Origin: Ruminococcus flavefaciens
GTDB lineage: Bacteria > Bacteroidota > Bacteroidia > Bacteroidales > P3
Direction: 5' to 3'
Length of the DNA: 64,000 nucleotides
NCBI GenBank assembly: GCA_023667315.1
Contig: JAMPAI010000002.1
Span: 186,001-250,000, forward strand
Made by a program: the position numbers and the translations under genes. The stretch's first letter is position 1; each line of letters opens with the position of its first letter. This document shows positions 1 through 64,000 of this stretch, one piece after another. Under the pieces are notes generated by a model. It had not been told where the DNA came from. It was given only the letters and a program-made list of their open reading frames with translations, and ran no database searches.

Positions 1-79
1 CCACAAATTCCGCCTTCTTGGATTTTATGCAGCGAAGAAGTTCGTTCCGTTCTTCCTCACGTCCTATCATTTGTATCAT
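1..79 (-). CDS. AAA ATPase (ATPase_2 type), 5' end only
   Basis: Only the first 26 codons lie in the window, running off the left edge. Reading from ATG at 79 (or the in-frame ATG at 70) gives MIGREEERNELLRCIKSKK followed by AEFV. This is the usual opening of PF01637-type AAA ATPases, which continue into a GRRRVGKT-like Walker A; that part is outside the window. A good -7 box (TATCTTTG, 107-100) sits about 20 bp upstream, so the 5' leader would be very short. Upstream of the promoter are two palindromes (126-214), the same arrangement of private repeats seen before three other ATPase loci here. The family call rests on about 23 residues and on the context, so it is probable rather than certain. 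Confidence 0.7.
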   Translation of the reverse strand, partial: MIQMIGREEERNELLRCIKSKKAEFV

Positions 80-99
80 TTACAGGGAGTTTTGTGCTG

Positions 100-107
100 C
101 AAAGATA
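100..107 (-). promoter_or_regulatory. -7 promoter box for the 1-79 ATPase
   Basis: TATCTTTG read on the minus strand, a perfect match to the Bacteroidota consensus TAnnTTTG, followed by GC. Expected transcription start is near 93, about 14 nt before the ATG at 79. Confidence 0.65.
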
Positions 108-125
108 GCAAAAATCGAGATATAC

Positions 126-214
126 AACAGCCAAAAGTTTCAAAAAAGCAAACTTTTGGCTGTTCGATAGAGTGATATAACAGCCAAAAGTTTTGAAAAG
201 CCGAACTTTTGGCT
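126..214. repeat. Two tandem palindromes between the ATPase promoter and the flippase-like gene
   Basis: Palindrome 1 has perfect 15-bp arms (AACAGCCAAAAGTTT at 126-140, its complement at 150-164) around a 9-bp loop. Palindrome 2 has 11-bp arms (AGCCAAAAGTT at 182-192, complement at 204-214) around an 11-bp loop. The two share the arm core AGCCAAAAGTT and form a direct repeat with a period of about 53-54 bp. The right arm of palindrome 2 includes two bases of the stop codon (213-215) of the neighbouring gene. They could act as terminators for that gene, but no long T-run follows, and the same private-repeat pattern precedes other ATPase loci in the window. Confidence 0.85.
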
Positions 215-1301
215 ATGCTTCTTTCTTGGCTTTTGTCCGGCTCTTGTTGTACAACGGAAGTATGCAGAGGGAGGCCAGGCCGGCCAGGATGATGAGGGCC
301 GTTTGGGTGCCCCAGGCGATCCAGCCTGCCGTGTAGCCGATGGTCTTGGCCACGCCGAACACCGACAGCGTTTCGGAAATGATTACCGGATACACGCCGA
401 TGCCGCCGGGAGTCACCATGATGCCGATCGTGCCCATCGCCAGCGCGATCAAGGCCAGTTCCAACGAACTGCCCGACAAGGCCTGCAGGCTGTGGAAGGC
501 GTAGTGCATCATCAGCAGGTAACACAGCCACAAACCGATGGAATAGGCCACGAACAGCCAGGGTTTCCTAAGATGACCCAGGGAGGTGAAGCCCTCGCCG
601 AAGCCTTTCAGCACATTGGCGATCTTGGCCATGACGCTGCCGGGCTTGAACCGGGAGATATTCTTCCGGCAATAGACCACCAGCCACCATATTCCGGCAA
701 CCAGCAGCACGCCAAAGGCAATCATGATCCAAAGCCCGCCATGGCCGTTGCCGGCCTGACGGTTGAACAGGCCGCTCACATAGTTGTGAAGCGCCTTGTA
801 TTCTATCAGGAAGGAGGCGGCGAAAATAAGCAGGAAGGTAATCACGTCGATGACCCGTTCGCTCAGCACCGTGCCCAGCGACTTCTGCACCGGCACCTTT
901 TCATAGCGGTAGAGGAAAGTGCAGCGCAGCACCTCGCCCAGACGCGGTATCGCCAGATTGGCGAAGTAGCCCACCATCACGCTGCAGAACGTGTTCAGGA
1001 AGCGGGGTCTGTAGCCCATCGGCTCAATCAGCAGGTTCCAGCGCAGGGTGCGGAAAACGTTGCTCAACAGCCCGAAAACGGCGATCCAGAACACCATGAT
1101 CCAGCGCGCGTTGCGCAGTGAATGGCCGATTTCGGCCTTTTCTTCCGCACTCAGGTTGTTTTGAAAAAGCCAGATGATGAAGATGCCGAAAGTAAAAAAG
1201 ACGCAGAATTTTAAGATCTGCCTTAAGATATTGGCAACCGAACGTTGTTTCTGAGGCGTTTCGGATGCCGTGGCTTCCGACTGAGGGGTATCGTGGTTCA
1301 T
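213..1301 (-). CDS. Flippase-like / lysylphosphatidylglycerol synthase TM-region family membrane protein (UPF0104)
   Basis: A 362-residue polytopic membrane protein. After a charged N-terminus (about residues 1-27), hydrophobic segments lie near 30-48, 67-83, 104-118, 150-167, 190-211, 249-271, 284-310 and 325-352. The family signature is visible as R-T-LRW near 85-90, PRLGEVLR near 120 and TPGGIGVYP near 300. Such proteins are predicted lipid or glycolipid flippases or the membrane half of MprF; the substrate is unknown here and no synthase domain is attached. It starts 9 bp after panD and is probably co-transcribed with it. Its stop codon (TAG, 215-213) runs into the second palindrome, suggesting that DNA was inserted right at the gene's 3' end. 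Confidence 0.85.
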   Translation of the reverse strand: MNHDTPQSEATASETPQKQRSVANILRQILKFCVFFTFGIFIIWLFQNNLSAEEKAEIGHSLRNARWIMVFWIAVFGLLSNVFRTLRWNLLIEPMGYRPRFLNTFCSVMVGYFANLAIPRLGEVLRCTFLYRYEKVPVQKSLGTVLSERVIDVITFLLIFAASFLIEYKALHNYVSGLFNRQAGNGHGGLWIMIAFGVLLVAGIWWLVVYCRKNISRFKPGSVMAKIANVLKGFGEGFTSLGHLRKPWLFVAYSIGLWLCYLLMMHYAFHSLQALSGSSLELALIALAMGTIGIMVTPGGIGVYPVIISETLSVFGVAKTIGYTAGWIAWGTQTALIILAGLASLCILPLYNKSRTKAKKEA

Positions 1302-1310
1302 CGGCAGGGG

Positions 1311-1658
1311 CTATTTCACGACTTTGTTGTCTTCGGGAAAAATCACGGTGGGCTTATGCGTCTTGGCCTCTTCGGGGGTCATGGAGGCAAACGAGACGAT
1401 AATCACCAGGTCGCCCACCTGAACCTTGCGCGCGGCCGCTCCGTTGAGGCCGATCACGCCGCTGCCCCGCTTGCCCTTGATAACGTAGGTGTCGAGCCGT
1501 TCGCCGTTCATGATATCGTAAATATGAACCCGCTCGTACTCGCAGAGGTTGGCGGCATCCATCAAATCTTCGTCTATGGTGATGCTGCCCACATAATTAA
1601 GGTCGGCATACGTTACCTTGACGCGGTGTATCTTGGATTTCAGCACTTCAATTTCCAT
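1311..1658 (-). CDS. panD: Aspartate 1-decarboxylase proenzyme
   Basis: Pyruvoyl-dependent enzyme converting L-aspartate to beta-alanine for pantothenate and CoA synthesis. The 115-residue length is about normal. The self-cleavage site is visible: G24-S25 in YVGSITID, where Ser25 becomes the pyruvoyl group. The catalytic region [10 protein letters not shown] and the LNGAAARK segment are also present. The ATG at 1658 gives the standard N-terminus [16 protein letters not shown]. The following gene on this strand begins 9 bp downstream, implying a two-gene transcript. PanC and PanB are not in the window. Confidence 0.96.
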
Positions 1659-1703
1659 AGTCTGACGGCATTAAAATTGGGCGACAAAAGTAAAAAATAT
1701 ACT

Positions 1704-2459
1704 TTATAGAACCTTATAAAAATTACCCGAATTGGCTTGCGCCGTGGGCATGACAACGATGTCGTTGAGGCATACGTGGGCGGGCAGGTTCACGCAATAG
1801 GCCACCAGGTCGGCTATATCCTCGCCCTTAAGCGGCGTAAAGCCCTTATAGACCTGCTCGGCCCGCTGGGTATCGCCGTGAAAGCGCACGGTGGAGAACT
1901 CGGTTTCGACCGCACCGGGGCAAATCTGCGTAACCTTGATGTTGTAGGGAAGGCACTCCATGCGCATGGAGCGGCTCAGCGAATCGACCGCGTGCTTGGA
2001 GGCGCAATACACGTTGCCGTTCATATAGGTTTCCTTGCCGGCAATGGAGCCCAGGTTGAACACATGGCCGCGCTTGCGGGCAATCATGCCGGGAAGCACG
2101 GTGCGGCTCACGTACAGCAGCCCCTTCACGTTGGTGTCTATCATGCGTTCCCAGTCGTCCACCAGGCCTTCCTGCAGGGGTTCAAGACCCGCGGCCAGCC
2201 CCGCGTTGTTCACCAACACGTCTATGTTTTTCCAGGCTTCGGGCAGGTTGCCCAGGTTCTGCTCCACTTCGGAGAGGTGGCGCACGTCGAACACCAGGGG
2301 CAGCACCTCGGTCTGCTTAGAGAGTTCGGTGCAGACGGCCTCCAGTTTCTCGCGGCGGCGACCGGTAAGTATAAGCGCGTAGCCTTCGTTGGCCAGGCGG
2401 GCGGCAATGGCCTTGCCGATGCCCGAGGTGGCGCCCGTTATCAAAGCTGTCTTTTTCAT
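1704..2459 (-). CDS. Short-chain dehydrogenase/reductase (YdfG-like)
   Basis: Classical 251-residue SDR. The NADP-binding motif TGATSGIG is at 8-15, NNAG at 84-87, the catalytic Ser near 138, and YxxxK at Tyr151/Lys155 (YCASK). The N-terminal Arg pair after the second strand (GRRREK) fits NADP(H) preference. The closest functional relatives I can name are 3-hydroxy acid / serine dehydrogenases of the YdfG type; the substrate cannot be read from sequence. It follows queE on the same strand with a gap of about 20 bp, so the two may share a transcript. Confidence 0.88.
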   Translation of the reverse strand: MKKTALITGATSGIGKAIAARLANEGYALILTGRRREKLEAVCTELSKQTEVLPLVFDVRHLSEVEQNLGNLPEAWKNIDVLVNNAGLAAGLEPLQEGLVDDWERMIDTNVKGLLYVSRTVLPGMIARKRGHVFNLGSIAGKETYMNGNVYCASKHAVDSLSRSMRMECLPYNIKVTQICPGAVETEFSTVRFHGDTQRAEQVYKGFTPLKGEDIADLVAYCVNLPAHVCLNDIVVMPTAQANSGNFYKVL

Positions 2460-2480
2460 TTTCTTGTTTTTCGATTGAAG

Positions 2481-3080
2481 TTATTCCACGCCGATAAGCT
2501 TATGCACCTGCAGGGAAAGGTTCCAGCGCGGATGCGCCTTGGCGTATTCGATGATTTGTGGAAGTATCTTTTTGTATTCGCCCCATTCGGGTTGCAGGAA
2601 ACAGAGGCAGGCGTCGGATACCTGCGCCGCCTGCTGCTCGGCAAAATCGAAGTCGGAGGCCTGCCCTATCACCACCTTGAGTTCGGAGGCCGAGCGGTAA
2701 TACTCGGGCAGAACCTCAATGTTCTTTTTAGGCGAGAGGCAGATCCACTCCCATGCTCCCGAAAGGGGTTCGCTGCCGGAGGTTTCCAGCCAGCGTTGCA
2801 GGCCGGCCTTCTTGAGTTCGGCACACAGGGCGGTCAAATCGTGCAGGGCCGGTTCTCCGCCGGTAACCACGCAGTGCCTGGCGCCGCTGCGGGCGGCTTC
2901 CCGCGCCAGTTCCGCCACGGGAACCGAGGGATAGCCCTCAGGGTTCCAAGACTGCGGTGTGTCGCAGAAGGGACACGCATTACGACAACCGGCCAGCCGC
3001 ACAAAATAGGCGGGCCAGCCGGCATGTGTCCCCTCCCCTTGCAGGGAGTGGAAGGTTTCTACAACGGGAAGCGAATCCAT
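2481..3080 (-). CDS. queE: 7-carboxy-7-deazaguanine synthase (radical SAM)
   Basis: Radical SAM enzyme that contracts 6-carboxytetrahydropterin to 7-carboxy-7-deazaguanine in queuosine (preQ0) synthesis. The protein is 199 residues. The cluster-binding cysteines are C32, C36 and C39 (CRNACPFC), the normal CxxxCxxC, preceded by the family's FHSLQGEGTHAG. TGGEP follows at about residue 94 as the SAM-binding GGE motif. Its pathway partner queD lies 36 kb away in this window (38714-39184). It starts 3 bp after the CoA-transferase stop, so these genes may be translated from one message. Confidence 0.95.
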   Translation of the reverse strand: MDSLPVVETFHSLQGEGTHAGWPAYFVRLAGCRNACPFCDTPQSWNPEGYPSVPVAELAREAARSGARHCVVTGGEPALHDLTALCAELKKAGLQRWLETSGSEPLSGAWEWICLSPKKNIEVLPEYYRSASELKVVIGQASDFDFAEQQAAQVSDACLCFLQPEWGEYKKILPQIIEYAKAHPRWNLSLQVHKLIGVE

Positions 3081-3083
3081 GGC

Positions 3084-3740
3084 TTAGCACATGGGCTTCA
3101 AGTCGGGCGAAATGATCAGGGTGGCTTCGGTGGCCGCCTGAACGTCTTCGGGCTTGAATTCGGGATTGATTTCAATCAGCTCGATGCCCTTGGGGGTAAC
3201 CTTCATCACGCCCATTTCGGTAACGATAAGGTTCACGCGGCCTTTGGCCGTCAAGGGAAGGCTGCATTTCTTCAAGATCTTGGGATTGCCCTTGGCGGTG
3301 TGTTCCATAGCCAGGATCACGAGCTTGGCGCCGGTAAGCAGGTCCATCGCGCCGCCCATGCCGGGAGTCATCTTGCCGGGAATCATCCAGTTGGCCAGGT
3401 CGCCCTGCTCGTCCACCTGCATGGCGCCCAGCACGGTGGCGTCCACGTGGCCGCCGCGGATAATGCCGAACGAGGTGGCGCTGCTGAAGGTGCAGGAACC
3501 CACGGTGGGCGAGGTGAAACCGCCGCCGGCATTGATGTATTCGGGGTCTTCCTGACCTTCGGCGGGGGTGGGTCCCATGCCGAGCAAGCCGTTTTCGGAC
3601 TGCAAGATAACCTTAACGCCGGGTGCCAGATAGTTGGGCACCATGGTGGGCAAACCGATACCGAGGTTCACCACATCGCCGTTCTTCAATTCCTTGGCCA
3701 CACGCCGGGCGATAACTTCGCGAATTTGATTCTTATCCAT
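3084..3740 (-). CDS. CoA-transferase subunit B (acetoacetate/butyrate type)
   Basis: A 218-residue beta subunit of a two-component family I CoA-transferase (AtoA/ScoB/CtfB type). The catalytic glutamate is E49 in SENGLLGMGP; the NLGIGLP and GGHVDATVLGAMQVD segments are typical. In lysine-fermenting Bacteroidales such an enzyme moves CoA between butyryl-CoA or acetyl-CoA and acetoacetate, which fits the kam operon 2 kb away. The partner alpha subunit, normally adjacent, is absent on both sides: the upstream neighbour is a SUMF1 lipoprotein with its own terminator and the downstream neighbour is queE. The subunit call is firm; the exact acyl substrate is inferred. Confidence 0.9.
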   Translation of the reverse strand: MDKNQIREVIARRVAKELKNGDVVNLGIGLPTMVPNYLAPGVKVILQSENGLLGMGPTPAEGQEDPEYINAGGGFTSPTVGSCTFSSATSFGIIRGGHVDATVLGAMQVDEQGDLANWMIPGKMTPGMGGAMDLLTGAKLVILAMEHTAKGNPKILKKCSLPLTAKGRVNLIVTEMGVMKVTPKGIELIEINPEFKPEDVQAATEATLIISPDLKPMC

Positions 3741-3757
3741 GATTGCAATGTTTTAAG

Positions 3758-3792
3758 CAAAAAAAAGCCGACCTGCCCTCGGCAAATCGGCT
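3758..3792 (-). terminator. Terminator of the SUMF1 lipoprotein gene
   Basis: On the minus strand, AGCCGA/TCGGCT outer arms with an inner TGCC/GGCA stem are followed by a run of Ts (the plus strand shows A-rich 3758-3766). It lies downstream of the gene ending at 3842 and upstream of the CoA-transferase start. Confidence 0.75.
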
Positions 3793-3841
3793 GTGAATTT
3801 ACAAATTATTTTTAAGATGGTTCCACCACCTTCCCAACGCA

Positions 3842-4678
3842 TTACGGAATCATCGCAATGCGGAAACCGCAGGTGCTGTGGCCGGGATCGTAATTGATGC
3901 GGGTGGAAACGCGGGCGGCGCGGTAGTTGTCATCGTAACTGCCGCCGCGGGCCGAATAGCCCTTGCCTGCATCTTCCTTGGGGCCGGTAGGATTGTCGGT
4001 GTCGGCGGGGTCGTAGTCGTCATAGAAATCGGAGCAGAATTCCCATACGTTGCCGCACATATCATAAATGCCCAGTTCGTTGGCAATTTTAGTGCCTACC
4101 GGATGGCTTTTCCCATCGCTGTTGAGGTTGTACCATGCAATCTTGTCGAGATCGTCGCTGCCGCTGTAGGAGAGATAGCCTTGGCTCTTGTTGCCTCCTC
4201 GGGCGGCGTATTCCCATTGCGCTTCGGTGGGCAGCACGTATTTCTTGCCCGTTTTCTTGCTCAGACGTTCGCAGAATTTCACCGCTTCTTCGTGGCTTAC
4301 GTAATACATCGGGTAGTTGTCGCCCTCGCCCGCCAATTCTCCTACGCCTAACAGCACTTCTCCTGCCGCTTCAGCCTGTTGGGCCAAAGTGGTGCCCATC
4401 ACGGCCTTCCATTCGGCCTGCGTAATTTCATACTTGCCGATATAGTAGGAATCCAGTTTGACGGTACGTACCGGGTTTTCGTTGACAAAGCCATTGTCGT
4501 CCACGGGACCCATCTGGAATTCCCCTCCTTCTACATACACCATCTCGATGTCTACATCGAAGTCCAGGTCTTCGCCACCGCCACCGCCGCCACCTTTGTT
4601 GTCTTTTTCCTTGTCGCACGAGGCCAACAGACACAATGCCATTGCACCCAGTAAGCCGAATTTGATCGCTTTTTTCAT
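3842..4678 (-). CDS. SUMF1/formylglycine-generating-enzyme-fold lipoprotein
   Basis: A 278-residue exported lipoprotein. The signal sequence ends in the lipobox LLASC with Cys21 as the lipidated residue, then comes a charged stretch and a run of seven glycines (about 29-35) that probably forms a flexible tether. The rest is one SUMF1 domain: MVYVEGGEFQMG near 47-58, LPTEAQWEYAARGG in the middle, YDMCGNVWEFCSDFY and RGGSYDDNYRAARVSTR towards the end. True sulfatase-activating activity cannot be concluded; in Bacteroidota this fold is common in surface and gliding/secretion lipoproteins. A perfect -7 box lies about 50 bp upstream. Confidence 0.9.
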   Translation of the reverse strand: MKKAIKFGLLGAMALCLLASCDKEKDNKGGGGGGGEDLDFDVDIEMVYVEGGEFQMGPVDDNGFVNENPVRTVKLDSYYIGKYEITQAEWKAVMGTTLAQQAEAAGEVLLGVGELAGEGDNYPMYYVSHEEAVKFCERLSKKTGKKYVLPTEAQWEYAARGGNKSQGYLSYSGSDDLDKIAWYNLNSDGKSHPVGTKIANELGIYDMCGNVWEFCSDFYDDYDPADTDNPTGPKEDAGKGYSARGGSYDDNYRAARVSTRINYDPGHSTCGFRIAMIP

Positions 4679-4725
4679 CTTTTTTGTTTTGATTGGTTAA
4701 TACTATTGGTTTTCAAAAACTCCTA

Positions 4726-4733
4726 CAAAGGTA
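4726..4733 (-). promoter_or_regulatory. -7 promoter box for the SUMF1 lipoprotein
   Basis: TACCTTTG on the minus strand, matching TAnnTTTG, about 48 bp upstream of the ATG at 4678. Confidence 0.7.
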
Positions 4734-4855
4734 AGTATTATATTATAACAAAACGCAGACATCTGCAACATAAGGTGGCTTTAATTTTTCAACAGTTTTT
4801 TAAGGATTATCGCTCCAGAAAAGATTCTATCAGGTTGTTCAATGGAATATTACCG

Positions 4856-5251
4856 TTAAAACAAGTTTTTTTGACCTCCGTCCAAAATATTTTGACGGAT
4901 AATTTCAACTTGGTCTTTCAATGGCTGCAAGTCGTTTTTGAGAATAAAGAAGACTTCCTGCGGGTCGGTCATGGCATATTCATGAGAGACTATATTTCGA
5001 AATGCAAAGATTGTTTTCCATGGAATGGAAGTATATTGAGACAGCAATTTTCCTTCTGTATGCCTATCCATTTGCCGCAAGGTTTCACCTATGGTTTGCA
5101 AACACATACAAGTGGAATTAAAGGTAATCATACCCAACATATCCTTGCCGAAATCTTCAAAAGAAAGAATCTGCAAAGTGGACTTCTCCACAAAGGATAT
5201 TTTGTCTAAAACGTAATCCAATAAGTCGAGAACCCTTGCTTTATTAGACAT
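4856..5251 (-). CDS. HepT-like HEPN toxin
   Basis: A 131-residue, mostly helical HEPN-domain protein. The RNase motif Rx4-6HxY is present as R85-N86...H90-E-Y92 (FRNIVSHEY). HepT proteins cleave RNA unless AMPylated by the partner MntA nucleotidyltransferase. The partner is the adjacent upstream gene, overlapping this start by 8 bp (5244-5251), the standard MntA/HepT order and spacing. The pair is clearly AT-richer than its neighbours, consistent with acquisition. An inactive relative is possible, but the catalytic residues are intact. Confidence 0.9.
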   Translation of the reverse strand: MSNKARVLDLLDYVLDKISFVEKSTLQILSFEDFGKDMLGMITFNSTCMCLQTIGETLRQMDRHTEGKLLSQYTSIPWKTIFAFRNIVSHEYAMTDPQEVFFILKNDLQPLKDQVEIIRQNILDGGQKNLF

Positions 5252-5537
5252 AGATAGCGTCTTTTTCGAGTTCTTCCTTAAAAGCGGGACGCATATTGGC
5301 GCGCAAAGAAATCACATCTACCTTACAGCCAAACAGCTTCTCCAAATCACATTGTATGTCAAAGCGGACAAAGAAGGAAGGCTCCGATAAGAGTATACAA
5401 ACATCAATATCGCTCTTTTCAGTGCTTTGCGCACGCGCCTGACTGCCGAAAAGCCCCATTTCCAGAATACCGTACTTCTGACTGTTGGCTCTTTTATAGT
5501 CACTCAAACTTTGCAATATTTGACTCTGTTGGAGCAT
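5244..5537 (-). CDS. MntA-like minimal nucleotidyltransferase antitoxin
   Basis: A 97-residue minimal nucleotidyltransferase. The motif GS(x)10(D/E)x(D/E) is seen as G31-S32-Q-A-R35 and S42-D43-I-D45, enough for the metal-binding pocket. In characterised pairs the protein AMPylates a tyrosine of HepT and neutralises it; here the HepT Tyr92 is the obvious candidate. The ATG at 5537 is about 20 bp behind a good -7 box. The gene overlaps hepT by 8 bp, indicating translational coupling. Confidence 0.9.
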   Translation of the reverse strand: MLQQSQILQSLSDYKRANSQKYGILEMGLFGSQARAQSTEKSDIDVCILLSEPSFFVRFDIQCDLEKLFGCKVDVISLRANMRPAFKEELEKDAIYV

Positions 5538-5556
5538 AAAATAGGAATTACTGCCA

Positions 5557-5564
5557 CAAATTTA
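5557..5564 (-). promoter_or_regulatory. -7 promoter box for the mntA-hepT pair
   Basis: TAAATTTG on the minus strand, followed by TGGC, 20 bp upstream of the mntA start. Confidence 0.65.
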
Positions 5565-5603
5565 CACTTTTTTTTACAGTATACAGGGATTCTGTTGGAG
5601 AAT

Positions 5604-5637
5604 AAAAAAGCGGCAGGGAACTTTAATCCCTGCCGCT
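5604..5637 (-). terminator. Terminator of the kam operon
   Basis: Perfect 11-bp arms (AGCGGCAGGGA at 609-619 of the 5-kb block, complement at 5627-5637) with a 7-bp loop, followed on the minus strand by a T-run (A604-A609 on plus). It sits 30 bp after the kamE stop. Confidence 0.9.
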
Positions 5638-5667
5638 ACGAGTTCGGATGTATCGAGGCACCGCGCG

Positions 5668-6456
5668 CTACTTTCCCATCCGGGCGGCGATTTCCTGGGC
5701 GAGGTAGGAGGCCACGTCATCGGCGTAGGAGTTCATGCCGAAACCGGCGTCGAAACCCAGTTCCTTGCCCAATTCGTAGGTGATGCGCGGGCCGCCGCAG
5801 CATACAATCAGTTTGCCGCGCAGGCCTTCGGCCTCCAGCATCTCGATCATCTCGGTCATGTTCTGGATATGCACGTCTTTCTGCGTTACCGTCTGCGATA
5901 CCAGAATGGCGTCCGCCTTGAGCTCGATGGCCTTGGCGATCAACTCTTCGTTGGGCACCTGGCTGCCGAGGTTGTAGGCATCGATCATCTCGTAGCGTTC
6001 CAGACCGTAGTGGCCGGCAAAACCCTTCATGTTCATGATGGCATCGATGCCCACCGTGTGCGCGTCGGTACCCGTGCTGGCACCCACCACCACAATCTTG
6101 CGGCCGATGTGTTCCTTGATGTAGGCGTCGGTTTCCTCCATGCTCATCACGGTCGATTCCACCTTGGGCACGTGAATGGAGGTGTAGTCCACCGTGTGCG
6201 TGCAGGCACCGTAGGCGTTAAAGAAGGTGAAGCCCTCGGTAAGCTCGTGGTAATACACAATCTGCGGGTTCTCGAAACCCATCTTGCGCAAGAGCTGCTT
6301 GGCCGCCTCCACCGCCTCGTCGCCGCAGGGCACGGGCAGGGTGAAGCTAAGCTGTGTCTTGCCGTCGTTCATCGTGTCGCCATACGGCTTGATCTTCTTG
6401 GGGTCGTAAGTCTTGTCGATTTCTTCGTGTGAAGTCGAATATAATCCGCCGCTCAT
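5668..6456 (-). CDS. kamE: D-lysine/L-beta-lysine 5,6-aminomutase beta subunit
   Basis: The 262-residue B12-binding subunit of the PLP- and adenosylcobalamin-dependent aminomutase of lysine fermentation. The cobalamin motif DxHxxG is D131-A-H133-T-V-G136. Lys144, the lysine that forms the internal aldimine with PLP in the characterised clostridial enzyme, is at the matching position (MNMKG). The C-terminal Rossmann-like domain carries the GG-P segment near residue 224. It begins 1 bp after the kamD stop, so translation is very likely coupled. A strong terminator follows. Confidence 0.95.
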   Translation of the reverse strand: MSGGLYSTSHEEIDKTYDPKKIKPYGDTMNDGKTQLSFTLPVPCGDEAVEAAKQLLRKMGFENPQIVYYHELTEGFTFFNAYGACTHTVDYTSIHVPKVESTVMSMEETDAYIKEHIGRKIVVVGASTGTDAHTVGIDAIMNMKGFAGHYGLERYEMIDAYNLGSQVPNEELIAKAIELKADAILVSQTVTQKDVHIQNMTEMIEMLEAEGLRGKLIVCCGGPRITYELGKELGFDAGFGMNSYADDVASYLAQEIAARMGK

Positions 6457-6457
6457 G

Positions 6458-8017
6458 TTATTCTCCTTTCTTCATTAAGTCAATAAACGGGTTCTCGTAA
6501 TGCTCGCGTTTTTCGGCCACGCCTTGCAGGCCTTTCCCGCCGTTCTTGGGGCGTTTGATGTCGGCGAAGATACCCTTTTCGAGAGCCGTGAAAAGCCCTT
6601 CCTTTTCCATCTGCTGCAAGAGCGCGGTGGCCTTGTCGAGCACTTCCGCGGCACGCTTGCGCACCAGGCCGCCTTCCTTGAACTCCATTTCCTCGCCGAT
6701 GTTCTTCATGTTGTTGAAGATATAGCGGGCGTTCTCGATAGACAGGTAGCGGTCGCTCATAAAGGGCGTGTGGATGGCCTCGGTGGGCATGCCCAGCAGT
6801 TGCAGACCCTGGTGTGTCCAGATGCCGATCATGTTGAAGAGGGCATCCTGCAGGTGGCCGCGGAAGATGTTTCCGGTCATGAACTTGGTGGGAGGCATGT
6901 ATTTAAGCGGCGCGTTGGGGAAGATCTCGCGCAACATCTGCGCCTGCGCCAGTTCCATCAGAAAGCCGTTCTCCAGTTTGGGATCCATTTCGAAGGCGTG
7001 CCCCAAGCCCATCTGTTCTTCGGGAAGCCCCGCCAGAAGCGCCAGCTGCTCGTTGATGAAGTCGGAGGCCAGCACGGTGTGCGCCTCGGCCACGGCGTCG
7101 GCGGTGGTGAGGTAGTTGTCTTCGCCCGTGTTGATGATCACGCCCGCAAAACCGTTGATGACGCGCGAGAAATACTGGTCGACAAGCGTGCGCTGCATGT
7201 TGATGTCGCGGAAAAGAATGCCGTAGAGGGCGTCGTTCAGCATCACGTCCAGGCCTTCCAAGGCTCCCATCACGGCGATTTCGGGCATACACAGGCCGGA
7301 GCAGTAGTTGCAAAGGCGGATGTAGCGTCCCACTTCCTCACCCACTTCGTCGAGTGCCTTTCGCATGATGCGGAAGTTCTCCTGCGTGGCCATGGTGCCG
7401 CCGAAACCTTCGGTGGTGGCGCCATAGGGCACGTAGTCCAGAAGGCTCTGGCCGGTGGTGCGGATCACGGCGATGATGTCGGCGCCCTGACGGGCGGCGG
7501 CCTGCGCCTGGGTAACGTCTTCGTAGATGTTGCCGGTGGCCACGATCACGTAAAGATAGGGCTTGGGGCCTTCGCCGATGGTGTCCAGGTAGTGCTGACG
7601 GCGGGCGCGGCGGGCGCGGATGCGCTTCATCGAGGCGTCGATATAGGGCTGGAGGGCTGCATGGCGCTTCTCGGCCGACGCCACAGGCACCTTGCCCAAA
7701 TCATACTGTCCCGCGCCCACCATTTCGGCAATCTGCTGCGGAGTCTTGCCGGTTTCCACCACGGCATTGCCCATCACGAACATCACCCCCTCACCCAACA
7801 GACCGGCGTCCTTGAGGGCGTCCACCACCACGTTGGGATAGGGCACCCCGTCTTCGGTTACGCCGTCTATGCCCAACAGACGGGCAATCGTCCTTTCAGT
7901 GGCCACGGTCGTGTAACCGTCCACAAAACGCTGCACCTGTCCGGCGATATTGCCGGCGGCCGTCCGCGCTTGTTTCACCTTGTCGAAATCAAGGCCTAAT
8001 TTGCTTTTTTGGTTCAT
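6458..8017 (-). CDS. kamD: D-lysine/L-beta-lysine 5,6-aminomutase alpha subunit
   Basis: The 519-residue catalytic TIM-barrel subunit, close to the usual 515-520. I place the start at the ATG at 8017 (MNQKSKLGLDFDKVKQAR), which matches the family N-terminus; a longer open frame runs upstream but only reads through kamC out of frame. Recognisable segments are TERTIARLLGIDGV, YLYVIVATGNIYEDV, RQGADIIAVIRTTGQSLLDY and PYGATTEGFGGT. With KamE it migrates the terminal amino group of D-lysine or beta-lysine. Gene order kamC-kamD-kamE with 19- and 1-bp gaps shows one operon. Confidence 0.96.
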   Translation of the reverse strand: MNQKSKLGLDFDKVKQARTAAGNIAGQVQRFVDGYTTVATERTIARLLGIDGVTEDGVPYPNVVVDALKDAGLLGEGVMFVMGNAVVETGKTPQQIAEMVGAGQYDLGKVPVASAEKRHAALQPYIDASMKRIRARRARRQHYLDTIGEGPKPYLYVIVATGNIYEDVTQAQAAARQGADIIAVIRTTGQSLLDYVPYGATTEGFGGTMATQENFRIMRKALDEVGEEVGRYIRLCNYCSGLCMPEIAVMGALEGLDVMLNDALYGILFRDINMQRTLVDQYFSRVINGFAGVIINTGEDNYLTTADAVAEAHTVLASDFINEQLALLAGLPEEQMGLGHAFEMDPKLENGFLMELAQAQMLREIFPNAPLKYMPPTKFMTGNIFRGHLQDALFNMIGIWTHQGLQLLGMPTEAIHTPFMSDRYLSIENARYIFNNMKNIGEEMEFKEGGLVRKRAAEVLDKATALLQQMEKEGLFTALEKGIFADIKRPKNGGKGLQGVAEKREHYENPFIDLMKKGE

Positions 8018-8036
8018 TGTATGTCTATGTATTTCT

Positions 8037-9527
8037 TCAGGATATATTGTTCTCGTAATATTTCCGGGCCACAGCCAGTACCTCGGCGTCGAAGCCCAGC
8101 AGCCCGGCAATGCGCAAGGCTTCGGCCGGCGGCACGCTTTGCGCGTGTTCCTCCTCCACCGAATAGTCCATGCACGACTGTATGCGCGAAAGCTCGAAAT
8201 GCGCCCCGGCACCGGGCGTTGAAGCCGTTGCCTCCACGCCGTTTTCCGCACCACGGTTCATCCAGTCTTCGCGGAAACCCCTTACCCGCAGGCGGCGCAA
8301 CGCATTGGGAATGGGGCCGTAATGGGTGCTTACCAAGGCCACGCAAGGCAGGTTCTTCAAGGCGTCCAGCACGGCGCACACAATGGCCTTGCCCTCGGTG
8401 GGATTGGTGGTGCGCGCCAGTTCGTCTATAAGCAGCAGCATGTCAGTGCCTCCCCGCAGCTCCCGCAGGATACGGTTGAGCCGCTGCATCTCGGCGCCGA
8501 AAGACGAAAGGCCGCGTTCCTCGTCCTGATTGTCCTGCACCAGCAGTTCCACGCGGTCGAACAGCACCATATGCGCCTCCTGCGCCGGCACCGGAAAGCC
8601 GAACTGCAACAGGCACTGGGCCAAGGCAAGGCTCTTGAGCAGCACGGTCTTTCCACTCATGTTGGCGCCCGTAAACAGGCACGCGCCCGATTGCAGGCTT
8701 ATATCGATGCTTTGGTAGCGATGTCCCTTTTCTTCCAGTATCCGCTTCACCACAGGATGGAACAGCCCCTTGTAGCGCAGTTTCCCCGCGTCCGCCGTGG
8801 CTTGCAGGTCGGGCAGCACCATGCCGTACTCGAACGCCATATACGCCTTGGCTATCAGCAGATCCCAATAGGCCACCAGACGCATGGCCGTTTGCAGGGC
8901 CTCCATGTGCGCGCTCAATCTGCGCGAGAGTTCACGCCTCACCTCGTATTCGATGCCGGCGCATTCCTCCTGCAGCCGCGCCGCTTCCTGCAAGGCCGCC
9001 TCGTCTTCCGACTTGGCCAGTTCCTGTATCTTTTTCCGCTTCTGCGCCAAAAGCGGGTGATATTCATCGTAAATATAGAAAGCGGGCAGTTTCTCGTTCC
9101 TCGGATCCAGAATGGAAACCACCCCGCTCAAGTCAGGAAAATTCTCCGGCGCCGGCTTAAAGGCGCACGCCCGTATCAATCCGGACACCAGGACGGCGCA
9201 ATCGGCCGCCAATAAGGAGAACCGCTTTACCTCAAACAGCTGCACATCGTCCACGTCGCCTTTCCCGATAAGGCCGAACGTGCCGCGTATGTCCAGCACC
9301 TGCGAGAACTTGCGCTTCAGTCTTTCAACCTCAGCCGTCTGCCCTCCGCAAAGCAGGTCCTTGATCTTTTCGACACGCGAAAGTTCCTGCAAAAGAGCCG
9401 CCTCCTCGCCTTTTCCGTACCAATGCGAGCGGGCAAGCAGCTCGCGTCCCACGCCCGACTGCAGGTCCAGTCCCTGCAGCAGGCATGCCAAGCCGCTTAT
9501 ATTCTCTTTTGCCGAATTTACTTCCAT
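8037..9527 (-). CDS. kamC: MutS-like ATPase, probable lysine 5,6-aminomutase reactivase (KamC-like)
   Basis: A 496-residue protein with the MutS core and ATPase but no N-terminal mismatch-recognition domain. Walker A is GANMSGKT at about 287-294 and Walker B LLLIDE at about 364-369, followed by ARTTNPTEG and STHYG as in MutS. Such genes accompany kamD/kamE in lysine fermenters and are annotated as the aminomutase reactivase ATPase, thought to exchange damaged cobalamin. I prefer ATG at 9527 (MEVNSAKEN) over a GTG at 9560 because the latter lies inside the rplS terminator hairpin. The usual partner gene kamB is not adjacent. A general MutS2-like role is a less likely alternative. Confidence 0.8.
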   Translation of the reverse strand: MEVNSAKENISGLACLLQGLDLQSGVGRELLARSHWYGKGEEAALLQELSRVEKIKDLLCGGQTAEVERLKRKFSQVLDIRGTFGLIGKGDVDDVQLFEVKRFSLLAADCAVLVSGLIRACAFKPAPENFPDLSGVVSILDPRNEKLPAFYIYDEYHPLLAQKRKKIQELAKSEDEAALQEAARLQEECAGIEYEVRRELSRRLSAHMEALQTAMRLVAYWDLLIAKAYMAFEYGMVLPDLQATADAGKLRYKGLFHPVVKRILEEKGHRYQSIDISLQSGACLFTGANMSGKTVLLKSLALAQCLLQFGFPVPAQEAHMVLFDRVELLVQDNQDEERGLSSFGAEMQRLNRILRELRGGTDMLLLIDELARTTNPTEGKAIVCAVLDALKNLPCVALVSTHYGPIPNALRRLRVRGFREDWMNRGAENGVEATASTPGAGAHFELSRIQSCMDYSVEEEHAQSVPPAEALRIAGLLGFDAEVLAVARKYYENNIS

Positions 9528-9542
9528 ATGACAGAATACACC

Positions 9543-9583
9543 AAAAAGGCTGCCTGACACGTAGTCGCGCCATGCAGCCTTTT
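9543..9583 (-). terminator. Terminator of the ribosomal protein operon
   Basis: Arms AAAAAGGCTGC (from 9543) and GCAGCCTTTT (to about 9583) flank a 20-bp loop that can pair further. The minus-strand transcript ends in a T-run. It separates rplS from kamC; no convincing -7 box for kamC lies in the 16 bp that remain, so kam transcription may depend partly on read-through. Confidence 0.7.
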
Positions 9584-9605
9584 AGCAATTGTTTCCAAGA
9601 AAGAC

Positions 9606-9959
9606 TTAGAAACGACGTTCTTTGATACGCGCTTTCTTGCCGGTAAGGTTACGCAGGTAGAAGATACGGGCGCGACGAACGACCCCGCGTTTGTTCACTT
9701 CCACTTTTTCGATAAAGGGGGAGTTAACGGGGAAGATCCTTTCCACGCCGATGTTGCTCGACATTTTACGTACCGTGAACGTAGCCGTGGTGCCGCTGCC
9801 CGAACGTTGCAATACAACGCCCTGAAACTGCTGGATACGTTCCTTGTTACCTTCCTTGATCTTGTAACTTACGGTTATGGTGTCGCCCGCCTTGAAAGCA
9901 GGCAGCTCGTTGCTTTTTGTGAGCGTGTCAACAAATTGCATTAAAGCCGGTTTGCTCAT
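9606..9959 (-). CDS. rplS: 50S ribosomal protein L19
   Basis: The 117-residue bL19, matching the usual length. [23 protein letters not shown], the [26 protein letters not shown] region and the basic tail [20 protein letters not shown] are characteristic. It is a 50S protein at the subunit interface. It follows rplT by 28 bp. In many bacteria rplS sits with trmD; here it is appended to the thrS-infC-rpmI-rplT group, probably as the last gene before the terminator. Confidence 0.97.
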
Positions 9960-9987
9960 GGTTTTCTGTTTTTATATGTTAACAACT

Positions 9988-10332
9988 CTATTTTACGCTA
10001 TCTACGACAGCCTTGAAAGCTTCGGGATGGTTCATCGCCAAATCGGCCAGAACCTTGCGGTTCAAGTCGATGTTCTTCTGATGAAGCTTGCCCATGAATG
10101 CCGAATACGACATTCCGTAGGGACGGATACCGGCATTGATACGTACAATCCAAAGGTTGCGGAAACTTCTCTTTTTGGCCTTGCGGTCACGGTAAGCATA
10201 TACCAGACCCTTTTCCAAAGAGTTCTTGGCAACTGTCCACACATTTTTTCTACGTCCGAATTGACCGCGGGTCAATTTCAGCATCTTTTTCCGGCGTGCC
10301 CTTGCGGCAACCACATTGACTGATCTTGGCAT
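9988..10332 (-). CDS. rplT: 50S ribosomal protein L20
   Basis: The 114-residue bL20: [22 protein letters not shown] at the start, then the helical [20 protein letters not shown] segment and a C-terminal domain with [17 protein letters not shown]. It binds 23S rRNA early in 50S assembly and in several bacteria represses its own rpmI-rplT message. Here a 122-bp spacer with a GC-rich hairpin (10423-10438) separates it from rpmI, a possible place for such control, though no L20 leader could be established by eye. Confidence 0.97.
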
Positions 10333-10422
10333 CTTTTTTGTTTTTTGTATGAGCGTTCCGTTCTTTCAGGAAACTTTGTGCTCATAATCAATTAATAAAT
10401 TTTTTCTTCGGGAGGGTTTAGC

Positions 10423-10438
10423 GGCGTTCCCGAACGCC
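10423..10438 (-). promoter_or_regulatory. GC-rich hairpin in the rpmI-rplT spacer
   Basis: GGCGTTC and GAACGCC make 7-bp perfect arms around two bases. No T-run follows, so it is not a classical terminator; it may be an attenuator or a processing or regulatory structure ahead of rplT. Confidence 0.45.
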
Positions 10439-10454
10439 TTCGGGCGGCAAAAGC

Positions 10455-10649
10455 CTACCTGTTCAGCATATCGCGCACCGCCGCTTCGTTGGCGTGGTGA
10501 ACAATGGCCGAATAAGTAAGATTACGTTTACGCTTGGTGCTTTTCTTGGTCAGGATGTGACTCTTGTAAGCATGCTGGCGTTTAATCTTGCCCGTTCCGG
10601 TGAAAGAAAATCTTTTCTTCGCAGCCGATTTGGTCTTTTGCTTTGGCAT
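10455..10649 (-). CDS. rpmI: 50S ribosomal protein L35
   Basis: The 64-residue bL35, entirely basic. [21 protein letters not shown] and the [19 protein letters not shown] segment are diagnostic. It lies 29 bp after infC and upstream of rplT, the conserved infC-rpmI-rplT order. Confidence 0.97.
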
Positions 10650-10678
10650 GATTTGTTGATTATTGTTGGTTTTCTACT

Positions 10679-11284
10679 CTATTCTTCCGTTTCCTCGGCC
10701 TTGGGGGCGGCCTTCTTGACCGAAGCCTTGACGGGGCTGATCATCATCATCATCCGCTTGCCTTCCAATTTAGGCATGCTTTCGGGCTTGCCGTATTCCA
10801 AAAGGGCCTCGGCGAACTTAAGCAGGATAACCTCGCCCTGTTCCTTGTAGATGATGGTACGTCCCCTGAAGAACACGTCCACCTTTACCTTGGAGCCTTC
10901 CGAGAGGAAACGCTTGGCGTGGTTCAACTTGAAGTTGAAATCGTGGTCGTCGGTCTGCGGTCCCAGACGGATTTCCTTTACCACGATCTTGGCGCTCTTG
11001 GCCTTGATTTCCTTCTGCTTGCGCTTCTGTTCGTAAAGGAACTTCTGGTAATCGATTACCTTGCACACGGGAGGGTTGGCCGAAGGTGAGATCTCCACCA
11101 AATCCAATTCCCGTTCTTCGGCTATCTTCAAGGCATCCTTAAGGTGCATGATGGCCGTTTCCACATTCTCGCCCACAACGCGCACAACCGGCGCGGTGAT
11201 ACGGCGATTGATCCGGTGTTCGGGTTCCTTCTTTACCGGAACGCGAAAACCACGGTTCTGACTTCTGTTACTCGTGATAGCGAT
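10679..11284 (-). CDS. infC: Translation initiation factor IF-3, non-AUG start
   Basis: A 201-residue IF-3 if started at ATC 11284-11282. The open frame from the first ATG/GTG (11185) would remove the conserved N-terminal [20 protein letters not shown] segment, so an upstream start is required. Between the preceding stop and that segment there is no ATG, GTG or TTG, but an ATC lies 8 nt after a perfect AGGAGG (11298-11293). IF-3 genes are classically started from rare AUU/AUC/AUA codons, which lets IF-3 repress its own synthesis. N-domain about 30-100, linker helix [18 protein letters not shown]-domain with [20 protein letters not shown]. The C-terminal tail is Lys/Ala/Glu rich. Confidence 0.93.
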
Positions 11285-11292
11285 GGCGCTGT

Positions 11293-11298
11293 CCTCCT
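11293..11298 (-). promoter_or_regulatory. Perfect Shine-Dalgarno (AGGAGG) for infC
   Basis: AGGAGG with 8-nt spacing to the ATC start. Strong Shine-Dalgarno sequences are rare in Bacteroidota, whose 30S normally hides the anti-SD, so this site fixes the infC start and points to special translational control. Confidence 0.8.
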
Positions 11299-11307
11299 AA
11301 AATTTTA

Positions 11308-13239
11308 TTACAGGTATTCTTTAACTTCTTGCTGAACCTTGGCGATGAATTCGTCTAACTTCATCGTGCCGAGGTCGCCTTCTCCGTGCTTGCGTACCGA
11401 AACGCTGCGTTCGGCGGCTTCTTTCTCGCCCACAATCAGCATATAGGGAATGTGACGGAGTTCGGCGTCGCGGATCTTGCGGCCCGTCTTCTCGCTGCGG
11501 TCGTCCACTTCGCCGCGCAGGTCGGCGTCGGCAAGCAACGACTTCACTTCCTTGGCGTAGTCCAGGTACTTGTCGCTGATGGGCAGCACGCTGAACTGAA
11601 CCGGCGTGATCCACAGGGGGAACTTGCCGGCGGTGTTTTCGGTAAGTACCGCCACGAAACGTTCCATGGAGCCGAAAGGCGCCCGGTGAATCATGATGGG
11701 ACGGTGCTTCTGGTTGTCGGCGCCCACGTATTCGAGGCCGAAACGCTCGGGCAGGTTGTAGTCCACCTGAACCGTGCCCAACTGCCACTTGCGACCCAGA
11801 GCGTCCTTTACCATAAAGTCGAGCTTGGGACCGTAGAAAGCGGCTTCCCCGTATTCCACGTAGGTGTTCAGACCCTTTTCCTGAGCGGCTTCGACAATGG
11901 CTTTCTCGGCCTTTTCCCAGTTTTCGTCCGTACCGATGTACTTGCTGTGGTCCACCTTGTCGCGCAAGGAAATCTGAGCCGAATATTCCTTGAAGTGCAG
12001 GGTTTTGAAAATCAACAAGATGATATCGATTACCGACTCGAACTCAGCCTTGAGCTGGTCGGCGGTACAGAAGATATGGGCGTCGTCTTGGGTAAAGCCG
12101 CGCACACGGGTCAGCCCATGCAACTCGCCGCTCTGTTCGTAGCGGTAAACGGTTCCGAACTCGGCGATGCGCAAGGGAAGATCCTTGTACGAATGCGGCT
12201 TGGAACGGTAAACCTCGCAGTGGTGGGGGCAGTTCATCGGCTTGAGGAAGAACTGCTCGCCCTCGATGGGCGTATTGATGGGTTGGAAAGAATCCTTTCC
12301 GTATTTGTCGTAGTGACCCGAAGTCTTGTAGAGTTCCACGTTGCCGATGTGCGGGCACATCACCTGCACGTAGCCGGCCTTGCGCTGCACGCGCTTGAGG
12401 AAGTTCTCCAGCTGCTCGCGCATGGCCGTGCCGTTGGGCAGCCAGATGGGCAGGCCCGCCCCCACCTTGGTGGAGAAGGTAAAGAGTTCCATCTCCTTAC
12501 CGATCTTGCGGTGATCGCGTTTCTTGGCTTCTTCCAGGAATTCGAGATAGTCCTTAAGGTCTTTCTGCTTGGGAAAGGCCACCCCGTAGATACGGGTAAG
12601 CATCTTGCGCTTTTCGTCGCCGCGCCAATAGGCACCGGCCACGGAGGTAAGCTTGAAGGCCTTGATGAAGGAGGTGTCGGGAAGGTGCGGCCCGCGGCAG
12701 AGGTCGGTAAACGTACCGTTTGTGTAGAAGGTAATCTTGCCGTCTTCCAGGTCTTTGAGCAGGTCGAGCTTGTACTCGTCGCCTTTCTTGGTAAAGTAGT
12801 CGATGGCCTCGGCCTTGCTTACGTCCTTGCGCACGAACGCCTGCTTTTCGGCGGCCAGTTCCATAACGCGCTTTTCGATTTTCTCGAAATCGTCGGACGA
12901 GATTTCCCTGTCGCCGAAATCGATATCGTAATAGAAACCGGTATCGATATTGGGCCCGATGCCGAATTTGGCGCCGGGATAAAGCTGTTCGATGGCTTCG
13001 GCGGCCAAGTGTGCCGTGGAATGCCAGAAAGCGGCACGACCGCCCTCATCCTGCCAGGTAAGCAGGGTCAGGTTGCAATCTTCCTCGATAGGACGGGTGG
13101 CGTCCCATATCTTATCGCCCACCTTGGCGGCCAAAACATTGCGCGCCAAGCCTTCGCTGATACTCTTGGCAACCTCCAAAGGCGTAACGCCCTTGGGGTA
13201 TTGCTTCACTGAACCGTCAGGTAATGTAATGTTTATCAT
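11308..13239 (-). CDS. thrS: Threonine--tRNA ligase
   Basis: A 643-residue class II synthetase of normal length. I start at ATG 13239 ([15 protein letters not shown]), the first residue of the TGS domain (about 1-62); the longer frame reads only promoter sequence. The N2 editing domain follows ([17 protein letters not shown]). The catalytic core carries [12 protein letters not shown] with the zinc cysteine, and motif 3 [13 protein letters not shown]. The C-terminal anticodon domain begins near 540. It is first in the thrS-infC-rpmI-rplT-rplS operon; 23 bp separate it from infC. Confidence 0.97.
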
Positions 13240-13278
13240 CATCTTATAAAAAGCATTCCCCTCGTACAAAAGGGAGGG

Positions 13279-13286
13279 CAAAGATA
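13279..13286 (-). promoter_or_regulatory. -7 promoter box for the thrS operon
   Basis: TATCTTTG on the minus strand followed by CC, 40 bp upstream of the thrS ATG at 13239. Confidence 0.75.
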
Positions 13287-13497
13287 ACAAAAAAAACGAG
13301 AGAAAAAAACTCTTTACAATCTTTCTATCCTCCGCAAAAAGAGCAACTTACAAGTACGCAACTTTTAGTTATCAACAAGCGGCGGTCAAAAGCATTCTTT
13401 CTGTTTCCCATTCTTTTCTTTGGCAAATCTTTGACAAAGCGAAGAAAAGTAATTTAGCTGCCGCACCTCAGTGCGCAAAAAAAACTACCTTTACACT

Positions 13498-14172
13498 ATG
13501 ATTCGCGTAGAAAACATCAAAAAGGCCTACGGGCAGCTGGAAGTCCTTAAATCGATAAACCTTAGCATTGAACCGCGCCAGGTGGTGTGCATTACCGGGG
13601 CGTCCGGCGCCGGCAAGACCACCCTGCTGCAGATTATGGGCAGCCTGGACAAACCCGATTCGGGTTCGGTCTTTATCGGCGACACCGACCTTTACCGGCT
13701 CTCCGCCAAGAAGTTGGCCGCCTTCCGCAACAGGCAGATCGGCTTCGTGTTCCAGTTCCACTACCTTTTGCCGGAATTCAGCGCAATCGAAAACGTGATG
13801 ATGCCCGCCCTTATCGGCGGCGAAAAAACGAGCGCGGCCAGGGATAGGGCCTTGGAACTGCTGCAATTCCTGGGACTGGAAGACCGCAAGGACCACAAGC
13901 CTTCGGAACTCTCCGGAGGCGAACAGCAGCGGGTGGCCGTGGCACGCGCCCTGGTGAACCGCCCGCAGGTGATTTTTGCCGACGAGCCTTCCGGAAACTT
14001 AGACACCGCCAACGCGCTCTCGCTTCACAAACTCTTTTTTGAACTGAAGGAAAACTACGGACAGACCTTCGTGATCGTGACCCACAACCAGGATCTGGCC
14101 GCCATGTCGGACCGCTGCATCGAAATGAAAGACGGCGCCATTATCGCCGACCGGAATTCCGCCATTCTTTAA
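13498..14172 (+). CDS. lolD: ABC transporter ATP-binding protein, LolD type
   Basis: A 224-residue ATPase of the LolD/MacB class, which powers extraction of lipoproteins from the inner membrane with LolC/E partners (not in the window). Walker [10 protein letters not shown] is at about 34-42, signature LSGGEQQR at 138-145, Walker [13 protein letters not shown] at about 158-169, and the LolD-type [13 protein letters not shown] after the Q-loop. The start is ATG 13498; a -7-like TACCTTTA ends only a few bases before it, so the message may be nearly leaderless. The last four codons (A-I-L-stop) lie inside the first unit of the 23-bp repeat at 14161, so its natural C-terminus may have been replaced. 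Confidence 0.9.
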
Positions 14173-14258
14173 AGTAAATTTGCGCTATTTCTTAAAGTAA
14201 AACTGCGCCATTCTTTAAAGTAAAATTGCGCCATTTCTTAAAATTATCGTATATTTGC
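14161..14258 (+). repeat. 23-bp tandem repeat between lolD and an AAA ATPase gene
   Basis: Three 23-bp units at 14161-14183, 14184-14206 and 14207-14229 share GC(C/T)ATT(C/T)(T/C)TTAAAGTAAA and end in TGC. A fourth, degenerate and longer unit (14230-14258) runs into the gene's -7 box. Unit 1 contains the lolD stop codon (14170-14172). Each unit ends in a TAAAnnTGC segment that itself resembles a -7 box. There are no spacers, so this is not a CRISPR array. Confidence 0.9.
14250..14257 (+). promoter_or_regulatory. -7 promoter box for the 14.3-kb ATPase
   Basis: TATATTTG followed by C, 19 bp upstream of the ATG at 14276, at the end of the repeat array. Confidence 0.65.
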
Positions 14259-14275
14259 ATCACAACATACTGAAT

Positions 14276-15550
14276 ATGAATACTCCCAAAAAATCATATT
14301 TACCCCGCGTATGCGATGCCCTTTTGCAAAAAAAATTACGTTCCTCGGGAGCCGTTCTCATAACGGGATGCAAATGGTGCGGAAAAACAAGAAGCGCCGG
14401 TCAATTCGCCAAAAGCACCCTGTTTATGCAGGATACCGACCGTTCATCCACCTACCTTGAACTGTCCCAGACCCTCCCCTCCATACTCCTTAACGGAGAA
14501 ACCCCAAGATTGATAGACGAATGGCAAATGGCGCCTGTATTGTGGGATGCTGTACGCCACGAAGTTGACAAACGGGAGGAACCGGGTCAGTTTATACTAA
14601 CCGGCTCCGCCGTACCCAAAGATAACGTTACGGCTCATACCGGAACCGGCAGGATTGCCCGATTGCTGATGCGCCCCATGAGCCTGTTCGAATCGAAAGA
14701 GTCCAACGGTGCGGTTTCCCTTGCCCATCTGTTCGAAAACAACCAGCAAGAAGGAGCCATATCCTCCCTTTCCATAAAAGACATATCGTTTGCCATTTGC
14801 AGGGGCGGCTGGCCGGCATCACTCTTTTTTAACAAAAAAGATGCCTTGGATGTGGCACGGAACTACGTGGATGCCGTTATCGAGGAAGATATATCGCGTG
14901 TGGACGGGATTGAACGCAACCCCCAACGGGTCTTCAACCTGTTACGTTCCCTTTCGAGAAATATCGCCACAATGGTTTCGAACACAACCATCATGCAGGA
15001 TATTGCCGCCTCTGAAACCTCCCTGTCTGCCCCCACGCTCGATTCGTACCTCAACGCCCTACGGCGTATATTTGTAATTGACGACACCTTGGCCTGGTCT
15101 CCGGCTCTGCGTTCAAAAACACCGCTGAGGACCTCTGCCAAACGTAATTTCGTGGATCCTTCCATTGCCGCCGCCGTGCTGCGTTCCAATCCGGACCGAC
15201 TGCTCGAAGATTTCAACACCTTCGGTTTTTTGTTCGAGTCGCTGTGCCACCGGGACATGAAAGTCTATGCCCAGGCAAACGACGGCGACGTCTTTCATTA
15301 CAGAGACAAAAACGGATTGGAGGCGGATATGATTATCGCCTTGCGGGACGGGCGGTGGGCAGCCGTGGAAGTAAAGCTAGGCAGCAGGCAAATCGAGGAA
15401 GCGGCGGCCAACCTCATTAAACTTTCCAACCAAATCGACACCGAAAAAATGGGGAAACCCTCTTTTCTGATGGTGCTGACCGGAGGTGAATACGCATACA
15501 AACGCAAAGACGGAGTTTGGGTCGTGCCCCTCGGTTGCATGAAAGACTAA
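14276..15550 (+). CDS. AAA ATPase with C-terminal DUF4143 (nuclease-like) domain
   Basis: A 424-residue protein started at ATG 14276 (MNTPKKSYLPR); a TTG at 14255 would sit inside the -7 box. Walker A is GCKWCGKT at about 31-38 and Walker B RLIDEW at about 78-83, followed by LTGSAVP as sensor. The C-terminal half fits DUF4143 and keeps a PD-(D/E)xK-like pattern: E321 in FLFES, E349-x-D351 (GLEAD), and E365-V-K367. Such ATPases are abundant in Bacteroidota and archaea with no settled function. The gene fills the gap exactly: repeats begin in the lolD stop and its own stop lies 3 bp from the rodA stop (convergent). AT-richer than both neighbours. Confidence 0.88.
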   Translation: MNTPKKSYLPRVCDALLQKKLRSSGAVLITGCKWCGKTRSAGQFAKSTLFMQDTDRSSTYLELSQTLPSILLNGETPRLIDEWQMAPVLWDAVRHEVDKREEPGQFILTGSAVPKDNVTAHTGTGRIARLLMRPMSLFESKESNGAVSLAHLFENNQQEGAISSLSIKDISFAICRGGWPASLFFNKKDALDVARNYVDAVIEEDISRVDGIERNPQRVFNLLRSLSRNIATMVSNTTIMQDIAASETSLSAPTLDSYLNALRRIFVIDDTLAWSPALRSKTPLRTSAKRNFVDPSIAAAVLRSNPDRLLEDFNTFGFLFESLCHRDMKVYAQANDGDVFHYRDKNGLEADMIIALRDGRWAAVEVKLGSRQIEEAAANLIKLSNQIDTEKMGKPSFLMVLTGGEYAYKRKDGVWVVPLGCMKD

Positions 15551-15553
15551 AGG

Positions 15554-16804
15554 CTACCCGGCCAAACGGCGGGTGTCCATCTTGATGAAGATGAACAGCA
15601 GCAGGGTGAACGCCCACAGGGAGGAGCCCCCGTAACTGAAGAAAGGCAGCGGAATGCCGATAACGGGCAGCAATCCTATGGTCATGCCCACGTTTACGAA
15701 CAGGTGCATAAAGAAAATGCAGGCCACCCCGTAGCCATACACCCGGCCATAGACGGTGCGTTGCCGTTCGGCCATCTTGACGATACGCAGCAACAGCGCC
15801 AGATACAGCGCCAGGAAAACCGTGCAGCCCACCCAGCCCCATTCTTCGCCGAGGGTACAGAAGATAAAGTCGGTGCTTTGCTCGGGCACGAAATCGAACT
15901 TGGTCTGGGTTCCCTGTAGGTATCCCCTGCCCGTAAAGCCGCCGCTGCCGATGGCGATCTTCGACTGGTTCACGTTATATCCCGCCCCCTTTACATCGAT
16001 CTCCTTGCCCAGAAGCACGTTGATACGCGTCTGCTGGTGCGGGCTGAGCTTGTTGAACGCATATTCGACCCCCAAGGTGTAGGCCGAACAGATGCCGAAC
16101 AGCAACACCGCCAGACTGATGTTCTTGAACGTACGCTTGTTGCAGAACAGAAGCGCCGTAACCGCCACGAAAATCACCCCGATAAGCACGTAACGGTTCA
16201 CCAGCAGCGCCGCCACGAACAGCGCCACCGCCACCACGCCCGCCAGCAACACCTTGCCCGACATACCCTCGCGGTAGAGCACCAGCACGAAAGCCACGAA
16301 CACGAGCGCCGAACCCGCGTCGGGCTGCAGCAGGATCAATCCCATCGGGACGAGGAACCACAGCGAGGCGGCGATCTGGTTGCGCACCTTCTTCATATTC
16401 ATGGCCGGCTGCGATACATAGCGCGCAAAGGCCAGACAGGTGGCCACCTTGGCGAACTCCGAGGGCTGAATGGAGAGCGGGCCTATCTTGATCCACGACT
16501 TGGCACCTGAAATCTCGGAGCCGAACACCAGCACCGCCAGCAGCAGCACGATGGCTATGCCGTAGTAGAGGTAGGCGAACTGCACGAATATGCGCAGGTC
16601 GGCAATGAGCACCGCCGTGCCGAGAATCAGCGCCAGCCCGATAAACATAAGCTGCTTGCCGTAACGGGTGGCAAACGAAAAGCCGGTGTTCTCGGGGTCA
16701 TACACCACCGAGTAGATGTTGAACCAGCCCGCTATCACCAACAGCAGGTAGATGAGCAGCAGCGGCTTGTCTATGTTCTTGAATGTGTTTCCTCCCGCGT
16801 TCAT
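15554..16804 (-). CDS. rodA: Rod-shape determining peptidoglycan polymerase RodA
   Basis: SEDS-family glycosyltransferase, 416 residues from ATG 16804 (MNAGGNTFKNIDKP), with about ten membrane segments. Landmarks are the long GAKSWIKIGPLSIQPSEFAK region, the LLQPDAGSALVF segment with the catalytic-type Asp, and the C-terminal GIPLPFFSYGGSS. The ATG overlaps the mrdA stop in an ATGA arrangement, so synthesis is coupled to its cognate transpeptidase. A frame extending beyond 16804 only reads mrdA out of frame. Confidence 0.96.
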   Translation of the reverse strand: MNAGGNTFKNIDKPLLLIYLLLVIAGWFNIYSVVYDPENTGFSFATRYGKQLMFIGLALILGTAVLIADLRIFVQFAYLYYGIAIVLLLAVLVFGSEISGAKSWIKIGPLSIQPSEFAKVATCLAFARYVSQPAMNMKKVRNQIAASLWFLVPMGLILLQPDAGSALVFVAFVLVLYREGMSGKVLLAGVVAVALFVAALLVNRYVLIGVIFVAVTALLFCNKRTFKNISLAVLLFGICSAYTLGVEYAFNKLSPHQQTRINVLLGKEIDVKGAGYNVNQSKIAIGSGGFTGRGYLQGTQTKFDFVPEQSTDFIFCTLGEEWGWVGCTVFLALYLALLLRIVKMAERQRTVYGRVYGYGVACIFFMHLFVNVGMTIGLLPVIGIPLPFFSYGGSSLWAFTLLLFIFIKMDTRRLAG

Positions 16805-18624
16805 AGGTTTTCGGGTGTATAAACGGTAAATTCCTTTACCTGGCTTTCCAGCCACTTGCGCGAAATCTTGCCGGTAAGGTATCTCTCGATGAGCAGGCTG
16901 GCCGTAGGCGCCGCCCACGTACCGCCGAACCCGCTGTTCTCGAGAAACACCGAAATGGCGATCTTGGGGTTGTCCTTAGGCGCGAAACCGATAAAGACGG
17001 CGTGATCCTTGCCGTGCGGGTTCTCGGAAGTGCCCGTCTTGCCACAGACCACGATGCTGTCTATCTTGGCCCGCCGCGCCGTGCCGCCCGGCAGATGCAC
17101 GGCTCCATACATGCCTTCCACCACCGGGTCGAAATACTTGCGGTCGATGGCCGTGTAGTGCCGCGCGGTATCAATTCGCGGATTGGTGAGCTCTTCGCCG
17201 ATGGCCCGTACCAGGTGGGGCGTGATATAGTACCCCCTGTTCGCCATGATCGACGCCAAGTTGGCCATCTGCAGGGGAATCAGGCCGATTTCGCCCTGCC
17301 CGATGCTCAACGAATAGATGGTGCTGAACGCCCACTGGTTGCGGCCGTAATAGCGGTCGTAATAGGCCGCGTTGGGTATCAGCCCCGCCTTGACTTCCAT
17401 CTGGTCGATGCCCAGGCGCGTTCCCAAACCGAAGGAGCGCATCAGGGTGTCCCATTTCTCAAGCCCGAGGCGGCTGTCCACAAAACGGTTGGGATCCTTG
17501 CCTTGCATGATGATACGGCGGAACACCTGATAGAAATAGGGGTTGCACGACATCCTTACCCCTTCGGCCACACAGAGCGCGTCGGGATGGTTGTGGCATC
17601 CCACCAGGTACTTCTCGCAGGCGAAGCCCGAATAGGGAGTGATTACCTTTTCCTGCATGCCGATAAGCGCCTGCGGCAGCTTGAAGATGGATCCGGGCGG
17701 ATAATAGGCCATCAGCGCACGGTTAAAGAGGGGCTTGTGCTCGTCGTTGAGCAGTTTGGCGTAGTTGTTGCTGCGGATACGGCCCACCAGCAGGTTGGGG
17801 TCGTAGGTGGGCGCCGAAACCAGGGCCAGCACCTCGCCCGTGGCGGGCTCTATGGCCACGATGCTGCCGCGCTTGCCCACCATGAGTTCCTCGGCGTAGG
17901 CCTGCAGCTCGGCGTCCAGCGTGGTGTAGAGTTCCTGTCCAGACACCGCCGCCGTATCGAATATGCCGTCTTTGTAGCTGCCTTTCTCGCGGTTGAGCAC
18001 GTCCACCATCACCACCTTTACCCCGTTGTGCCCCCGCAGCTGTTCCTCGTAGTATTTCTCCAGGCCGTTCTTGCCGATGTAATCGCCCATCTTGTAATAG
18101 GGATTGCGGGCAATCTCGCTTTCGCTCACCTCGCCCACATCGCCCAGCACGTGGGCCGCTATCGGTTTGGGATAACGCCGCAGGGTACGGCTCTGCACAT
18201 AGAATCCGGGAAACTTGTAGAGGTATTCCTGCAGCTTGCCGTAGACTTCCTTGGAAATCTGTTTCTCGAACACCGAATGGGCGTAGCGCGAATAGGCCCG
18301 CGCCTTTTTGTAACGTTCCATCGCGCCTTCTTCGGTAATCTCCAACAGTTCGGCCAGGAGCACCCAGTCTATGTCTTTGGCCTGTCCGGGAATAATCATC
18401 AGGTCGTACACCGCCTCGTTATACACCAGGATCTTGCCGTTGCGATCGTAGATAAGCCCCCTGCCCGGATACTGCACCTTGTTGCGGATGGCGTTGCTCT
18501 CGGCATCCAGCTTGTAGCGGCTATCGACAATCTGCAGCTGGAACAGGCGGATCCAATAGATAAACGCCACGGCCAGAAAGATAGCCACAATCACCGCACC
18601 TCTGTTGATATTCGTCCGTTTCAT
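16801..18624 (-). CDS. mrdA: Penicillin-binding protein 2 (elongation transpeptidase)
   Basis: A 607-residue class B PBP. One N-terminal membrane helix (about 9-28), pedestal domain, then the transpeptidase: SxxK at S312-I-F-K315, SxN at S359-C-N361 and KTGT at 529-532 (VCGKTGTSENPHG). It cross-links lateral-wall peptidoglycan with RodA, encoded immediately downstream with a 4-bp overlap. The gene upstream is a small lipoprotein ending 1 bp before this start. Confidence 0.96.
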   Translation of the reverse strand: MKRTNINRGAVIVAIFLAVAFIYWIRLFQLQIVDSRYKLDAESNAIRNKVQYPGRGLIYDRNGKILVYNEAVYDLMIIPGQAKDIDWVLLAELLEITEEGAMERYKKARAYSRYAHSVFEKQISKEVYGKLQEYLYKFPGFYVQSRTLRRYPKPIAAHVLGDVGEVSESEIARNPYYKMGDYIGKNGLEKYYEEQLRGHNGVKVVMVDVLNREKGSYKDGIFDTAAVSGQELYTTLDAELQAYAEELMVGKRGSIVAIEPATGEVLALVSAPTYDPNLLVGRIRSNNYAKLLNDEHKPLFNRALMAYYPPGSIFKLPQALIGMQEKVITPYSGFACEKYLVGCHNHPDALCVAEGVRMSCNPYFYQVFRRIIMQGKDPNRFVDSRLGLEKWDTLMRSFGLGTRLGIDQMEVKAGLIPNAAYYDRYYGRNQWAFSTIYSLSIGQGEIGLIPLQMANLASIMANRGYYITPHLVRAIGEELTNPRIDTARHYTAIDRKYFDPVVEGMYGAVHLPGGTARRAKIDSIVVCGKTGTSENPHGKDHAVFIGFAPKDNPKIAISVFLENSGFGGTWAAPTASLLIERYLTGKISRKWLESQVKEFTVYTPENL

Positions 18625-18625
18625 C

Positions 18626-19138
18626 CTACAATGCTATCGCGTCGGTATAAACCACATTGCTCTTGTGCAGCGCCCGGTCGTACAGGTAAAAGCTGTAGCA
18701 GACCGTTTTGCCCTGCATGAAGAAAGCCGTGCTTGCAAAATCGTCCACCTGCCAGGTAATAGTGCCGCTCAGCGAGTGGTTCCCGTTTACCGGCTCTATG
18801 TAGTGCAGATGGTATTTGTACGTAATCGGGTAACGCGCACCGGTGCTGTCGGTCTGAAAAACCGGCGCGTAAGTGCTGTCAGGCATCATCTCCAGCAGGT
18901 TGAAGTGCAGGTTGTGGAAATACTCGCCCACATAGGGTTCTTTCTCCTCTTCGTCCTTGCGTCCGATGTCGCCGTCACCGTCCTGAAAATAAAACTCCAC
19001 CGCCAAGGTCAGGGTGGTGTCGCCGCCCACACCCGCCTGCATGCCCAGGATATTCTGCCGGAACTCCAGATAGGGTTCGTCCGGAAATTCCTTAGGCTTT
19101 ACGCAGGCGCACAGCAAAAGCGAGAGCGCCAATATCAT
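18626..19138 (-). CDS. Small exported lipoprotein upstream of mrdA
   Basis: I start at ATG 19138 (MILALSLLLCACVKPKEF), giving 170 residues with a short signal sequence and a lipobox ending in Cys12. The mature part contains FQDGDGDIG, an Asp-rich loop found in many Bacteroidota lipoproteins of unknown function, and a predicted beta-rich body. A longer frame to 19222 would spoil the signal peptide. It ends 1 bp before mrdA, so it may be co-expressed with the elongation pair and could serve the cell envelope; that link is positional only. Confidence 0.75.
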   Translation of the reverse strand: MILALSLLLCACVKPKEFPDEPYLEFRQNILGMQAGVGGDTTLTLAVEFYFQDGDGDIGRKDEEEKEPYVGEYFHNLHFNLLEMMPDSTYAPVFQTDSTGARYPITYKYHLHYIEPVNGNHSLSGTITWQVDDFASTAFFMQGKTVCYSFYLYDRALHKSNVVYTDAIAL

Positions 19139-19254
19139 CCAAATTTGTACTTTTGGTATGGTATGCAATTTAAAATCAGGATTTAAAAAATTGTAAACCA
19201 AATTTTTGCAGGACAAAGACAAGGCTTCGCCCCAAAGTTGTAAAATTATAAAAA

Positions 19255-20277
19255 ATGTTGTTACAGAAAACGGTACAGACGCTTGTTCCCCGCATTTTCG
19301 ATATCCGGAGCGAAAAGGATTTCAACGACTTGACGTTGCAGGTATTCCGTCTGCACTGGGAACACAATGCCGTTTACCACCGTTTCGTGCACTACCTCAA
19401 GCCTTCGCTGAAGCCCGAAGACATCACGCATTTCAGCCAGATACCCTTCCTGCCCATCGACTTTTTCAAGACCCAGAAGATATTGTTGGACGGCCTTACG
19501 GAACAAGACTACTTCATGAGCTCGGGCACCACCTCGCAAGGCGCCGTGCAAAGCCGCCACTACATTGCCGACAAAAGCATCTACGAGCAATGTTTTCTGA
19601 ACGCCTTCCGCCTGTTTTGGGGTGAACCGCAGGATTATGTTTTTTTGGCCTTGCTGCCCAATTACCTCGAACAGCCGCATTCCTCGCTTATCTGCATGAT
19701 GAAGAAGCTTATCGAGCTGAGCCGGCCCCGGCATCCCGAAAGCGGCTTTTACCTCTACAACACGCAGGAATTGGCACAGACGTTGCAGAAACTGGAAGCC
19801 CAAGGCACGAAAACCATGCTGTTCGGCGTAAGTTTCGCGCTGCTGGATCTAGCGGAAAGCTTTCCGATGCCGCTCAGGCACACGCTGGTTCTGGAAACCG
19901 GCGGCATGAAGGGGCGGCGCCGGGAAATGGTGAAGGAGGAACTGCACCAAATCTTGAAGAACGCCTTCCAGGTGCCGGCCATCCATTCCGAATACGGCAT
20001 GTGCGAACTTTTCTCGCAGGCCTACTCCACCGGTAAAGACGGGCGGTTCCTGTGTCCGCCCTGGATGAAGATACTTATCCGCAACAGCCAGGATCCCCTA
20101 AGTCCGGAAAAAGACGAAAAGACGGGCGGCATCAATGTGATCGACCTGGGAAACATCTGTTCCTGCCCCTTTATCGCGACCCAGGATCTGGGAAAGAATC
20201 ATGCCGACGGCAGTTTCGAGGTGTTGGGAAGGTTCGACAACAGCGACATCCGGGGCTGCAACCTGATGGTGGAATAA
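19255..20277 (+). CDS. LuxE-like acyl-protein synthetase / adenylate-forming ligase
   Basis: A 340-residue protein resembling the LuxE/PaaK branch of adenylate-forming enzymes. Visible marks are IPFLPIDFFKTQKI, the nucleotide-binding YFMSSGTTSQG near residue 90, LETGGMKGRRREMVKEEL, and HSEYGMCELFSQAY as the AMP-binding motif. The C-terminal part is short, as in LuxE, which activates fatty acids for transfer to a protein or reductase. No luxC/D-like partner is nearby, so the acyl substrate is unknown. It is divergent from the lipoprotein-mrdA-rodA operon. Confidence 0.82.
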   Translation: MLLQKTVQTLVPRIFDIRSEKDFNDLTLQVFRLHWEHNAVYHRFVHYLKPSLKPEDITHFSQIPFLPIDFFKTQKILLDGLTEQDYFMSSGTTSQGAVQSRHYIADKSIYEQCFLNAFRLFWGEPQDYVFLALLPNYLEQPHSSLICMMKKLIELSRPRHPESGFYLYNTQELAQTLQKLEAQGTKTMLFGVSFALLDLAESFPMPLRHTLVLETGGMKGRRREMVKEELHQILKNAFQVPAIHSEYGMCELFSQAYSTGKDGRFLCPPWMKILIRNSQDPLSPEKDEKTGGINVIDLGNICSCPFIATQDLGKNHADGSFEVLGRFDNSDIRGCNLMVE

Positions 20278-20283
20278 GGGAAA

Positions 20284-22167
20284 TCAATCCTCCAGCGTCC
20301 AGGTTTCTTCCACACGCCAGTCGGCTTCCACCCGCACGGTCTTGGGAAAGAACCAGCGTCTTTCGGGCTGTATGCCCTGCCTGTAATCGCCCGCATCCCA
20401 TCTATGATTCCTGTTCTCATCGCGCACCAGCACGAAGCTCACGTAGGCGGGCTGCACGTATTCGAACTCCACGTTTCCGCTTTCGGGAACGGGCAGCGAG
20501 AGAAGCACGTTTTTCTTGGCATCCACCATCTGCAGCTCGTAATCGCCGGGCTGGAGGTTGCGTATAGAAACAGCCACCTGCCCGTAGGTTTCCAGATCCG
20601 GACAATTCATATTCAGAATCGTGGTATCGGCATCGCGGAAAAAATAATCGGAAAAGCAGGAGGCGGGAAGCATCAGCTGATAGGTGCTGCCGGGCTGCCA
20701 GGCGTAGTTGAGTTGCAGCCTGTCGGGGCGAAGCTGCCTTACCGACACTTCATCGATGGGTATCTGAAACGTGTCGCGCCGCCCCTCGATATCCACATGA
20801 TAACGGGTCAGGGAGGCGTGCTGCAAATCGAAACAACTGAGCGGAAACGAGAAGTCGAGCAACAGGCTGTCTTTAAAGAACAGGCTTTTTTGCCGGCTCG
20901 AGACCCGGAAGGCCGCCGTATCTTTCTGCGCCGCCGCACCCGCGTTCAGCATCAGTTCCGCCGTGTCCGAGAACTCCAGATGATCCACGATCAGGCGCAA
21001 GTCGGAAACATTGTAGTTATTGAAATAGATCTTGCCCGACAAGGGATTGTCTTGCGGTATATAATAGAACAACAGCGAATCCTGCCACAGAAGGTTGGGC
21101 ATCTCTTCCTTTTCGGCCTGTTTGCGCCGGCCGCGCCCCTTGTGTTCCTCGGCCGCCGTATCGGCGTTCATCAGCATCTTGGCCAGTTCGTAATCCTGAT
21201 AGGACGGCAGGAAGGAAAAACGGAGGCTGCTGTCGGGCACATAGTACCAGTTTAGCTCAATCTCGCCTTTCTTGCCCCATTTGGCTTCTTTCAACAGGAA
21301 TTTCTCATCCTTGTCCTGATAGAGGTAAAGAATCCTGTCGGCCGCCTTGATCTCAGCCAGTTCTTCTTCCTTGCGGGCCTGCAAGAGAGCCGTATAAGCC
21401 TCGAAACTCGCCGTGTCGCTCTCCTTTACACCGCGTTGTTTATCGAAGTATATGGCGGGCTTAAGGGGAACCGTCTGCCAGCATCCGGAAGCGAAAGCCG
21501 TTTTTTCTTCGGTGGGCTCAATCAGGTAGTTGCGGTTCTCGTCGCTGCCGGCCAGCACATAATAGCAGCCCTCCCTGACGTATTGCAGGTTGAATAGGCC
21601 CGCCGTGTCGGTAACGGCCATATAATCGGGCGGCGTAACAACGGGATATTCCTGCGGTTTCTCGGCATAGAACATCACCGAGGCCTCCTTGACCGGCGTA
21701 AGCTCGAAAGCGTCCAGCACCCGCCCCGCCAAACGCCCGCTGTCGATGCGCTTTCCCGTAGAGAAATAGTAGGTGTAGTTGCGCAGGGGCGTGGACTCGT
21801 GCAGGTCGCCGATGGCGTCCTTGAAGTCGATCGAATAGGTCCGGTTTTCGAGCAGCGTATCTTCTATCTTGATATACAGACGCTTGAGGTTCGCCCGATA
21901 GGAAATCTTAGAGATGGCGGGCGAGGTGACGATCTTATCGGTGTTCTGCAGCACGATGTATTCATCGAAATCGAGCGTAATGTCCTGTTGGTTGAAGTCC
22001 GTGCAACCCTCCTGCGGCAAGGCTTTGAGCAATACGGGGGGCGCCAGGTCGGGAGGACCGCCCGTGGGAGCCGACCCGATGCGGGCGCAGGCGGCAAGAA
22101 GCGCCGCCCCCAAGGCCAAGCACGCCATGGCGAATCCCGTTCCTATCGTATATCGTTTTCTCAACAT
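20284..22167 (-). CDS. Ig-like (SbsA/Big_5 type) domain lipoprotein
   Basis: A 627-residue exported lipoprotein starting at ATG 22167 (MLRKRYTIGTGF); the signal sequence ends in LLAAC. Directly after the lipobox comes ARIGSAPTGGPPDLAPP and an Ig-like domain (about 40-130) with ITLDFDEYIVLQN, the usual layout of Bacteroidota proteins annotated as Ig-like domain-containing. A carboxypeptidase-regulatory-like segment follows (GRLAGRVLDAFELTPVKEASVMF). The tail has DENRNHRWDAGDYRQGIQPE. The role is unknown, probably at the cell surface or periplasm. It converges on the LuxE-like gene with a 6-bp gap. Confidence 0.82.
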   Translation of the reverse strand: MLRKRYTIGTGFAMACLALGAALLAACARIGSAPTGGPPDLAPPVLLKALPQEGCTDFNQQDITLDFDEYIVLQNTDKIVTSPAISKISYRANLKRLYIKIEDTLLENRTYSIDFKDAIGDLHESTPLRNYTYYFSTGKRIDSGRLAGRVLDAFELTPVKEASVMFYAEKPQEYPVVTPPDYMAVTDTAGLFNLQYVREGCYYVLAGSDENRNYLIEPTEEKTAFASGCWQTVPLKPAIYFDKQRGVKESDTASFEAYTALLQARKEEELAEIKAADRILYLYQDKDEKFLLKEAKWGKKGEIELNWYYVPDSSLRFSFLPSYQDYELAKMLMNADTAAEEHKGRGRRKQAEKEEMPNLLWQDSLLFYYIPQDNPLSGKIYFNNYNVSDLRLIVDHLEFSDTAELMLNAGAAAQKDTAAFRVSSRQKSLFFKDSLLLDFSFPLSCFDLQHASLTRYHVDIEGRRDTFQIPIDEVSVRQLRPDRLQLNYAWQPGSTYQLMLPASCFSDYFFRDADTTILNMNCPDLETYGQVAVSIRNLQPGDYELQMVDAKKNVLLSLPVPESGNVEFEYVQPAYVSFVLVRDENRNHRWDAGDYRQGIQPERRWFFPKTVRVEADWRVEETWTLED

Positions 22168-22175
22168 CTTTCTAT

Positions 22176-24083
22176 CTAACAAGTGCGCACTTCCATACGG
22201 CAATGCGCGCAGTCGAAATGCAACGCGAATTTATGCCGCCCGTAACACAAATACAAGTCGCCGGCATAGGCCGCTTCGGGTTTCTCCCTAAGGCATTGCC
22301 CCAACTGATGCCGTATGCAGTGCCTGCACACCATCAGCAGCTGTCCGGGACGCTCCTTTTCTGGCGCGGGAAGCAGTTCGAACGCCTTTTCAACCGTTTT
22401 CGCCCCGTGTCTGCGGTAGAACTTCTCTGCCCAGGAATTGGCCACGTTCGCCCGATAGTCGAGTTCTCCGTTTTCCATATCGGGATAAGGAATGTCTTCC
22501 AAGGGAGTGATGCCGCTTGGTTCAGGGGCATAGGATTCCTCCCGAAGCTTATCCATGGCCGCCACCAATGCACGGCGGCACTCGTTGAGCACCGCCACCG
22601 GCACGAAAATCCTGTTCTTGCCCGTAACCTCCACATTCTGCGCCTCGTAGGCCGTATCACCCAACTTCACGAAAGCCCCTGCAAGCGCCTGGTCGGCGGT
22701 TTCGGGGTGTTTGGATTCCTGCACCTTGCCGGCATCGATAAGCGCCTGCACGCCATGTCCGTAGCCGTCGTCCATCGTGGCCGTCAAGCGGTCGGTATCC
22801 ACCTTTATGCTTACGGCTATCTTACGGTTCACCTTGGCCTGCCGCCAGGAGTTCTCGAAAGCCGTGTCGCGGTTGCGGTACAGTGCCGAACCCTTGCGGG
22901 GCAACTCCGACAGATCGTCCACGCCCGGCATCGTAAGCAGGCATTCCTTTCCCCTCGGCTCGACATTCTCGAGGTTTTTCCCGCAGAGCTGGCCGTTTTC
23001 GCCATAGAAACACAGGCCGTCGCCTTTGGAGAAAGCGATGGACGCGGAATCGGGCTGCACGCGCAGCACCAGCCCTGAATAACGTCCCGGAACATGCCTT
23101 TCCACCGCAAGGATCTTGCCTACCCGCTCGCCGGTGGCCTTGGGGGTGTCGAACACAGCCCAGTCCCCGCGCTTGCCCGAAAGGTTGAAGGAGGTATAGG
23201 TACGGTGATAGCTTTTCTGCAAATCGGGAACGCAGGAGCAGACGGTCTTGCCCTGCGAGGGTCTTTGCGTGCCGGGTTTTCCGGCCAGAACCTGGTCGAG
23301 CCGCCGGCGGTACCAGGCGGTGATGTTCCGCACATACACGGCGTCTTTCAGGCGTCCTTCTATCTTGAGGCAGTTTACGCCGGCATCCACCAGGTCTTCG
23401 ATATACGAATCGGCGTTCAGGTCTTTCATCGAGAGCAGGTAACGCCCTTTCTGCAGCACCTGCCCCTGTGCGTTCTGCAGGTCGTAGGGCAGACGGCAAG
23501 ACTGGGCGCATTCGCCCCGGTTGCCGCTGCGCCCGTTCATATGGCAGCTCATATAGCACTGGCCGCTGTAACTTACGCAGAGCGCGCCATGCACGAAGGT
23601 CTCGATTTCAATCCGTACCGCATCGGCAATGCGCCTTATTTCTTCTATGCTCAGTTCCCTGCCCAGCACAAGCCGCTTGAAACCCACGCTTTCCAAGAAG
23701 CGGGCTTTTTCGGGGGTCGTTATATGGCATTGTGTGCTGGCATGCAGTTCGATAGGCGGTAGCCCCGCCTCGATAAGCCCCATATCCTGAATCAGCAGGG
23801 CATCCATGCCCATTTCGTAGGCCTGACGTGCCAACTGCAGGGCCTGCGGCATCTGGTCTTCGTAAACCAAGGTATTGAGCGTAAGGAAACAACGCGCCGC
23901 ATAACGGTGGGCATACCTCACCACCCGCTCCAGGTCTTGCAGGCTGTTGCCCGCCCGGACCCGCGCCCCGAAGGCCGGCCCGCCCATATACACGGCGTCC
24001 GCCCCGGCGTCGATAGCGGCCAAGGCCACCTCGGCATTGGCCGCCGGCGCCAGCAATTCCACAATTTGAGGCTTGTCTTTCAA
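22176..24083 (-). CDS. U32 family protein (tRNA/rRNA hydroxylation type)
   Basis: A 635-residue U32-family protein. The N-terminal TIM barrel begins VELLAPAANAEVALAAIDAGADAVYMGG, and the family signature ETFVHGALCVSYSGQCYMS is followed by GNRGECAQSCRLPY, giving the cysteines expected for an Fe-S cluster. Relatives TrhP and RlhA support hydroxylation of tRNA U34 or 23S rRNA C2501; the large C-terminal extension fits this class. No ATG precedes the conserved start; TTG at 24083 is the best candidate because the gldJ terminator hairpin lies just upstream. Which RNA it serves cannot be told. Confidence 0.85.
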   Translation of the reverse strand: MKDKPQIVELLAPAANAEVALAAIDAGADAVYMGGPAFGARVRAGNSLQDLERVVRYAHRYAARCFLTLNTLVYEDQMPQALQLARQAYEMGMDALLIQDMGLIEAGLPPIELHASTQCHITTPEKARFLESVGFKRLVLGRELSIEEIRRIADAVRIEIETFVHGALCVSYSGQCYMSCHMNGRSGNRGECAQSCRLPYDLQNAQGQVLQKGRYLLSMKDLNADSYIEDLVDAGVNCLKIEGRLKDAVYVRNITAWYRRRLDQVLAGKPGTQRPSQGKTVCSCVPDLQKSYHRTYTSFNLSGKRGDWAVFDTPKATGERVGKILAVERHVPGRYSGLVLRVQPDSASIAFSKGDGLCFYGENGQLCGKNLENVEPRGKECLLTMPGVDDLSELPRKGSALYRNRDTAFENSWRQAKVNRKIAVSIKVDTDRLTATMDDGYGHGVQALIDAGKVQESKHPETADQALAGAFVKLGDTAYEAQNVEVTGKNRIFVPVAVLNECRRALVAAMDKLREESYAPEPSGITPLEDIPYPDMENGELDYRANVANSWAEKFYRRHGAKTVEKAFELLPAPEKERPGQLLMVCRHCIRHQLGQCLREKPEAAYAGDLYLCYGRHKFALHFDCAHCRMEVRTC

Positions 24084-24096
24084 GGTGATGAAACTT

Positions 24097-24134
24097 AAAA
24101 AAAAGGGCTGCACACTTGCATGTACAACCCTTTT
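24097..24134 (-). terminator. Terminator of gldJ
   Basis: On the minus strand AAAAGGGTTGTACATG pairs, with G-U pairs, to the arm ending in CCCTTTT, followed by eight Ts. It lies 20 bp after the gldJ stop and directly before the U32 gene. Confidence 0.8.
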
Positions 24135-24154
24135 ATGCAGTACCGGATTATCGG

Positions 24155-25669
24155 TTAGCGTTTGGCGCTGATAGTACCGCCGTTGGCAGCCCCTACGCGC
24201 GACATGGCGCAGCGGAAGCCGACCCAGGCCGCGCTTCTGTCTTGATCCATATAGCGGCGGGTGGCGGGCGAGAGATAGTAGGCGCGGTCTTTCCACGAAC
24301 CGCCCTTGATAACTCGCGACTTGTCGGAAATCAGCGAACTGGTTCCGTATTCGTACAAGAGCGAGGTGGTGGACTTGTTGGCTTCGGCACCGTTTTCCTC
24401 AGGCTTGGCCAACCAATCGTCCACGATGGCCGATTCGTAATCGCCGTCGAGGTAGTTGCGGTTGTCGGAACGCTGGAAGTTGGCACGGTCGGCCAGTTCC
24501 TCGTCGGTAAACTGACGGTAGGCGATACGTCCCAGACTGTCTTTTTCGGCAATCAGGCCGTCTTCGTCGCGAACCACGGTGGTATATACGTTACCGCGGA
24601 AGGGGTTCAGGTCGTTGGCGTCTTCGAACGTAAGCGGACGATATACGTCCAGGCACCATTCGGCCACGTTGCCGGCCATATTGTACAGACCGAAGTCGTT
24701 GGGAAAATACGAATAGACGGGAGCGGTATAGTCGGCACCGTCGTTCAAGGCACCGGCGGTTCCCATATAGTCGCCCTTGCCACGGGCAAAGTTGGCCATC
24801 ATCTGGCCACGGTAACCGCTTTCGGGGTTACGCACCTGCAGGGGCTTGCCGTTCCAAGGATACACACGCCTTTCGGCAACGCGTTCCTGATTGCTGTTTC
24901 CCACCAAGGCCAAGGCGGCGTATTCCCATTCGGTTTCGGAGGGAAGACGCAGTTTTTCGATCAAAATACCGTCTTTTTTCTGAACACCGCGCGTCTTTTC
25001 GCTGGCGTTGGGGTTCATGTCGGTAAGGCCTTTGTTGACGATACCGCTGTACTGGCCGGCCAGATAAGCGTCGGTGTTAAAGTTGTTGTCGGCCGTCTGC
25101 CCCATATCCTTCTTGAGAATCTTGGACTGATAGAGGATGTATTCGTTGACACGGTCGGTACGCCAGTCGCAGTAGTCGCGGGCCTGTTCCCAACTTACGC
25201 CCACCACGGGATAATTGTTGTAGGCCGGATTTTCGAAATAATCCTGCATGGGGTCGCGGTAACCGGAAATCGTATTCCACACCAAGGCGTCGGGACGGGC
25301 GCGTTCCACCACTTCGGGGTAGTCCTGACCGTAGATACGCTCCAACCAATAGATGTATTCGTTGTAGTCGGTGTTGGAGGTTTCCACCTCGTCCATGTAG
25401 AACGAACTTACCGTGGCCTGATGCGGCGCGTTATTGTGCTCGAACTTAAGATCTTCCTGATTGCGGCCCATCGTAAAGAAGCCGCCCTGGATAAACACAA
25501 AGCGCAAGGGAACGGGCTGTGTGTAGTTATCGTTACGCTGAAAACCGCCCCAGCTGGGGTCGTTCACGCCCCAACCGGTCGATTGCGACTGATTGGTGGA
25601 CGAACTGCAGGAAGCCAGACCGGCCACGCAGCCAATAGCAATAATTGCCTTAAAAAATTGCTTCAACAT
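24155..25669 (-). CDS. gldJ: Gliding motility / type IX secretion lipoprotein GldJ
   Basis: A 504-residue SUMF1-fold lipoprotein with signal sequence and lipobox LASC (Cys21). It matches GldJ rather than the related GldK: TGWGVNDPSWGGFQ after the lipid anchor, FVFIQGGFFTMG, VVGVSWEQARDYCDWRTDRVNE, RLPSETEWEYAALA, PNDFGLYNMAGNVAEW, then RGNVYTTVVRDEDG and the terminal KGGSWKDRAYYLSPATRRY. In Flavobacterium GldJ is needed for type IX secretion and stabilises GldK. It has its own promoter and terminator; the porP-like gene just upstream is probably a separate unit. Confidence 0.9.
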   Translation of the reverse strand: MLKQFFKAIIAIGCVAGLASCSSSTNQSQSTGWGVNDPSWGGFQRNDNYTQPVPLRFVFIQGGFFTMGRNQEDLKFEHNNAPHQATVSSFYMDEVETSNTDYNEYIYWLERIYGQDYPEVVERARPDALVWNTISGYRDPMQDYFENPAYNNYPVVGVSWEQARDYCDWRTDRVNEYILYQSKILKKDMGQTADNNFNTDAYLAGQYSGIVNKGLTDMNPNASEKTRGVQKKDGILIEKLRLPSETEWEYAALALVGNSNQERVAERRVYPWNGKPLQVRNPESGYRGQMMANFARGKGDYMGTAGALNDGADYTAPVYSYFPNDFGLYNMAGNVAEWCLDVYRPLTFEDANDLNPFRGNVYTTVVRDEDGLIAEKDSLGRIAYRQFTDEELADRANFQRSDNRNYLDGDYESAIVDDWLAKPEENGAEANKSTTSLLYEYGTSSLISDKSRVIKGGSWKDRAYYLSPATRRYMDQDRSAAWVGFRCAMSRVGAANGGTISAKR

Positions 25670-25693
25670 GAATTACGGTATTTTAAGCAGCGG

Positions 25694-25701
25694 CAAAGAT
25701 A
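25694..25701 (-). promoter_or_regulatory. -7 promoter box for gldJ
   Basis: TATCTTTG on the minus strand followed by CC, 25 bp upstream of the gldJ ATG. Confidence 0.7.
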
Positions 25702-25729
25702 ACAAATTTCCGCCGAAATAGCAATCGCG

Positions 25730-26740
25730 CTAAAATTTGGGACAGGGTACCGGCATGATTTCCTGACGGTACGAACGTTTCTTGGGACAAGGCAGACGGA
25801 AGCCCAGCGAGATTTCGTGGCTACCGCCGCTCTTGGTGAGTTTCGACACGGTAAGGTCGTAACTGTAGGCCAGACGGATGCCCTTGAACTCACCTCCGAA
25901 CATAAAGATAACCGCATCAGGGTTCGAGAAGCTCTGGCGGAACCACACCCCGGCCACAAAGGGATAGAAGTTACCGTACAGACCGTAGTTCAATTCGGTA
26001 AACTTGCCCTGTTGCGTATAGATGATGTTGGGCGAGAGCGAATAGTCGCGTTCACTGTGGCGTTCGCCATAACTCTTCCTGAAATAAATCATCCCCCCTA
26101 CCTGGCCGCTGAATTTCATATCCAGACGGCTGCTGCCCATAAAGCCCACGTCGGGGCGGTTCAGGTGCAGGGCGGCGAAACCCACGTAGAAATACTCGCC
26201 GTATAAGGTAAAGCCCACGCCCACATCGGCATAGTGCTTGCTGAGCGGCGTAGTGATGATATCTTCATCGGAAGGACGGCCGGGAATAAGGCCGGTAAAG
26301 GGATCGTACTGGTCTCCGAACGTAAGCGAGTTCCAGTTTACGTATTTGTTCATGTAGGCACCCTGCACGGCCAGGGTGAGGTACAGTTTCTGACCCAGGC
26401 GGACCCGGAACGAATACATCAGGGTGGCCGTAATGTCACGGTAGGTGTCGCCGCCTTGGAAATCGGCGTTCACGTAGGCACCTATACCGCCATGCAATGC
26501 CTTGAAATACTGATCGTAAGATACTGTCGCAATCGAAAATCCCCCGCCCACGTTAGGCCATTGGTTCCGATAGGCCGCCGTAATGCGACCGCAGTCGGAC
26601 GTTCCGGCAAACGCGGGATTGTTGTACATGGGATTGGAGAACAACTGGGATAGGTGCAGGTCTTGGGCACAAATACACGAAACGCCTGCCGTCAGGAACA
26701 GGTTCACTACCAAAACACGTATGGCTGATTTGCCGCGCAT
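25730..26740 (-). CDS. PorP/SprF family type IX secretion outer-membrane protein
   Basis: A 336-residue beta-barrel protein from ATG 26740 (MRGKSAIRVLVV), with a signal peptide ending near CICAQD. The family opening QDLHLSQLFSNPMYNNPAFAG and AAYRNQWPN is diagnostic; aromatic beta-strands follow to the end. PorP/SprF proteins work with type IX secretion, often as surface anchors for particular cargo. It precedes gldJ on the same strand. Which of the many paralogues it is cannot be decided; P. gingivalis PorP itself usually sits with porK-L-M-N, which are not here. Confidence 0.9.
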   Translation of the reverse strand: MRGKSAIRVLVVNLFLTAGVSCICAQDLHLSQLFSNPMYNNPAFAGTSDCGRITAAYRNQWPNVGGGFSIATVSYDQYFKALHGGIGAYVNADFQGGDTYRDITATLMYSFRVRLGQKLYLTLAVQGAYMNKYVNWNSLTFGDQYDPFTGLIPGRPSDEDIITTPLSKHYADVGVGFTLYGEYFYVGFAALHLNRPDVGFMGSSRLDMKFSGQVGGMIYFRKSYGERHSERDYSLSPNIIYTQQGKFTELNYGLYGNFYPFVAGVWFRQSFSNPDAVIFMFGGEFKGIRLAYSYDLTVSKLTKSGGSHEISLGFRLPCPKKRSYRQEIMPVPCPKF

Positions 26741-26810
26741 AAGGCTTTTGTGCTTTAAATTCAAACAAATACGATTCCTGCAACCGTCTTTTTCGAACAA
26801 ATCGCAGGAG

Positions 26811-26818
26811 CAAAGGTA
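26811..26818 (-). promoter_or_regulatory. -7 promoter box for the porP-like gene
   Basis: TACCTTTG on the minus strand followed by C, about 70 bp upstream of the ATG at 26740. Confidence 0.7.
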
Positions 26819-26875
26819 AAAATTTTTTACCGTTCAAATGCAAGTTTGGCGTTTAACGACAAAAATATCTGAAAA

Positions 26876-27397
26876 TTACCAATGAAAGGAAGACTCGTCG
26901 AACCAGTCGCCGCGCACCCGCATCACCTGTTCGATCACGTCGCGCACACAGCCTTCCCCTCCTTTTTTATGGGAGATATAGTCGGCCGCCTCCTGTATCT
27001 CGATGGCCGCGTCGGCAGGACAGGCCCCCACCCCGCTCATCTTCATCACTTCGTAGTCGGGAATATCGTCGCCCATATAGAGCACCTCTTCGGGCTTGAT
27101 GCCGTTTTCGCGCAGATATTCCTCGTACTTGTCTTTTTTGTAACGCACCTGCGTAAACACGTCCTTGACCCCGATATAACGCATCCTTTCGTGTATCGAA
27201 CGGCTCTTTCCGCCCGAAATGACCGCGACCCGGTAGCCCTTTTTCAGGGCGTGATGCAGGGCGTAGCCGTCTTTCACGTCGGCGTTGCGTATCTGGGTTT
27301 CCTCATCCAGCATCCATACCTTGCCGTCGCTCATCACTCCGTCGTAATCGAAGATAAAGGTGGTGATATTCGGCAGTCTTTCCTTATAGTTCGCCAT
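26876..27397 (-). CDS. kdsC: 3-deoxy-D-manno-octulosonate 8-phosphate phosphatase (HAD)
   Basis: A 173-residue HAD phosphatase started at ATG 27397 (MANYKERLPNI). HAD motif I is FDYDGVMSDG, motif II ISGGKS, motif III K-D-K near 105-110, and motif IV GDDIPDYEVM. The compact cap-less form is typical of KdsC, which makes Kdo for LPS. It overlaps the DUF2520 gene by 14 bp and closes an ADH-DUF2520-kdsC transcript. Sialic-acid-type phosphatases of the same family are a less likely alternative. Confidence 0.88.
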   Translation of the reverse strand: MANYKERLPNITTFIFDYDGVMSDGKVWMLDEETQIRNADVKDGYALHHALKKGYRVAVISGGKSRSIHERMRYIGVKDVFTQVRYKKDKYEEYLRENGIKPEEVLYMGDDIPDYEVMKMSGVGACPADAAIEIQEAADYISHKKGGEGCVRDVIEQVMRVRGDWFDESSFHW

Positions 27398-28181
27398 GGT
27401 CTTCTGTTTTTCTGTTTTGAATCGCCTGCGAGAGCAAACGATATACCTGAACATATTTTCCGCCTTGTTCCGAGGCTTCGAGATAGCGCAGGTGTTCCCG
27501 CAGCACCCTTTCGTCTCCGCGCGCGGCGGGGCCGGTCTGGGCTTGGGCGGGGGGCATCCGCAGGGCTTTGCACAGGGTCTGTTCCATAAGCGGTTGCAGC
27601 AGGGAGAAATCCATGCCTTTCTCGCGGAACAGGTCGGAGGCGGCCGTGTACATCAGGTTCACGAAGTTGTTCACGAACACGCCGCCGATATGCAGGGTCT
27701 CACGCCGTTCTGAATCCAACACGCAGACATTGCACGAGATTTTCTCCGCCAAGGTCTTCAGCAGCCGTTCCGTCCCGCCGTCGGAAGCCTCCACGCACAC
27801 GGGCGTCCGCGACAGGTCGGGCGCGGGAGCTTCCCGGCTGAAAGTCTGGAAGAAATACAGCACGCCGTGGTGTTCCGAAACGGGGCTCAGCACCGAAAGC
27901 GGCATGGATCCCGACACGTGCGCCACCGTTTTTCCAGGCAGGCGCAGGCTTTCTGCCAACATGGGCAGGGCTTGGTCGCTTACCGCCAGCAGATACAAAT
28001 CGGCGTCCGTGTCTATTTCCGACAGTCCTGAAGTAAACGGCACCCCGCCCAAATGTGCGGAGAGGCGCTCGGCGTGGGCAGGCGTGCGGCTATACACCTG
28101 CACCCACTCCACGCCCGCCACACGCAAGGCCGGCGCGATATGCCACGCCGCATTTCCCGAACCCAGGAGAACCGCCTTCAT
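27384..28181 (-). CDS. Rossmann-like / DUF2520 domain protein
   Basis: A 265-residue protein from ATG 28181 (MKAVLLGSGNAAWHIAPAL). The N-terminal NAD(P)-binding motif GSGNAA and the VAHVSGSMPLSVLSP segment identify the Rossmann-like half; the C-terminal DUF2520 part contains the helical GGVFVNNFVNLMYTAA segment. Relatives look like ketopantoate-reductase or pyrroline-carboxylate-reductase folds, but no reaction is established. It overlaps kdsC and follows the ADH gene by 16 bp, an arrangement often seen for kdsC in Bacteroidales. Confidence 0.85.
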   Translation of the reverse strand: MKAVLLGSGNAAWHIAPALRVAGVEWVQVYSRTPAHAERLSAHLGGVPFTSGLSEIDTDADLYLLAVSDQALPMLAESLRLPGKTVAHVSGSMPLSVLSPVSEHHGVLYFFQTFSREAPAPDLSRTPVCVEASDGGTERLLKTLAEKISCNVCVLDSERRETLHIGGVFVNNFVNLMYTAASDLFREKGMDFSLLQPLMEQTLCKALRMPPAQAQTGPAARGDERVLREHLRYLEASEQGGKYVQVYRLLSQAIQNRKTEDHGEL

Positions 28182-28197
28182 GCCTGTATGCACCTTG

Positions 28198-29343
28198 TTA
28201 TTTACGGGATTCCAGAATCTGCCGGGTCTTTTGATAATCGATGTCGGCATTCTCGCCCAACAGGGTCTCGCGCACCTTGAAGCGTTCCACGATGGCATCG
28301 ATCAGCGCCTGCGGATCCTTTACCGAAGGATAGTCCGAGAAACGGGTCCCCACGCCCATGTCGCGGAAGAAGTTCTCGGTTTTCTGCAGTGCTTCGTCGA
28401 TATTATCCGTGTTCCAGATGCGTTGGGCGAACTGCAGTTGCTTGCCGTGCTTGGACTCGCCCATCACCTTTTGCAGGCCGGGCCAAACGATCGCCAGGGT
28501 CTGGCCGTGATCGAGGCCCGCCAGAGCCGTGATTTCGTGGCCGATACGGTGGGTGGCCCAATCTTCGGGCACACCGGCGGCAATCAGGCCGTTCAAGGCC
28601 AGGGTGCAGGCCCACATGATGTTGGAGGCCGCCTCCATGTCTTCGGGATTCTCCACATAAGTCTTGCCGTTATCGACCAACACGTGCAGCAAGGCTTCCG
28701 AAAAGCGATCCTGCACGTCGCCCTGCACCGGATAGGTAAGGTATTGTTCGGTTACGTGGATAAAGGCGTCCACCACGCCGTTGCCGCGCTGACGGGGTGG
28801 AATCGTAATCGTTACCGTGGGATCCAGCACCGAGAAACGCGGATAGAGCAACGGGCTGGAGAACGCGAATTTTTCTTGGGTGGAAAGACGGCTGATAACG
28901 CCGCCGCAGTTCATTTCCGAACCGGTGGCGGGCATCGTGAGCACCGAGGCCAAGGGCACGGCCTTGCTGATCCTGGCCCGTTCGGTGCAGATGGTATAGG
29001 GGTCGGCACCCTCGAAATAGGTGGCGGCGGCAATGAACTTGGTGCCGTCGATCACCGAACCTCCGCCCACGGCCAACAGGAAATCCACATTTTCCCTGCG
29101 TACCATTTCCACGGCTTTCATGAGGGTCTCGAACTTGGGATTGGGCTCTATGCCAGAGAACTCCACATACTCGAAAGCGGAAAGTGCCTTGACAACCTGT
29201 TGGTAAATGCCGTTTTTCTTGATGCTGCCTCCCCCGTAGGTAAGCATGACCTTGGAACCCTGCGGGATATTGGCGGCGATATTGGCGATTTGTCCGGCGC
29301 CGAAAAGAATCTTTACCGGATTGCAGAATTTGAAGTGGTGCAT
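28198..29343 (-). CDS. Iron-containing alcohol dehydrogenase (YqhD/BDH type)
   Basis: A 381-residue group III alcohol dehydrogenase. The opening NPVKILFGAGQIANI, the cofactor loop GGGSVIDGTK at 93-102, and the metal-binding region around DWATHRIGHEITALAGLDHGQ mark the NADPH-type YqhD/butanol dehydrogenase branch. It probably reduces short aldehydes formed in fermentation; the substrate is not readable. It heads the ADH-DUF2520-kdsC group and has a clean promoter. Confidence 0.92.
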   Translation of the reverse strand: MHHFKFCNPVKILFGAGQIANIAANIPQGSKVMLTYGGGSIKKNGIYQQVVKALSAFEYVEFSGIEPNPKFETLMKAVEMVRRENVDFLLAVGGGSVIDGTKFIAAATYFEGADPYTICTERARISKAVPLASVLTMPATGSEMNCGGVISRLSTQEKFAFSSPLLYPRFSVLDPTVTITIPPRQRGNGVVDAFIHVTEQYLTYPVQGDVQDRFSEALLHVLVDNGKTYVENPEDMEAASNIMWACTLALNGLIAAGVPEDWATHRIGHEITALAGLDHGQTLAIVWPGLQKVMGESKHGKQLQFAQRIWNTDNIDEALQKTENFFRDMGVGTRFSDYPSVKDPQALIDAIVERFKVRETLLGENADIDYQKTRQILESRK

Positions 29344-29371
29344 GAATTCAATTTTTTTTGTTAATCCAAGG

Positions 29372-29379
29372 CAAAGATA
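29372..29379 (-). promoter_or_regulatory. -7 promoter box for the alcohol dehydrogenase
   Basis: TATCTTTG on the minus strand followed by CC, about 30 bp upstream of the ATG at 29343. Confidence 0.7.
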
Positions 29380-29471
29380 ACAAAGAGTTTATAAGGGAGA
29401 AAACAAAAAATGAAACGGAACGGCTTCGATAAAAACGGATTTCGGGGTTTTATAATAAACGGAGAACGGAA

Positions 29472-30251
29472 ATGAAGCACGGATTCTTGGCTCGCTGGCA
29501 AGCCCTCTGCCGCATACGGTTCGACCATCTGCACACGCAAATGGCAAGGACCCTGTACCGTTTCGCCTTTACCAGGAGCGACCGGCGCGCCATCGGCATC
29601 CTTGCCTGCGTCATCGCCCTTACCGTATGCCTGCGCGCCTACGGCCTGGTCCGCCCCGCCAAAGAATGGAACCTTGCCCCCGGCGATCTTCCCGATGCAA
29701 AGATGGAATTCACCCCAAAAACGACCCTACATGGAAATCAAAACAATAAGGATATGGAAACGCAGAAAACCCTCAGCGACACCACCCGCCCCAAGAAACG
29801 CTACAACCCGCCCCAATATATGGTAAGAAAGAAATTTACCGTAGACCTGAACAAAGCCGACACCTTCGACCTTCAGGAGATTCACGGCATAGGCCCGGCC
29901 TTTGCCAAACGCATCGTAAAGTACCGCGAAAGTCTAGGCGGATTCGTATGCATTGAACAATTGCACGAAGTCTGGGGTATCGATTCAAGCCTGTTCGAGA
30001 ACATCAAGACCCACGTTTATATAAAAGACGCCCGCCCCGTACAGATCAACATCAACGAGGCGGACATCAGAGCCTTGAAACGGCATCCCTACCTAGACTA
30101 TTTTCAGGCCAAGGAGATTTACCTGTACCGGCAACAATACGGAGCTTTCGCGCTGGTGGACGATGTGCGGCAGGTTAACCTGATGGACAGCGGCACCTTT
30201 TTCCGCATCGCACCCTATCTTTGCGTGGAAAACGATACGGCGGATCAATAG
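29472..30251 (+). CDS. Membrane-anchored helix-hairpin-helix (ComEA-like) protein
   Basis: A 259-residue protein with a cytoplasmic-looking basic N-terminus, one membrane helix near 40-58, a low-complexity linker and two helix-hairpin-helix DNA-binding units: VDLNKADTFDLQEIHGIGPAFAKRIVKYRE (split here as LNKADTFDLQEIHGIG then PAFAKRIVKYRE) near 125-155, and INEADIRALKRHP further on. This resembles ComEA-family proteins, which bind incoming DNA at the membrane, but the long N-terminal arm is unlike classical ComEA. Its 3' end overlaps the convergent gene by 7 bp. A competence role is inference. Confidence 0.82.
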   Translation: MKHGFLARWQALCRIRFDHLHTQMARTLYRFAFTRSDRRAIGILACVIALTVCLRAYGLVRPAKEWNLAPGDLPDAKMEFTPKTTLHGNQNNKDMETQKTLSDTTRPKKRYNPPQYMVRKKFTVDLNKADTFDLQEIHGIGPAFAKRIVKYRESLGGFVCIEQLHEVWGIDSSLFENIKTHVYIKDARPVQININEADIRALKRHPYLDYFQAKEIYLYRQQYGAFALVDDVRQVNLMDSGTFFRIAPYLCVENDTADQ

Positions 30252-31108
30252 TTGATAAGGCGCACCAAGACGGTTTCAGGCATACGCCCCATGCCCTTAT
30301 ATATAACCTGCTGTATCCAATTGCCACGTTCGTCATAGGTATATTCAACGGTATAGTATTCCGTTTTACCTCCTGCCGTAGTCATAACGATCGTAGCGGG
30401 CAAACCTTTTACATTGTACGTGTATTTGCTTTGTGCAAGCGTTTTGCCAGATCCATCATAAACTATTTCGGAAATAACACGACCTTCTTCATCGTAAGAT
30501 TTTTCCGTTTCACTACGTTTGTTTCCCGATGGTTCCGTACGGATTTCACTTTCCACCCAACCATCGATATTGTAGTAATAATTGTCGGAATACTTTTCTT
30601 TACCGCCTTCATCCAAATGCCTGACAACGGACACCTTTCCCTTTTTATCTCGCATAAACTGCTCGTTACAAAGCATTCTAAGATCCGTGGAACTATACAC
30701 CCTCTTTTCTTTCAATGAGTTTGCATCTTTAGGATTCGCATAGAAATATTCCTCACGGATCTGTGCGTTTTGATTTTGATCCTTTTTACGCACAATCGAC
30801 AAATTGCCGTAGTTGTTGTATTCAAGTTCGTACTTTTCCTTCAGGTTTCCGCGCAGGTCATATTCCCAACATGCCGTCTTACGGTTATCCTTCATATCTA
30901 CAACCAATATGTTATTGATCGGACTGCCTATCTCCACCTTAAAACCTTTGTCTATAGGCGTGAAATACTTAAGGATAATGCGCGATGGACGCGTATTTGG
31001 ACTTATCTCGAACAGTTCTTCTGTAAAATGCGGGGGCAGCAATGCCCAGCCTGGAGCGGTTACAAACAAGAACAAGACAACAGACAGGAAAGGCTTGAAA
31101 GTCTTCAT
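30245..31108 (-). CDS. Secreted YD/RHS-like repeat protein, unknown function
   Basis: A 287-residue exported protein: signal peptide MKTFKPFLSVVLFLFVTAPG to about residue 22, then repeated short strands of the YD type (YDLRGNLKEKYELEYNNYGN, YDEEGRVISEIVYDGSGK, YNVKGLPATIVM, YTYDERGNWIQQVIYKG). These look like the beta-hairpins of RHS/YD or MORN-like proteins but without a toxin core. It is followed on the same strand's upstream side by pheT with 26 bp between, so it may be read from the pheT promoter. The function is not recognised. Confidence 0.7.
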   Translation of the reverse strand: MKTFKPFLSVVLFLFVTAPGWALLPPHFTEELFEISPNTRPSRIILKYFTPIDKGFKVEIGSPINNILVVDMKDNRKTACWEYDLRGNLKEKYELEYNNYGNLSIVRKKDQNQNAQIREEYFYANPKDANSLKEKRVYSSTDLRMLCNEQFMRDKKGKVSVVRHLDEGGKEKYSDNYYYNIDGWVESEIRTEPSGNKRSETEKSYDEEGRVISEIVYDGSGKTLAQSKYTYNVKGLPATIVMTTAGGKTEYYTVEYTYDERGNWIQQVIYKGMGRMPETVLVRLINY

Positions 31109-31134
31109 GGCTTTTAGTGTTTTTGTCGTTTTTA

Positions 31135-33597
31135 CTATCTCAAGGCGCAGCCCAGATCGTTCTGCAGGGCGGCGGTGATTTTTTCCATCGTCTTTTCGAT
31201 CTGCTTGTCGGTAAGGGTCTTGCCTTCTTCCTGCAACACGAAGCTTACCGCATACGACTTCTTGCCCTCGGGCAGGTTCTTGCCTTCGTAAACGTCGAAA
31301 AGCGACACTTTCTTAAGCAGGTTCTTTTCGGTCTTGCGGGCCGCCTGCTCTATCTGCGAGAACTTCACGCCCTTATCCGCCAAGAGCGCCAAGTCGCGGC
31401 GCACTTCCGGAAAACGGTTCACTTCCCTGTATTCGGGAGCTTTCTTAGGCATGGCCTTCAACACGGCATCCCAGTTGAAATCGGCGTAGAACACAGGCGC
31501 CTTGATGTCGAAGCGTTCGCAAACGGAGGCCTTTACCTCGCCGAACTTCACGGCCGGCTTTCCGGCCAGTTCCAGTTGAAGTCCGTAGGCGAAGAACGGA
31601 CTGTCCAATTCGGTGCAGCGGCTCTTGGCCATATTGATACGCAGAAGGTTGCAGATTTTTTCCACAAACGACTTGAGCGTATAGAAATCGAAAGCCTTAG
31701 GCGTGTGCTGCCAAAGTTCATCGTAATCGTTGCCACACAGCCATAGGCCGAGGTGGTTTTCTTCGGTAAAGCGTTCGGTTACCCCGGCGGCGGCATCCGC
31801 ACCGGGTTTGGAAAAATAGGTACGTCCAAATTCGTAGAAACGGATATTGCCCTGCCTGTGGTGCAGGTTGAACATGATGCTCGAGAGCGCGCCGAACAGC
31901 AGGTCGGTACGCATCAGGCTCATTTCCTTGCTGAGCGGGTTCAGCATCTTGACCGTGTTCTGCAAGCCGAACCATTCGATATAGTTTTCGGAGCAGAGCG
32001 AGTTGTTCATGATTTCGTCGAAACCGTTATGGCTCAGGAACTCGGAAACCTTGGTGACCACCCGTTCGGGCTCGGCACTGGTTTCGGCGCGCATCCCGTA
32101 CGAGAGGCGGCTGCCCGAATCGATACGGTTGTAGCCGTAGATACGCAGGAATTCCTCGGCCACGTCGGCCGGACGGGTCACGTCGGTCTTGTTGAGCGGA
32201 ACGGTAACCTTGTAGCGGGTTTCCCCGGCGGTGACGCCCTTTGTCATTTCCACCTGCATTTCCATGGCTTCCAGCACACGGCGTACGTCTTCGGCCTCGA
32301 TGTCCTGCCCCACCAGACGGTTTATATAGTCTAAGGTGAACTCGACCTCCGGCTTCCGGATGGGTTCGGGATAGCAGTCCACGATATCGCTGGCCGTCTG
32401 TCCCCCGGCCACTTCCTGCAACAGCAGGGCCGCCCGCTTAAGCGCGTAGAGGCAGATATCGGGATCGGCGCCGCGTTCGTAGCGGAAGGAAGCGTCGGTG
32501 GCAAGGCCGTGTTCGCGAGCCGTCTTGCGGATGCTCACGGGATTGAAGTAGGCGCTTTCCAGGAATACATCGGTGGTGGTGTCGGACACCCCGGCGTCCA
32601 GCCCGCCGAAAACGCCCGCGATGCACATCGGCTCGCTCTCGTTGCAGATCATGAGGTTCTGGGGGCTGAGCTTGCGTTCCAGCCCGTCGAGCGTGGTCAT
32701 GGTTTCGCCCGCATTGGCGGCACGCACCACGATCTTATTGCCCTTTATCTTGCTTATGTCGAACGCGTGCATGGGCTGTCCGGTTTCCATCAGCACGAAA
32801 TTGGTGACGTCCACCACATTGTTGATGGGACGCAGCCCCACGCTCAAAAGCCTTTTCTGCAGCCATTCGGGCGAAGGCTTAACCTCTACGTTCTTGATAC
32901 AGAGGCCGCTGTAACGGGGACAGTTCCTGGTATCGCGCACTTCCACCGCCACGCTCAGCCCTTTGCCGGGCGCGAAGGCATCCACCGAAGGATACCTTAC
33001 CTTTATGGGATGGTTGTTGCGGATGGTTTCGAGCGCCGCCAGGTCGCGTGCCACCCCTATATGGGAAGTGGCGTCGGAACGGTTGGGGGTAAGCCCGATC
33101 TCGAACACCGTTTCACTTTGCAGATGAAAGTATTCGGAGGCCGGCACACCCACGGGTGTATCTTCGGGCAACACCATGATACCGTCGTGGCTCTTGCCCA
33201 CCCCTATCTCGTCTTCGGCACAGATCATGCCGTAGGAATCGCTGCCCCTGAGCTTGGATTTCTTGATCGTGAAACTTTCGTCGCCGTCGTAGAGCACGGT
33301 GCCCACCGTAGCCACGATTACTTTCTGACCCGCCGCCACGTTGGCCGCCCCGCACACGATGGGCAGCGGTTCGCCCGCGCCCACATCCACGGTGGTTACG
33401 TGCAGGTGGTCGGAATTGGGATGGGGTTCGCAGGTAAGCACCTTGCCGGTAACGATACCCTTCAGACCGCCCCGGATGCTTTCCACTTCTTCCACGGCAT
33501 CGATTTCCAAACCGCAGTCGGTAAGGAGTCTGGAAACCTCGTCCACGCTCAAATCGAAGTCGGCGTACTGTTTGAGCCAACTGTATGCTACTTTCAT
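31135..33597 (-). CDS. pheT: Phenylalanine--tRNA ligase beta subunit
   Basis: An 820-residue beta subunit of the alpha2-beta2 enzyme. The N-terminal tRNA-binding OB fold (KVLTCEPHPNSDHLHV, about 53-68) is present, then the B3/B4 editing region, B5 with RPADVAEEFLRIYGYNRI, and the C-terminal ferredoxin-like anticodon domain (NRFPEVRRDLALLAD onward). pheS is not in the window, which is usual in Bacteroidales where the two genes are apart. A -7 box lies 53 bp upstream. Confidence 0.96.
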   Translation of the reverse strand: MKVAYSWLKQYADFDLSVDEVSRLLTDCGLEIDAVEEVESIRGGLKGIVTGKVLTCEPHPNSDHLHVTTVDVGAGEPLPIVCGAANVAAGQKVIVATVGTVLYDGDESFTIKKSKLRGSDSYGMICAEDEIGVGKSHDGIMVLPEDTPVGVPASEYFHLQSETVFEIGLTPNRSDATSHIGVARDLAALETIRNNHPIKVRYPSVDAFAPGKGLSVAVEVRDTRNCPRYSGLCIKNVEVKPSPEWLQKRLLSVGLRPINNVVDVTNFVLMETGQPMHAFDISKIKGNKIVVRAANAGETMTTLDGLERKLSPQNLMICNESEPMCIAGVFGGLDAGVSDTTTDVFLESAYFNPVSIRKTAREHGLATDASFRYERGADPDICLYALKRAALLLQEVAGGQTASDIVDCYPEPIRKPEVEFTLDYINRLVGQDIEAEDVRRVLEAMEMQVEMTKGVTAGETRYKVTVPLNKTDVTRPADVAEEFLRIYGYNRIDSGSRLSYGMRAETSAEPERVVTKVSEFLSHNGFDEIMNNSLCSENYIEWFGLQNTVKMLNPLSKEMSLMRTDLLFGALSSIMFNLHHRQGNIRFYEFGRTYFSKPGADAAAGVTERFTEENHLGLWLCGNDYDELWQHTPKAFDFYTLKSFVEKICNLLRINMAKSRCTELDSPFFAYGLQLELAGKPAVKFGEVKASVCERFDIKAPVFYADFNWDAVLKAMPKKAPEYREVNRFPEVRRDLALLADKGVKFSQIEQAARKTEKNLLKKVSLFDVYEGKNLPEGKKSYAVSFVLQEEGKTLTDKQIEKTMEKITAALQNDLGCALR

Positions 33598-33650
33598 CTT
33601 CTTTTATTTTCGGGAAGGACGCGGAATAACGGACGTCCTCTACAAACTGC

Positions 33651-33658
33651 CAAAATTA
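33651..33658 (-). promoter_or_regulatory. -7 promoter box for pheT
   Basis: TAATTTTG on the minus strand followed by GC, 53 bp upstream of the pheT ATG. Confidence 0.6.
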
Positions 33659-33721
33659 ATCATTTTTCCCGGTGAGGCATAATATGCCCTGCCTGTGCCC
33701 CCGGCTTATCGTATTTTGAAC

Positions 33722-33729
33722 TATCTTTG
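33722..33729 (+). promoter_or_regulatory. -7 promoter box for glsA-glsB-engB
   Basis: TATCTTTG ending only 5 bp before the glsA ATG at 33735. With a start about 7 nt downstream the message would be leaderless or nearly so. Confidence 0.65.
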
Positions 33730-33734
33730 TACTT

Positions 33735-34586
33735 ATGTTTACGTTTACCATTTCCGAGCGGACCATCGACATTCAGCAGACGCTGAAAGAAAAAGCCCCC
33801 AAGGTATACAGGAAATTGCCGGGATTCGTGTTCCCCATCCTGCGCAGGCTCCTGCACGAAAAGGAGGTGAACGGATTCCTCTATAAGGAAAGGGACAAGG
33901 TGGGGGCCGACTTCGCCACCGCCATCCTGGAAGACTTCGGCTGCAAGGTAAACGTTACCGGCATGGAGAACCTGCCGCAGGACGGGCGTTTCCTGCTCTG
34001 CGCCAACCACCCCCTGGGCGGTCTGGACGGCATGGCGTTCCTGAGCCGCATGGGGCAATGGCGCAAAGACCTGCTTTTTCCCGTCAACAGCATACTGCTG
34101 GCGCTGCCGCCCTTCCAACCCGTGTTCCTGCCCATCAACACCCTGCAGAAAAACACCGAGAACCGCCGCGCCCTGGACGAGGCTTTCGCCGGTTCGTCCA
34201 CAATCCTGTACTTTCCCGCCGGACGGTGCTCCCGCAAGGGCAAAAAGGGCGTAATTGCCGATCTGGAGTGGAAAAAGACCTTCATCACCCAGGCCCGCAA
34301 ATCGCAACGGAACATCATTCCGGTACATATTTCCGGAAAGAACTCCAATTTTTTTTATAACTTAGCCAACTTCAGAACCAGGATAGGTCTGAAAGTAAAC
34401 ATAGAGCAGGCGTTTTTGGTCAACGAGATGTTCAAGCTCCGCGACCAGGAAATCCGCCTCACCGTCGGCAAGCCCATTCCTTACGAAACGTTCGACAAGC
34501 GTCACACCGACAAAGAATGGGCCGCCTTGATCAGGGAGCACGTCTATAGACTTGCGCTCGACGCCAAGGCTCCGTTCGACTGCTAA
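33735..34586 (+). CDS. glsA: Glycine lipid O-acyltransferase (PlsC-like), GlsA
   Basis: A 283-residue PlsC-type acyltransferase. The catalytic His-Asp motif is NHPLGGLDG near residue 93, followed by FPVNSILL and the substrate motif YFPAGRCSRKGKKG. In Bacteroides thetaiotaomicron the glsB-glsA pair makes N-acyl glycine and then adds the second acyl chain to give glycine lipids; this protein corresponds to the O-acyl step. The GNAT partner follows 10 bp downstream. Ornithine lipid OlsA is the proteobacterial analogue. Confidence 0.87.
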   Translation: MFTFTISERTIDIQQTLKEKAPKVYRKLPGFVFPILRRLLHEKEVNGFLYKERDKVGADFATAILEDFGCKVNVTGMENLPQDGRFLLCANHPLGGLDGMAFLSRMGQWRKDLLFPVNSILLALPPFQPVFLPINTLQKNTENRRALDEAFAGSSTILYFPAGRCSRKGKKGVIADLEWKKTFITQARKSQRNIIPVHISGKNSNFFYNLANFRTRIGLKVNIEQAFLVNEMFKLRDQEIRLTVGKPIPYETFDKRHTDKEWAALIREHVYRLALDAKAPFDC

Positions 34587-34596
34587 TTTGATTGTT

Positions 34597-35547
34597 ATGC
34601 AAGCCATCATACCTCCCGTAGAACGGCATTTCATCGAACAGGAACTGACCCAAGACAAGTTTCTGCGCTACACCAACTTCGGCGACCGAATGGTGTATGT
34701 GGTAACGGCGCACGATTCGCCCCACATCATGCAGGAAATAGGCCGCTTGCGGGAAGAAGCCTTCCGGCAGGGGGGCGGCGGCACGGGCAAGGAAACCGAC
34801 ATCGACGAGTTCGACACCATGCCCGACCCCTACAAGCAGCTGCTGGTCTGGGATCCGCAAGACAAGGAAATCGTGGGCGGCTACCGCTTTATAGAGGGAA
34901 ACCGCGTAAAGTTCGACGCCCAGGGCAATCCCCTGCTCTCCACCACCGAAATCTTTACATTTTCCGATAAGTTCATCAAGGAATACCTGCCCAAGACCAT
35001 CGAGCTGGGGCGTTCGTTCGTGCAGTTGAAATACCAGTCGTCGCGCAACGGCGTATTCTCGCTCGACAACCTCTGGGACGGCCTCGGCGGGCTCGTTACC
35101 TCGAACGAAGACTGGATGGAATACTTTTTCGGCAAGGTGACGATGTACACCAACTTCAATAAGGAAGCCCGCGACACCTTGCTCTACTACGTGTCGGTCT
35201 ATCATAAAGACCCCGACCGGCTCGTCATCCCCATCAACCCTATCCAAAGGGTTACTTCCCTCGAGAAACTGCAGAAACTCTTCGACGGACTGAGCCTGGA
35301 AGAAGCCTACAAGGTTACCGCCAAGCGGGTGCGCGAATTAGACAAGAACATTCCGCCCCTGTTCAATTCGTACATCAAGCTCTCGCCCAAGATGCGCTCG
35401 TTCGGCACCTGCATCAACACCCATTTCGGAGGAGTGGAGGAAACGGGCATACTCATCAAGATGGACGAGATCTATCCCAGCAAGAAGGAACGTCACGTTC
35501 CGCAGACCATCGAGGAGGTCCGCACGCCCAAACATAAAACCCTCTAA
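34597..35547 (+). CDS. glsB: Glycine N-acyltransferase (GNAT), GlsB
   Basis: A 316-residue GNAT-fold acyltransferase from ATG 34597 (MQAIIPPVERHFIEQELT). Features include EIGRLREEAFRQGGGGTG, DPYKQLLVWDPQDKEIVGGYRF as the central strand, and TIELGRSFVQLKYQSSRNGV, all typical of the OlsB/GlsB group. It condenses a 3-hydroxyacyl group with glycine to begin glycine lipid synthesis, paired with GlsA. The order glsA-glsB with engB 6 bp later suggests a three-gene transcript. Confidence 0.87.
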   Translation: MQAIIPPVERHFIEQELTQDKFLRYTNFGDRMVYVVTAHDSPHIMQEIGRLREEAFRQGGGGTGKETDIDEFDTMPDPYKQLLVWDPQDKEIVGGYRFIEGNRVKFDAQGNPLLSTTEIFTFSDKFIKEYLPKTIELGRSFVQLKYQSSRNGVFSLDNLWDGLGGLVTSNEDWMEYFFGKVTMYTNFNKEARDTLLYYVSVYHKDPDRLVIPINPIQRVTSLEKLQKLFDGLSLEEAYKVTAKRVRELDKNIPPLFNSYIKLSPKMRSFGTCINTHFGGVEETGILIKMDEIYPSKKERHVPQTIEEVRTPKHKTL

Positions 35548-35553
35548 GGCTTT

Positions 35554-36153
35554 ATGGAAATCAAGAACGCCGAGTTCGTTGCCTGTTGCGTGGATTACCG
35601 CAAGTGTCCGCCGGGCAAACTGCCCGAATACGCCTTTATCGGGCGTTCCAACGTAGGGAAATCATCGCTCATCAACTGCCTTTGCAACCGCCAGGGGCTG
35701 GCCAAGACCAGTTCCACACCGGGCAAGACGCAGTGCATCGTGCATTTTCTGATAGACAAGGCCTGGCATATCGCCGACCTGCCCGGCTACGGCTACGCGC
35801 AGACCGGCAAGAAACTGCGCGAGCAATGGCAGAAGATGACCCGCGAATACCTGCTCAAACGCCCCCAGCTCTACTGCGTTTTCGTATTGGTTGACCTGCG
35901 CATCCCGCCCCAGAAGATCGACTTGGAATTCATGCGTTTCCTGGGCGAGAGCGAGGTGCCTTTCTGCATCGTGGGCACCAAAGCCGACAAATTGGGAAAG
36001 AACGAATTGGCTCAATCGGTGCAAGCCTATCAAAAGGTGCTTTCCGAAACCTGGGAACCCCTGCCGCCATTCATCGTTTCTTCGGCGGAAACGGGCATAG
36101 GCAGGGAAGAGATACTGGCGTTCATCGATCAAGCCAACAAGGCTTCCGAATAG
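35554..36153 (+). CDS. engB: Ribosome biogenesis GTP-binding protein YsxC/EngB
   Basis: A 199-residue TRAFAC GTPase needed for 50S assembly. G1 is GRSNVGKSS (about 31-39), the G2/switch region TPGKTQ, G3 DLPGYGYA, and G4 TKADK; all conserved. A 6-bp gap from glsB places it in the same operon, an arrangement commonly seen in Bacteroidales. Confidence 0.95.
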   Translation: MEIKNAEFVACCVDYRKCPPGKLPEYAFIGRSNVGKSSLINCLCNRQGLAKTSSTPGKTQCIVHFLIDKAWHIADLPGYGYAQTGKKLREQWQKMTREYLLKRPQLYCVFVLVDLRIPPQKIDLEFMRFLGESEVPFCIVGTKADKLGKNELAQSVQAYQKVLSETWEPLPPFIVSSAETGIGREEILAFIDQANKASE

Positions 36154-36180
36154 GGAAGTCTGCCTTACGCTGAAAAAACG

Positions 36181-36188
36181 TAAATTTG
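36181..36188 (+). promoter_or_regulatory. -7 promoter box for mutA
   Basis: TAAATTTG followed by CG, about 33 bp upstream of the mutA ATG. Confidence 0.65.
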
Positions 36189-36220
36189 CGCCCGCTTCTC
36201 GCGAGCAAAAAACAACGAAC

Positions 36221-38077
36221 ATGGAAAGAGAAAGACTTTTTTCTGAGTTTCCGGCCGTTTCCACCCAGGAGTGGATGGACGCCATCGTAAAGGACCTCAA
36301 AGGTGCCGATTTCAATAAAAAATTGGTTTGGAAAACCCCCGAAGGCTTTAACGTGAACCCGTTCTACCGGGCGGAAGACATCGAGAACATAGCCTATTCG
36401 GATGCCGAACCGGGGCAGTTCCCCTACGTTCGCGGCAACAAGACCGAAGGCAACAACTGGGAAATACGCCAGGACTTCCATATTTCCGACATCGCCGCCT
36501 GCAACCGTCTGGCTGCCCAGGCCGCCGCCAAGGGCGCCGAAGCGGTGGGGCTCTGCGTCAAGGAAGTAAACGACGCAACGCAGATGGAACAACTGCTCCA
36601 TGGCATCGACCTGACCCGCACCGCCGTTCACTTTATCGGCAGCCGCGACTATGCCAAGACGCTCGAACTGTTTACGGAATACCTCAAGAAAAGCCGCATC
36701 AAGCCCGAACAGGTAAAGGGCTCCATCAACTTCGACCCCCTGGCCTACGCGCTGCTGCACGGAAACTACTACCAGTCGCTCGAAAAGAACATCGACGAAT
36801 GCGTGGCCATCTTCAACAGATACGCCGAAACCCTGCCCCACTTCAGGCTGCTGGGCATCAATGCCTCGCTGCTGCACAACGCCGGCGCATACGGGGTTCA
36901 GGAACTGGGTCTTGCGCTCAACTGGGCGGTGGAATACTTTGCCCGCCTTACCGACAAGGGGCTGAGCATCGACACGATCGCCCCCAGAACCACCCTGACC
37001 TTGGGCATAGGTTCCAACTACTTTATGGAAACGGCCAAGCTGCGCGCCGCCCGCCTCTTGTGGGCCTATATGATGCAGGAATTCAAGCCCGCGCAGGAAA
37101 GCAGCAAGGTGGCCTTTATACACGCTGAAGTCTCCACCTGGAACAAATCGGTGTACGACCCCTACGTGAACCTGCTCCGTTCGGCCACCGAGGCCATGAG
37201 CGCGGCCATCGGCGGCGCCGACTCCATTTACGTGAACGACTTCTCGGAAGCCTTCCGCGACTCCGACGAGTTCTCGGCCCGTATCGCCCGCAACCAGCAG
37301 ATCATATTGAAGGAAGAGTCTTTCTTTAACCGTATCGTGGATCCCGCCGCCGGTTCCTACTATATCGAGAACCTTACCGCGAACATGGCCGAACAGGCTT
37401 GGAAACTCTTCTTGGAAATCGAAGACAAGGGCGGGTTCGCCGCCTGCTACGAAAGCGGCCTGATTCAGGACAAGGTGGCCGAATGCGCCGCCAAGCGCAA
37501 CGAAGACCTGGCCAAGCGCAAGATCGTGCTTACGGGCGTGAACCAGTTCCCCAACCTCAACGAAAAAGAGGCCGAGCATATTCAGAAAACGGAACAGGAA
37601 GCACCTGAAGCCGGCAAGTTCAAGACAATCGCGCCCTATCACGCGGCGCGCGCCTTCGAGGAACTGCGCCTGCAGACCGAAGCCTTCGCCAAGAAGAACG
37701 GCCGCCGTCCCAAAGTGTTCCTGCTTACCTGTGGCAACCTGGCCATGCGCAAGGCCCGCGCCGGATTCGCCACCAATTTCTTCGGTTGCTTAGGCTACGA
37801 GATCATCGACAACGCCGGTTTTGAAAACGGCGCACAAGGCGCCAAGGCCGCCCTGGAAAGCAAGGCCGACATTACCGTACTTTGCAGCAGCGACGAGGAA
37901 TACGCCGATCTGGCCGCACAGGTCTGCCCCGCGCTCAAAGGCAATACCCATATCGTGTATGCCGGCGCCGCAGCCGACGAAGAACCTTTCCGTGCGTTGG
38001 GCGTGGAATGCTTTATCCACGTGCGCAGCAACGTGTTGGAAACGCTGCGCCATTTCCAGCAGCTGCTTATTAAGTAA
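36221..38077 (+). CDS. mutA: Methylmalonyl-CoA mutase small subunit
   Basis: A 618-residue small (non-catalytic) subunit of the heterodimeric mutase that interconverts succinyl-CoA and methylmalonyl-CoA for propionate formation. The opening FPAVSTQEWMDAIVKDLKGADFNKK, the SRDYAKTLELFTEYL region, IAPRTTLTLGIGSNYFMETAKLRAARLLW and the C-terminal degenerate B12-like domain (KVFLLTCGNLAMRKARAGFATNFF) are characteristic; no DxHxxG is seen, as expected for this subunit. The catalytic mutB, normally immediately downstream, is missing here and replaced by mntP 12 bp away. Confidence 0.94.
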   Translation: MERERLFSEFPAVSTQEWMDAIVKDLKGADFNKKLVWKTPEGFNVNPFYRAEDIENIAYSDAEPGQFPYVRGNKTEGNNWEIRQDFHISDIAACNRLAAQAAAKGAEAVGLCVKEVNDATQMEQLLHGIDLTRTAVHFIGSRDYAKTLELFTEYLKKSRIKPEQVKGSINFDPLAYALLHGNYYQSLEKNIDECVAIFNRYAETLPHFRLLGINASLLHNAGAYGVQELGLALNWAVEYFARLTDKGLSIDTIAPRTTLTLGIGSNYFMETAKLRAARLLWAYMMQEFKPAQESSKVAFIHAEVSTWNKSVYDPYVNLLRSATEAMSAAIGGADSIYVNDFSEAFRDSDEFSARIARNQQIILKEESFFNRIVDPAAGSYYIENLTANMAEQAWKLFLEIEDKGGFAACYESGLIQDKVAECAAKRNEDLAKRKIVLTGVNQFPNLNEKEAEHIQKTEQEAPEAGKFKTIAPYHAARAFEELRLQTEAFAKKNGRRPKVFLLTCGNLAMRKARAGFATNFFGCLGYEIIDNAGFENGAQGAKAALESKADITVLCSSDEEYADLAAQVCPALKGNTHIVYAGAAADEEPFRALGVECFIHVRSNVLETLRHFQQLLIK

Positions 38078-38089
38078 AAAACGCGGTCG

Positions 38090-38707
38090 ATGGGCCTTTT
38101 CTCGCTCCTGCTGCTCGCCATATCGCTGTCGGTGGATTGCTTTATCATCTGCCTTATTTTCGGCATGCAGCGCGCGGCCTGGAAAACCTCGCTCAAAGCG
38201 GGCGAAAAAGACCCTTTTCCCGCCTTATCCAAAACCACCCTGCAGGCCGCCCTGGTGTTTGCCCTCTGTCATATCCTGATGATTGTCTTGGGATGGCTCC
38301 TGGGCTGGGGAATCCTGCCGATCGTGGAAAGGTACGCCTACTGGGTGGCCTTCGCCATCCTGTGCGCGGTGGGGCTCAAGACCATTATCGACGGTTTCAA
38401 CAAGAAGGAAAATTCGTTGAAGGCACACGCCATGTTCGGCGGCAAGTCGATGCTGCTGCTTTCGGTAGCGGTGAGCGTGGATGCCTTCGCCGTGGGCGTG
38501 AGCATGAAGATGGTGGGCATGCAGCTGCCCCTTACCTGCCTCAGCGTGGGCGCCATCGTGTTCCTGCTGAGCTGCGCCGGCGTGCTGACCGGCTTTTTCC
38601 TGCACAGACAGATGCAGAAAGTATCCACGGCCACCCTCAACCTGATCGGCGGCCTGGTGTTGATCGGCATCGGGGTGCGCATCCTTGTGTCGAACCTCAA
38701 CGCATAA
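38090..38707 (+). CDS. mntP: MntP-type manganese efflux membrane protein
   Basis: A 205-residue protein with about six membrane helices in the two-fold MntP (YebN) arrangement: LLLAISLSVDCFIICLIFG in the first half and LLLSVAVSVDAFAVGVSMKM in the second, with the paired SVD motifs of the family that line the metal path. It probably exports Mn(II). It lies 12 bp after mutA and 6 bp before queD, so it is in the mutA-mntP-queD-apbE operon, with no obvious metabolic link. Confidence 0.85.
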   Translation: MGLFSLLLLAISLSVDCFIICLIFGMQRAAWKTSLKAGEKDPFPALSKTTLQAALVFALCHILMIVLGWLLGWGILPIVERYAYWVAFAILCAVGLKTIIDGFNKKENSLKAHAMFGGKSMLLLSVAVSVDAFAVGVSMKMVGMQLPLTCLSVGAIVFLLSCAGVLTGFFLHRQMQKVSTATLNLIGGLVLIGIGVRILVSNLNA

Positions 38708-38713
38708 TTCCTT

Positions 38714-39184
38714 ATGGCAAGAATCAGCATCACCAAGATATTCACGTTCGAGGCCGCCCATCTCCTGAAGGGCTACGACGGCCTGTGCGCCAACATTCAC
38801 GGACATTCCTACCGCCTGGAGGTAAGCGTTTACTCGCCCGCCCTGAGCGTGAAGCCCGGCTGTTTCCTGCATTCGGACGAAAGCGACCCCAAGAACGGCA
38901 TGCTGTTCGATTTCTCGGAACTTAAGAAACTGGTGAACCAGGCCATCATCGACCGTTTCGACCACAGTCTGGTGCTGAACGAAAACATAGGCGAAGACTT
39001 GTTGCAGGCCTTGCAGAAGAACTCGCTGCGCATCGTGCGCGTGCCCTACCAGCCCACGAGCGAGAACATGCTGCTCGATTTCGCCGCACGCCTGCAGCAG
39101 GTGCTGCCCGCCCCCATCGAATTAAAGAAACTGCGGCTCTACGAAACCGCCACCTCCTATACCGACTACGAAAGTGAAGCCTAA
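38714..39184 (+). CDS. queD: 6-carboxytetrahydropterin synthase
   Basis: A 156-residue PTPS-family enzyme of queuosine synthesis. Zinc ligands are His17 (FEAAHLL) and the pair in ANIHGHSY; DHSLVLN and the terminal LYETATSY are also conserved. It makes the substrate of QueE, encoded 36 kb away. Its 3' end overlaps the GTG start of apbE by 11 bp. Confidence 0.93.
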   Translation: MARISITKIFTFEAAHLLKGYDGLCANIHGHSYRLEVSVYSPALSVKPGCFLHSDESDPKNGMLFDFSELKKLVNQAIIDRFDHSLVLNENIGEDLLQALQKNSLRIVRVPYQPTSENMLLDFAARLQQVLPAPIELKKLRLYETATSYTDYESEA

Positions 39185-40184
39185 AATCCTATACGCCCTC
39201 TGCCTGTTTAACTGCCTTTTCCTGGCCGCCTGCGCACCAAGCGAGGAAAAGATGGAGAAGATGACAGGGCTGGCGCAAGGCTCCTATTACGCCATAAGCT
39301 ATTACACGAAAGACCCGCGCCTGGGCGTGGAGAAGTTGCAGCCGCGCATCGACTCGCTGCTGCATGCGTTCGACCTCTGCGCCTCGCTTTGGAACGACAG
39401 TTCGGAGATTTGCCGGGTGAACCGCAACGAGGATTTCTCCCCCAGCTCCATGTTCTGCGATATGTTCGGAAAGGCGCAGCAGATCTCGCGGCTTACCCAC
39501 GGCCGGTTCGACATTACAGTAGGTCCCCTCACGCGGGCGTACGGCTTCGGCGCGGCCAAAAAACAAAGCCTGAGCGAGGCTGAACGCAAGGAGATACTTT
39601 CTTACGTGGGCTGGCGGAAAGTGCGCCTGAACAACGGAAGGATAGAAAAAGACGACGCCCGCCTGCAGCTGGACTTCAACGCCATCGCCCAGGGCTACTG
39701 CGCCGACGTGGTGGCCGGATTCCTGAACGGACTGGGCATTACCCGCTTTCTGGCGGACATAGGCGGGGAAATCCGCAGCCAAGGCAGCAAGACGGGACAG
39801 AAACCCTGGATCGTGGGCATAGAACGCCCCGCCCCGGACGCGGATGCCGAACGCAGCATACTGTCGAAACTGGAACTCGAGAACCGTTCGCTGGTGACCT
39901 CGGGCAACTACCGCAAGTATTTCGAGGAGAACGGCAGGCGTTTTTCGCACACAATAGACCCTGAAAGCGGGATTTCCACGCAGCACAACCTGCTGAGCGC
40001 CACGGTGCTGTGCCAAGACTGCTGGGAGGCCGACGCGGTGGCCACCGCCTGCATGGTGATGGGCAAAGACAGCGCCATAAGCTTTCAGCAGCGCTTTGCC
40101 GACCGCTACGAACTCTTTCTGATCTACGCCGAGAACGACAGCCTCAAGACCTGGCATTCGGCCGGTTTCCCGCTGGCGGAATAA
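39174..40184 (+). CDS. apbE: FAD:protein FMN transferase (ApbE), lipoprotein
   Basis: A 336-residue ApbE from GTG 39174, inside the end of queD. The signal sequence ends in a lipobox LAAC (Cys20), so the enzyme is outside the inner membrane. Motifs: LAQGSYYAISYYT, FDITVGPLTRAYGF, LDFNAIAQGYCADVVAGFL, ADIGGEIRSQG and the C-terminal YRKYFEENGRRFSHTIDPESG. It transfers FMN covalently to Thr in targets such as NqrB/NqrC or RnfD/G of the sodium pumps. The overlap implies translational coupling. Confidence 0.93.
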   Translation: MKPKILYALCLFNCLFLAACAPSEEKMEKMTGLAQGSYYAISYYTKDPRLGVEKLQPRIDSLLHAFDLCASLWNDSSEICRVNRNEDFSPSSMFCDMFGKAQQISRLTHGRFDITVGPLTRAYGFGAAKKQSLSEAERKEILSYVGWRKVRLNNGRIEKDDARLQLDFNAIAQGYCADVVAGFLNGLGITRFLADIGGEIRSQGSKTGQKPWIVGIERPAPDADAERSILSKLELENRSLVTSGNYRKYFEENGRRFSHTIDPESGISTQHNLLSATVLCQDCWEADAVATACMVMGKDSAISFQQRFADRYELFLIYAENDSLKTWHSAGFPLAE

Positions 40185-40232
40185 TTCCTGTATATCCATA
40201 GGCTTCTTTTTGGTTTCTCCAATAATTTTGGA

Positions 40233-40240
40233 TACCTTTA
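40233..40240 (+). promoter_or_regulatory. -7-like promoter box for the 40.3-kb surface protein
   Basis: TACCTTTA, one base off the consensus TAnnTTTG, with a TTG about 20 bp upstream matching the -33 spacing. The start would fall within the left arm of the large palindrome at 40242. Confidence 0.5.
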
Positions 40241-40241
40241 T

Positions 40242-40290
40242 GTGTTGTTTTGAAGGTTTTGACGATTGTCGAAAACCTTCAAAACAACAC
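40242..40290 (+). promoter_or_regulatory. Large perfect palindrome upstream of the surface protein
   Basis: Perfect 19-bp arms (GTGTTGTTTTGAAGGTTTT at 40242-40260, complement at 40272-40290) around 11 bases that can pair further (GAC/GTC). It lies 44 bp before the ATG at 40334 and directly after the -7 box. There is no T-run on either side, so a regulatory role (protein-binding site or 5' leader structure) is more likely than termination of apbE. Confidence 0.7.
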
Positions 40291-40333
40291 ACCAACCAAA
40301 CCAACAAAACATTAAACAAACATCTTTAAAACC

Positions 40334-43300
40334 ATGAAGAAGTTCTTCTTGGCATTAGGGTTGTCTGCTACAATCCTTCTGTCTGCCGCCTTGGGGCAGC
40401 CCGCTGCAAAAATGCAGCCCGCCGCATCCGGCTCGGTAAAAAAAATCGAAACTACCGGCCAGGTGGATTTCAAACAATGGCAAAAACAGAATCCGGAGCT
40501 TGCGAAGAAACTCGGTATCAACACCGCGAAGCGTTTGCAAGGTGCCCTTACGCTGCACAAGCCGCAACCCACCGCCTCTATTCAACACGTATCCACTATC
40601 AAATCCGATAACCCCGACAAAGCCACAGTAAAATTAACTGTAGGCAACGCTTGGGGCGATGGCTCCGGATATCAAGTGCTTCTCGATGCAGATGCGAAAT
40701 TCTGCGACGACCTTTCGACTGACGACGGATGCCTTCCCAGCGGTCTCATTCAAAATTACTACGACCAGGCGGAAGGCAAAATTCCCGCCAATGCAACACC
40801 CGAAGTCGGCAAAACCTCCATTTTAGACAAAAAGGAGGCCTCTTTGGATATTGATGGCGGAATTTACGACATTCTTGTAGTAAACCCCGCCATAGAAGAA
40901 GATGAATTCAATGTATGGATCGTCGGAGGCAATGCTTTATGGGACAATTTCCAACTTATGGCCGGTTATACCTATACCTTCTCCGTATCCATAAATTGGG
41001 ATATTCCAAGCGAAGATTGTACGCTTGACCTTCCCTTGAACATCTCGGCCGACAGAATCAATTTACCGGCCGTAAGTTGCGAGATTGGCTCCGAAGCCAA
41101 CGTAACCTTACACCTCAGCAACAATGGTTCCGCCGACATCAACAGCTACAAGGTATGGTACCAGGTAGAAGGCAGCAGTGATGTTGTTACCGAAACCGTT
41201 TCTACCGTATTGCCGGCAGGAAAGCAAGCCGAATATACATTCAACAAAAAAATATCTGTTGCCGATCCCGACTCCATTTATACGGTTTACGGCGGACTCG
41301 TTGCCTTTGAAGGGGATGCCTCTAAGGCAGACGACACCGTAACAGGCTGCATTATTAAAAGAAGCGCCGTAAATGTCCCTTACACTTTCGATATCGGGAA
41401 ATACGACTTGTTCGGTCAACCGATTGCATGGAATCTCGGTAAAGAAGCCGTAAACCTATGGGAACCCGGATATCCCTTAATGTCGCGGTGCGTAAATCTG
41501 GAGGAAGGTAAGACCTACCGGATTTCCTGCGAATTTTATGCAGGTATAATCTTTTTAGGCTTTCTTCCTCTACCCGAAACTTACCATGTGGGGTTCGGCC
41601 GCACCTCCACGCCTTTCTCGGAATGGGATACCGTGGCCTCAGACGAACAATACCTATCGAGCGATTGGGCTCCTCTTGAATTTACGGTTAGACCGCAAGA
41701 ATCCGGTACCTACGCATTTTATTTCCAGGCTGATGAAATCGGATTTTTCGGAATCCGCGATGTTTCCATCAGCGAGGTAGCTGCCCACGATGCCCGTTTG
41801 AGTTCCATTTCCACTGGTTTGGCCCGCTTGATTCCCGCCGATCAGGCAAATGGTTCCTTTACCGCTTCCGTTGCGGTTCAAAATAGAGGTTATGAGAACA
41901 TCGACGAGGCAGAGGTCTCCATCAGCCTGAATGGAAACATTATCGGCAATTCTAAAATAAAGGATATCAAACCCAATCTGACTAAAAGCACCGATGTTTC
42001 CATAACGACAAGCGGCCTCAAGATAAATGACCTGGCTAAATTTACCGCCACGGTAACCATACAGGGAGAAGACGAAAACCATCTGTCCGATAACGCCAAA
42101 GAACAGACCATTGAGATAACCGATGTCGATATGGTTTACGACTACGTTACAGAAGATATGTACACGGACCGGTATTCCATCGGTACGGACGGAGGCAGTG
42201 TGGGATGCGGCATTCCTTTCAGCCTGAGCCAGAAAGATACCCTAACCGCCGTTTCTTTTGGATGGGAAGCCTTTATTTCCGATTTGAAAATAGGTATCCG
42301 TATTCAAAAATGGAATAAGGAAACTTTCCTTCTGGATGACCCCCTATACGATGTAACTGTTTACAGAGGCACCGAAGCCGGACAGCACTCGTATAAAACG
42401 CCCGCCATTATCCTGGAAGCCGGCGACTATATGATTTCAGCCATACAGCTTACCGCCGAACCTTACGGCCTGATTACCGATGCAAGAAAAGACGGCACCC
42501 TGTATGTTACGACAAACTATCCCGTTACCTTTATGTCGGAATTGGGAACACCGTCTATCCGCGCCGTATTCGGACATGACGGAAAACCGATGAAGAAAGA
42601 CGTTTATGTTGCTGAAATCACCAGTCCTCAACAAACGGGAATCTTCGCCAACAACCAGGTAATTACAGCAAGGATCCTCAATCAAGGATACGAACAGTTG
42701 GAAGCCCCCCTTACCTTGATGGTGGACGGAAAAACGGTCGGGAACAAAACCGTGACGTTAAAACCTTACGAACAAACCGAGGTTCTTTTTATCGCGGACC
42801 TATCCACGCCCAATACCGAATACGAACTTACCGTTTTCTCCTCGCTTGCCGATGACGAAGATCCGAGCAACGATAAGTGCACAAAAAAAGTAAAATCCCT
42901 GCAGCCTGCCGACCCCTATGTGATGGATTGGGAAAATTGCGAGGACTTTTCCACCAATGGGTTTAATCCCGTATGGAAAGCTGTTGACGAAGACGGGGCA
43001 CCCACATACGGATTCCAGACCCTTTATTTTCCCCATATGGAAGAAGCTTTCGCCTTTATAGCCTTCAACCCAAATGTCTTGGAAGGCGCAGATGAACATA
43101 TGATGCCTCATAGCGGACAACGTTTCGGGGCTTCTTTCTGCTCTTCGGCCGGCGTAAACAACGATTGGCTAATTTCTCCAAAACTGAAGATCATAGAAGG
43201 GAAAGCATTTATGTCTTTCTTTGTAAAGACCTACAATGACGCCTATGGTTTGGAACGCTATAAGGTTTTAGTTTCCGAAACTGATGACGCAGTAAGCAGT

Positions 43301-43726
43301 TTTACCCAAATCGGTGAAACACTTGAAGCTCCTTCTCAAAATTGGGCTAAAGTTGAAATCGACTTGAACAAATACGCTGGCAAAGAAGTGCACCTGGCGA
43401 TTCAATGTCTTTCCGAAGACCAATTGATGTTTATGATCGATGACATTACTGTGTGCACCTCCTTAAGCAATGAAGGGGTTGCCAAACTTTCCTCCCTGCT
43501 GTCGCTTTATCCCAATCCCGCCCATGAAACGATTATCATCCATGCCGTGGACGTGGCGATTAACGAAGTGGCCATCTACAATCCAGCCGGAATTTTGCTT
43601 CAGCATTTCAATGACCTTAACACAACAGACTTCATTTACAACGTAAGGAATCTTGCCGCCGGCGTTTACTTTGCCCGCGTCGCCACCGAACAGGGTGTTG
43701 CCGTGCTTAAGTTTATGGTTCGGTAA
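40334..43726 (+). CDS. Large secreted protein with type IX sorting tail
   Basis: An 1130-residue exported protein: signal peptide to about residue 21 (LGLSATILLSAALG), several CARDB/Ig-like beta domains with conserved NxG-Y-x-L repeats (VSCEIGSEANVTLHLSNNGS, VAVQNRGYENIDEAEVSISL, ITARILNQGYEQLEAPLTLM), a choice-of-anchor J / cleaved-adhesin domain beginning MDWENCEDFSTNGF (about 865-1045), and a C-terminal type A sorting domain from about 1060 (LYPNPAHETIIIH ... NLAAGVYFARV). The last part directs export through the type IX system and anchoring or release at the surface. No enzyme domain is visible. Confidence 0.88.
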   Translation: MKKFFLALGLSATILLSAALGQPAAKMQPAASGSVKKIETTGQVDFKQWQKQNPELAKKLGINTAKRLQGALTLHKPQPTASIQHVSTIKSDNPDKATVKLTVGNAWGDGSGYQVLLDADAKFCDDLSTDDGCLPSGLIQNYYDQAEGKIPANATPEVGKTSILDKKEASLDIDGGIYDILVVNPAIEEDEFNVWIVGGNALWDNFQLMAGYTYTFSVSINWDIPSEDCTLDLPLNISADRINLPAVSCEIGSEANVTLHLSNNGSADINSYKVWYQVEGSSDVVTETVSTVLPAGKQAEYTFNKKISVADPDSIYTVYGGLVAFEGDASKADDTVTGCIIKRSAVNVPYTFDIGKYDLFGQPIAWNLGKEAVNLWEPGYPLMSRCVNLEEGKTYRISCEFYAGIIFLGFLPLPETYHVGFGRTSTPFSEWDTVASDEQYLSSDWAPLEFTVRPQESGTYAFYFQADEIGFFGIRDVSISEVAAHDARLSSISTGLARLIPADQANGSFTASVAVQNRGYENIDEAEVSISLNGNIIGNSKIKDIKPNLTKSTDVSITTSGLKINDLAKFTATVTIQGEDENHLSDNAKEQTIEITDVDMVYDYVTEDMYTDRYSIGTDGGSVGCGIPFSLSQKDTLTAVSFGWEAFISDLKIGIRIQKWNKETFLLDDPLYDVTVYRGTEAGQHSYKTPAIILEAGDYMISAIQLTAEPYGLITDARKDGTLYVTTNYPVTFMSELGTPSIRAVFGHDGKPMKKDVYVAEITSPQQTGIFANNQVITARILNQGYEQLEAPLTLMVDGKTVGNKTVTLKPYEQTEVLFIADLSTPNTEYELTVFSSLADDEDPSNDKCTKKVKSLQPADPYVMDWENCEDFSTNGFNPVWKAVDEDGAPTYGFQTLYFPHMEEAFAFIAFNPNVLEGADEHMMPHSGQRFGASFCSSAGVNNDWLISPKLKIIEGKAFMSFFVKTYNDAYGLERYKVLVSETDDAVSSFTQIGETLEAPSQNWAKVEIDLNKYAGKEVHLAIQCLSEDQLMFMIDDITVCTSLSNEGVAKLSSLLSLYPNPAHETIIIHAVDVAINEVAIYNPAGILLQHFNDLNTTDFIYNVRNLAAGVYFARVATEQGVAVLKFMVR

Positions 43727-43756
43727 AACCTGCCTGTTCCCTGCGGGGAATATATG

Positions 43757-43795
43757 CGAAGGGCGGAAACTTTCAGTTTCTGCCCTTCGTTTTTG
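43757..43795 (+). terminator. Terminator of the 40.3-kb surface protein gene
   Basis: 15-bp arms (CGAAGGGCGGAAACT and AGTTTCTGCCCTTCG, one mismatch) with a 3-bp loop followed by a T-run, 30 bp after the stop. Confidence 0.9.
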
Positions 43796-43808
43796 TAAGG
43801 AATCTGTT

Positions 43809-45962
43809 TTATCCGAGCGTGTCGCGCACCACTTGCAGGATCTCGTCGCCGTACTGGGCGGCCTTTACCTTGCCGATGCCCTTCAGGCCGAGCAGTTCCG
43901 CCTTGGTGCGGGGGGCGGCTTGGGCGATGCTTATCAAGGCCTTCTGTGAAAGGATCATGAAGGCGGGCTTTTCCTCTTCCTTGTATTTTGCCGTGCGCCA
44001 GGCCCGCAATGCCTCGAATAGGCGGGCGTAGTCTTCGCCTACCGGCAGTTCATGAGTTTCGTCTATATCTGTTTCGGACTTCGTTTTCGGGGTCGCAGAA
44101 GGGCTTTCCTTTTTCGCGGTTTTTGTTTTTCTTTCCGGCAACGTGTCTTTTTCCTTTTCGAAGAACTGTTCCGACTTAGCGCGCAGATAGGCGGTGATGT
44201 CGAAGGCCTTTTTCTCGCACAGCAAGCGGAGCGTGTTCTGTTTTTCGGTAAACAGCCGCTTCAGTTCGGCCTTCCTGTCGGCCAGCCTTTCCTGTTCCTT
44301 TTGGTTGTCGATTTCTACCGACAGGCGCGGGATAAGCCCTTGCAGTATGGCTTCGAGCTTTTGCAGGAAGTACACGGCGGCCTTGGTGCAGCGTTCGTCC
44401 TGATGAGCCCTGTCACGATATTGCAGGCGGTTTATCTCCACGAAGAAACGTTCGCCCACGGAAAATACATCCTGTTCGAAATCGGCCACAGCCTGCAGTA
44501 TATCGCCGTACAGGCGCGGATAGACATCGGGCAGCACCCTGTGCGCCACATCGCTTATCTCCCGCAGGCACTGCCGCAGGGCGGAGAAGTTGAACTGGTG
44601 CCGTATCAGGTCGAAACGGTAATCTTCCTTGCATTGCGCCAGAAAACCGGCGTTGGAGCCGAAATCGTTGTTCTGGACAAAGCTGTCTATGCGCTCGTCG
44701 CCCACGATCGATTCGGGCGTGAGGGGCGAACGCAGCACGATGCCTTCCAGCGTGCGGCAACGGCTCAGCGCCACATACACCTGCCCGTGGGCGAAGGCGC
44801 GCCCGGCATCGATCACCACCTTGCTGAACGTAAGCCCCTGGCTCTTGTGTATGGTTACCGCCCAGGCCAGCCGCAGGGGAATCTGCTTGAACGAGCCCTC
44901 CACATCGGCCTTTATCTCTTTGGTCTCGTTGTCGATAACGTACCGGGTGTTTTCCCAGGATTCGGCCTCCACCTTTATCTCCTCAGGCTCCCGGTTTTCC
45001 TCGTTACACCTGACCCATACGGCGTTTTCCCCGCAGCGGGTCACGAAGCCTATCTTGCCGTTGTAGTAGCGGCGGTCGGGCGAGGAATCGTTCTTTACGA
45101 ACATTACCTGCGCCCCTGGCTTAAACCGCAACGCGAATGCGGTGGGATACGAGGATTCGGGAAAGGTGCCGCTTATCTGCGCCTCATAGACACTCTCCCT
45201 TTCGGGCAGCGCGGCCAGACTCGCCTCGTTGATGCGGTCGCTCTGGTAGTTGTGGGTGGTAAGGGTGATGTAGCCGTCTTTTTCGGGCGGAACGAAGCCG
45301 GGCACATAGCGCGAATGCAGCAGTTCGAGCACACCCGGGTCGATATTCCGGGTGCGGATCTTTTCCAGAAGCCCGATAAATGCCTCGTCGTTCTGCCGGT
45401 AGATCTTTTGCAGTTCCACACACGAAAACCCCACGCTCTTAAGCGCCTCGCTCTCGAAAAAGTAAGGTGAGGCGTAGTATTCTTTCATCTGCTCCCACTC
45501 GTCGTCTTTCACGATGGGCGCCAGCTGCTGCAGGTCGCCGATCATCAGCAGCTGCACGCCGCCGAATGGACGGTGGTCGTTGCGGTACCGCTTCAGGATG
45601 CCGCTTACCTCGTCCAGGATGTCGGCGCGGAGCATACTCACCTCATCGATCACCATCAGATCGATGCTGCGCATAAGGTTTATCTTCTCCTTGCCGATAC
45701 GGAACTTGTTCTTGCGGCTGTAGCCGGGCAGGTAAAGCCCGAAGGGAAGCTGGAAAAAGGAATGGAGCGTGCTGCCGCCGGCATTGATGGCCGCGATTCC
45801 GGTGGGCGCAAGCACCACCATGCGCTTGGCCGAACGCCGCACCAGTTCTTTGAGGAATGTGGTCTTTCCGGTACCCGCCCTGCCGGTAAGGAACAGGTTC
45901 TGGTCGGTTTCCTCCACCAGTTCCATCGCAAAGGCGAACTCCGGGTTAACGTCTACTTTCAT
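43809..45962 (-). CDS. Pif1-type helicase with C-terminal HRDC domain
   Basis: A 717-residue superfamily 1B helicase. Walker A GRAGTGKTT is at about 27-35, motif Ia APTGIAAINAGGSTLHSFF, Walker B MVIDEVSM near 110, motif III GDLQQLAPI, and the C-terminal WAVTIHKSQGLTFSKVVID and GQVYVALSRC motifs. The C-terminal region includes a charged linker and an HRDC-like domain (LFEALRAWRTAKYKEEEKPAFMILSQKAL ... here split) for nucleic acid binding. This is a common Bacteroidota protein likely to resolve structured DNA or forks. It converges on the surface protein gene, sharing the 43.76-kb terminator region. Confidence 0.9.
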   Translation of the reverse strand: MKVDVNPEFAFAMELVEETDQNLFLTGRAGTGKTTFLKELVRRSAKRMVVLAPTGIAAINAGGSTLHSFFQLPFGLYLPGYSRKNKFRIGKEKINLMRSIDLMVIDEVSMLRADILDEVSGILKRYRNDHRPFGGVQLLMIGDLQQLAPIVKDDEWEQMKEYYASPYFFESEALKSVGFSCVELQKIYRQNDEAFIGLLEKIRTRNIDPGVLELLHSRYVPGFVPPEKDGYITLTTHNYQSDRINEASLAALPERESVYEAQISGTFPESSYPTAFALRFKPGAQVMFVKNDSSPDRRYYNGKIGFVTRCGENAVWVRCNEENREPEEIKVEAESWENTRYVIDNETKEIKADVEGSFKQIPLRLAWAVTIHKSQGLTFSKVVIDAGRAFAHGQVYVALSRCRTLEGIVLRSPLTPESIVGDERIDSFVQNNDFGSNAGFLAQCKEDYRFDLIRHQFNFSALRQCLREISDVAHRVLPDVYPRLYGDILQAVADFEQDVFSVGERFFVEINRLQYRDRAHQDERCTKAAVYFLQKLEAILQGLIPRLSVEIDNQKEQERLADRKAELKRLFTEKQNTLRLLCEKKAFDITAYLRAKSEQFFEKEKDTLPERKTKTAKKESPSATPKTKSETDIDETHELPVGEDYARLFEALRAWRTAKYKEEEKPAFMILSQKALISIAQAAPRTKAELLGLKGIGKVKAAQYGDEILQVVRDTLG

Positions 45963-46013
45963 GTATTCTGTCTTGCACGCTTCAGCCCAAAGTTACAACA
46001 AGCTTTCCGATTT

Positions 46014-48251
46014 TTAATACACCACCGTGCAGGGCGCCGAATACGCCGACCAAAGCCCGTCTTGATACTCGTACTGGAGTATGTAGGCATATTCGGTGTT
46101 CATCCTTACCGAAAAATCGGTATAGAACCCTTGGGCGGCGGTTTCGGCATCCAGGGTTGCCAGCAGGCGCAGTTTTTCGTTTTCGGCACGGCGGTACAGG
46201 TACACCCGCGCCACCGGCTTGCCGTTCTTTTCTTTCCATTGCAGCTGCACATAGCGGTTATCGGCATCCACGACCGCGAAAGGCGTCTTGGGTTTCAATA
46301 CGGGGGTATATTCCGCCTCGTAGGTAAACGGACCGTTTACGGTGTCTGTCTCCTTATCGGAACCGTAGGCCACGATGTTGAAGGTGTACCGGGTCCTGTA
46401 ATGGCGTTCGGGCATGGCGAAGGTAAACGAGGAGGTTTCCGGGATGCCGGTCTTTGGATTCGCGGGAAAATCCTTTAGCAGGAACCACGAGGACGAATCG
46501 CAGCGGTAATACAGCGCATGCCCGCGTGCGTTGGAGGTCTGGCTGTTGTACCAGACCAACGCCACCTTATCGCCCTCCACATGGCTCTTGCCCGAAAAAA
46601 CGGCGGGGGCAGGCTTGTCGGGCAGCAGGTTCCTTACCGCCAGCAGCTCGCTCGGCTTGGAGATATTGCCGCTGGCATCGACTGCGCGCACCGAATAGTA
46701 GAAACGTTGCAGGGTGTTGAGCGACACGGTGTCGGTAAACACCGTGTCGGCCAATGATCGGGCGGTTACCTGCACCGGCTCGGCCTTTTCCTCCACCTGA
46801 CGGAACACCCGGTAGCCGGCCACATCCGCGTCGGCGGAGGGTTTCCAGCTAATAAAGACTATACCCGCCGTATCTACAGTATAGGCCAGTTCCGTGGGCG
46901 GAAGCGGCGGAAGGCTGTCTTTCTTCCAGTAGAAAAAGGCGCGCGAAAGGGTGCTTTTTCCATCGTTTCCCAGCGTCTTGACGTAGAAATAGGAAGACAC
47001 GTCCATCTGCTCGGGACTTACCGTAAAACGGCGCGTTGGGGGCGGCAGCTGCGCGGCCAGCAGATGGCTTTCGCTTTCGTTCCAGTCGGGCAGCGAGGTA
47101 ACATATACCGAAAAACCCTTTACCGAAGCCATGCTTTCTTCGGGATACGACCAGTAAAGACAGCACTGGCCTTGTTCATCGCCCGTTACCGAGTCGATTT
47201 CGGCCACCGCCAAGGGCATACCCGCACTTTGGACGGCACGGCCCTGCGCCACCGTGAATTCCTGCCCGAACAGATCCACCCCGATCACGCGGTAAACATA
47301 ACGGGTCTGCGCGTCGGGCAGACTGTCGGCATATCCCATGCGATGGGTCCGGTTTTCCTGCAATACACTGAGCGGAGTCCGGTTCAGGCGCTCATACTTC
47401 CGCAGGTTCGGTTTCTTGGCTTCGGCAGCCCTTTCCACGTAATAGCCGACGCTCTGACGGGCCGCAAAGCGGATGTCCCATTCCAATTTCGCCGTAAGGT
47501 AGCCGCTTTCCACCTGTATTTCCTGCACGGGCGGCAGGAGCGTGCCGCTTTCCATACGGGTAAAGTACAGCGCGGTATCGGGCGCCTGGGCGGAAGAATC
47601 GGCCCTGTCCACGCCTGCCGCGTAGAGGCGGTACAGATAGTAATGCCCTTTCTGCACGTTAGCGTCCACATAGCCCATGCCGCCCAGACAGGCCACGGCA
47701 AAGGAGCGGTCGCAGGCCAGGTTCGCCAAGGCGAAACGCATCTGCTTCCGTTCCATTTCCCTGGAGATCTGTTCCCAGGGCGAAAGCGCGAGCCCGCCCA
47801 TCGACAGCGCGATGTCGGGATTATACACGGCCTCGCCCAACACGGCGGCATACATATCCGTTTCGGCCAAGGCCGCGATCCTCGCCGTATCCACCTGCAT
47901 GAAAGGCGGAATGTCTATCTGTGTGCGCACCGGCGCATAGGCCAGGTTCGCGCGTGCCGAGCGCCCCATCTGCAGCGTATCGAAATCGTAGCGTTCCAGT
48001 ACCCAACCCTGTTGCAGGCTGTACTGCCAGAGTTCGGGCGTAGCGGCCGCCCAGCGCAGCCATACCTGATTCCTGCACACCTTGCCGGTAAGATACACGG
48101 AGGCCGAATCGGAGGTCTGTGCCCTTAATGCCGACACGCCCAATAGAAGCAGCCCCACGATAATGCAGAGCACCGCATTGCGCACCTCCGCCAGGCCGCG
48201 CCGACCATTGCGCGGCGCGGCCATACAAAAACCAAACAACATCTTTTTCAT
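46014..48251 (-). CDS. Large exported fibronectin type III-like protein
   Basis: About 745 residues from ATG 48251 (MKKMLFGFCMAAP); an ATG at 48278 (MCKIKIANK) is also possible. A membrane/signal segment ends near LRAQT. The body holds two to three fibronectin type III repeats (PPTELAYTVDTAGIVFISWK, QRFYYSVRAVDASGNISKPSE, KDFPANPKTGIPETSSFTF). No sorting tail is visible at the C-terminus (LWSAYSAPCTVVY). It follows the 1488-residue gene by about 50 bp and is almost certainly co-transcribed with it, so the two products probably act together at the cell surface. I do not recognise a specific function. Confidence 0.72.
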   Translation of the reverse strand: MKKMLFGFCMAAPRNGRRGLAEVRNAVLCIIVGLLLLGVSALRAQTSDSASVYLTGKVCRNQVWLRWAAATPELWQYSLQQGWVLERYDFDTLQMGRSARANLAYAPVRTQIDIPPFMQVDTARIAALAETDMYAAVLGEAVYNPDIALSMGGLALSPWEQISREMERKQMRFALANLACDRSFAVACLGGMGYVDANVQKGHYYLYRLYAAGVDRADSSAQAPDTALYFTRMESGTLLPPVQEIQVESGYLTAKLEWDIRFAARQSVGYYVERAAEAKKPNLRKYERLNRTPLSVLQENRTHRMGYADSLPDAQTRYVYRVIGVDLFGQEFTVAQGRAVQSAGMPLAVAEIDSVTGDEQGQCCLYWSYPEESMASVKGFSVYVTSLPDWNESESHLLAAQLPPPTRRFTVSPEQMDVSSYFYVKTLGNDGKSTLSRAFFYWKKDSLPPLPPTELAYTVDTAGIVFISWKPSADADVAGYRVFRQVEEKAEPVQVTARSLADTVFTDTVSLNTLQRFYYSVRAVDASGNISKPSELLAVRNLLPDKPAPAVFSGKSHVEGDKVALVWYNSQTSNARGHALYYRCDSSSWFLLKDFPANPKTGIPETSSFTFAMPERHYRTRYTFNIVAYGSDKETDTVNGPFTYEAEYTPVLKPKTPFAVVDADNRYVQLQWKEKNGKPVARVYLYRRAENEKLRLLATLDAETAAQGFYTDFSVRMNTEYAYILQYEYQDGLWSAYSAPCTVVY

Positions 48252-48299
48252 CTTATTCGCTATTTTAATCTTGCACATTGTATTTTGTTTTGATGAACC

Positions 48300-51200
48300 C
48301 TATTCCACCTTGTTGTCGAACACCGCCCGCTGCACCGAGGTCTGTGTGCCGTCGGGCAATACGTAGCGCATCTCCACGGGATACTTCCCTTTTTTGATAG
48401 GTACGAAATGCTTGTTGAGCCATTGGTAATAGTAGGGCAAGGCCAGCACCCCGGCGTTCGCCACCCCGATAAGCACCTTGTCGAAATCGTCCTTGTATTG
48501 CAGGGGCTGGCAGTAGATCCAGGGAAAACGGAGGTTTTCCTTTTCTTCGTACAGTTGGGAAGCATACACCGCCCAGTCGGGCACGGCTTGCGGATGTTCC
48601 TCGCTGCGTTCGAAATTCACCGCCCCCGCATACGGATAGTGTTCATACACCAAGGGATAGATATGGTTGCGGTAGTAGTTCTCGTTGCCTAAGTCGGCCG
48701 TAACACGCACCAAAGGCTTGTTTTCGCTGTACAGCGTGCCCTGGCGCTCCGCCTCATCGAAAGCCTCCACGGCCTTCATCTCGGCCTGCAGGTAATGCAC
48801 GTCGGGCGAGTTGGTGTAGTAGCCGCCCTTGCCATCGCTGTGTATTACCGGCGTGCGATAGGTGGCGGGCAGCCTTACACCGGCAATCTTTTCCGCGAAA
48901 TTATCGTGCCGGCTGGTGGTAAACGTGTAGCGGAGAACCAGTTTGTCTTTGTCGGAAGCCATGATGGAAGCCTTTCCCAACTTGATGCTCTGCTGTTCGA
49001 GCTTGCCGCCCTGCCCTTCGTAGAGGGTAACGTCCGTGCGCTGCGCGCCCTGCTGCAGGGCCGCCGAAGAAGCCGACACGTTCGCGGACACGGCGGGATT
49101 CGTTACCGGTGCCGTAGTCTGCCCCTTGTATTCCATCACGAACAAGGCCTCGTATTCGGTTTGCGGCTTGAAGCCCTGCGGGAAATACCACATGATCCGT
49201 TTTTCTCCCTGGTTGTAGGTAAAGGCCGCGCTCAGGGTGTCTTTGGCCGAAACGAAATACACCCGTTTGGAATAGTCTTCGCTCACCAACAGTCCGGGCA
49301 TGCCCTTATGGAGATACACGAAACCCGTCTTGTGTTCCTTAGGCAGGAAATACCGCTGGCCGCGCAAGGGATAGCAGACCCGCACGTTCGACCAGGGAAT
49401 GCTGTCGGGAGCCTTGCCGGTGGTAAACGCATGCTTCTTCTCTTCCCTGTAGGCCGAACCCTCGTCGGTCTTTAAATCGACCCAGGAGGTACCCTTCTTT
49501 TCCTTGGCCGCCACCGCCAGGCGGTAATCCAGCTTGACTTCGCCGGGAAGTATATCGCGGCTCTGGAATTCGACCACACGCTTTTCCTCGTTCCAAACGA
49601 ACTTGCCCTCTATCTTGCTGCCGCCGTGCCAAAGCTCGTATTGCGAGAGCTTAAGCTTGAGGTCTTTCTTCTCGTTGTCGTATTCTTCGTTGATCTCCGT
49701 TTCCATGGGCAGGTTGAACGCTGCCTGCGGAATGGTGAACACGTCCACGTTCTTGGCATCCGCCGCCGGCTGCATATCGGCGATAACCTCCGCACCGTCG
49801 GCAAAGCCCTGATTGATCAGCGTGCAGGACTGCCCCAAATCGAACTCCACATGGAAACGCCCCTTTACCAGACCGTTCAGAATCGACACATTCACACCCA
49901 GACCGCCGGCAAAAGAAGATGGATTGGGCAGCGCGGCCTTCAGCATCGCCCCCACTTCACCCTTCAGTATCGAGAAGTTGCGTTTCTTGCCGAACAGCTT
50001 AAGGTACAGCCCCATGTCGGCCATCATATAGGCATACGCCTGCCCTTGCGCATACCAGCCCTTGATGCCGGGCTTTTCGCCGGTTTCGGTGCAGAGCGCG
50101 TTGGGATATTTCTTCATCATGATGTCGAAGCCTACTTCGGCATCGAACGCGGCATAGAAAATAAGCAGCGGAATCGTGCCTGTGCTCAGACTGAAACTGG
50201 AACCGAAGGCGAAGCCCGCGCCCCTTTCCAACTGGGTCAGATCGGGTTTCTCGTAATTGGAATGTCCCAACAGGGTGGCCACCTTCTTGGGCATAGCCGG
50301 AAACGCAGGCAGATGACTGCCGGTCATGAAATACGAGCCGAGCGATGCCTGCAAGGGCCCCACCTTGAGTTTCAACGCCAGGGGATAGGCCGGCTCGCCC
50401 ACCTTGATATACCAGTTGTGGTCTTCGCCGCCGAACGCCATGCCCATGTTGCCCAACTTGCCGTTGCTGCCCGCTCCCTTGATAATGCCCAGATCCATAA
50501 ACGCATCGCAATTGGCGGTAAAGCGCTTGTTGGTGATGTCCATACGCAGATCCACCTGCGCGGTAATGGCCGCTTCCTTGGCGATGGCGCGCTGCTGGTC
50601 TTCGAGCGTGGGCTGCACTTTCGCCGCCAGTTGGTTCACTTTCTGCACGAACCTGCCCAAGCCGGCGAACTCGGTGGCCATCAGCTGCCCCGCCCCGCGC
50701 AGGGAAACATCGGCCAGCCCGCCGTGTTTATTGAACAGCATCTCGAACGTAAGCTCGGCATTGAAGGCTTTTTCATCGTTGGTGGCGAACAAAACGGAAG
50801 TCTTCAAGCCAAAAGATGTGTTCTCGTCGGGCACGTAGTTCAGGCCACTCTTGTTGGGCGATTGAGCCGCCTGCTCGAACCGCATCTTCTTATAGGCGCC
50901 CCCGCCCAGCCCCGAAATCTTGAAGCCCGGAAAGACCGGAATGCCGGTGGGGCCGAGCGTGGCCATCACATCCACATACCAGTAGCGGAAATCGGTTTTG
51001 CCCAGCATCAGACTGGCTTCCGACGAAAAATTAAGATACTTGATCCCCAGTTTTACATTTCCCTGAAAACCGTCGCCATAGGTCTTGTCGTTGTCGAGCA
51101 TCTTCACGTGGCCGTTAAACGAAAAGAACTGATTCGAGAAATCGACCGCCACCTCGCTCACCTTCACGCCCTTGTAATTCCAGCGGTGCTTGCCGTTTTC

Positions 51201-52766
51201 CTGTTCGATAGCCGAATGGATGCCCATACCGAGCTCGCCCCCGAAATTCCAGTCCTTATCGCCTCCGAAATGCACCACGGTCTTGAACGAAAACGAGATA
51301 TCCTCCTGCTCCGCGGTAGCCTGAATATCCTTGATGGAAACCGGAAATTTCTTGATCTGCAGTGCATCGTCCCACTTGATGAGTTTTATACCGAAATAGG
51401 GTGCCTTATTCTGTATCTTCATCTCTTTGAACTCCACGTTGGCCAACCCCAGACGCTCGTTTTCCTTGGCCACGGGATTAAGCTGCATATGCCCCGAAAG
51501 GCAGGCGGTAAGCAGCAGGTCCTTGTCTTTCTCTTTCTGCGCCTTGAGGTAGGAAGACTTGTAGATTTCCACCTCGCGCGAATTGATAAAGTCGAACTTC
51601 ACCTTGTTGCCCAGACTCAATTCCATGCTCCAGGAACCATCGCTCTTGAAATAGGCGTCGTAATCATAGGCGTTGGCCTTGCTTACCGGTATCTCGATGC
51701 GACCCTCCATGCCGCCTCCGCTCAATTCGTTCTGGGTAAAGTCCATCTCGAACTTCTCTATCGAAAAGCCCCAGCCTCCCAATACGCCCTCGTCTAGATT
51801 CAGCACGTCTTCGGCCTCCACATGGCCGGTAAAGCCCGTTTCGTCTATCCACAGGTTCTGAATGCCCACCGCCGGGCGCACATCGTTGCGCTTGGTGATG
51901 TAATCGGGAAACTGCAAACGGATTTTCTTCAGGTAGAGCCCCTGCCAGATCTCGCTGAAATCAATCTGGTTTTCCGTGCCTTTCAGGGTCTTGTAGCCCT
52001 TGAAGCCGGAAGCGTTGCGGGTCTGGCTGAAGTCGAAAACCACGTCTTCGGCCGTAAACGTCCATTCCGGCAACGATTTCAGCGCGAATTCGGGCAAGTT
52101 CACCTGCACCACGATATCGTCCAATTCCTTGGCGGTGCAGGCAAAGCTGAACTGCAAGGGGTTGTCCACCGGCTTGCCCTTCTTGATGGCGGTGAGGTGA
52201 CTCTCGTTCAGTTCCAGCATCGCGCTTATCTGCAGTTCCTTGAAGCCCTCGCAATTCACCACCGCATAGGTGGGCGGCAGTCCGTCGGAGGTGGCGGCGG
52301 GCGCGCCCTCGTCTTTCTTGCCCAAGAAGCGCACCCGGAACATATCGCCCTTGCCTTTCAGCGTAACATCCCCCATCAGCGCCAGCTTTACATCGCCCAC
52401 AAAACCGCCGGTCCTGCTGATCAGTATCTTGTCGGCACCGAAATAGAGCTTGCGTTCCTTGCCCTGCCAGTCGGGGCCCGATATGCACAGGTAAACCGCC
52501 AGTTCGGTGTTCTCGGGGCCGAACACGGCCTCTGTTACCAACATGTCGTAATTGGTGTTGCCGATGGTGGTGCGCAGGCCTATGGGCAGTTTCTGCAACT
52601 GACCGGGCGTTATCACGTCGGTGCGCCCCACATAGTCTTCGAATTTCCCGAACCACTGCTGCACCTTGTTCAAGGCTGCCGAAAGGTTTCCGCCGTTTTC
52701 CTGCGCCCGGAGCGAGCCTCCGAGCATCAGCAAGCCGACAAAAATCAAGTATAGAATCCTTTTCAT
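48300..52766 (-). CDS. Very large exported protein of unknown function
   Basis: A 1488-residue protein from ATG 52766 (MKRILYLIFVGLLMLGG), signal peptide ending near LRAQE. The rest is long and beta-rich, with no recognisable enzyme motif, coiled coil or sorting tail. The middle has glycine-rich strand-like stretches (FPGFKISGLGGGAYKKM, RGAGFAFGSSFSLSTGTIPL) that could build a large beta structure. The C-terminal third reads like an interaction module (PDSIPWSNVRVCYPLRGQRYFLP). The downstream partner has fibronectin domains. Its promoter region contains a TTAACG palindrome. I can give no family name; a surface or secretion-associated scaffold is only a guess. Confidence 0.72.
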   Translation of the reverse strand: MKRILYLIFVGLLMLGGSLRAQENGGNLSAALNKVQQWFGKFEDYVGRTDVITPGQLQKLPIGLRTTIGNTNYDMLVTEAVFGPENTELAVYLCISGPDWQGKERKLYFGADKILISRTGGFVGDVKLALMGDVTLKGKGDMFRVRFLGKKDEGAPAATSDGLPPTYAVVNCEGFKELQISAMLELNESHLTAIKKGKPVDNPLQFSFACTAKELDDIVVQVNLPEFALKSLPEWTFTAEDVVFDFSQTRNASGFKGYKTLKGTENQIDFSEIWQGLYLKKIRLQFPDYITKRNDVRPAVGIQNLWIDETGFTGHVEAEDVLNLDEGVLGGWGFSIEKFEMDFTQNELSGGGMEGRIEIPVSKANAYDYDAYFKSDGSWSMELSLGNKVKFDFINSREVEIYKSSYLKAQKEKDKDLLLTACLSGHMQLNPVAKENERLGLANVEFKEMKIQNKAPYFGIKLIKWDDALQIKKFPVSIKDIQATAEQEDISFSFKTVVHFGGDKDWNFGGELGMGIHSAIEQENGKHRWNYKGVKVSEVAVDFSNQFFSFNGHVKMLDNDKTYGDGFQGNVKLGIKYLNFSSEASLMLGKTDFRYWYVDVMATLGPTGIPVFPGFKISGLGGGAYKKMRFEQAAQSPNKSGLNYVPDENTSFGLKTSVLFATNDEKAFNAELTFEMLFNKHGGLADVSLRGAGQLMATEFAGLGRFVQKVNQLAAKVQPTLEDQQRAIAKEAAITAQVDLRMDITNKRFTANCDAFMDLGIIKGAGSNGKLGNMGMAFGGEDHNWYIKVGEPAYPLALKLKVGPLQASLGSYFMTGSHLPAFPAMPKKVATLLGHSNYEKPDLTQLERGAGFAFGSSFSLSTGTIPLLIFYAAFDAEVGFDIMMKKYPNALCTETGEKPGIKGWYAQGQAYAYMMADMGLYLKLFGKKRNFSILKGEVGAMLKAALPNPSSFAGGLGVNVSILNGLVKGRFHVEFDLGQSCTLINQGFADGAEVIADMQPAADAKNVDVFTIPQAAFNLPMETEINEEYDNEKKDLKLKLSQYELWHGGSKIEGKFVWNEEKRVVEFQSRDILPGEVKLDYRLAVAAKEKKGTSWVDLKTDEGSAYREEKKHAFTTGKAPDSIPWSNVRVCYPLRGQRYFLPKEHKTGFVYLHKGMPGLLVSEDYSKRVYFVSAKDTLSAAFTYNQGEKRIMWYFPQGFKPQTEYEALFVMEYKGQTTAPVTNPAVSANVSASSAALQQGAQRTDVTLYEGQGGKLEQQSIKLGKASIMASDKDKLVLRYTFTTSRHDNFAEKIAGVRLPATYRTPVIHSDGKGGYYTNSPDVHYLQAEMKAVEAFDEAERQGTLYSENKPLVRVTADLGNENYYRNHIYPLVYEHYPYAGAVNFERSEEHPQAVPDWAVYASQLYEEKENLRFPWIYCQPLQYKDDFDKVLIGVANAGVLALPYYYQWLNKHFVPIKKGKYPVEMRYVLPDGTQTSVQRAVFDNKVE

Positions 52767-52790
52767 AACGGAATTTGTTTTGTTCTGCGG

Positions 52791-52798
52791 CAAAAGTA
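52791..52798 (-). promoter_or_regulatory. -7 promoter box for the 1488-residue protein gene
   Basis: TACTTTTG on the minus strand followed by CC, 25 bp upstream of the ATG at 52766. Confidence 0.7.
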
Positions 52799-52821
52799 AA
52801 TTCCCAAACAACCCGACACTC

Positions 52822-52836
52822 TTAACGAAACGTTAA
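52822..52836 (-). promoter_or_regulatory. Possible operator TTAACG-AAA-CGTTAA
   Basis: A perfect 6+6 palindrome with a 3-bp spacer about 24 bp upstream of the -7 box, overlapping the -33 region. Further TTTAAC half-sites occur near 52849, 52879 and 52910. The spacing suits a dimeric regulator; no cognate regulator is encoded in the window. Confidence 0.4.
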
Positions 52837-52940
52837 ACTTCAAGGGCGTTTAACATCTTTTATGAAAAAACGGACACTTTTAACATTTCAAGCTCATATT
52901 TTAACGTTTATTAAGACTCTTCACATATGGACGATAGATA

Positions 52941-52975
52941 AAAAAAGCCGTGCGGAATTTTTTCCGCACGGCTTT
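52941..52975 (-). terminator. Terminator of the 53.0-kb surface protein gene
   Basis: 13-bp perfect arms (AAGCCGTGCGGAA / TTCCGCACGGCTT) with a 4-bp loop and a T-run on the minus strand, 35 bp after the stop at 53010. Confidence 0.92.
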
Positions 52976-53009
52976 CCGGACCTTACCGGTCCAACTTCAA
53001 AAAAGTCGT

Positions 53010-56000
53010 TTAGCGAACCACCACCTTGAAGAAGGAAGACTGTTCGTTATTTACGAAACGAATCAGATACATACCCTTGGCACGGTTCTGCAAGTCGATG
53101 GTATAAACCCCTTCGGCAGGAATTTCCATGCGGCGGATAATCTGTCCGTTCATCGTGTAAACTTCGGCCACGCCCTTGCCGGCGGCCTGCAGGTAGAACA
53201 GACCGTCGCTGGGGTTGGGATAGACCTTGGTGCGGGGCGCCATGTCGAAGTCTTCCACGCCCACGACAACGTTGACGGTAAACTCGACGCTTGCCTTTTC
53301 GGATTCGCCGGTCTCATACACGGCCACCACAGATGCGGTGTAGGTTCCATTCGCAAGATCGCTGAACGTGTAGGTCTTTTCGGTAAGGTTCTCGGCCTTC
53401 TGTTCGTTGCCCAGGAACACCTTGTAACTCTGGGGGGCGAAGCCTTCGGGCATGTCCCAGGTAAGGACGGCCGTACTTTCCTCTACGGTCGCTTTCAGGT
53501 TGATGGGCATGGCTTCGGCCGAAACCTTTACCGTCTGTTCCACCAATTCGGAAGCCCCGCTGGCATAGATGGCCTTCACGCCCACCTTGTGCTCGCCTAC
53601 GGAAAGATCCTTGAAAGTGTAGGTGAGTTCGGTGGCGGCGGCATCCTTAACCTTGACACCGTCTAGATAGAGTTCGTATCCGGTGGGGTTGGCAAGTTCC
53701 TCAGTCTGGTAAGACAAGTCGTCAACCAAGAGGCCGAATGCATTGTTGGAGATGCAGTGGATACCGATAAACCTGGCGTTTTCGGGAATCGTGAACCTAC
53801 CCCTTGCCCAATTGGTTGCGGTAAAGGAAGCCACCGTGGATCCGGGAAGGGTCTGGAACGCGTTCAAATCGGACGTAGTGGTGGAATAAACCAATTCAAA
53901 ACTTTCGGGATACTGCGAGTTTACCGCACGGACAAAGAAGGTGAACATGCCGCCACCCTTGGTTACGGGATGAATCAGGTAGTCGTTGTTCTGCGCCTTC
54001 GGGTTATACATCGCGGCAAAGTATCTGTCGCCCGAATAGGGAGCCCAGCTCAAGGCGGGTTGAGTTTTCGAGGGGTTCATCACAATCCAGCTTTGAGGAT
54101 CCCGGCTGTGAGACCACGTCGTTCCTTCTACACCACCCTTGGCCACAGCCTCGCTCAAAATCCAGGGATCCACGCCCGAAATGGCGAAATCATCGTAGGA
54201 TTCCACATCGTCGGACCAGTTGTGCAGGTTCACGCCGTAGTTCACCACCACATCCAGACCCTGCACTTCGGCGGTGAGTTCCGGGTTCACGATCACTTCT
54301 TCCAGCTTGATGCTGAGCACGGTGTCGCTGCTCAGGTGCAGCACGCCCTCAACGACCCTGTGGTAGGGAAGCGACACTTCGTATTCGTAGGCATCGCGCC
54401 ATACCTTCTTGGTGATAAGGGCATTGCCTTCGGCATCCACCACGGCTTCGTAATCGCGGGTCATGCCGGTATCCACCATATAGACGGCGGCACCCTTGGC
54501 CGAACCGGCGTTGGATGTCACCTTAAAGCTTACGGTGAATTCCATATCCTTGTTCAAGGTGTTCGTGTAGGCGGGTTCCGCAAGGTCTTCGCCATAGAAG
54601 TCGGCCACAACGGCATAGTTGTACTGGCCGAAGGCAAGTCCCGAATAGTCTGCATCGGTATAGGTGGTGGCCTTTACGTTTTCCTGCGTAAGCAGCGTAT
54701 AGTCCTCGAAATCGTCCTGCAGCAGGCCGCGGTACACACGGTAGCCGTTGGCGGCTTCAATCTGCGTGGATGCGTCTTCCACCAGCAGGCGGATCAACAT
54801 ATTGCCGGCTCCGTTTTCAAATAATTGATTGATGGTGTACCATTTGTTCTGATAACACATCAGGTTGCCCTTGCCGGCCACGGTGCCCACGGTGGTGGCG
54901 GCACAAGCATAACCTTGGTCTTCGCTTTCGGCCACTTCCACTATCAGCCACAGTTCTTTTGTAAGGTCGATGGCGGCCTTGTCGGCGGGAATATCGATAT
55001 TGCACCATTCGCCCATCCTCAGTTTATCCATAGGAACTTCCTGACGATAGATCTCATGCGTGGTATCGGCGGCCAGCACAATGCTGTAGTGAGCCGTTTC
55101 CGAACCCGCCACGAAACCGAAGCGGAGCGCCTTGGGTTGGGCGCCGAGCTTAAGGGCGGCCAGATCCTCGGGCGTGAAACGCTGGGCGTACTTGAAGGCC
55201 GTTTTATTGTCGATGGTAAGGCGGCGTATCTGCGTAACGGTGCCGACCCAGCTCATCATGGCGGAAGCGGCGGGCTTGTTCCATTTTACAACGGCCTTGC
55301 CGTCTTCCACGGCCACCGAGGCCATGGGAACGGGAACGGGATCATACCTCATTTCCACATCGGCCAGAACGGTGTCTTTTTCTTCCAGACCCAACTTCAT
55401 CGCGTAGGGTCTCATACCCGCCTTTTCAAAGGCAAGGTCATATTCGGAAGAACCGTAGATGTCGAGTTCGTAGCGTCCGTCTTGGCCTGTTGTGGTCTGC
55501 GCGGCAAAAACACCGTCATCGGCCTTGACCGCCACATCGGCGAGAGCCTTGCCGCCCTTGTCCACGACTTTCCCACCGGCCTTGCGGATGGCAGCCCTCT
55601 CGATGAAGATTTCCATCTCGACAGGGGAGGCCGTTGCAACGTTCAATTCCTGCGGCTGGCTGGCGATATAGGCCGCCTTGCGGGCCACCACAAAGAATTT
55701 GCCGTCGGGAAGGCATTCGAAAGTCGCCACACCGTCATCACCGGTCAATACGGTAACGTCCAGATTCTTTCCAGCAACGGTGTCCGGTTTGAAAATGCGG
55801 ACACTCACACCGGCAACCGGGGCAGACACGGTGTTGTCTTCAGGATTCTGCCATTTTACCGTGATCCTGGCGGTCTTGAGGTTCGTGTTCGGGGCGGCCA
55901 CCATGGAAACCGAATAGCCGCTGGGCGTACCCGTGTAGTCGTTGTAGCGGCTTACGGTGTCGAAATCCACGGATGTGCTGGTGCTACGGTACTTGAGCAT

Positions 56001-58919
56001 GTTGCCGTCGGACACGGCCACGTAGGCGGCGGCAGCGAAGGTGGTCCCGGGCTGCATGGGCTTGACCACGTTCATCACCAAGGTCTTGGTGCCGTCGTAG
56101 TAGAAGCCCTGCAGGGGCAGCCTGAGGGTGTTCTCGCCTGCCTTGAAGCGCAGGGTGTCGGCAAAGACGAGGGTGAGGTTTTCCTTTTCCACAAAGTCCT
56201 TGGCCGGGCTTGCAGTGCTTCCGCCAAAAGCCGCAGAGTCGGTGGTTCCCATGTAGATCTTCGTGAATTGCTTGGCCTCGCCCGTGGTGGGGGCGGTGGT
56301 GAAGAGCAGCAGGGTGTCGATGTACATGGCCTTGCCGGTGGCCGGATAGATCATCTGGGCAAAGGCGGAGTTGTCGGCGGTGCGGCTTACGTTAAGCACT
56401 CTGGATTCAGTGGTTTCGGAGACGGATACATTGCTGTAGATCATGCCGTCCCTGATGCCGGCCAGGGTGCGTACCGAACGCGACTTGGATTCCCACGCGT
56501 TGGCGAACTCCAGGGTGAAGGTGTGCATGCCGGTTGTCAGGGCAGCCGTGGTGAAGGTGGTGTCCGAACCGCTGTAGAGATCGGTGCCGGCGGCATCCTT
56601 CAACTTATAGGAAACCGTGCCGATATAGCCGTCGTGCGAGGCTTTCGGCTTGCCCCAGGTCAGCCTGACCGAGCCGTCGGCCTGCGGTTCGGCGGCAGCC
56701 GTTACGGATGTGGGCATATCGGAACCGATCCACGGGCTTATCAACAGATAGCCGTCAGCATCCGCATAGGAGGAATATTTAAGGGAAGCCCCGTATCCGT
56801 TGTACAGCTTGGCCCGGAGGCAATACTGGCCGGCCTTGGGAACCTCGGCCTCGAGATCGAGGGTCGCCCCGGGGGTAAGCCCCGTCTTGACCGCATTGGA
56901 AGGTGTCGGGTTCCACGTTACACGGGTTCCGGAAACCGTTCCGAGATAAAATTCAACGCTGTCTATGCCCGACAATGTGCCGTCGCCCATGGTCTTGGCA
57001 GGCAGGGTCATATTGACAACCGCCTTCAGGGAACCGTCGGTGGCGGCGGCGACACTGTTGAATGTGGCGTAACCCGGCACATCGGGCGGGATGACTTCCT
57101 TTATCTCGATATCATCGATATACATCGGGTTCTCCGCATCTTCCGCACCGATCCAGACAGCCATCTGACCGGTGGCGTCCACGGCATAAAGTGCCTCGAA
57201 TCTCACCCAACCGTCGGCTTCGGCCACATCGCTATATCCTATAAGGGATCCATCGGCATATACATCCACACAATTTGTGGAAGTGGCCTTGTACCAGAAC
57301 GAAATCTGATACCCGGTGCCCTGGCGCACCGAAAGACCCTCTATCTTCAACAGACGGTCTTCGTCATAGTAGTAGTCGCTGGTAAGCCTGTAACCGTAAC
57401 TGCCGGTATGCGCCGTGTCGCGGACACGGCCGCATCCGCCCAATCCGTCAAGGTCTTCGAGCGTGATGTTCTCCATCTTGCCGGATTCATCTTCTTCGAA
57501 TCCGTTCGTATAGGGCAGCTGAACGTTGATCAGGCGCACCTCGGCCATCGATATCGGGGAGGCCTTGCCGGCCTTGTTCTTAAACTGAAGGACGTATGTA
57601 AGCGTTCCTTCGGTTTCGGCAACGGCAATCTCTTCCGTGTATTTCTGTCCGGGAACGGGATTGTTGACGGTCTTCGCCAACGACAGGCTCGTGCTGCCGG
57701 ACTTGTAGATTTCGGCGCTTCCAAGTTCAGCAAGGGGGTCGCCGTTGCGGGTGTATTCCGGTGCGGTGAACCGGGCAATCACGTTCGTGCCGTCGTAGGC
57801 AAGCGCCAGTTCCGCCGCCTCCGGGTTCTCATCCACGAAATAAACGGAAGCCAAGGCCATAGTCTGCGTAAGAGCTCCCAGCTGGACAGAAGTATCCTTT
57901 TCTGCCGGATCCCAGACGGACATATAACCGGCATTTCCTGTTTCATTGATATTGGCCCAATAAATCTTGTCGCTACGGTAATCCCAGGCGGCAGACTGAT
58001 TGTATGTGGCGGTGGGCTGTTTGGTGTCTCCGATCTCTTCCAGCGAATACGTGTCATTTTCCTTCTTCACGGAATATACCTTGCCGTCCGTGCAGATGAT
58101 ATAGAACTTGCCGGTCTTGTCGATGGCCATGGCCACCGGGATATTGGCTGTGGAGATGTCTATCCGGAACGCCTTCCCGAAGACCGCCGTACCCTTGTCG
58201 GCCGAATAGAAAACGATTGAATCCACCGCAGTGTAATCAGCCGTGTATCCGTTCTTCAGGGTATAGACCTTGCCGGAGGAATAGTCGTACGCACAGGCAT
58301 CCGAAATCATCCCTCCCTGGTCGCCGGTTAGATAGGCTTGTGTAAGCTGTGTTGCCTGTTGCGTAAACGGATCGAAAGTGAAATACCCTACTATCGAATT
58401 TCCTGCCGCCCAGATCCCTTCATAGACGGATCCGGTCCACGTTCCCCAATACGGGTGCAGCCTCGTGCCACCCGAAGCGTAAGGAAAGCCGCACGTCGAT
58501 AATGCCGTCCTTACTCCGTCAACATAAACGGCCTTGATCATGTCGTGATTCCTCGAACTTCCCCCCACGAACACATGGGTCTGCCCGGCTGCATCCCCGG
58601 CCTTGGGGGCGGCGGCAAAAGCCTGCTGCATGTAGTCTTTCACCATGTCGAGCTTCTGCCTTTCGGTAAGCGCCCGGTTGTCGAAGTCCACCGAAAGGTT
58701 CCCGGCCCCTATGCCCGGCTTTTTCTCTCCGATCACTTGAACGTTGGCTGTCACCGACCCTTGGGCATCGGACACACGTTCCATCTTCGGGATGATTTGA
58801 TCCATCCTGGCCACCGTGCTCCCGCCGGCAAACTGTTTGGTGAGTTGTTGCGCTCCAACCGGGTTGAACCACAACACTGCGCAAATGAGCATCGCGCAGA
58901 TCCTGTCTGTTCGTTTCAT
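53010..58919 (-). CDS. Giant secreted adhesin-like protein with type IX sorting tail
   Basis: A 1969-residue exported protein. Signal peptide to about 23 (MLICAVLWFNPVGAQ). The N-terminal half includes a beta-propeller-like region (SSGKVYTLKNGYTADYTAV, TGKFYIICTDGKVYSV). A carbohydrate-binding-like jelly-roll segment follows (YTNGFEEDESGKMENITLED ... YQISFWYKA), then carboxypeptidase-regulatory-like domains (GKVVDKGGKALADVAVKADDG), choice-of-anchor J (DDFAISGVDPW ... YLIHPVTKGGGMFTFFVRA), fibronectin-like repeats and a type A sorting domain from about 1893 (KVYPNPSDGLFYLQ ... GMYLIRFVN). It is likely a type IX cargo acting in adhesion or polymer binding; no catalytic motif was found. Its leader is about 220 nt. 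Confidence 0.88.
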   Translation of the reverse strand: MKRTDRICAMLICAVLWFNPVGAQQLTKQFAGGSTVARMDQIIPKMERVSDAQGSVTANVQVIGEKKPGIGAGNLSVDFDNRALTERQKLDMVKDYMQQAFAAAPKAGDAAGQTHVFVGGSSRNHDMIKAVYVDGVRTALSTCGFPYASGGTRLHPYWGTWTGSVYEGIWAAGNSIVGYFTFDPFTQQATQLTQAYLTGDQGGMISDACAYDYSSGKVYTLKNGYTADYTAVDSIVFYSADKGTAVFGKAFRIDISTANIPVAMAIDKTGKFYIICTDGKVYSVKKENDTYSLEEIGDTKQPTATYNQSAAWDYRSDKIYWANINETGNAGYMSVWDPAEKDTSVQLGALTQTMALASVYFVDENPEAAELALAYDGTNVIARFTAPEYTRNGDPLAELGSAEIYKSGSTSLSLAKTVNNPVPGQKYTEEIAVAETEGTLTYVLQFKNKAGKASPISMAEVRLINVQLPYTNGFEEDESGKMENITLEDLDGLGGCGRVRDTAHTGSYGYRLTSDYYYDEDRLLKIEGLSVRQGTGYQISFWYKATSTNCVDVYADGSLIGYSDVAEADGWVRFEALYAVDATGQMAVWIGAEDAENPMYIDDIEIKEVIPPDVPGYATFNSVAAATDGSLKAVVNMTLPAKTMGDGTLSGIDSVEFYLGTVSGTRVTWNPTPSNAVKTGLTPGATLDLEAEVPKAGQYCLRAKLYNGYGASLKYSSYADADGYLLISPWIGSDMPTSVTAAAEPQADGSVRLTWGKPKASHDGYIGTVSYKLKDAAGTDLYSGSDTTFTTAALTTGMHTFTLEFANAWESKSRSVRTLAGIRDGMIYSNVSVSETTESRVLNVSRTADNSAFAQMIYPATGKAMYIDTLLLFTTAPTTGEAKQFTKIYMGTTDSAAFGGSTASPAKDFVEKENLTLVFADTLRFKAGENTLRLPLQGFYYDGTKTLVMNVVKPMQPGTTFAAAAYVAVSDGNMLKYRSTSTSVDFDTVSRYNDYTGTPSGYSVSMVAAPNTNLKTARITVKWQNPEDNTVSAPVAGVSVRIFKPDTVAGKNLDVTVLTGDDGVATFECLPDGKFFVVARKAAYIASQPQELNVATASPVEMEIFIERAAIRKAGGKVVDKGGKALADVAVKADDGVFAAQTTTGQDGRYELDIYGSSEYDLAFEKAGMRPYAMKLGLEEKDTVLADVEMRYDPVPVPMASVAVEDGKAVVKWNKPAASAMMSWVGTVTQIRRLTIDNKTAFKYAQRFTPEDLAALKLGAQPKALRFGFVAGSETAHYSIVLAADTTHEIYRQEVPMDKLRMGEWCNIDIPADKAAIDLTKELWLIVEVAESEDQGYACAATTVGTVAGKGNLMCYQNKWYTINQLFENGAGNMLIRLLVEDASTQIEAANGYRVYRGLLQDDFEDYTLLTQENVKATTYTDADYSGLAFGQYNYAVVADFYGEDLAEPAYTNTLNKDMEFTVSFKVTSNAGSAKGAAVYMVDTGMTRDYEAVVDAEGNALITKKVWRDAYEYEVSLPYHRVVEGVLHLSSDTVLSIKLEEVIVNPELTAEVQGLDVVVNYGVNLHNWSDDVESYDDFAISGVDPWILSEAVAKGGVEGTTWSHSRDPQSWIVMNPSKTQPALSWAPYSGDRYFAAMYNPKAQNNDYLIHPVTKGGGMFTFFVRAVNSQYPESFELVYSTTTSDLNAFQTLPGSTVASFTATNWARGRFTIPENARFIGIHCISNNAFGLLVDDLSYQTEELANPTGYELYLDGVKVKDAAATELTYTFKDLSVGEHKVGVKAIYASGASELVEQTVKVSAEAMPINLKATVEESTAVLTWDMPEGFAPQSYKVFLGNEQKAENLTEKTYTFSDLANGTYTASVVAVYETGESEKASVEFTVNVVVGVEDFDMAPRTKVYPNPSDGLFYLQAAGKGVAEVYTMNGQIIRRMEIPAEGVYTIDLQNRAKGMYLIRFVNNEQSSFFKVVVR

Positions 58920-59145
58920 TTCTTTGGTTTTTAATCAATACTCCGTGAACTTAACTTTTGAATCTATGAGCCTCGCCCCGACCCTTTCCGAAGAACAAAG
59001 CCGTTAACTTTATTCTTGCCTCGGATTGAACCGGTTCTTGACTCTCCGACTCTTTATTTCTCTATAAACTCCTTTTTGCTTATCGCAATCTTTATATAAA
59101 AAAATGCGGAAGCAAGCCCCATGGCCTACTTCAGCACACGGGGTG

Positions 59146-59153
59146 TAAAGATA
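59146..59153 (-). promoter_or_regulatory. -7-like promoter box for the 53.0-kb surface protein gene
   Basis: TATCTTTA on the minus strand, one base off consensus, about 230 bp upstream of the ATG at 58919, giving a long 5' leader. The rest of the 430-bp gap 58920-59350 holds this leader, the divergent ATPase promoter and its repeats. Confidence 0.45.
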
Positions 59154-59239
59154 ATACAAAATTCTCACATAACGAAACTTTTTACGTCAACACAACAATA
59201 ATCTCCCCCTTTTTATGACAACGGTATCTAAAAAATTTA

Positions 59240-59340
59240 CTGTATCTTTGCCTACTCACTCTGCGGATTTTCTTTAAAAATCTGCAATTACTCTGCGGAT
59301 TTTCTTTAAAAATCCGCAACAATAAAAAACAAAGATACAG
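59240..59340 (+). repeat. Inverted repeat enclosing two 32-bp hairpin repeats upstream of an ATPase
   Basis: Outer arms CTGTATCTTTG (59240-59250) and CAAAGATACAG (59330-59340) are an 11-bp perfect inverted repeat; the left arm includes the gene's -7 box TATCTTTG and the right arm mirrors it on the other strand. Inside are two direct repeats (59258-59289 and 59290-59321; 29 of 32 bases alike) beginning ACTCTGCGGATTTTC, each folding into GCGGATTTT/AAAATC(C/T)GC. The right arm ends 10 bp before the ATG. Confidence 0.9.
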
Positions 59341-59350
59341 CATTAATGCC

Positions 59351-60490
59351 ATGTATAACAGAGTATTAAAAATAGAAAATAAATTAGATGAAGCGATGTT
59401 TCTATTTGGCGCACGTCAAGTAGGAAAATCCACCCTTCTGGAAAGCCGTTTCCCAGATGCGGTTTACTTCGACCTGCTTAAACCCGAACTTCGGCAAAGG
59501 CTTCAAAAAGCCCCCTCCCTGTTTGCCGAAATGCTCGAAAGGTATCCGGCCGAAACCTTGGTGATTGTTGATGAAATCCAAAAAGTTCCCTCTTTATTGG
59601 ATGAGATTCACTCGCTGATGGTAAAAAAAGGACTGTACTTTATCCTTAGCGGTTCCAGCGCGAGAAAACTAAAGCGTTCGGGATCCAACACCTTGGGTGG
59701 ACGCGCCATTCCCGAAGTATTATACCCTTTGGTGAGTGCCGAAATACCCGATTTCAACCTAGACAAGGCCTTACAGAACGGAATGATTCCGAGGCATTAC
59801 ATGACACAGGATGCAAGCAAACGACTCAAAGCCTACGTGGAAGTTTACCTACAGGAGGAAATACGGGAAGAGGCCATGCTCAGGGGGGCGTCTTCCTTTA
59901 GTCGATTTATGGAGGTGGCCGCCATTTCAGACTGCGAGATAATCAATTACGAAAACATCGCTTCCGATTGCGGTGTGGCGGCAAACACCGTAAAATCCTA
60001 CTTCCAGATTCTATACGACACCCTTATCGGATACGAGGTGCCGGCCTTTCGGAGAAGCGTAAAACGAAAACTTTTCCATGCTCCCAAATTCTATTATTTC
60101 GATGTGGGGATCGCAAACTATCTGATGGGGCGAAACCATATCCAACCCGGCACCCCCGAATACGGACACGCCTTTGAACACTTCATCATACAGGAACTCA
60201 TTGCCTACATAGGCTACAGCGGCTCCAAAGATAAGCTTTCCTATTGGCGCACGTATTCCGGATTGGAAGTGGATGCGGTTCTCGGCGATGCCAAAGTGGC
60301 TATTGAAATAAAATCCACCGGTGAGATCCAAAGGCGACACCTAAGCGGGCTTAACCGTTTTTTGGAGGAATACCCCAATGCCCGTGCCATCATCGTTTCG
60401 TTAGACAAATTGAGCCGAAAATCGGGCAACATCGAGGTATTCCATGTGTTCGACTTCCTAAAAATGCTTTGGAATGGCGAGATAATATAG
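59351..60490 (+). CDS. AAA ATPase (AAA_14) with DUF4143 nuclease-like domain
   Basis: A 379-residue protein from ATG 59351. Walker A GARQVGKST is at about residues 20-28, Walker B TLVIVDEIQ near 71-79, and the sensor-like LSGSSARKLK follows. The C-terminal DUF4143 part keeps E (HAFEHFIIQEL), E-x-D (GLEVDAV) and E-x-K (IEIK), a PD-(D/E)xK-like set. Same family as the gene at 14.3 kb but clearly different in sequence. It is AT-richer than nearby genes and sits directly behind private repeats. No partner gene is attached. Its role is unknown; proposals for this family include toxin-antitoxin-like or defence functions, none shown here. Confidence 0.9.
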   Translation: MYNRVLKIENKLDEAMFLFGARQVGKSTLLESRFPDAVYFDLLKPELRQRLQKAPSLFAEMLERYPAETLVIVDEIQKVPSLLDEIHSLMVKKGLYFILSGSSARKLKRSGSNTLGGRAIPEVLYPLVSAEIPDFNLDKALQNGMIPRHYMTQDASKRLKAYVEVYLQEEIREEAMLRGASSFSRFMEVAAISDCEIINYENIASDCGVAANTVKSYFQILYDTLIGYEVPAFRRSVKRKLFHAPKFYYFDVGIANYLMGRNHIQPGTPEYGHAFEHFIIQELIAYIGYSGSKDKLSYWRTYSGLEVDAVLGDAKVAIEIKSTGEIQRRHLSGLNRFLEEYPNARAIIVSLDKLSRKSGNIEVFHVFDFLKMLWNGEII

Positions 60491-60500
60491 ATGTAACAAA

Positions 60501-60534
60501 AAAAGTCCGATGCGGAAATCCGCACCGGACTTGA
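60501..60534 (-). terminator. Terminator of the frdB-like remnant
   Basis: AAGTCCG/CGGACTT outer and TGCGGA/TCCGCA inner arms, with a run of seven Ts on the minus strand. It lies 28 bp after the stop of the iron-sulfur subunit fragment and also faces the end of the plus-strand ATPase. Confidence 0.88.
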
Positions 60535-60561
60535 TAAAGAAACGCGGCAGATTGCCCGTTA

Positions 60562-60645
60562 TCAGAAACTTGCCTTGATGAACTCGCGGTTCAGCCTGGC
60601 GATATGCAGAATCTTGATGCCTTTGGGACATTCGGCCTCGCAGGC
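60562..60645 (-). pseudogene. frdB: 3' remnant of succinate dehydrogenase/fumarate reductase iron-sulfur subunit
   Basis: Reading up from a TGA at 60564-60562 the last 27 codons give ACEAECPKGIKILHIARLN then REFIKASF, the C-terminal cluster-binding Cys-Pro segment and tail of FrdB/SdhB. Upstream of about 60645 the similarity stops and the DNA runs into the end of the HigA-like gene. The original stop codon and terminator are kept. An intact copy may exist elsewhere; the other 90 percent of this one is gone, so this is a deletion or recombination scar (or an assembly join). Confidence 0.75.
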
Positions 60646-60662
60646 TTTAGGAGACGGAAGAC

Positions 60663-61104
60663 TTATGGGACAATGCCGTAGAAACGGGCTATTTCCTGCT
60701 TCTCCTGTTCGTTACCGCGCTCGGCAACCCGGACGAGGATTGCCTGCTTGTAACGCCCCCAGTCGAGGGTATCGAAATCTGTATCCCAAAAGAGCGACGG
60801 GCGGATGTTCGGAACTCCGGTAATGGAACGGCTTGCCGCCCGGCTTTTGTGGGTGGCAATTTCATAGAAAGTTTGAAGCACCAGCAACGAGCCCTCTTCG
60901 TAACCGAAAGCCTGTTCTACCTTAAGGGCCATTTCAAGGGTAAGGGCGCGATGACCGGTAATGACGGCGTTCAATGTCTGGCTGTGTTCGCCAATGGATT
61001 GGGCAAAAGCCCGCTGGCAGAGATGCCGTTTCTGCAAATCCCTGCCGATGATTTTTCCAGGATGGAAACCCTCCGGAGAGATCCGGATTTGCCGGACTGA
61101 TCAT
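60663..61104 (-). pseudogene. HigA-like XRE antitoxin fused to DUF6922, frameshifted near its start
   Basis: The long frame (61037-60663) carries an XRE helix-turn-helix (LCQRAFAQSIGEHSQTLNAVI, split across residues) of the HigA type and a C-terminal LFWDTDFDTLDWGRYKQAI-type segment as in DUF6922 proteins. The HigA N-terminus FHPGKIIGRD is present in this frame but has no start codon before an upstream TGA. An ATG at 61104 in the next frame gives MISPANPDLSGG; joining the two needs one G removed from the GGG at 61071-61069, which yields a perfect HigA opening. A real mutation, a sequencing error or initiation from TTG 61037 are all possible. No HigB toxin is adjacent. Confidence 0.72.
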
Positions 61105-61160
61105 GCGGCCGCCACGAGGCAACACGAGGCGGCTGAGACACGGGAAAGTCCTCTGGATTT

Positions 61161-61206
61161 ATACCGAATTTGGAGATTATACCCGCTAAATTCATACCGA
61201 ATTTGG
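61161..61206 (+). repeat. Direct repeat ATACCGAATTTGG upstream of the decayed ATPase
   Basis: Two exact copies at 61161-61173 and 61194-61206 (period 33 bp), followed by TTTGGCGG/TTTGGCGG at about 61202-61217. They precede a -7-like TATTTTCG (61225-61232) and the start codon at 61247, matching the layout of the other ATPase loci. The 61105-61160 stretch before them shows nothing recognisable. Confidence 0.8.
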
Positions 61207-61246
61207 CGGTTTGGCGGTTTTGCCTATTTTCGCAAAAAATAAAACC

Positions 61247-61320
61247 ATGATAAAGCGCATTATCAAAAACTCCATATTGTCGGATTATAGACGCAAAAAG
61301 GCAATCGTGTTGTTGGGATC
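61247..61320 (+). pseudogene. 5' fragment of a DUF4143-family AAA ATPase, cut at Walker A
   Basis: From ATG 61247 the first 25 codons read MIKRIIKNSILSDYRRKKAI then VLLGS, the standard opening of DUF4143 ATPases whose next residues should be xRQxGKTTL. Exactly at the Walker A loop the sequence changes to an AT-rich stretch that holds the promoter of the next ATPase; the frame then closes at 61387, overlapping that gene's start. This is the stump of a fifth ATPase, apparently interrupted by a second cassette. Confidence 0.78.
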
Positions 61321-61352
61321 CGGCCTGTCCTTTTTTTTAGGATATTTTTTGT

Positions 61353-61360
61353 TATTTTTG
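61353..61360 (+). promoter_or_regulatory. -7 promoter box for the 61.4-kb ATPase
   Basis: TATTTTTG, 20 bp upstream of the ATG at 61380, just after the broken end of the truncated ATPase. Confidence 0.65.
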
Positions 61361-61379
61361 TCCCCCAGAAAAGGACACA

Positions 61380-62690
61380 ATGGATAAGGCATATCTAAAA
61401 ACACTGATAGCCACACGTCAGGCGGAATTTCCAACTGACCTCAAGAAGCGGGAAAATCCGTTGCCTGTGGGGGGCGGCAAGATAGTCATCATACCGGGGG
61501 TCAGGAGATGCGGCAAGACATCGAGAATGGAAGCCGTTGTAAATGAACTTCTTGCTAATGGTATAGCCCGCGAGCGATTCCTATGGGTGGGCTTTGATGA
61601 CGAACGTCTTGTCAAGATGACTTCCGACGAACTCAACCTGATTATCGAAGCCTACAGGGAGATGTATCCCGGCATAGAGATGAAGACTGTTTATATGTTT
61701 TTTGATGAGATACAACTTATTGAGAATTGGGAATATTTCATCATGCGCCTGTTCAGGCATCATTCAAAAAACATATACATAAGCGGCAGCAACGCCACCA
61801 TGCTGAGCAGTGAACTTAAGACGGCACTGCGGGGATGGCCCGAGGAAGAAGAAACCCTGCCGCTTTCCTTCAACGAATATTGCCGTTTTCTGGATATCAA
61901 CACCAACAGTTGGCTGGAATCGGACATGGCCAGAATCCGCAATGCCTTCGTTGATTTCAACAACGAGGGGGGATTCCCCGAAGTGGTATTGACAAACAAC
62001 CCTTTCAAGAAAAACAAGATCCTGCAATCCTATTTCGACACCATGCTGTTGAAAGACCTGGCCGAACACTACGGGGTGTCGAACATCGAGGTTCTGCGCT
62101 ATTATCTGAAACGCATCATGGCCAATCTGACCAAACCCACCTCCATACGCGGAATCTATGGCGACATTAAGTCGAAAGGGTTGAAGGTAAGCAAGGACAA
62201 CCTGTACGACTGGGTCGGGTATGCATGCGGCATATTTATGTTTTTCCCGGTGTCCAACTACAGCAAGTCTCTGCAGAAAACCGAGAGTTCGCAACCCAAG
62301 TACTATTGCATCGACAATGGTTTGCGCAATGCCGTTCTTCTTCCGCAGAGCGACGATGCCGGGAAGAAACTTGAAAATACGGTGTTCTTGCAACTGTACA
62401 GACAAAAGACACCGGTCGATCGGATTTTCTATTATCTCGGAAAAAAAGAATGTGACTTTATTGTGCAGCGCGGCACCGACATCCATCAACTCATTCAGGT
62501 GTGTTGGAGCATTGACGAGAATGAATCCAGGGAACGGGAAATAAAGGGACTCTTGGAGGCTTCTTCCGCAACAGGATGTAACAATATGTTGCTTATAACC
62601 GCCGAACAGGAAGAGGAAATCCGTATGGAAGACGGACGGCTCATAAGGGTGGTTCCCGCATGGAAGTGGTCTTTAGGCGGAACGTTTTGA
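61380..62690 (+). CDS. AAA ATPase with DUF4143-like C-terminus
   Basis: A 436-residue protein. Walker A is GVRRCGKTS near 40-48, Walker B VYMFFDEIQ near 103-111, sensor SGSNATML. A central winged-helix-like region follows (FDTMLLKDLAEHYGVSNIEVLRYYLKRI, split). The C-terminal nuclease-like part has E (LENTVFLQLYR) and E-x-D (KKECDFIV), but the usual E-x-K is Q-V-C (IQVCWSI), so cleavage activity is doubtful, as in one branch of the family. It starts right beside the stump of another ATPase and ends exactly where the structured tandem repeats begin (62691). Confidence 0.88.
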   Translation: MDKAYLKTLIATRQAEFPTDLKKRENPLPVGGGKIVIIPGVRRCGKTSRMEAVVNELLANGIARERFLWVGFDDERLVKMTSDELNLIIEAYREMYPGIEMKTVYMFFDEIQLIENWEYFIMRLFRHHSKNIYISGSNATMLSSELKTALRGWPEEEETLPLSFNEYCRFLDINTNSWLESDMARIRNAFVDFNNEGGFPEVVLTNNPFKKNKILQSYFDTMLLKDLAEHYGVSNIEVLRYYLKRIMANLTKPTSIRGIYGDIKSKGLKVSKDNLYDWVGYACGIFMFFPVSNYSKSLQKTESSQPKYYCIDNGLRNAVLLPQSDDAGKKLENTVFLQLYRQKTPVDRIFYYLGKKECDFIVQRGTDIHQLIQVCWSIDENESREREIKGLLEASSATGCNNMLLITAEQEEEIRMEDGRLIRVVPAWKWSLGGTF

Positions 62691-62990
62691 TTCAGCCAAA
62701 CGGGCAGAACCGAGCTCGCTCGGACTATGCCGTGGCGCAAAAACGTGCCTTGAAAAGGAACGTTTTTCTACAGCCGAGAGCAGAGGCCGAACTTGTTCGG
62801 ACTATGCCGAGGCGCGAAAAAGGTCGGTTGAAAACCAACCTTTTTTCTACAGCCGAGAGCAGAGGCCGAACTTGTTCGGACTATGCCGAGGCGCGAAAAA
62901 GGTCGGTTGAAAACCAACCTTTTTACTGAAGCCGGGGGCAGAAGCCAAACTTGCCTGGATTATGCCGAGGCGAATGAAAGACCTCCCGGC
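62691..62990 (+). repeat. 79-bp tandem repeats with two covarying hairpins per unit
   Basis: Units start near 62691 (78 bp), 62769 (79 bp), 62848 (79 bp) and a degenerate partial copy at 62927. Each has a small hairpin (CCGAGC/GCTCGG in unit 1; CCGAAC/GTTCGG in units 2 and 3), then GGACTATGCCG-GGCGC, then a long A-rich hairpin with GAA loop (arms AAAAACGTGCCTT / AAGGAACGTTTTT in unit 1; AAAAAGGTCGGTT / AACCAACCTTTTT in units 2-3). Base changes between units are compensatory. The 79-bp period is not a multiple of three, so the open frame across it is not a repeat protein. Confidence 0.9.
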
Positions 62991-63128
62991 CAAATAACGA
63001 CCGTAAGGCATCGAGAAAGCCGGAATGGCTGTCGGCGCAGTTGTTGTGGTTTATTCCCCAAACCACACTCCCCGCGTAGAACCATACCCCTCCCATCCTC
63101 CCGTAATTTTCTGAATTGAAAATTTTAT

Positions 63129-63178
63129 TATTTTTGTGGCCACTTATTTTGTGGCCGCTTAGGGTTTTTGGCCGCTTA
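63129..63178 (+). repeat. 15-bp direct repeats behind a -7-like box (possible orphan)
   Basis: TTTTGTGGCC(A/G)CTTA occurs at 63132-63146 and 63147-63161, with a shortened copy at 63166-63178; a TATTTTTG box lies at 63129-63136. This is the promoter-plus-private-repeat layout of the ATPase loci but the next gene is an exported protein 100 bp away. The stretch 62991-63128 shows no gene or signal I can name. Confidence 0.7.
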
Positions 63179-63280
63179 AGGAAAAACCGGTGTTTTCCCT
63201 AAGCCGACACGCCTCCCACACCCTTTGTACAGATATACAGACCTGAAAATAACCTATATACTAACCTAAAAAGCTGAATC

Positions 63281-64000
63281 ATGAAAAGACTCGCCTCTTT
63301 ATGCGCGGTCGTTGTCGCGGCTTTCTGCCTTACGGGCTTCGCCCGGGGCGAAAAACCCGGGGACATCCGCGTTTCAAGACAAGACCGGCACATGACGGCC
63401 TTGAACACCGGGGTGCAGGCCATCGACGCACCCAAAACAGTTTCCGTAACCAAAACGCTGTTGAACGCCGACGGCCTCGGCCTGCCCGCAGACAGATCCG
63501 CCGCCCTGACGGACGCCCGCATCCTCTCCGCGCTCAAGACACCCGTGGCGAAGGCCGACGGGCCCGTCCTGACCATCACCAGTCCCTCCGCGGAAGCCGT
63601 CTTTTCCGAAACCAACACCCCCACCTTCGAACTCGAGATTGCCAATCTGGAAGAAGGTGCCGTTTTCGGCACGGAAGAAGGGAACTACCTCATAAAGGTG
63701 GATATCATGAACTCTTACACGGGAATGATTCTCTCCGCCCAAAACATCGCGGAAAAAACCTACACCACTCCGGCGCTTCCCAAAGATCCGTATCTGATTG
63801 GCTTTTTCTTAGGTAAAGTAGTGAGCGGAAGATTCCAGGCAATATCGGGGGTACAGGCGTTAACCACTTTCACCGTCGACTACGGCGATGTGCCCAAAGA
63901 CCCGGCCTTCGGCATCTTGAATCCGAAAGAAAAAAGTGGAGAAACGATAGACACCACATATACCCGGACCAGCTGCCCCCTCATCCAGGTGGGTATCGAA
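63281..64000 (+). CDS. Exported protein, 5' part only (probable surface protein)
   Basis: The first 240 codons of a gene that runs off the window. MKRLASLCAVVVAAFCLTGF is a clear signal peptide, cleaved near residue 21-23. The mature part is beta-rich; TITSPSAEAVFSETNTPTFEL near 100-120 resembles an Ig-like domain start. No lipobox is seen. By context (two other large type IX cargo genes) it may be another secreted surface protein, but the C-terminal region that would show a sorting tail is outside the window. Confidence 0.75.
   Translation, partial: MKRLASLCAVVVAAFCLTGFARGEKPGDIRVSRQDRHMTALNTGVQAIDAPKTVSVTKTLLNADGLGLPADRSAALTDARILSALKTPVAKADGPVLTITSPSAEAVFSETNTPTFELEIANLEEGAVFGTEEGNYLIKVDIMNSYTGMILSAQNIAEKTYTTPALPKDPYLIGFFLGKVVSGRFQAISGVQALTTFTVDYGDVPKDPAFGILNPKEKSGETIDTTYTRTSCPLIQVGIE

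Follow-up and report, generated by a model that had tools for sequence, protein, structure and literature searches.

Why would a nuclease bind its own gene? The question is raised by a 64,000-nucleotide stretch of bacterial DNA, hereafter the window, in which five loci had been assigned to the ATPase_2/DUF4143 kind and four of them credited with private repeats upstream, each taken for part of a self-recognising element that serves autoregulation, self-mobilisation, addiction or defence (the original prediction). The family assignment is upheld: the products of 14276-15550, 59351-60490 and 61380-62690 all exceed the Pfam cut-offs for both AAA_14 and DUF4143, a fourth gene is of the ATPase_2 type, and the stump at 61247 is recognised by eye (Table 1). 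The whole genome (G000) holds 22 DUF4143 genes. All three DUF4143 proteins of the window also match the PADLOC models for PDC-S01 strongly (best E-values 9.2e-65, 1.5e-53 and 2.4e-101). PDC-S01 is a phage defence candidate, an ATPase fused to PD-(D/E)XK, counted in 9,986 archaeal and 29,494 bacterial systems, and the validation of most PDCs is pending (PMC12988326). In the accessible parts of the PDC-S01 literature, no upstream arrays, DNA recognition, trigger, target or regulation were found described; the arrays and the apparent DNA recognition set the window family apart from these descriptions. A literature search among open-access papers, in which one query was swamped by unrelated matches, likewise found no description of such arrays. 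The arrays would predict the DNA that each protein binds, and thereby give a direct handle on a common family of defence candidates.

Table 1. Cassette genes, repeat arrays and putative promoter boxes of the window.
Feature	Position	Strand	Details	Basis
ATPase_2-type gene start	1..79	-	472-aa frame, runs on outside the window	ATPase_2 cut-off exceeded
-7-like box CAAAGATA of the ATPase_2 gene	100	-		
Paired palindromes AGCCAAAAGTT...AACTTTTGGCT	126..214		upstream of the minus-strand ATPase_2 gene (locus L026)	
Whole cassette, array and gene	14157..15550	+	absent from close relative G004	
Array, four 23-bp units (GCCATTYYTTAAAGTAAA type), last partial	14160..14249	+	overlaps the end of an ABC-transporter gene, stops at the -7-like box	
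-7-like promoter box TATATTTG at array end	14250..14257	+		
AAA_14 + DUF4143 gene, PDC-S01	14276..15550	+	424 aa	Pfam and PADLOC models
-7-like box TATCTTTG, ahead of the 59258 array	59243..59250	+		
Two 32-bp units (CTCTGCGGATTTTCTTTAAAAATCYGCAA)	59258..59321	+	starts about 59258 and 59290	
AAA_14 + DUF4143 gene, PDC-S01	59351..60490	+	379 aa	Pfam and PADLOC models
Two ATACCGAATTTGG units	61161..61206	+	61161 and 61194, 33 bp apart; ahead of the stump	
Stump	61247..61318	+	DUF4143 ATPase-like N-terminus to the P-loop, then broken	by eye
Two GTCC-N8-AGGA units	61327..61377	+	61327 and 61360, 33 bp apart; surround -7-like box TATTTTTG (61353)	
AAA_14 + DUF4143 gene, PDC-S01	61380..62690	+	436 aa; nuclease motif D..QxC	Pfam and PADLOC models

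The repeats claimed near the gene starts at 126-214, 14161 and 59240 are all present, as palindromes, as four 23-bp units (starting at 14160, 14183, 14206 and 14229) and as two 32-bp units, respectively. The pair at 61161 exists as well, but its distance to the 61380 start is 186-219 bp, more than the 150 bp claimed for it, and it fronts the stump; it is probably the array of this dead gene. The probable array of the 61380 gene is the GTCC-N8-AGGA pair, which is weaker than the 61161/61194 pair; in the equivalent place, a relative of this gene (L140) has a 32-bp repeat that is strong and related in shape. In a genome-wide search allowing up to three mismatches, the 59258 unit is found at its own gene only and the 14160 unit at its own gene plus one three-mismatch match elsewhere (against three for a reversed-pattern control); the search covered these two units, the others having been checked in part of the genome. 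Together with their proteins, such private arrays would offer a naturally occurring collection of protein-operator pairs that appear to be orthogonal. Rfam finds no match in the window at gathering scores, and hence no known structured RNA in the leader.

Upstream repeats are commoner at these genes than expected by chance, as the original prediction had proposed to check. A repeat with a maximum z of at least 5 precedes 22 of 31 DUF4143/ATPase_2 loci vs 13 of 115 control genes (Fisher p=1.6e-10), where the 31 include a weak match that is probably not a member (L032) and several loci whose upstream DNA is cut short by a contig end; the median direct-repeat score is 19 vs 8 in the controls (95th percentile 12.3). 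Across the genus, 41 of 116 genes fall short of the direct-repeat threshold (8 genes with less than 90 bp upstream and 6 duplicates are omitted). Another DUF4143 subfamily is mostly devoid of arrays: among the 32 frames that score best against the Pfam model phylum-wide, 30 could be scored, two having too little upstream DNA, and only three reach a direct score of at least 13, ruling out arrays as a feature common to all DUF4143 genes. One of these three is a 7-bp simple repeat.

Where arrays are present, their geometry is strict. Unit spacing is quantised, 69 of the 74 arrays falling at 22-23, 32-34 or 40-42 bp, and the spacing class tracks the protein tree. Among relatives of the 14276 protein, drawn from several phyla, it is 22-24 or 45-47 bp in 73 of 78 (2 of 80 loci are omitted), and the 23-bp value is kept across 51-68% protein identity and several phyla, the sequence drifting meanwhile. 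The 23-bp unit is built as a fixed frame round a 6-bp core that is constant inside an array and different between genes (85 of 91 arrays used). The view that the repeats differ completely between loci therefore holds for the short core and fails for the spacing and the frame, which are common within a protein subfamily. Differences between copies of one array fall more in the spacer, the core being kept alike, and the mismatched positions form clusters (combined p=1.5e-10); 76 of the 85 arrays were used in further array analysis. Repeat sequence is related to protein phylogeny, as had been proposed: unit similarity tracks protein similarity with a Mantel r of 0.45 (0 of 500 permutations), and a weak correlation extends to the spacer bases (r 0.17).

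The protein offers a candidate reader. The predicted structure of the 14276 product contains a winged helix with a recognition helix at residues 252-264, and structure comparison places it after an ATPase core in the NLR/CED-4-like arrangement of STAND proteins. D351, E365 and K367, which all 43 aligned relatives share without change, form a D..ExK motif on predicted strands 349-356 and 361-367, as in PD-(D/E)XK domains. The 14276 protein is thus predicted to be a STAND ATPase with a winged helix and a nuclease domain; sequence searches for relatives of solved structure gave nothing convincing. In the archaeal ATPases PABY2304 (2qen) and SSO1545 (2fna), the aligned part ends before the nuclease domain, and neither is known to have operator arrays. 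In the STAND switches NLR, CED-4, the Apaf-1 apoptosome and Avs5, the winged helix has its role in autoinhibition and assembly, whereas that of the 14276-type proteins appears, on the predicted model, to read DNA. Among the genus members scored, arrays precede 15 of the 31 that have D..Qx in place of D..ExK and 56 of the 76 that have D..ExK; their retention in the former indicates that the array does not require an active nuclease.

Does the repeat co-vary with the winged-helix region, as proposed? The strongest co-change does fall there: core base 10 changes together with residue 253, which lies in the predicted recognition helix (84 arrays; L276 was dropped for gaps at the tested positions). 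Stricter tests, taken together, are mixed. Of 40 stricter nulls, 10 attain the value of the 345x1 co-change, and the lowest of them all (3.7e-7) falls little short of 253x10. Counting independent arrivals favors 345x1 (p=0.0004) and gives only p=0.045 for 253x10, outside the top columns for base 10, and p=0.16 for 345x2; the 252x9 pair, good in the first co-change test, failed this count (p=0.77). In the sister-pair test, 253x11 reaches p=2.5e-4, 253x10 reaches p=1.2e-3 (29th of 6023) and the best pair is 234x11 (p=2.3e-5). In held-out loci, residue 253 predicts base 10 correctly in 5 of 6 cases and residue 345 predicts bases 1-2 in 6 of 12, with 13 of 30 arrays fitted well enough and 17 unscored for poor fit. 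The 33-bp subfamily yields no co-change result: with 53 usable units out of 81, in a visibly poor alignment, the best p among 10440 pairs is 1.1e-4. A partial residue-to-base code, testable in vitro, is on offer from the arrays.

The correlation of unit with protein, and that of spacer with protein, are what shared descent would produce, and the repeats might be passive tandem duplications that hitch-hike with the gene, unread by the protein, their similarity reflecting ancestry alone. This explanation is highly improbable and is rejected, because the sequence drifts, over the protein identities and phyla given above, under a spacing that stays fixed, and because conservation within arrays is higher in the core than in the spacer; the clustered copy mismatches and the 253x10 co-change also speak against it. 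Recognition by each protein of its own upstream repeat is well supported as an inference: the enrichment of repeats, the unit-protein correlation and the winged-helix co-change all speak for a self-recognising element.

What recognition might serve is suggested by where the arrays lie. TAnnTTTG, taken here as the consensus of a -7-like box, occurs in 72 of the 74 array regions, in 64 of them no more than 40 bp from where the array ends, compared with 42 of 115 controls; the arrays overlap the putative promoter of their own gene, as autorepressor sites do. Autorepressors with multiple operators have their sites at the gene's own promoter, and the arrays are alike in this; they differ in their phasing, in a spacing set by subfamily, in a core private to each paralog, in the presence of some 20 paralogs per genome and in an ATPase-nuclease body. 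Among the four purposes offered, autoregulation fits best, since the arrays sit on the promoter, and each protein is probably a repressor of its own promoter, acting by binding to its own array. The cassette would then be a single gene preceded by at least two helically spaced candidate binding sites that overlap its promoter; the product, a STAND-type ATPase, would combine a winged-helix DNA-binding domain with a PD-(D/E)XK-type domain at the C-terminus. The protein would read its array via the recognition helix (the region of residue 253) and perhaps a turn of the nuclease domain (residue 345), sit along the DNA at intervals of 23, about 33 or about 41 bp, according to subfamily, and shut down its own promoter; private addresses would allow some 20 paralogs to share one genome without cross-talk. 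Counted against autorepression are the mixed co-change tests, the array-poor subfamily (3/30) and the genus genes below threshold (41/116).

Comparison with G004 shows that cassette content varies. The 14157-15550 unit is missing there precisely, from array edge to stop codon, and what is absent from this clean empty site is an array and one gene, without a partner, which does not fit a two-gene toxin-antitoxin module. Between G000 and G004, 5 of 10 located sites differ (3 of 12 flank queries, L012, L022 and L028, found no place in G004). At L013 and L154, repeats flank the gene on both sides, and at the L013/L154 site one unit of the L154 array is left in G000 and three units of the L013 array in G004, the respective gene being gone. 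All three observations would suit an array that acts as an attachment or recombination site, moving itself and the gene via the nuclease or host recombination. Such mobility is quite improbable as the role of the array: two-sided arrays are clear in only 2 of 75 (L013 and L154), the clean site shows no obvious target duplication by eye, neither L006 (a replacement) nor L010 (compared on one side) is a clean insertion, and deletion between flanking repeats accounts for L013/L154 equally well. Of self-mobilisation, hints are left, in the patchy occurrence of array-gene cassettes at some sites and in the two loci with two-sided repeats.

Matching arrays also occur on viral contigs and provide a testable link to phages. 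A looser K-type pattern matches 38 of them and a looser D-type pattern 2, vs none for either reversed pattern; the tight K-type pattern matches 4, all among the 38, and the tight D-type pattern none. The 38 contigs fall into 10 unrelated groups (no blastn matches of 200 bp between groups) with 23 distinct surroundings. Their arrays comprise two units in 36 contigs and three in 2, lie outside frames of at least 100 aa in 35 of 38, and have no DUF4143 match beside them in any of the 38 within the stretch examined (at least 2 kb downstream in 23). The viral arrays lend indirect support to the predicted defence role, and the wider job of the family is most likely defence against invading DNA. They also raise the weight of two accounts in which DNA controls the nuclease, and slightly lower that of autorepression.

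In the first, the array would be a parking place on which the stacked protein is inactive, and loss of the cassette or competing sites on an invader would free or redirect active nuclease; the module would consist of one gene, its array acting as sensor or DNA-encoded antitoxin, and phage arrays would be triggers, targets or decoys. This gating would explain why D351, E365 and K367 are invariant in all 43 relatives despite the apparent binding of the protein to its own gene, and it agrees with the lone gene at the clean site, with a fold predicted to be that of STAND switches and with the two- or three-unit arrays of the 10 viral groups, beside which the stretch examined shows no DUF4143 match. 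It is unlikely all the same, as nearly half of the D..Qx members keep their arrays and near relatives differ at several sites in the absence of a cassette, something that strong addiction should counteract. The second, rather unlikely as a whole, envisages a STAND switch with DNA as its sensor: the winged helix would read the private phased array by a short amino-acid-to-base code, the array would be an ordered holding platform, and phages of at least 10 unrelated groups would carry gene-less copies, either as decoys by which the protein is titrated or as sites at which it finds them; the cassette would serve defence or addiction with one gene and an antitoxin encoded in DNA. The gene itself is found at 7 viral loci, in 7 phage records and in 239 plasmid records.

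The ATPase genes of the window had been predicted to be of the DUF4143/ATPase_2 kind, and all three full DUF4143 genes score above both Pfam cut-offs, the left-edge gene being an ATPase_2 gene; the whole genome (G000; 2.93 Mb in 88 contigs) holds 22 DUF4143 matches above cut-off. The proteins match the PADLOC PDC-S01 models. PDC-S01 is described as ranking fourth by frequency among the defences of all prokaryotes, and most such candidates still await validation (PMC12988326). The best single explanation for the cassettes is a predicted STAND ATPase-nuclease, putatively autoregulated through its own phased operator.

The original prediction also held that short repeats, each of a different sequence, precede most of these genes. 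In the upstream regions z is at least 5 at 22 of 31 ATPase loci, which include L032, probably no member, as opposed to 13 of 115 controls (Fisher p=1.6e-10), and the median direct-repeat score is 19 vs 8. Controls were other genes whose upstream intergenic DNA spans 100 bp or more, taken from the window and 400 kb of the same genome; their top direct repeat (score 54-60) lies in L058. Two repeat units of the window also look private to their own genes: allowing up to 3 mismatches, the 59258 unit occurs nowhere else in the genome and the 14160 unit once, a background level given three hits for the reversed-pattern control. One assignment has to be changed. The 61161/61194 pair, ascribed to the 61380 gene, is most likely that of the dead stump, and the 61380 gene has a weaker pair of its own.

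Coordinates of the features discussed (window positions unless another locus is named)
Feature	Position	Remark
Window site L009	14157-15550	four-unit 23-bp array (14160) and gene 14276-15550
DUF4143 gene	59351-60490	32-bp units from about 59258
HTH_3/DUF6922 gene	60663-61037, minus strand	DUF4143 cassettes on either side; HigA antitoxin model 43.1 bits, below cut-off 47.7
Repeat pair	61161/61194	
Dead stump	61247	
Repeat pair	61327/61360	flanks promoter-like box of the 61380 gene
DUF4143 gene	61380-62690	
Block copies	62690-62960	block of about 75 bp (CCGAGAGCAGAGGCCGAACTTGTTCGGACTATGCCGAGGCGCGAAAAAGG...) in two to three imperfect versions, by eye, downstream of the 61380 gene
Control intergenic region	L058:17127-17380	

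Across 13 genomes of the genus, 75 of 116 distinct DUF4143 genes reach the array threshold (direct score of at least 13), and the 74 called periods fall into classes of 22-23 bp (n=12), 32-34 bp (n=48) and 40-42 bp (n=9), with none at 24-31 or 35-39. The remaining five are 44, 46, 62, 69 and 75; members of the 23-bp subfamily account for 46 and 69, both of them multiples of 23. These steps are near whole DNA turns, which suggests that the proteins would line up along a single side of the DNA helix. On the protein tree, genes of one spacing class tend to group together (33 changes vs a shuffled mean of 53.5; 0/200 shuffles). Among the genes for which no array was called, 37 have one single best offset, and in 23 of these it falls within the classes, the figure for control genes being 29/115. 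The motif TAnnTTTG, the consensus of the Bacteroidota -7 box, is present in 72/74 array regions vs 42/115 control genes, and in 64 regions its distance from the array end is 40 bp or less.

Spacing is kept beyond the genus. Among 80 relatives of the 14276 protein, titled as Bacteroidota, Firmicutes groups, Actinomycetota, Spirochaetota, Proteobacteria and archaea (many are MAGs, perhaps mis-binned), 78 have sufficient upstream DNA; the best offset is 22-24 or 45-47 bp in 73 of these, exactly 23 or 46 in 72 of the 73, and 62/78 have a direct score of at least 13. A further 30 loci from viral contigs, plasmids, phage records and other Bacteroidota, two of them (L331 and L336) near-identical, give 23 or 46 bp in 28 cases. 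Relatives of L022, another genus member, show 32-34 bp outside the genus in 23/29. Running counter to this, the best-scoring DUF4143 subfamily phylum-wide is mostly without arrays (3/30).

The 85 usable 23-bp arrays share a common frame, in which KCCAAW is followed by six variable bases, then by an AATRAAA-like backbone and finally by a spacer. Bases 6-11 carry 0.09-0.42 bits between genes yet are 0.82-0.95 conserved inside each array; because they vary between genes but stay alike within an array, the unit looks as a private address inside a shared frame should. Spacer bases 19-22 are 0.71-0.77 conserved within arrays. The more alike two proteins are, the more alike their units tend to be (Mantel r 0.45 over all bases, 0.38 core, 0.17 spacer; 0/500 permutations each), and residues 240-259 form the top 20-residue block in mutual information with the core. 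Mutual information is high for residue 253, in the predicted recognition helix, with base 10 (K-G 22/23, D-C 19/21, P-A 9/9, E-G 8/10; N mixed) and for residue 345 with bases 1-2 (K-CC 50/53, R-CA 10/11, A or S-AC 10/10). With these regions left out of the tree, 253x10 and 345x1 rank first and second for co-change among 6380 pairs (p=3.5e-7 and 6.4e-6). Under a stricter null, with base changes placed in proportion to protein change, 0/40 trials were as strong as 253x10 (lowest 3.7e-7) and 345x1 was matched in 10/40; counting independent arrivals alone gives p=0.045 for 253x10, p=0.0004 for 345x1 and no support for 252x9. In held-out loci, where 17/30 arrays were unscorable, residue 253 predicts base 10 in 5/6 and residue 345 predicts bases 1-2 in 6/12. 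Such covariation speaks well, though not conclusively, for direct protein-unit contact. The original prediction that each protein would recognise the repeat ahead of its own gene has good support in the frequency of the repeats, unit-protein similarity and co-change in the winged-helix region; the stricter covariation tests are mixed.

Arrays accompany 15/31 scored members with D..Qx for the nuclease motif D..ExK, vs 56/76 with D..ExK; since those 15 keep them, the array does not serve an active nuclease solely. D..Qx(A/C/S/T) replaces D..ExK in 33/120 rows, including genus members L016, L019, L161 and L178, and by this motif such proteins probably lack nuclease activity.

A pattern of two K-type units (the kind paired with K at residue 253) 23 bp apart, with 22 fixed bases, matched 38 viral contigs (L367-L370, L401-L434) in 10 unrelated groups, and none when read backward; the D-type pattern matched two, its reverse none. 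The K-type arrays have 2-3 units, and 35/38 lie outside frames of at least 100 aa. One array directly precedes a thymidylate-synthase-like gene. In the stretch examined, none of the 38 has a DUF4143 hit (at least 2 kb downstream covered in 23). The viral arrays may act as decoys or targets, or may belong to some unrelated DNA-binding protein.

Cassettes differ between close relatives. In G004, 93-97% identical to G000 at the compared flanks, 10 of 13 sites sought were located. The gene is in both genomes at five of them (L004, L011, L027, L029, L030); at the other five (L006, L009, L010, L013, L015) the genomes differ. The cleanest difference is the window site, where G004 is without array and gene, the missing stretch beginning at the stop codon of the ABC-transporter gene and ending at that of the cassette. 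At L015, G004 keeps the promoter array without the gene. At another, single site, units flank the gene on both sides (L013 in G000, L154 in G004). G000 retains one L154-type unit there and G004 three L013-type units; the two arrays are interleaved, with one gene per genome. Eight G000 contig ends share an insertion-sequence-like end, and at five (C11, C15, C44, C55 and C87, carrying L011, L010, L004, L012 and L015, respectively) the element, which may prefer sites by DUF4143 arrays, stops about 10-30 bp before the first array repeat.
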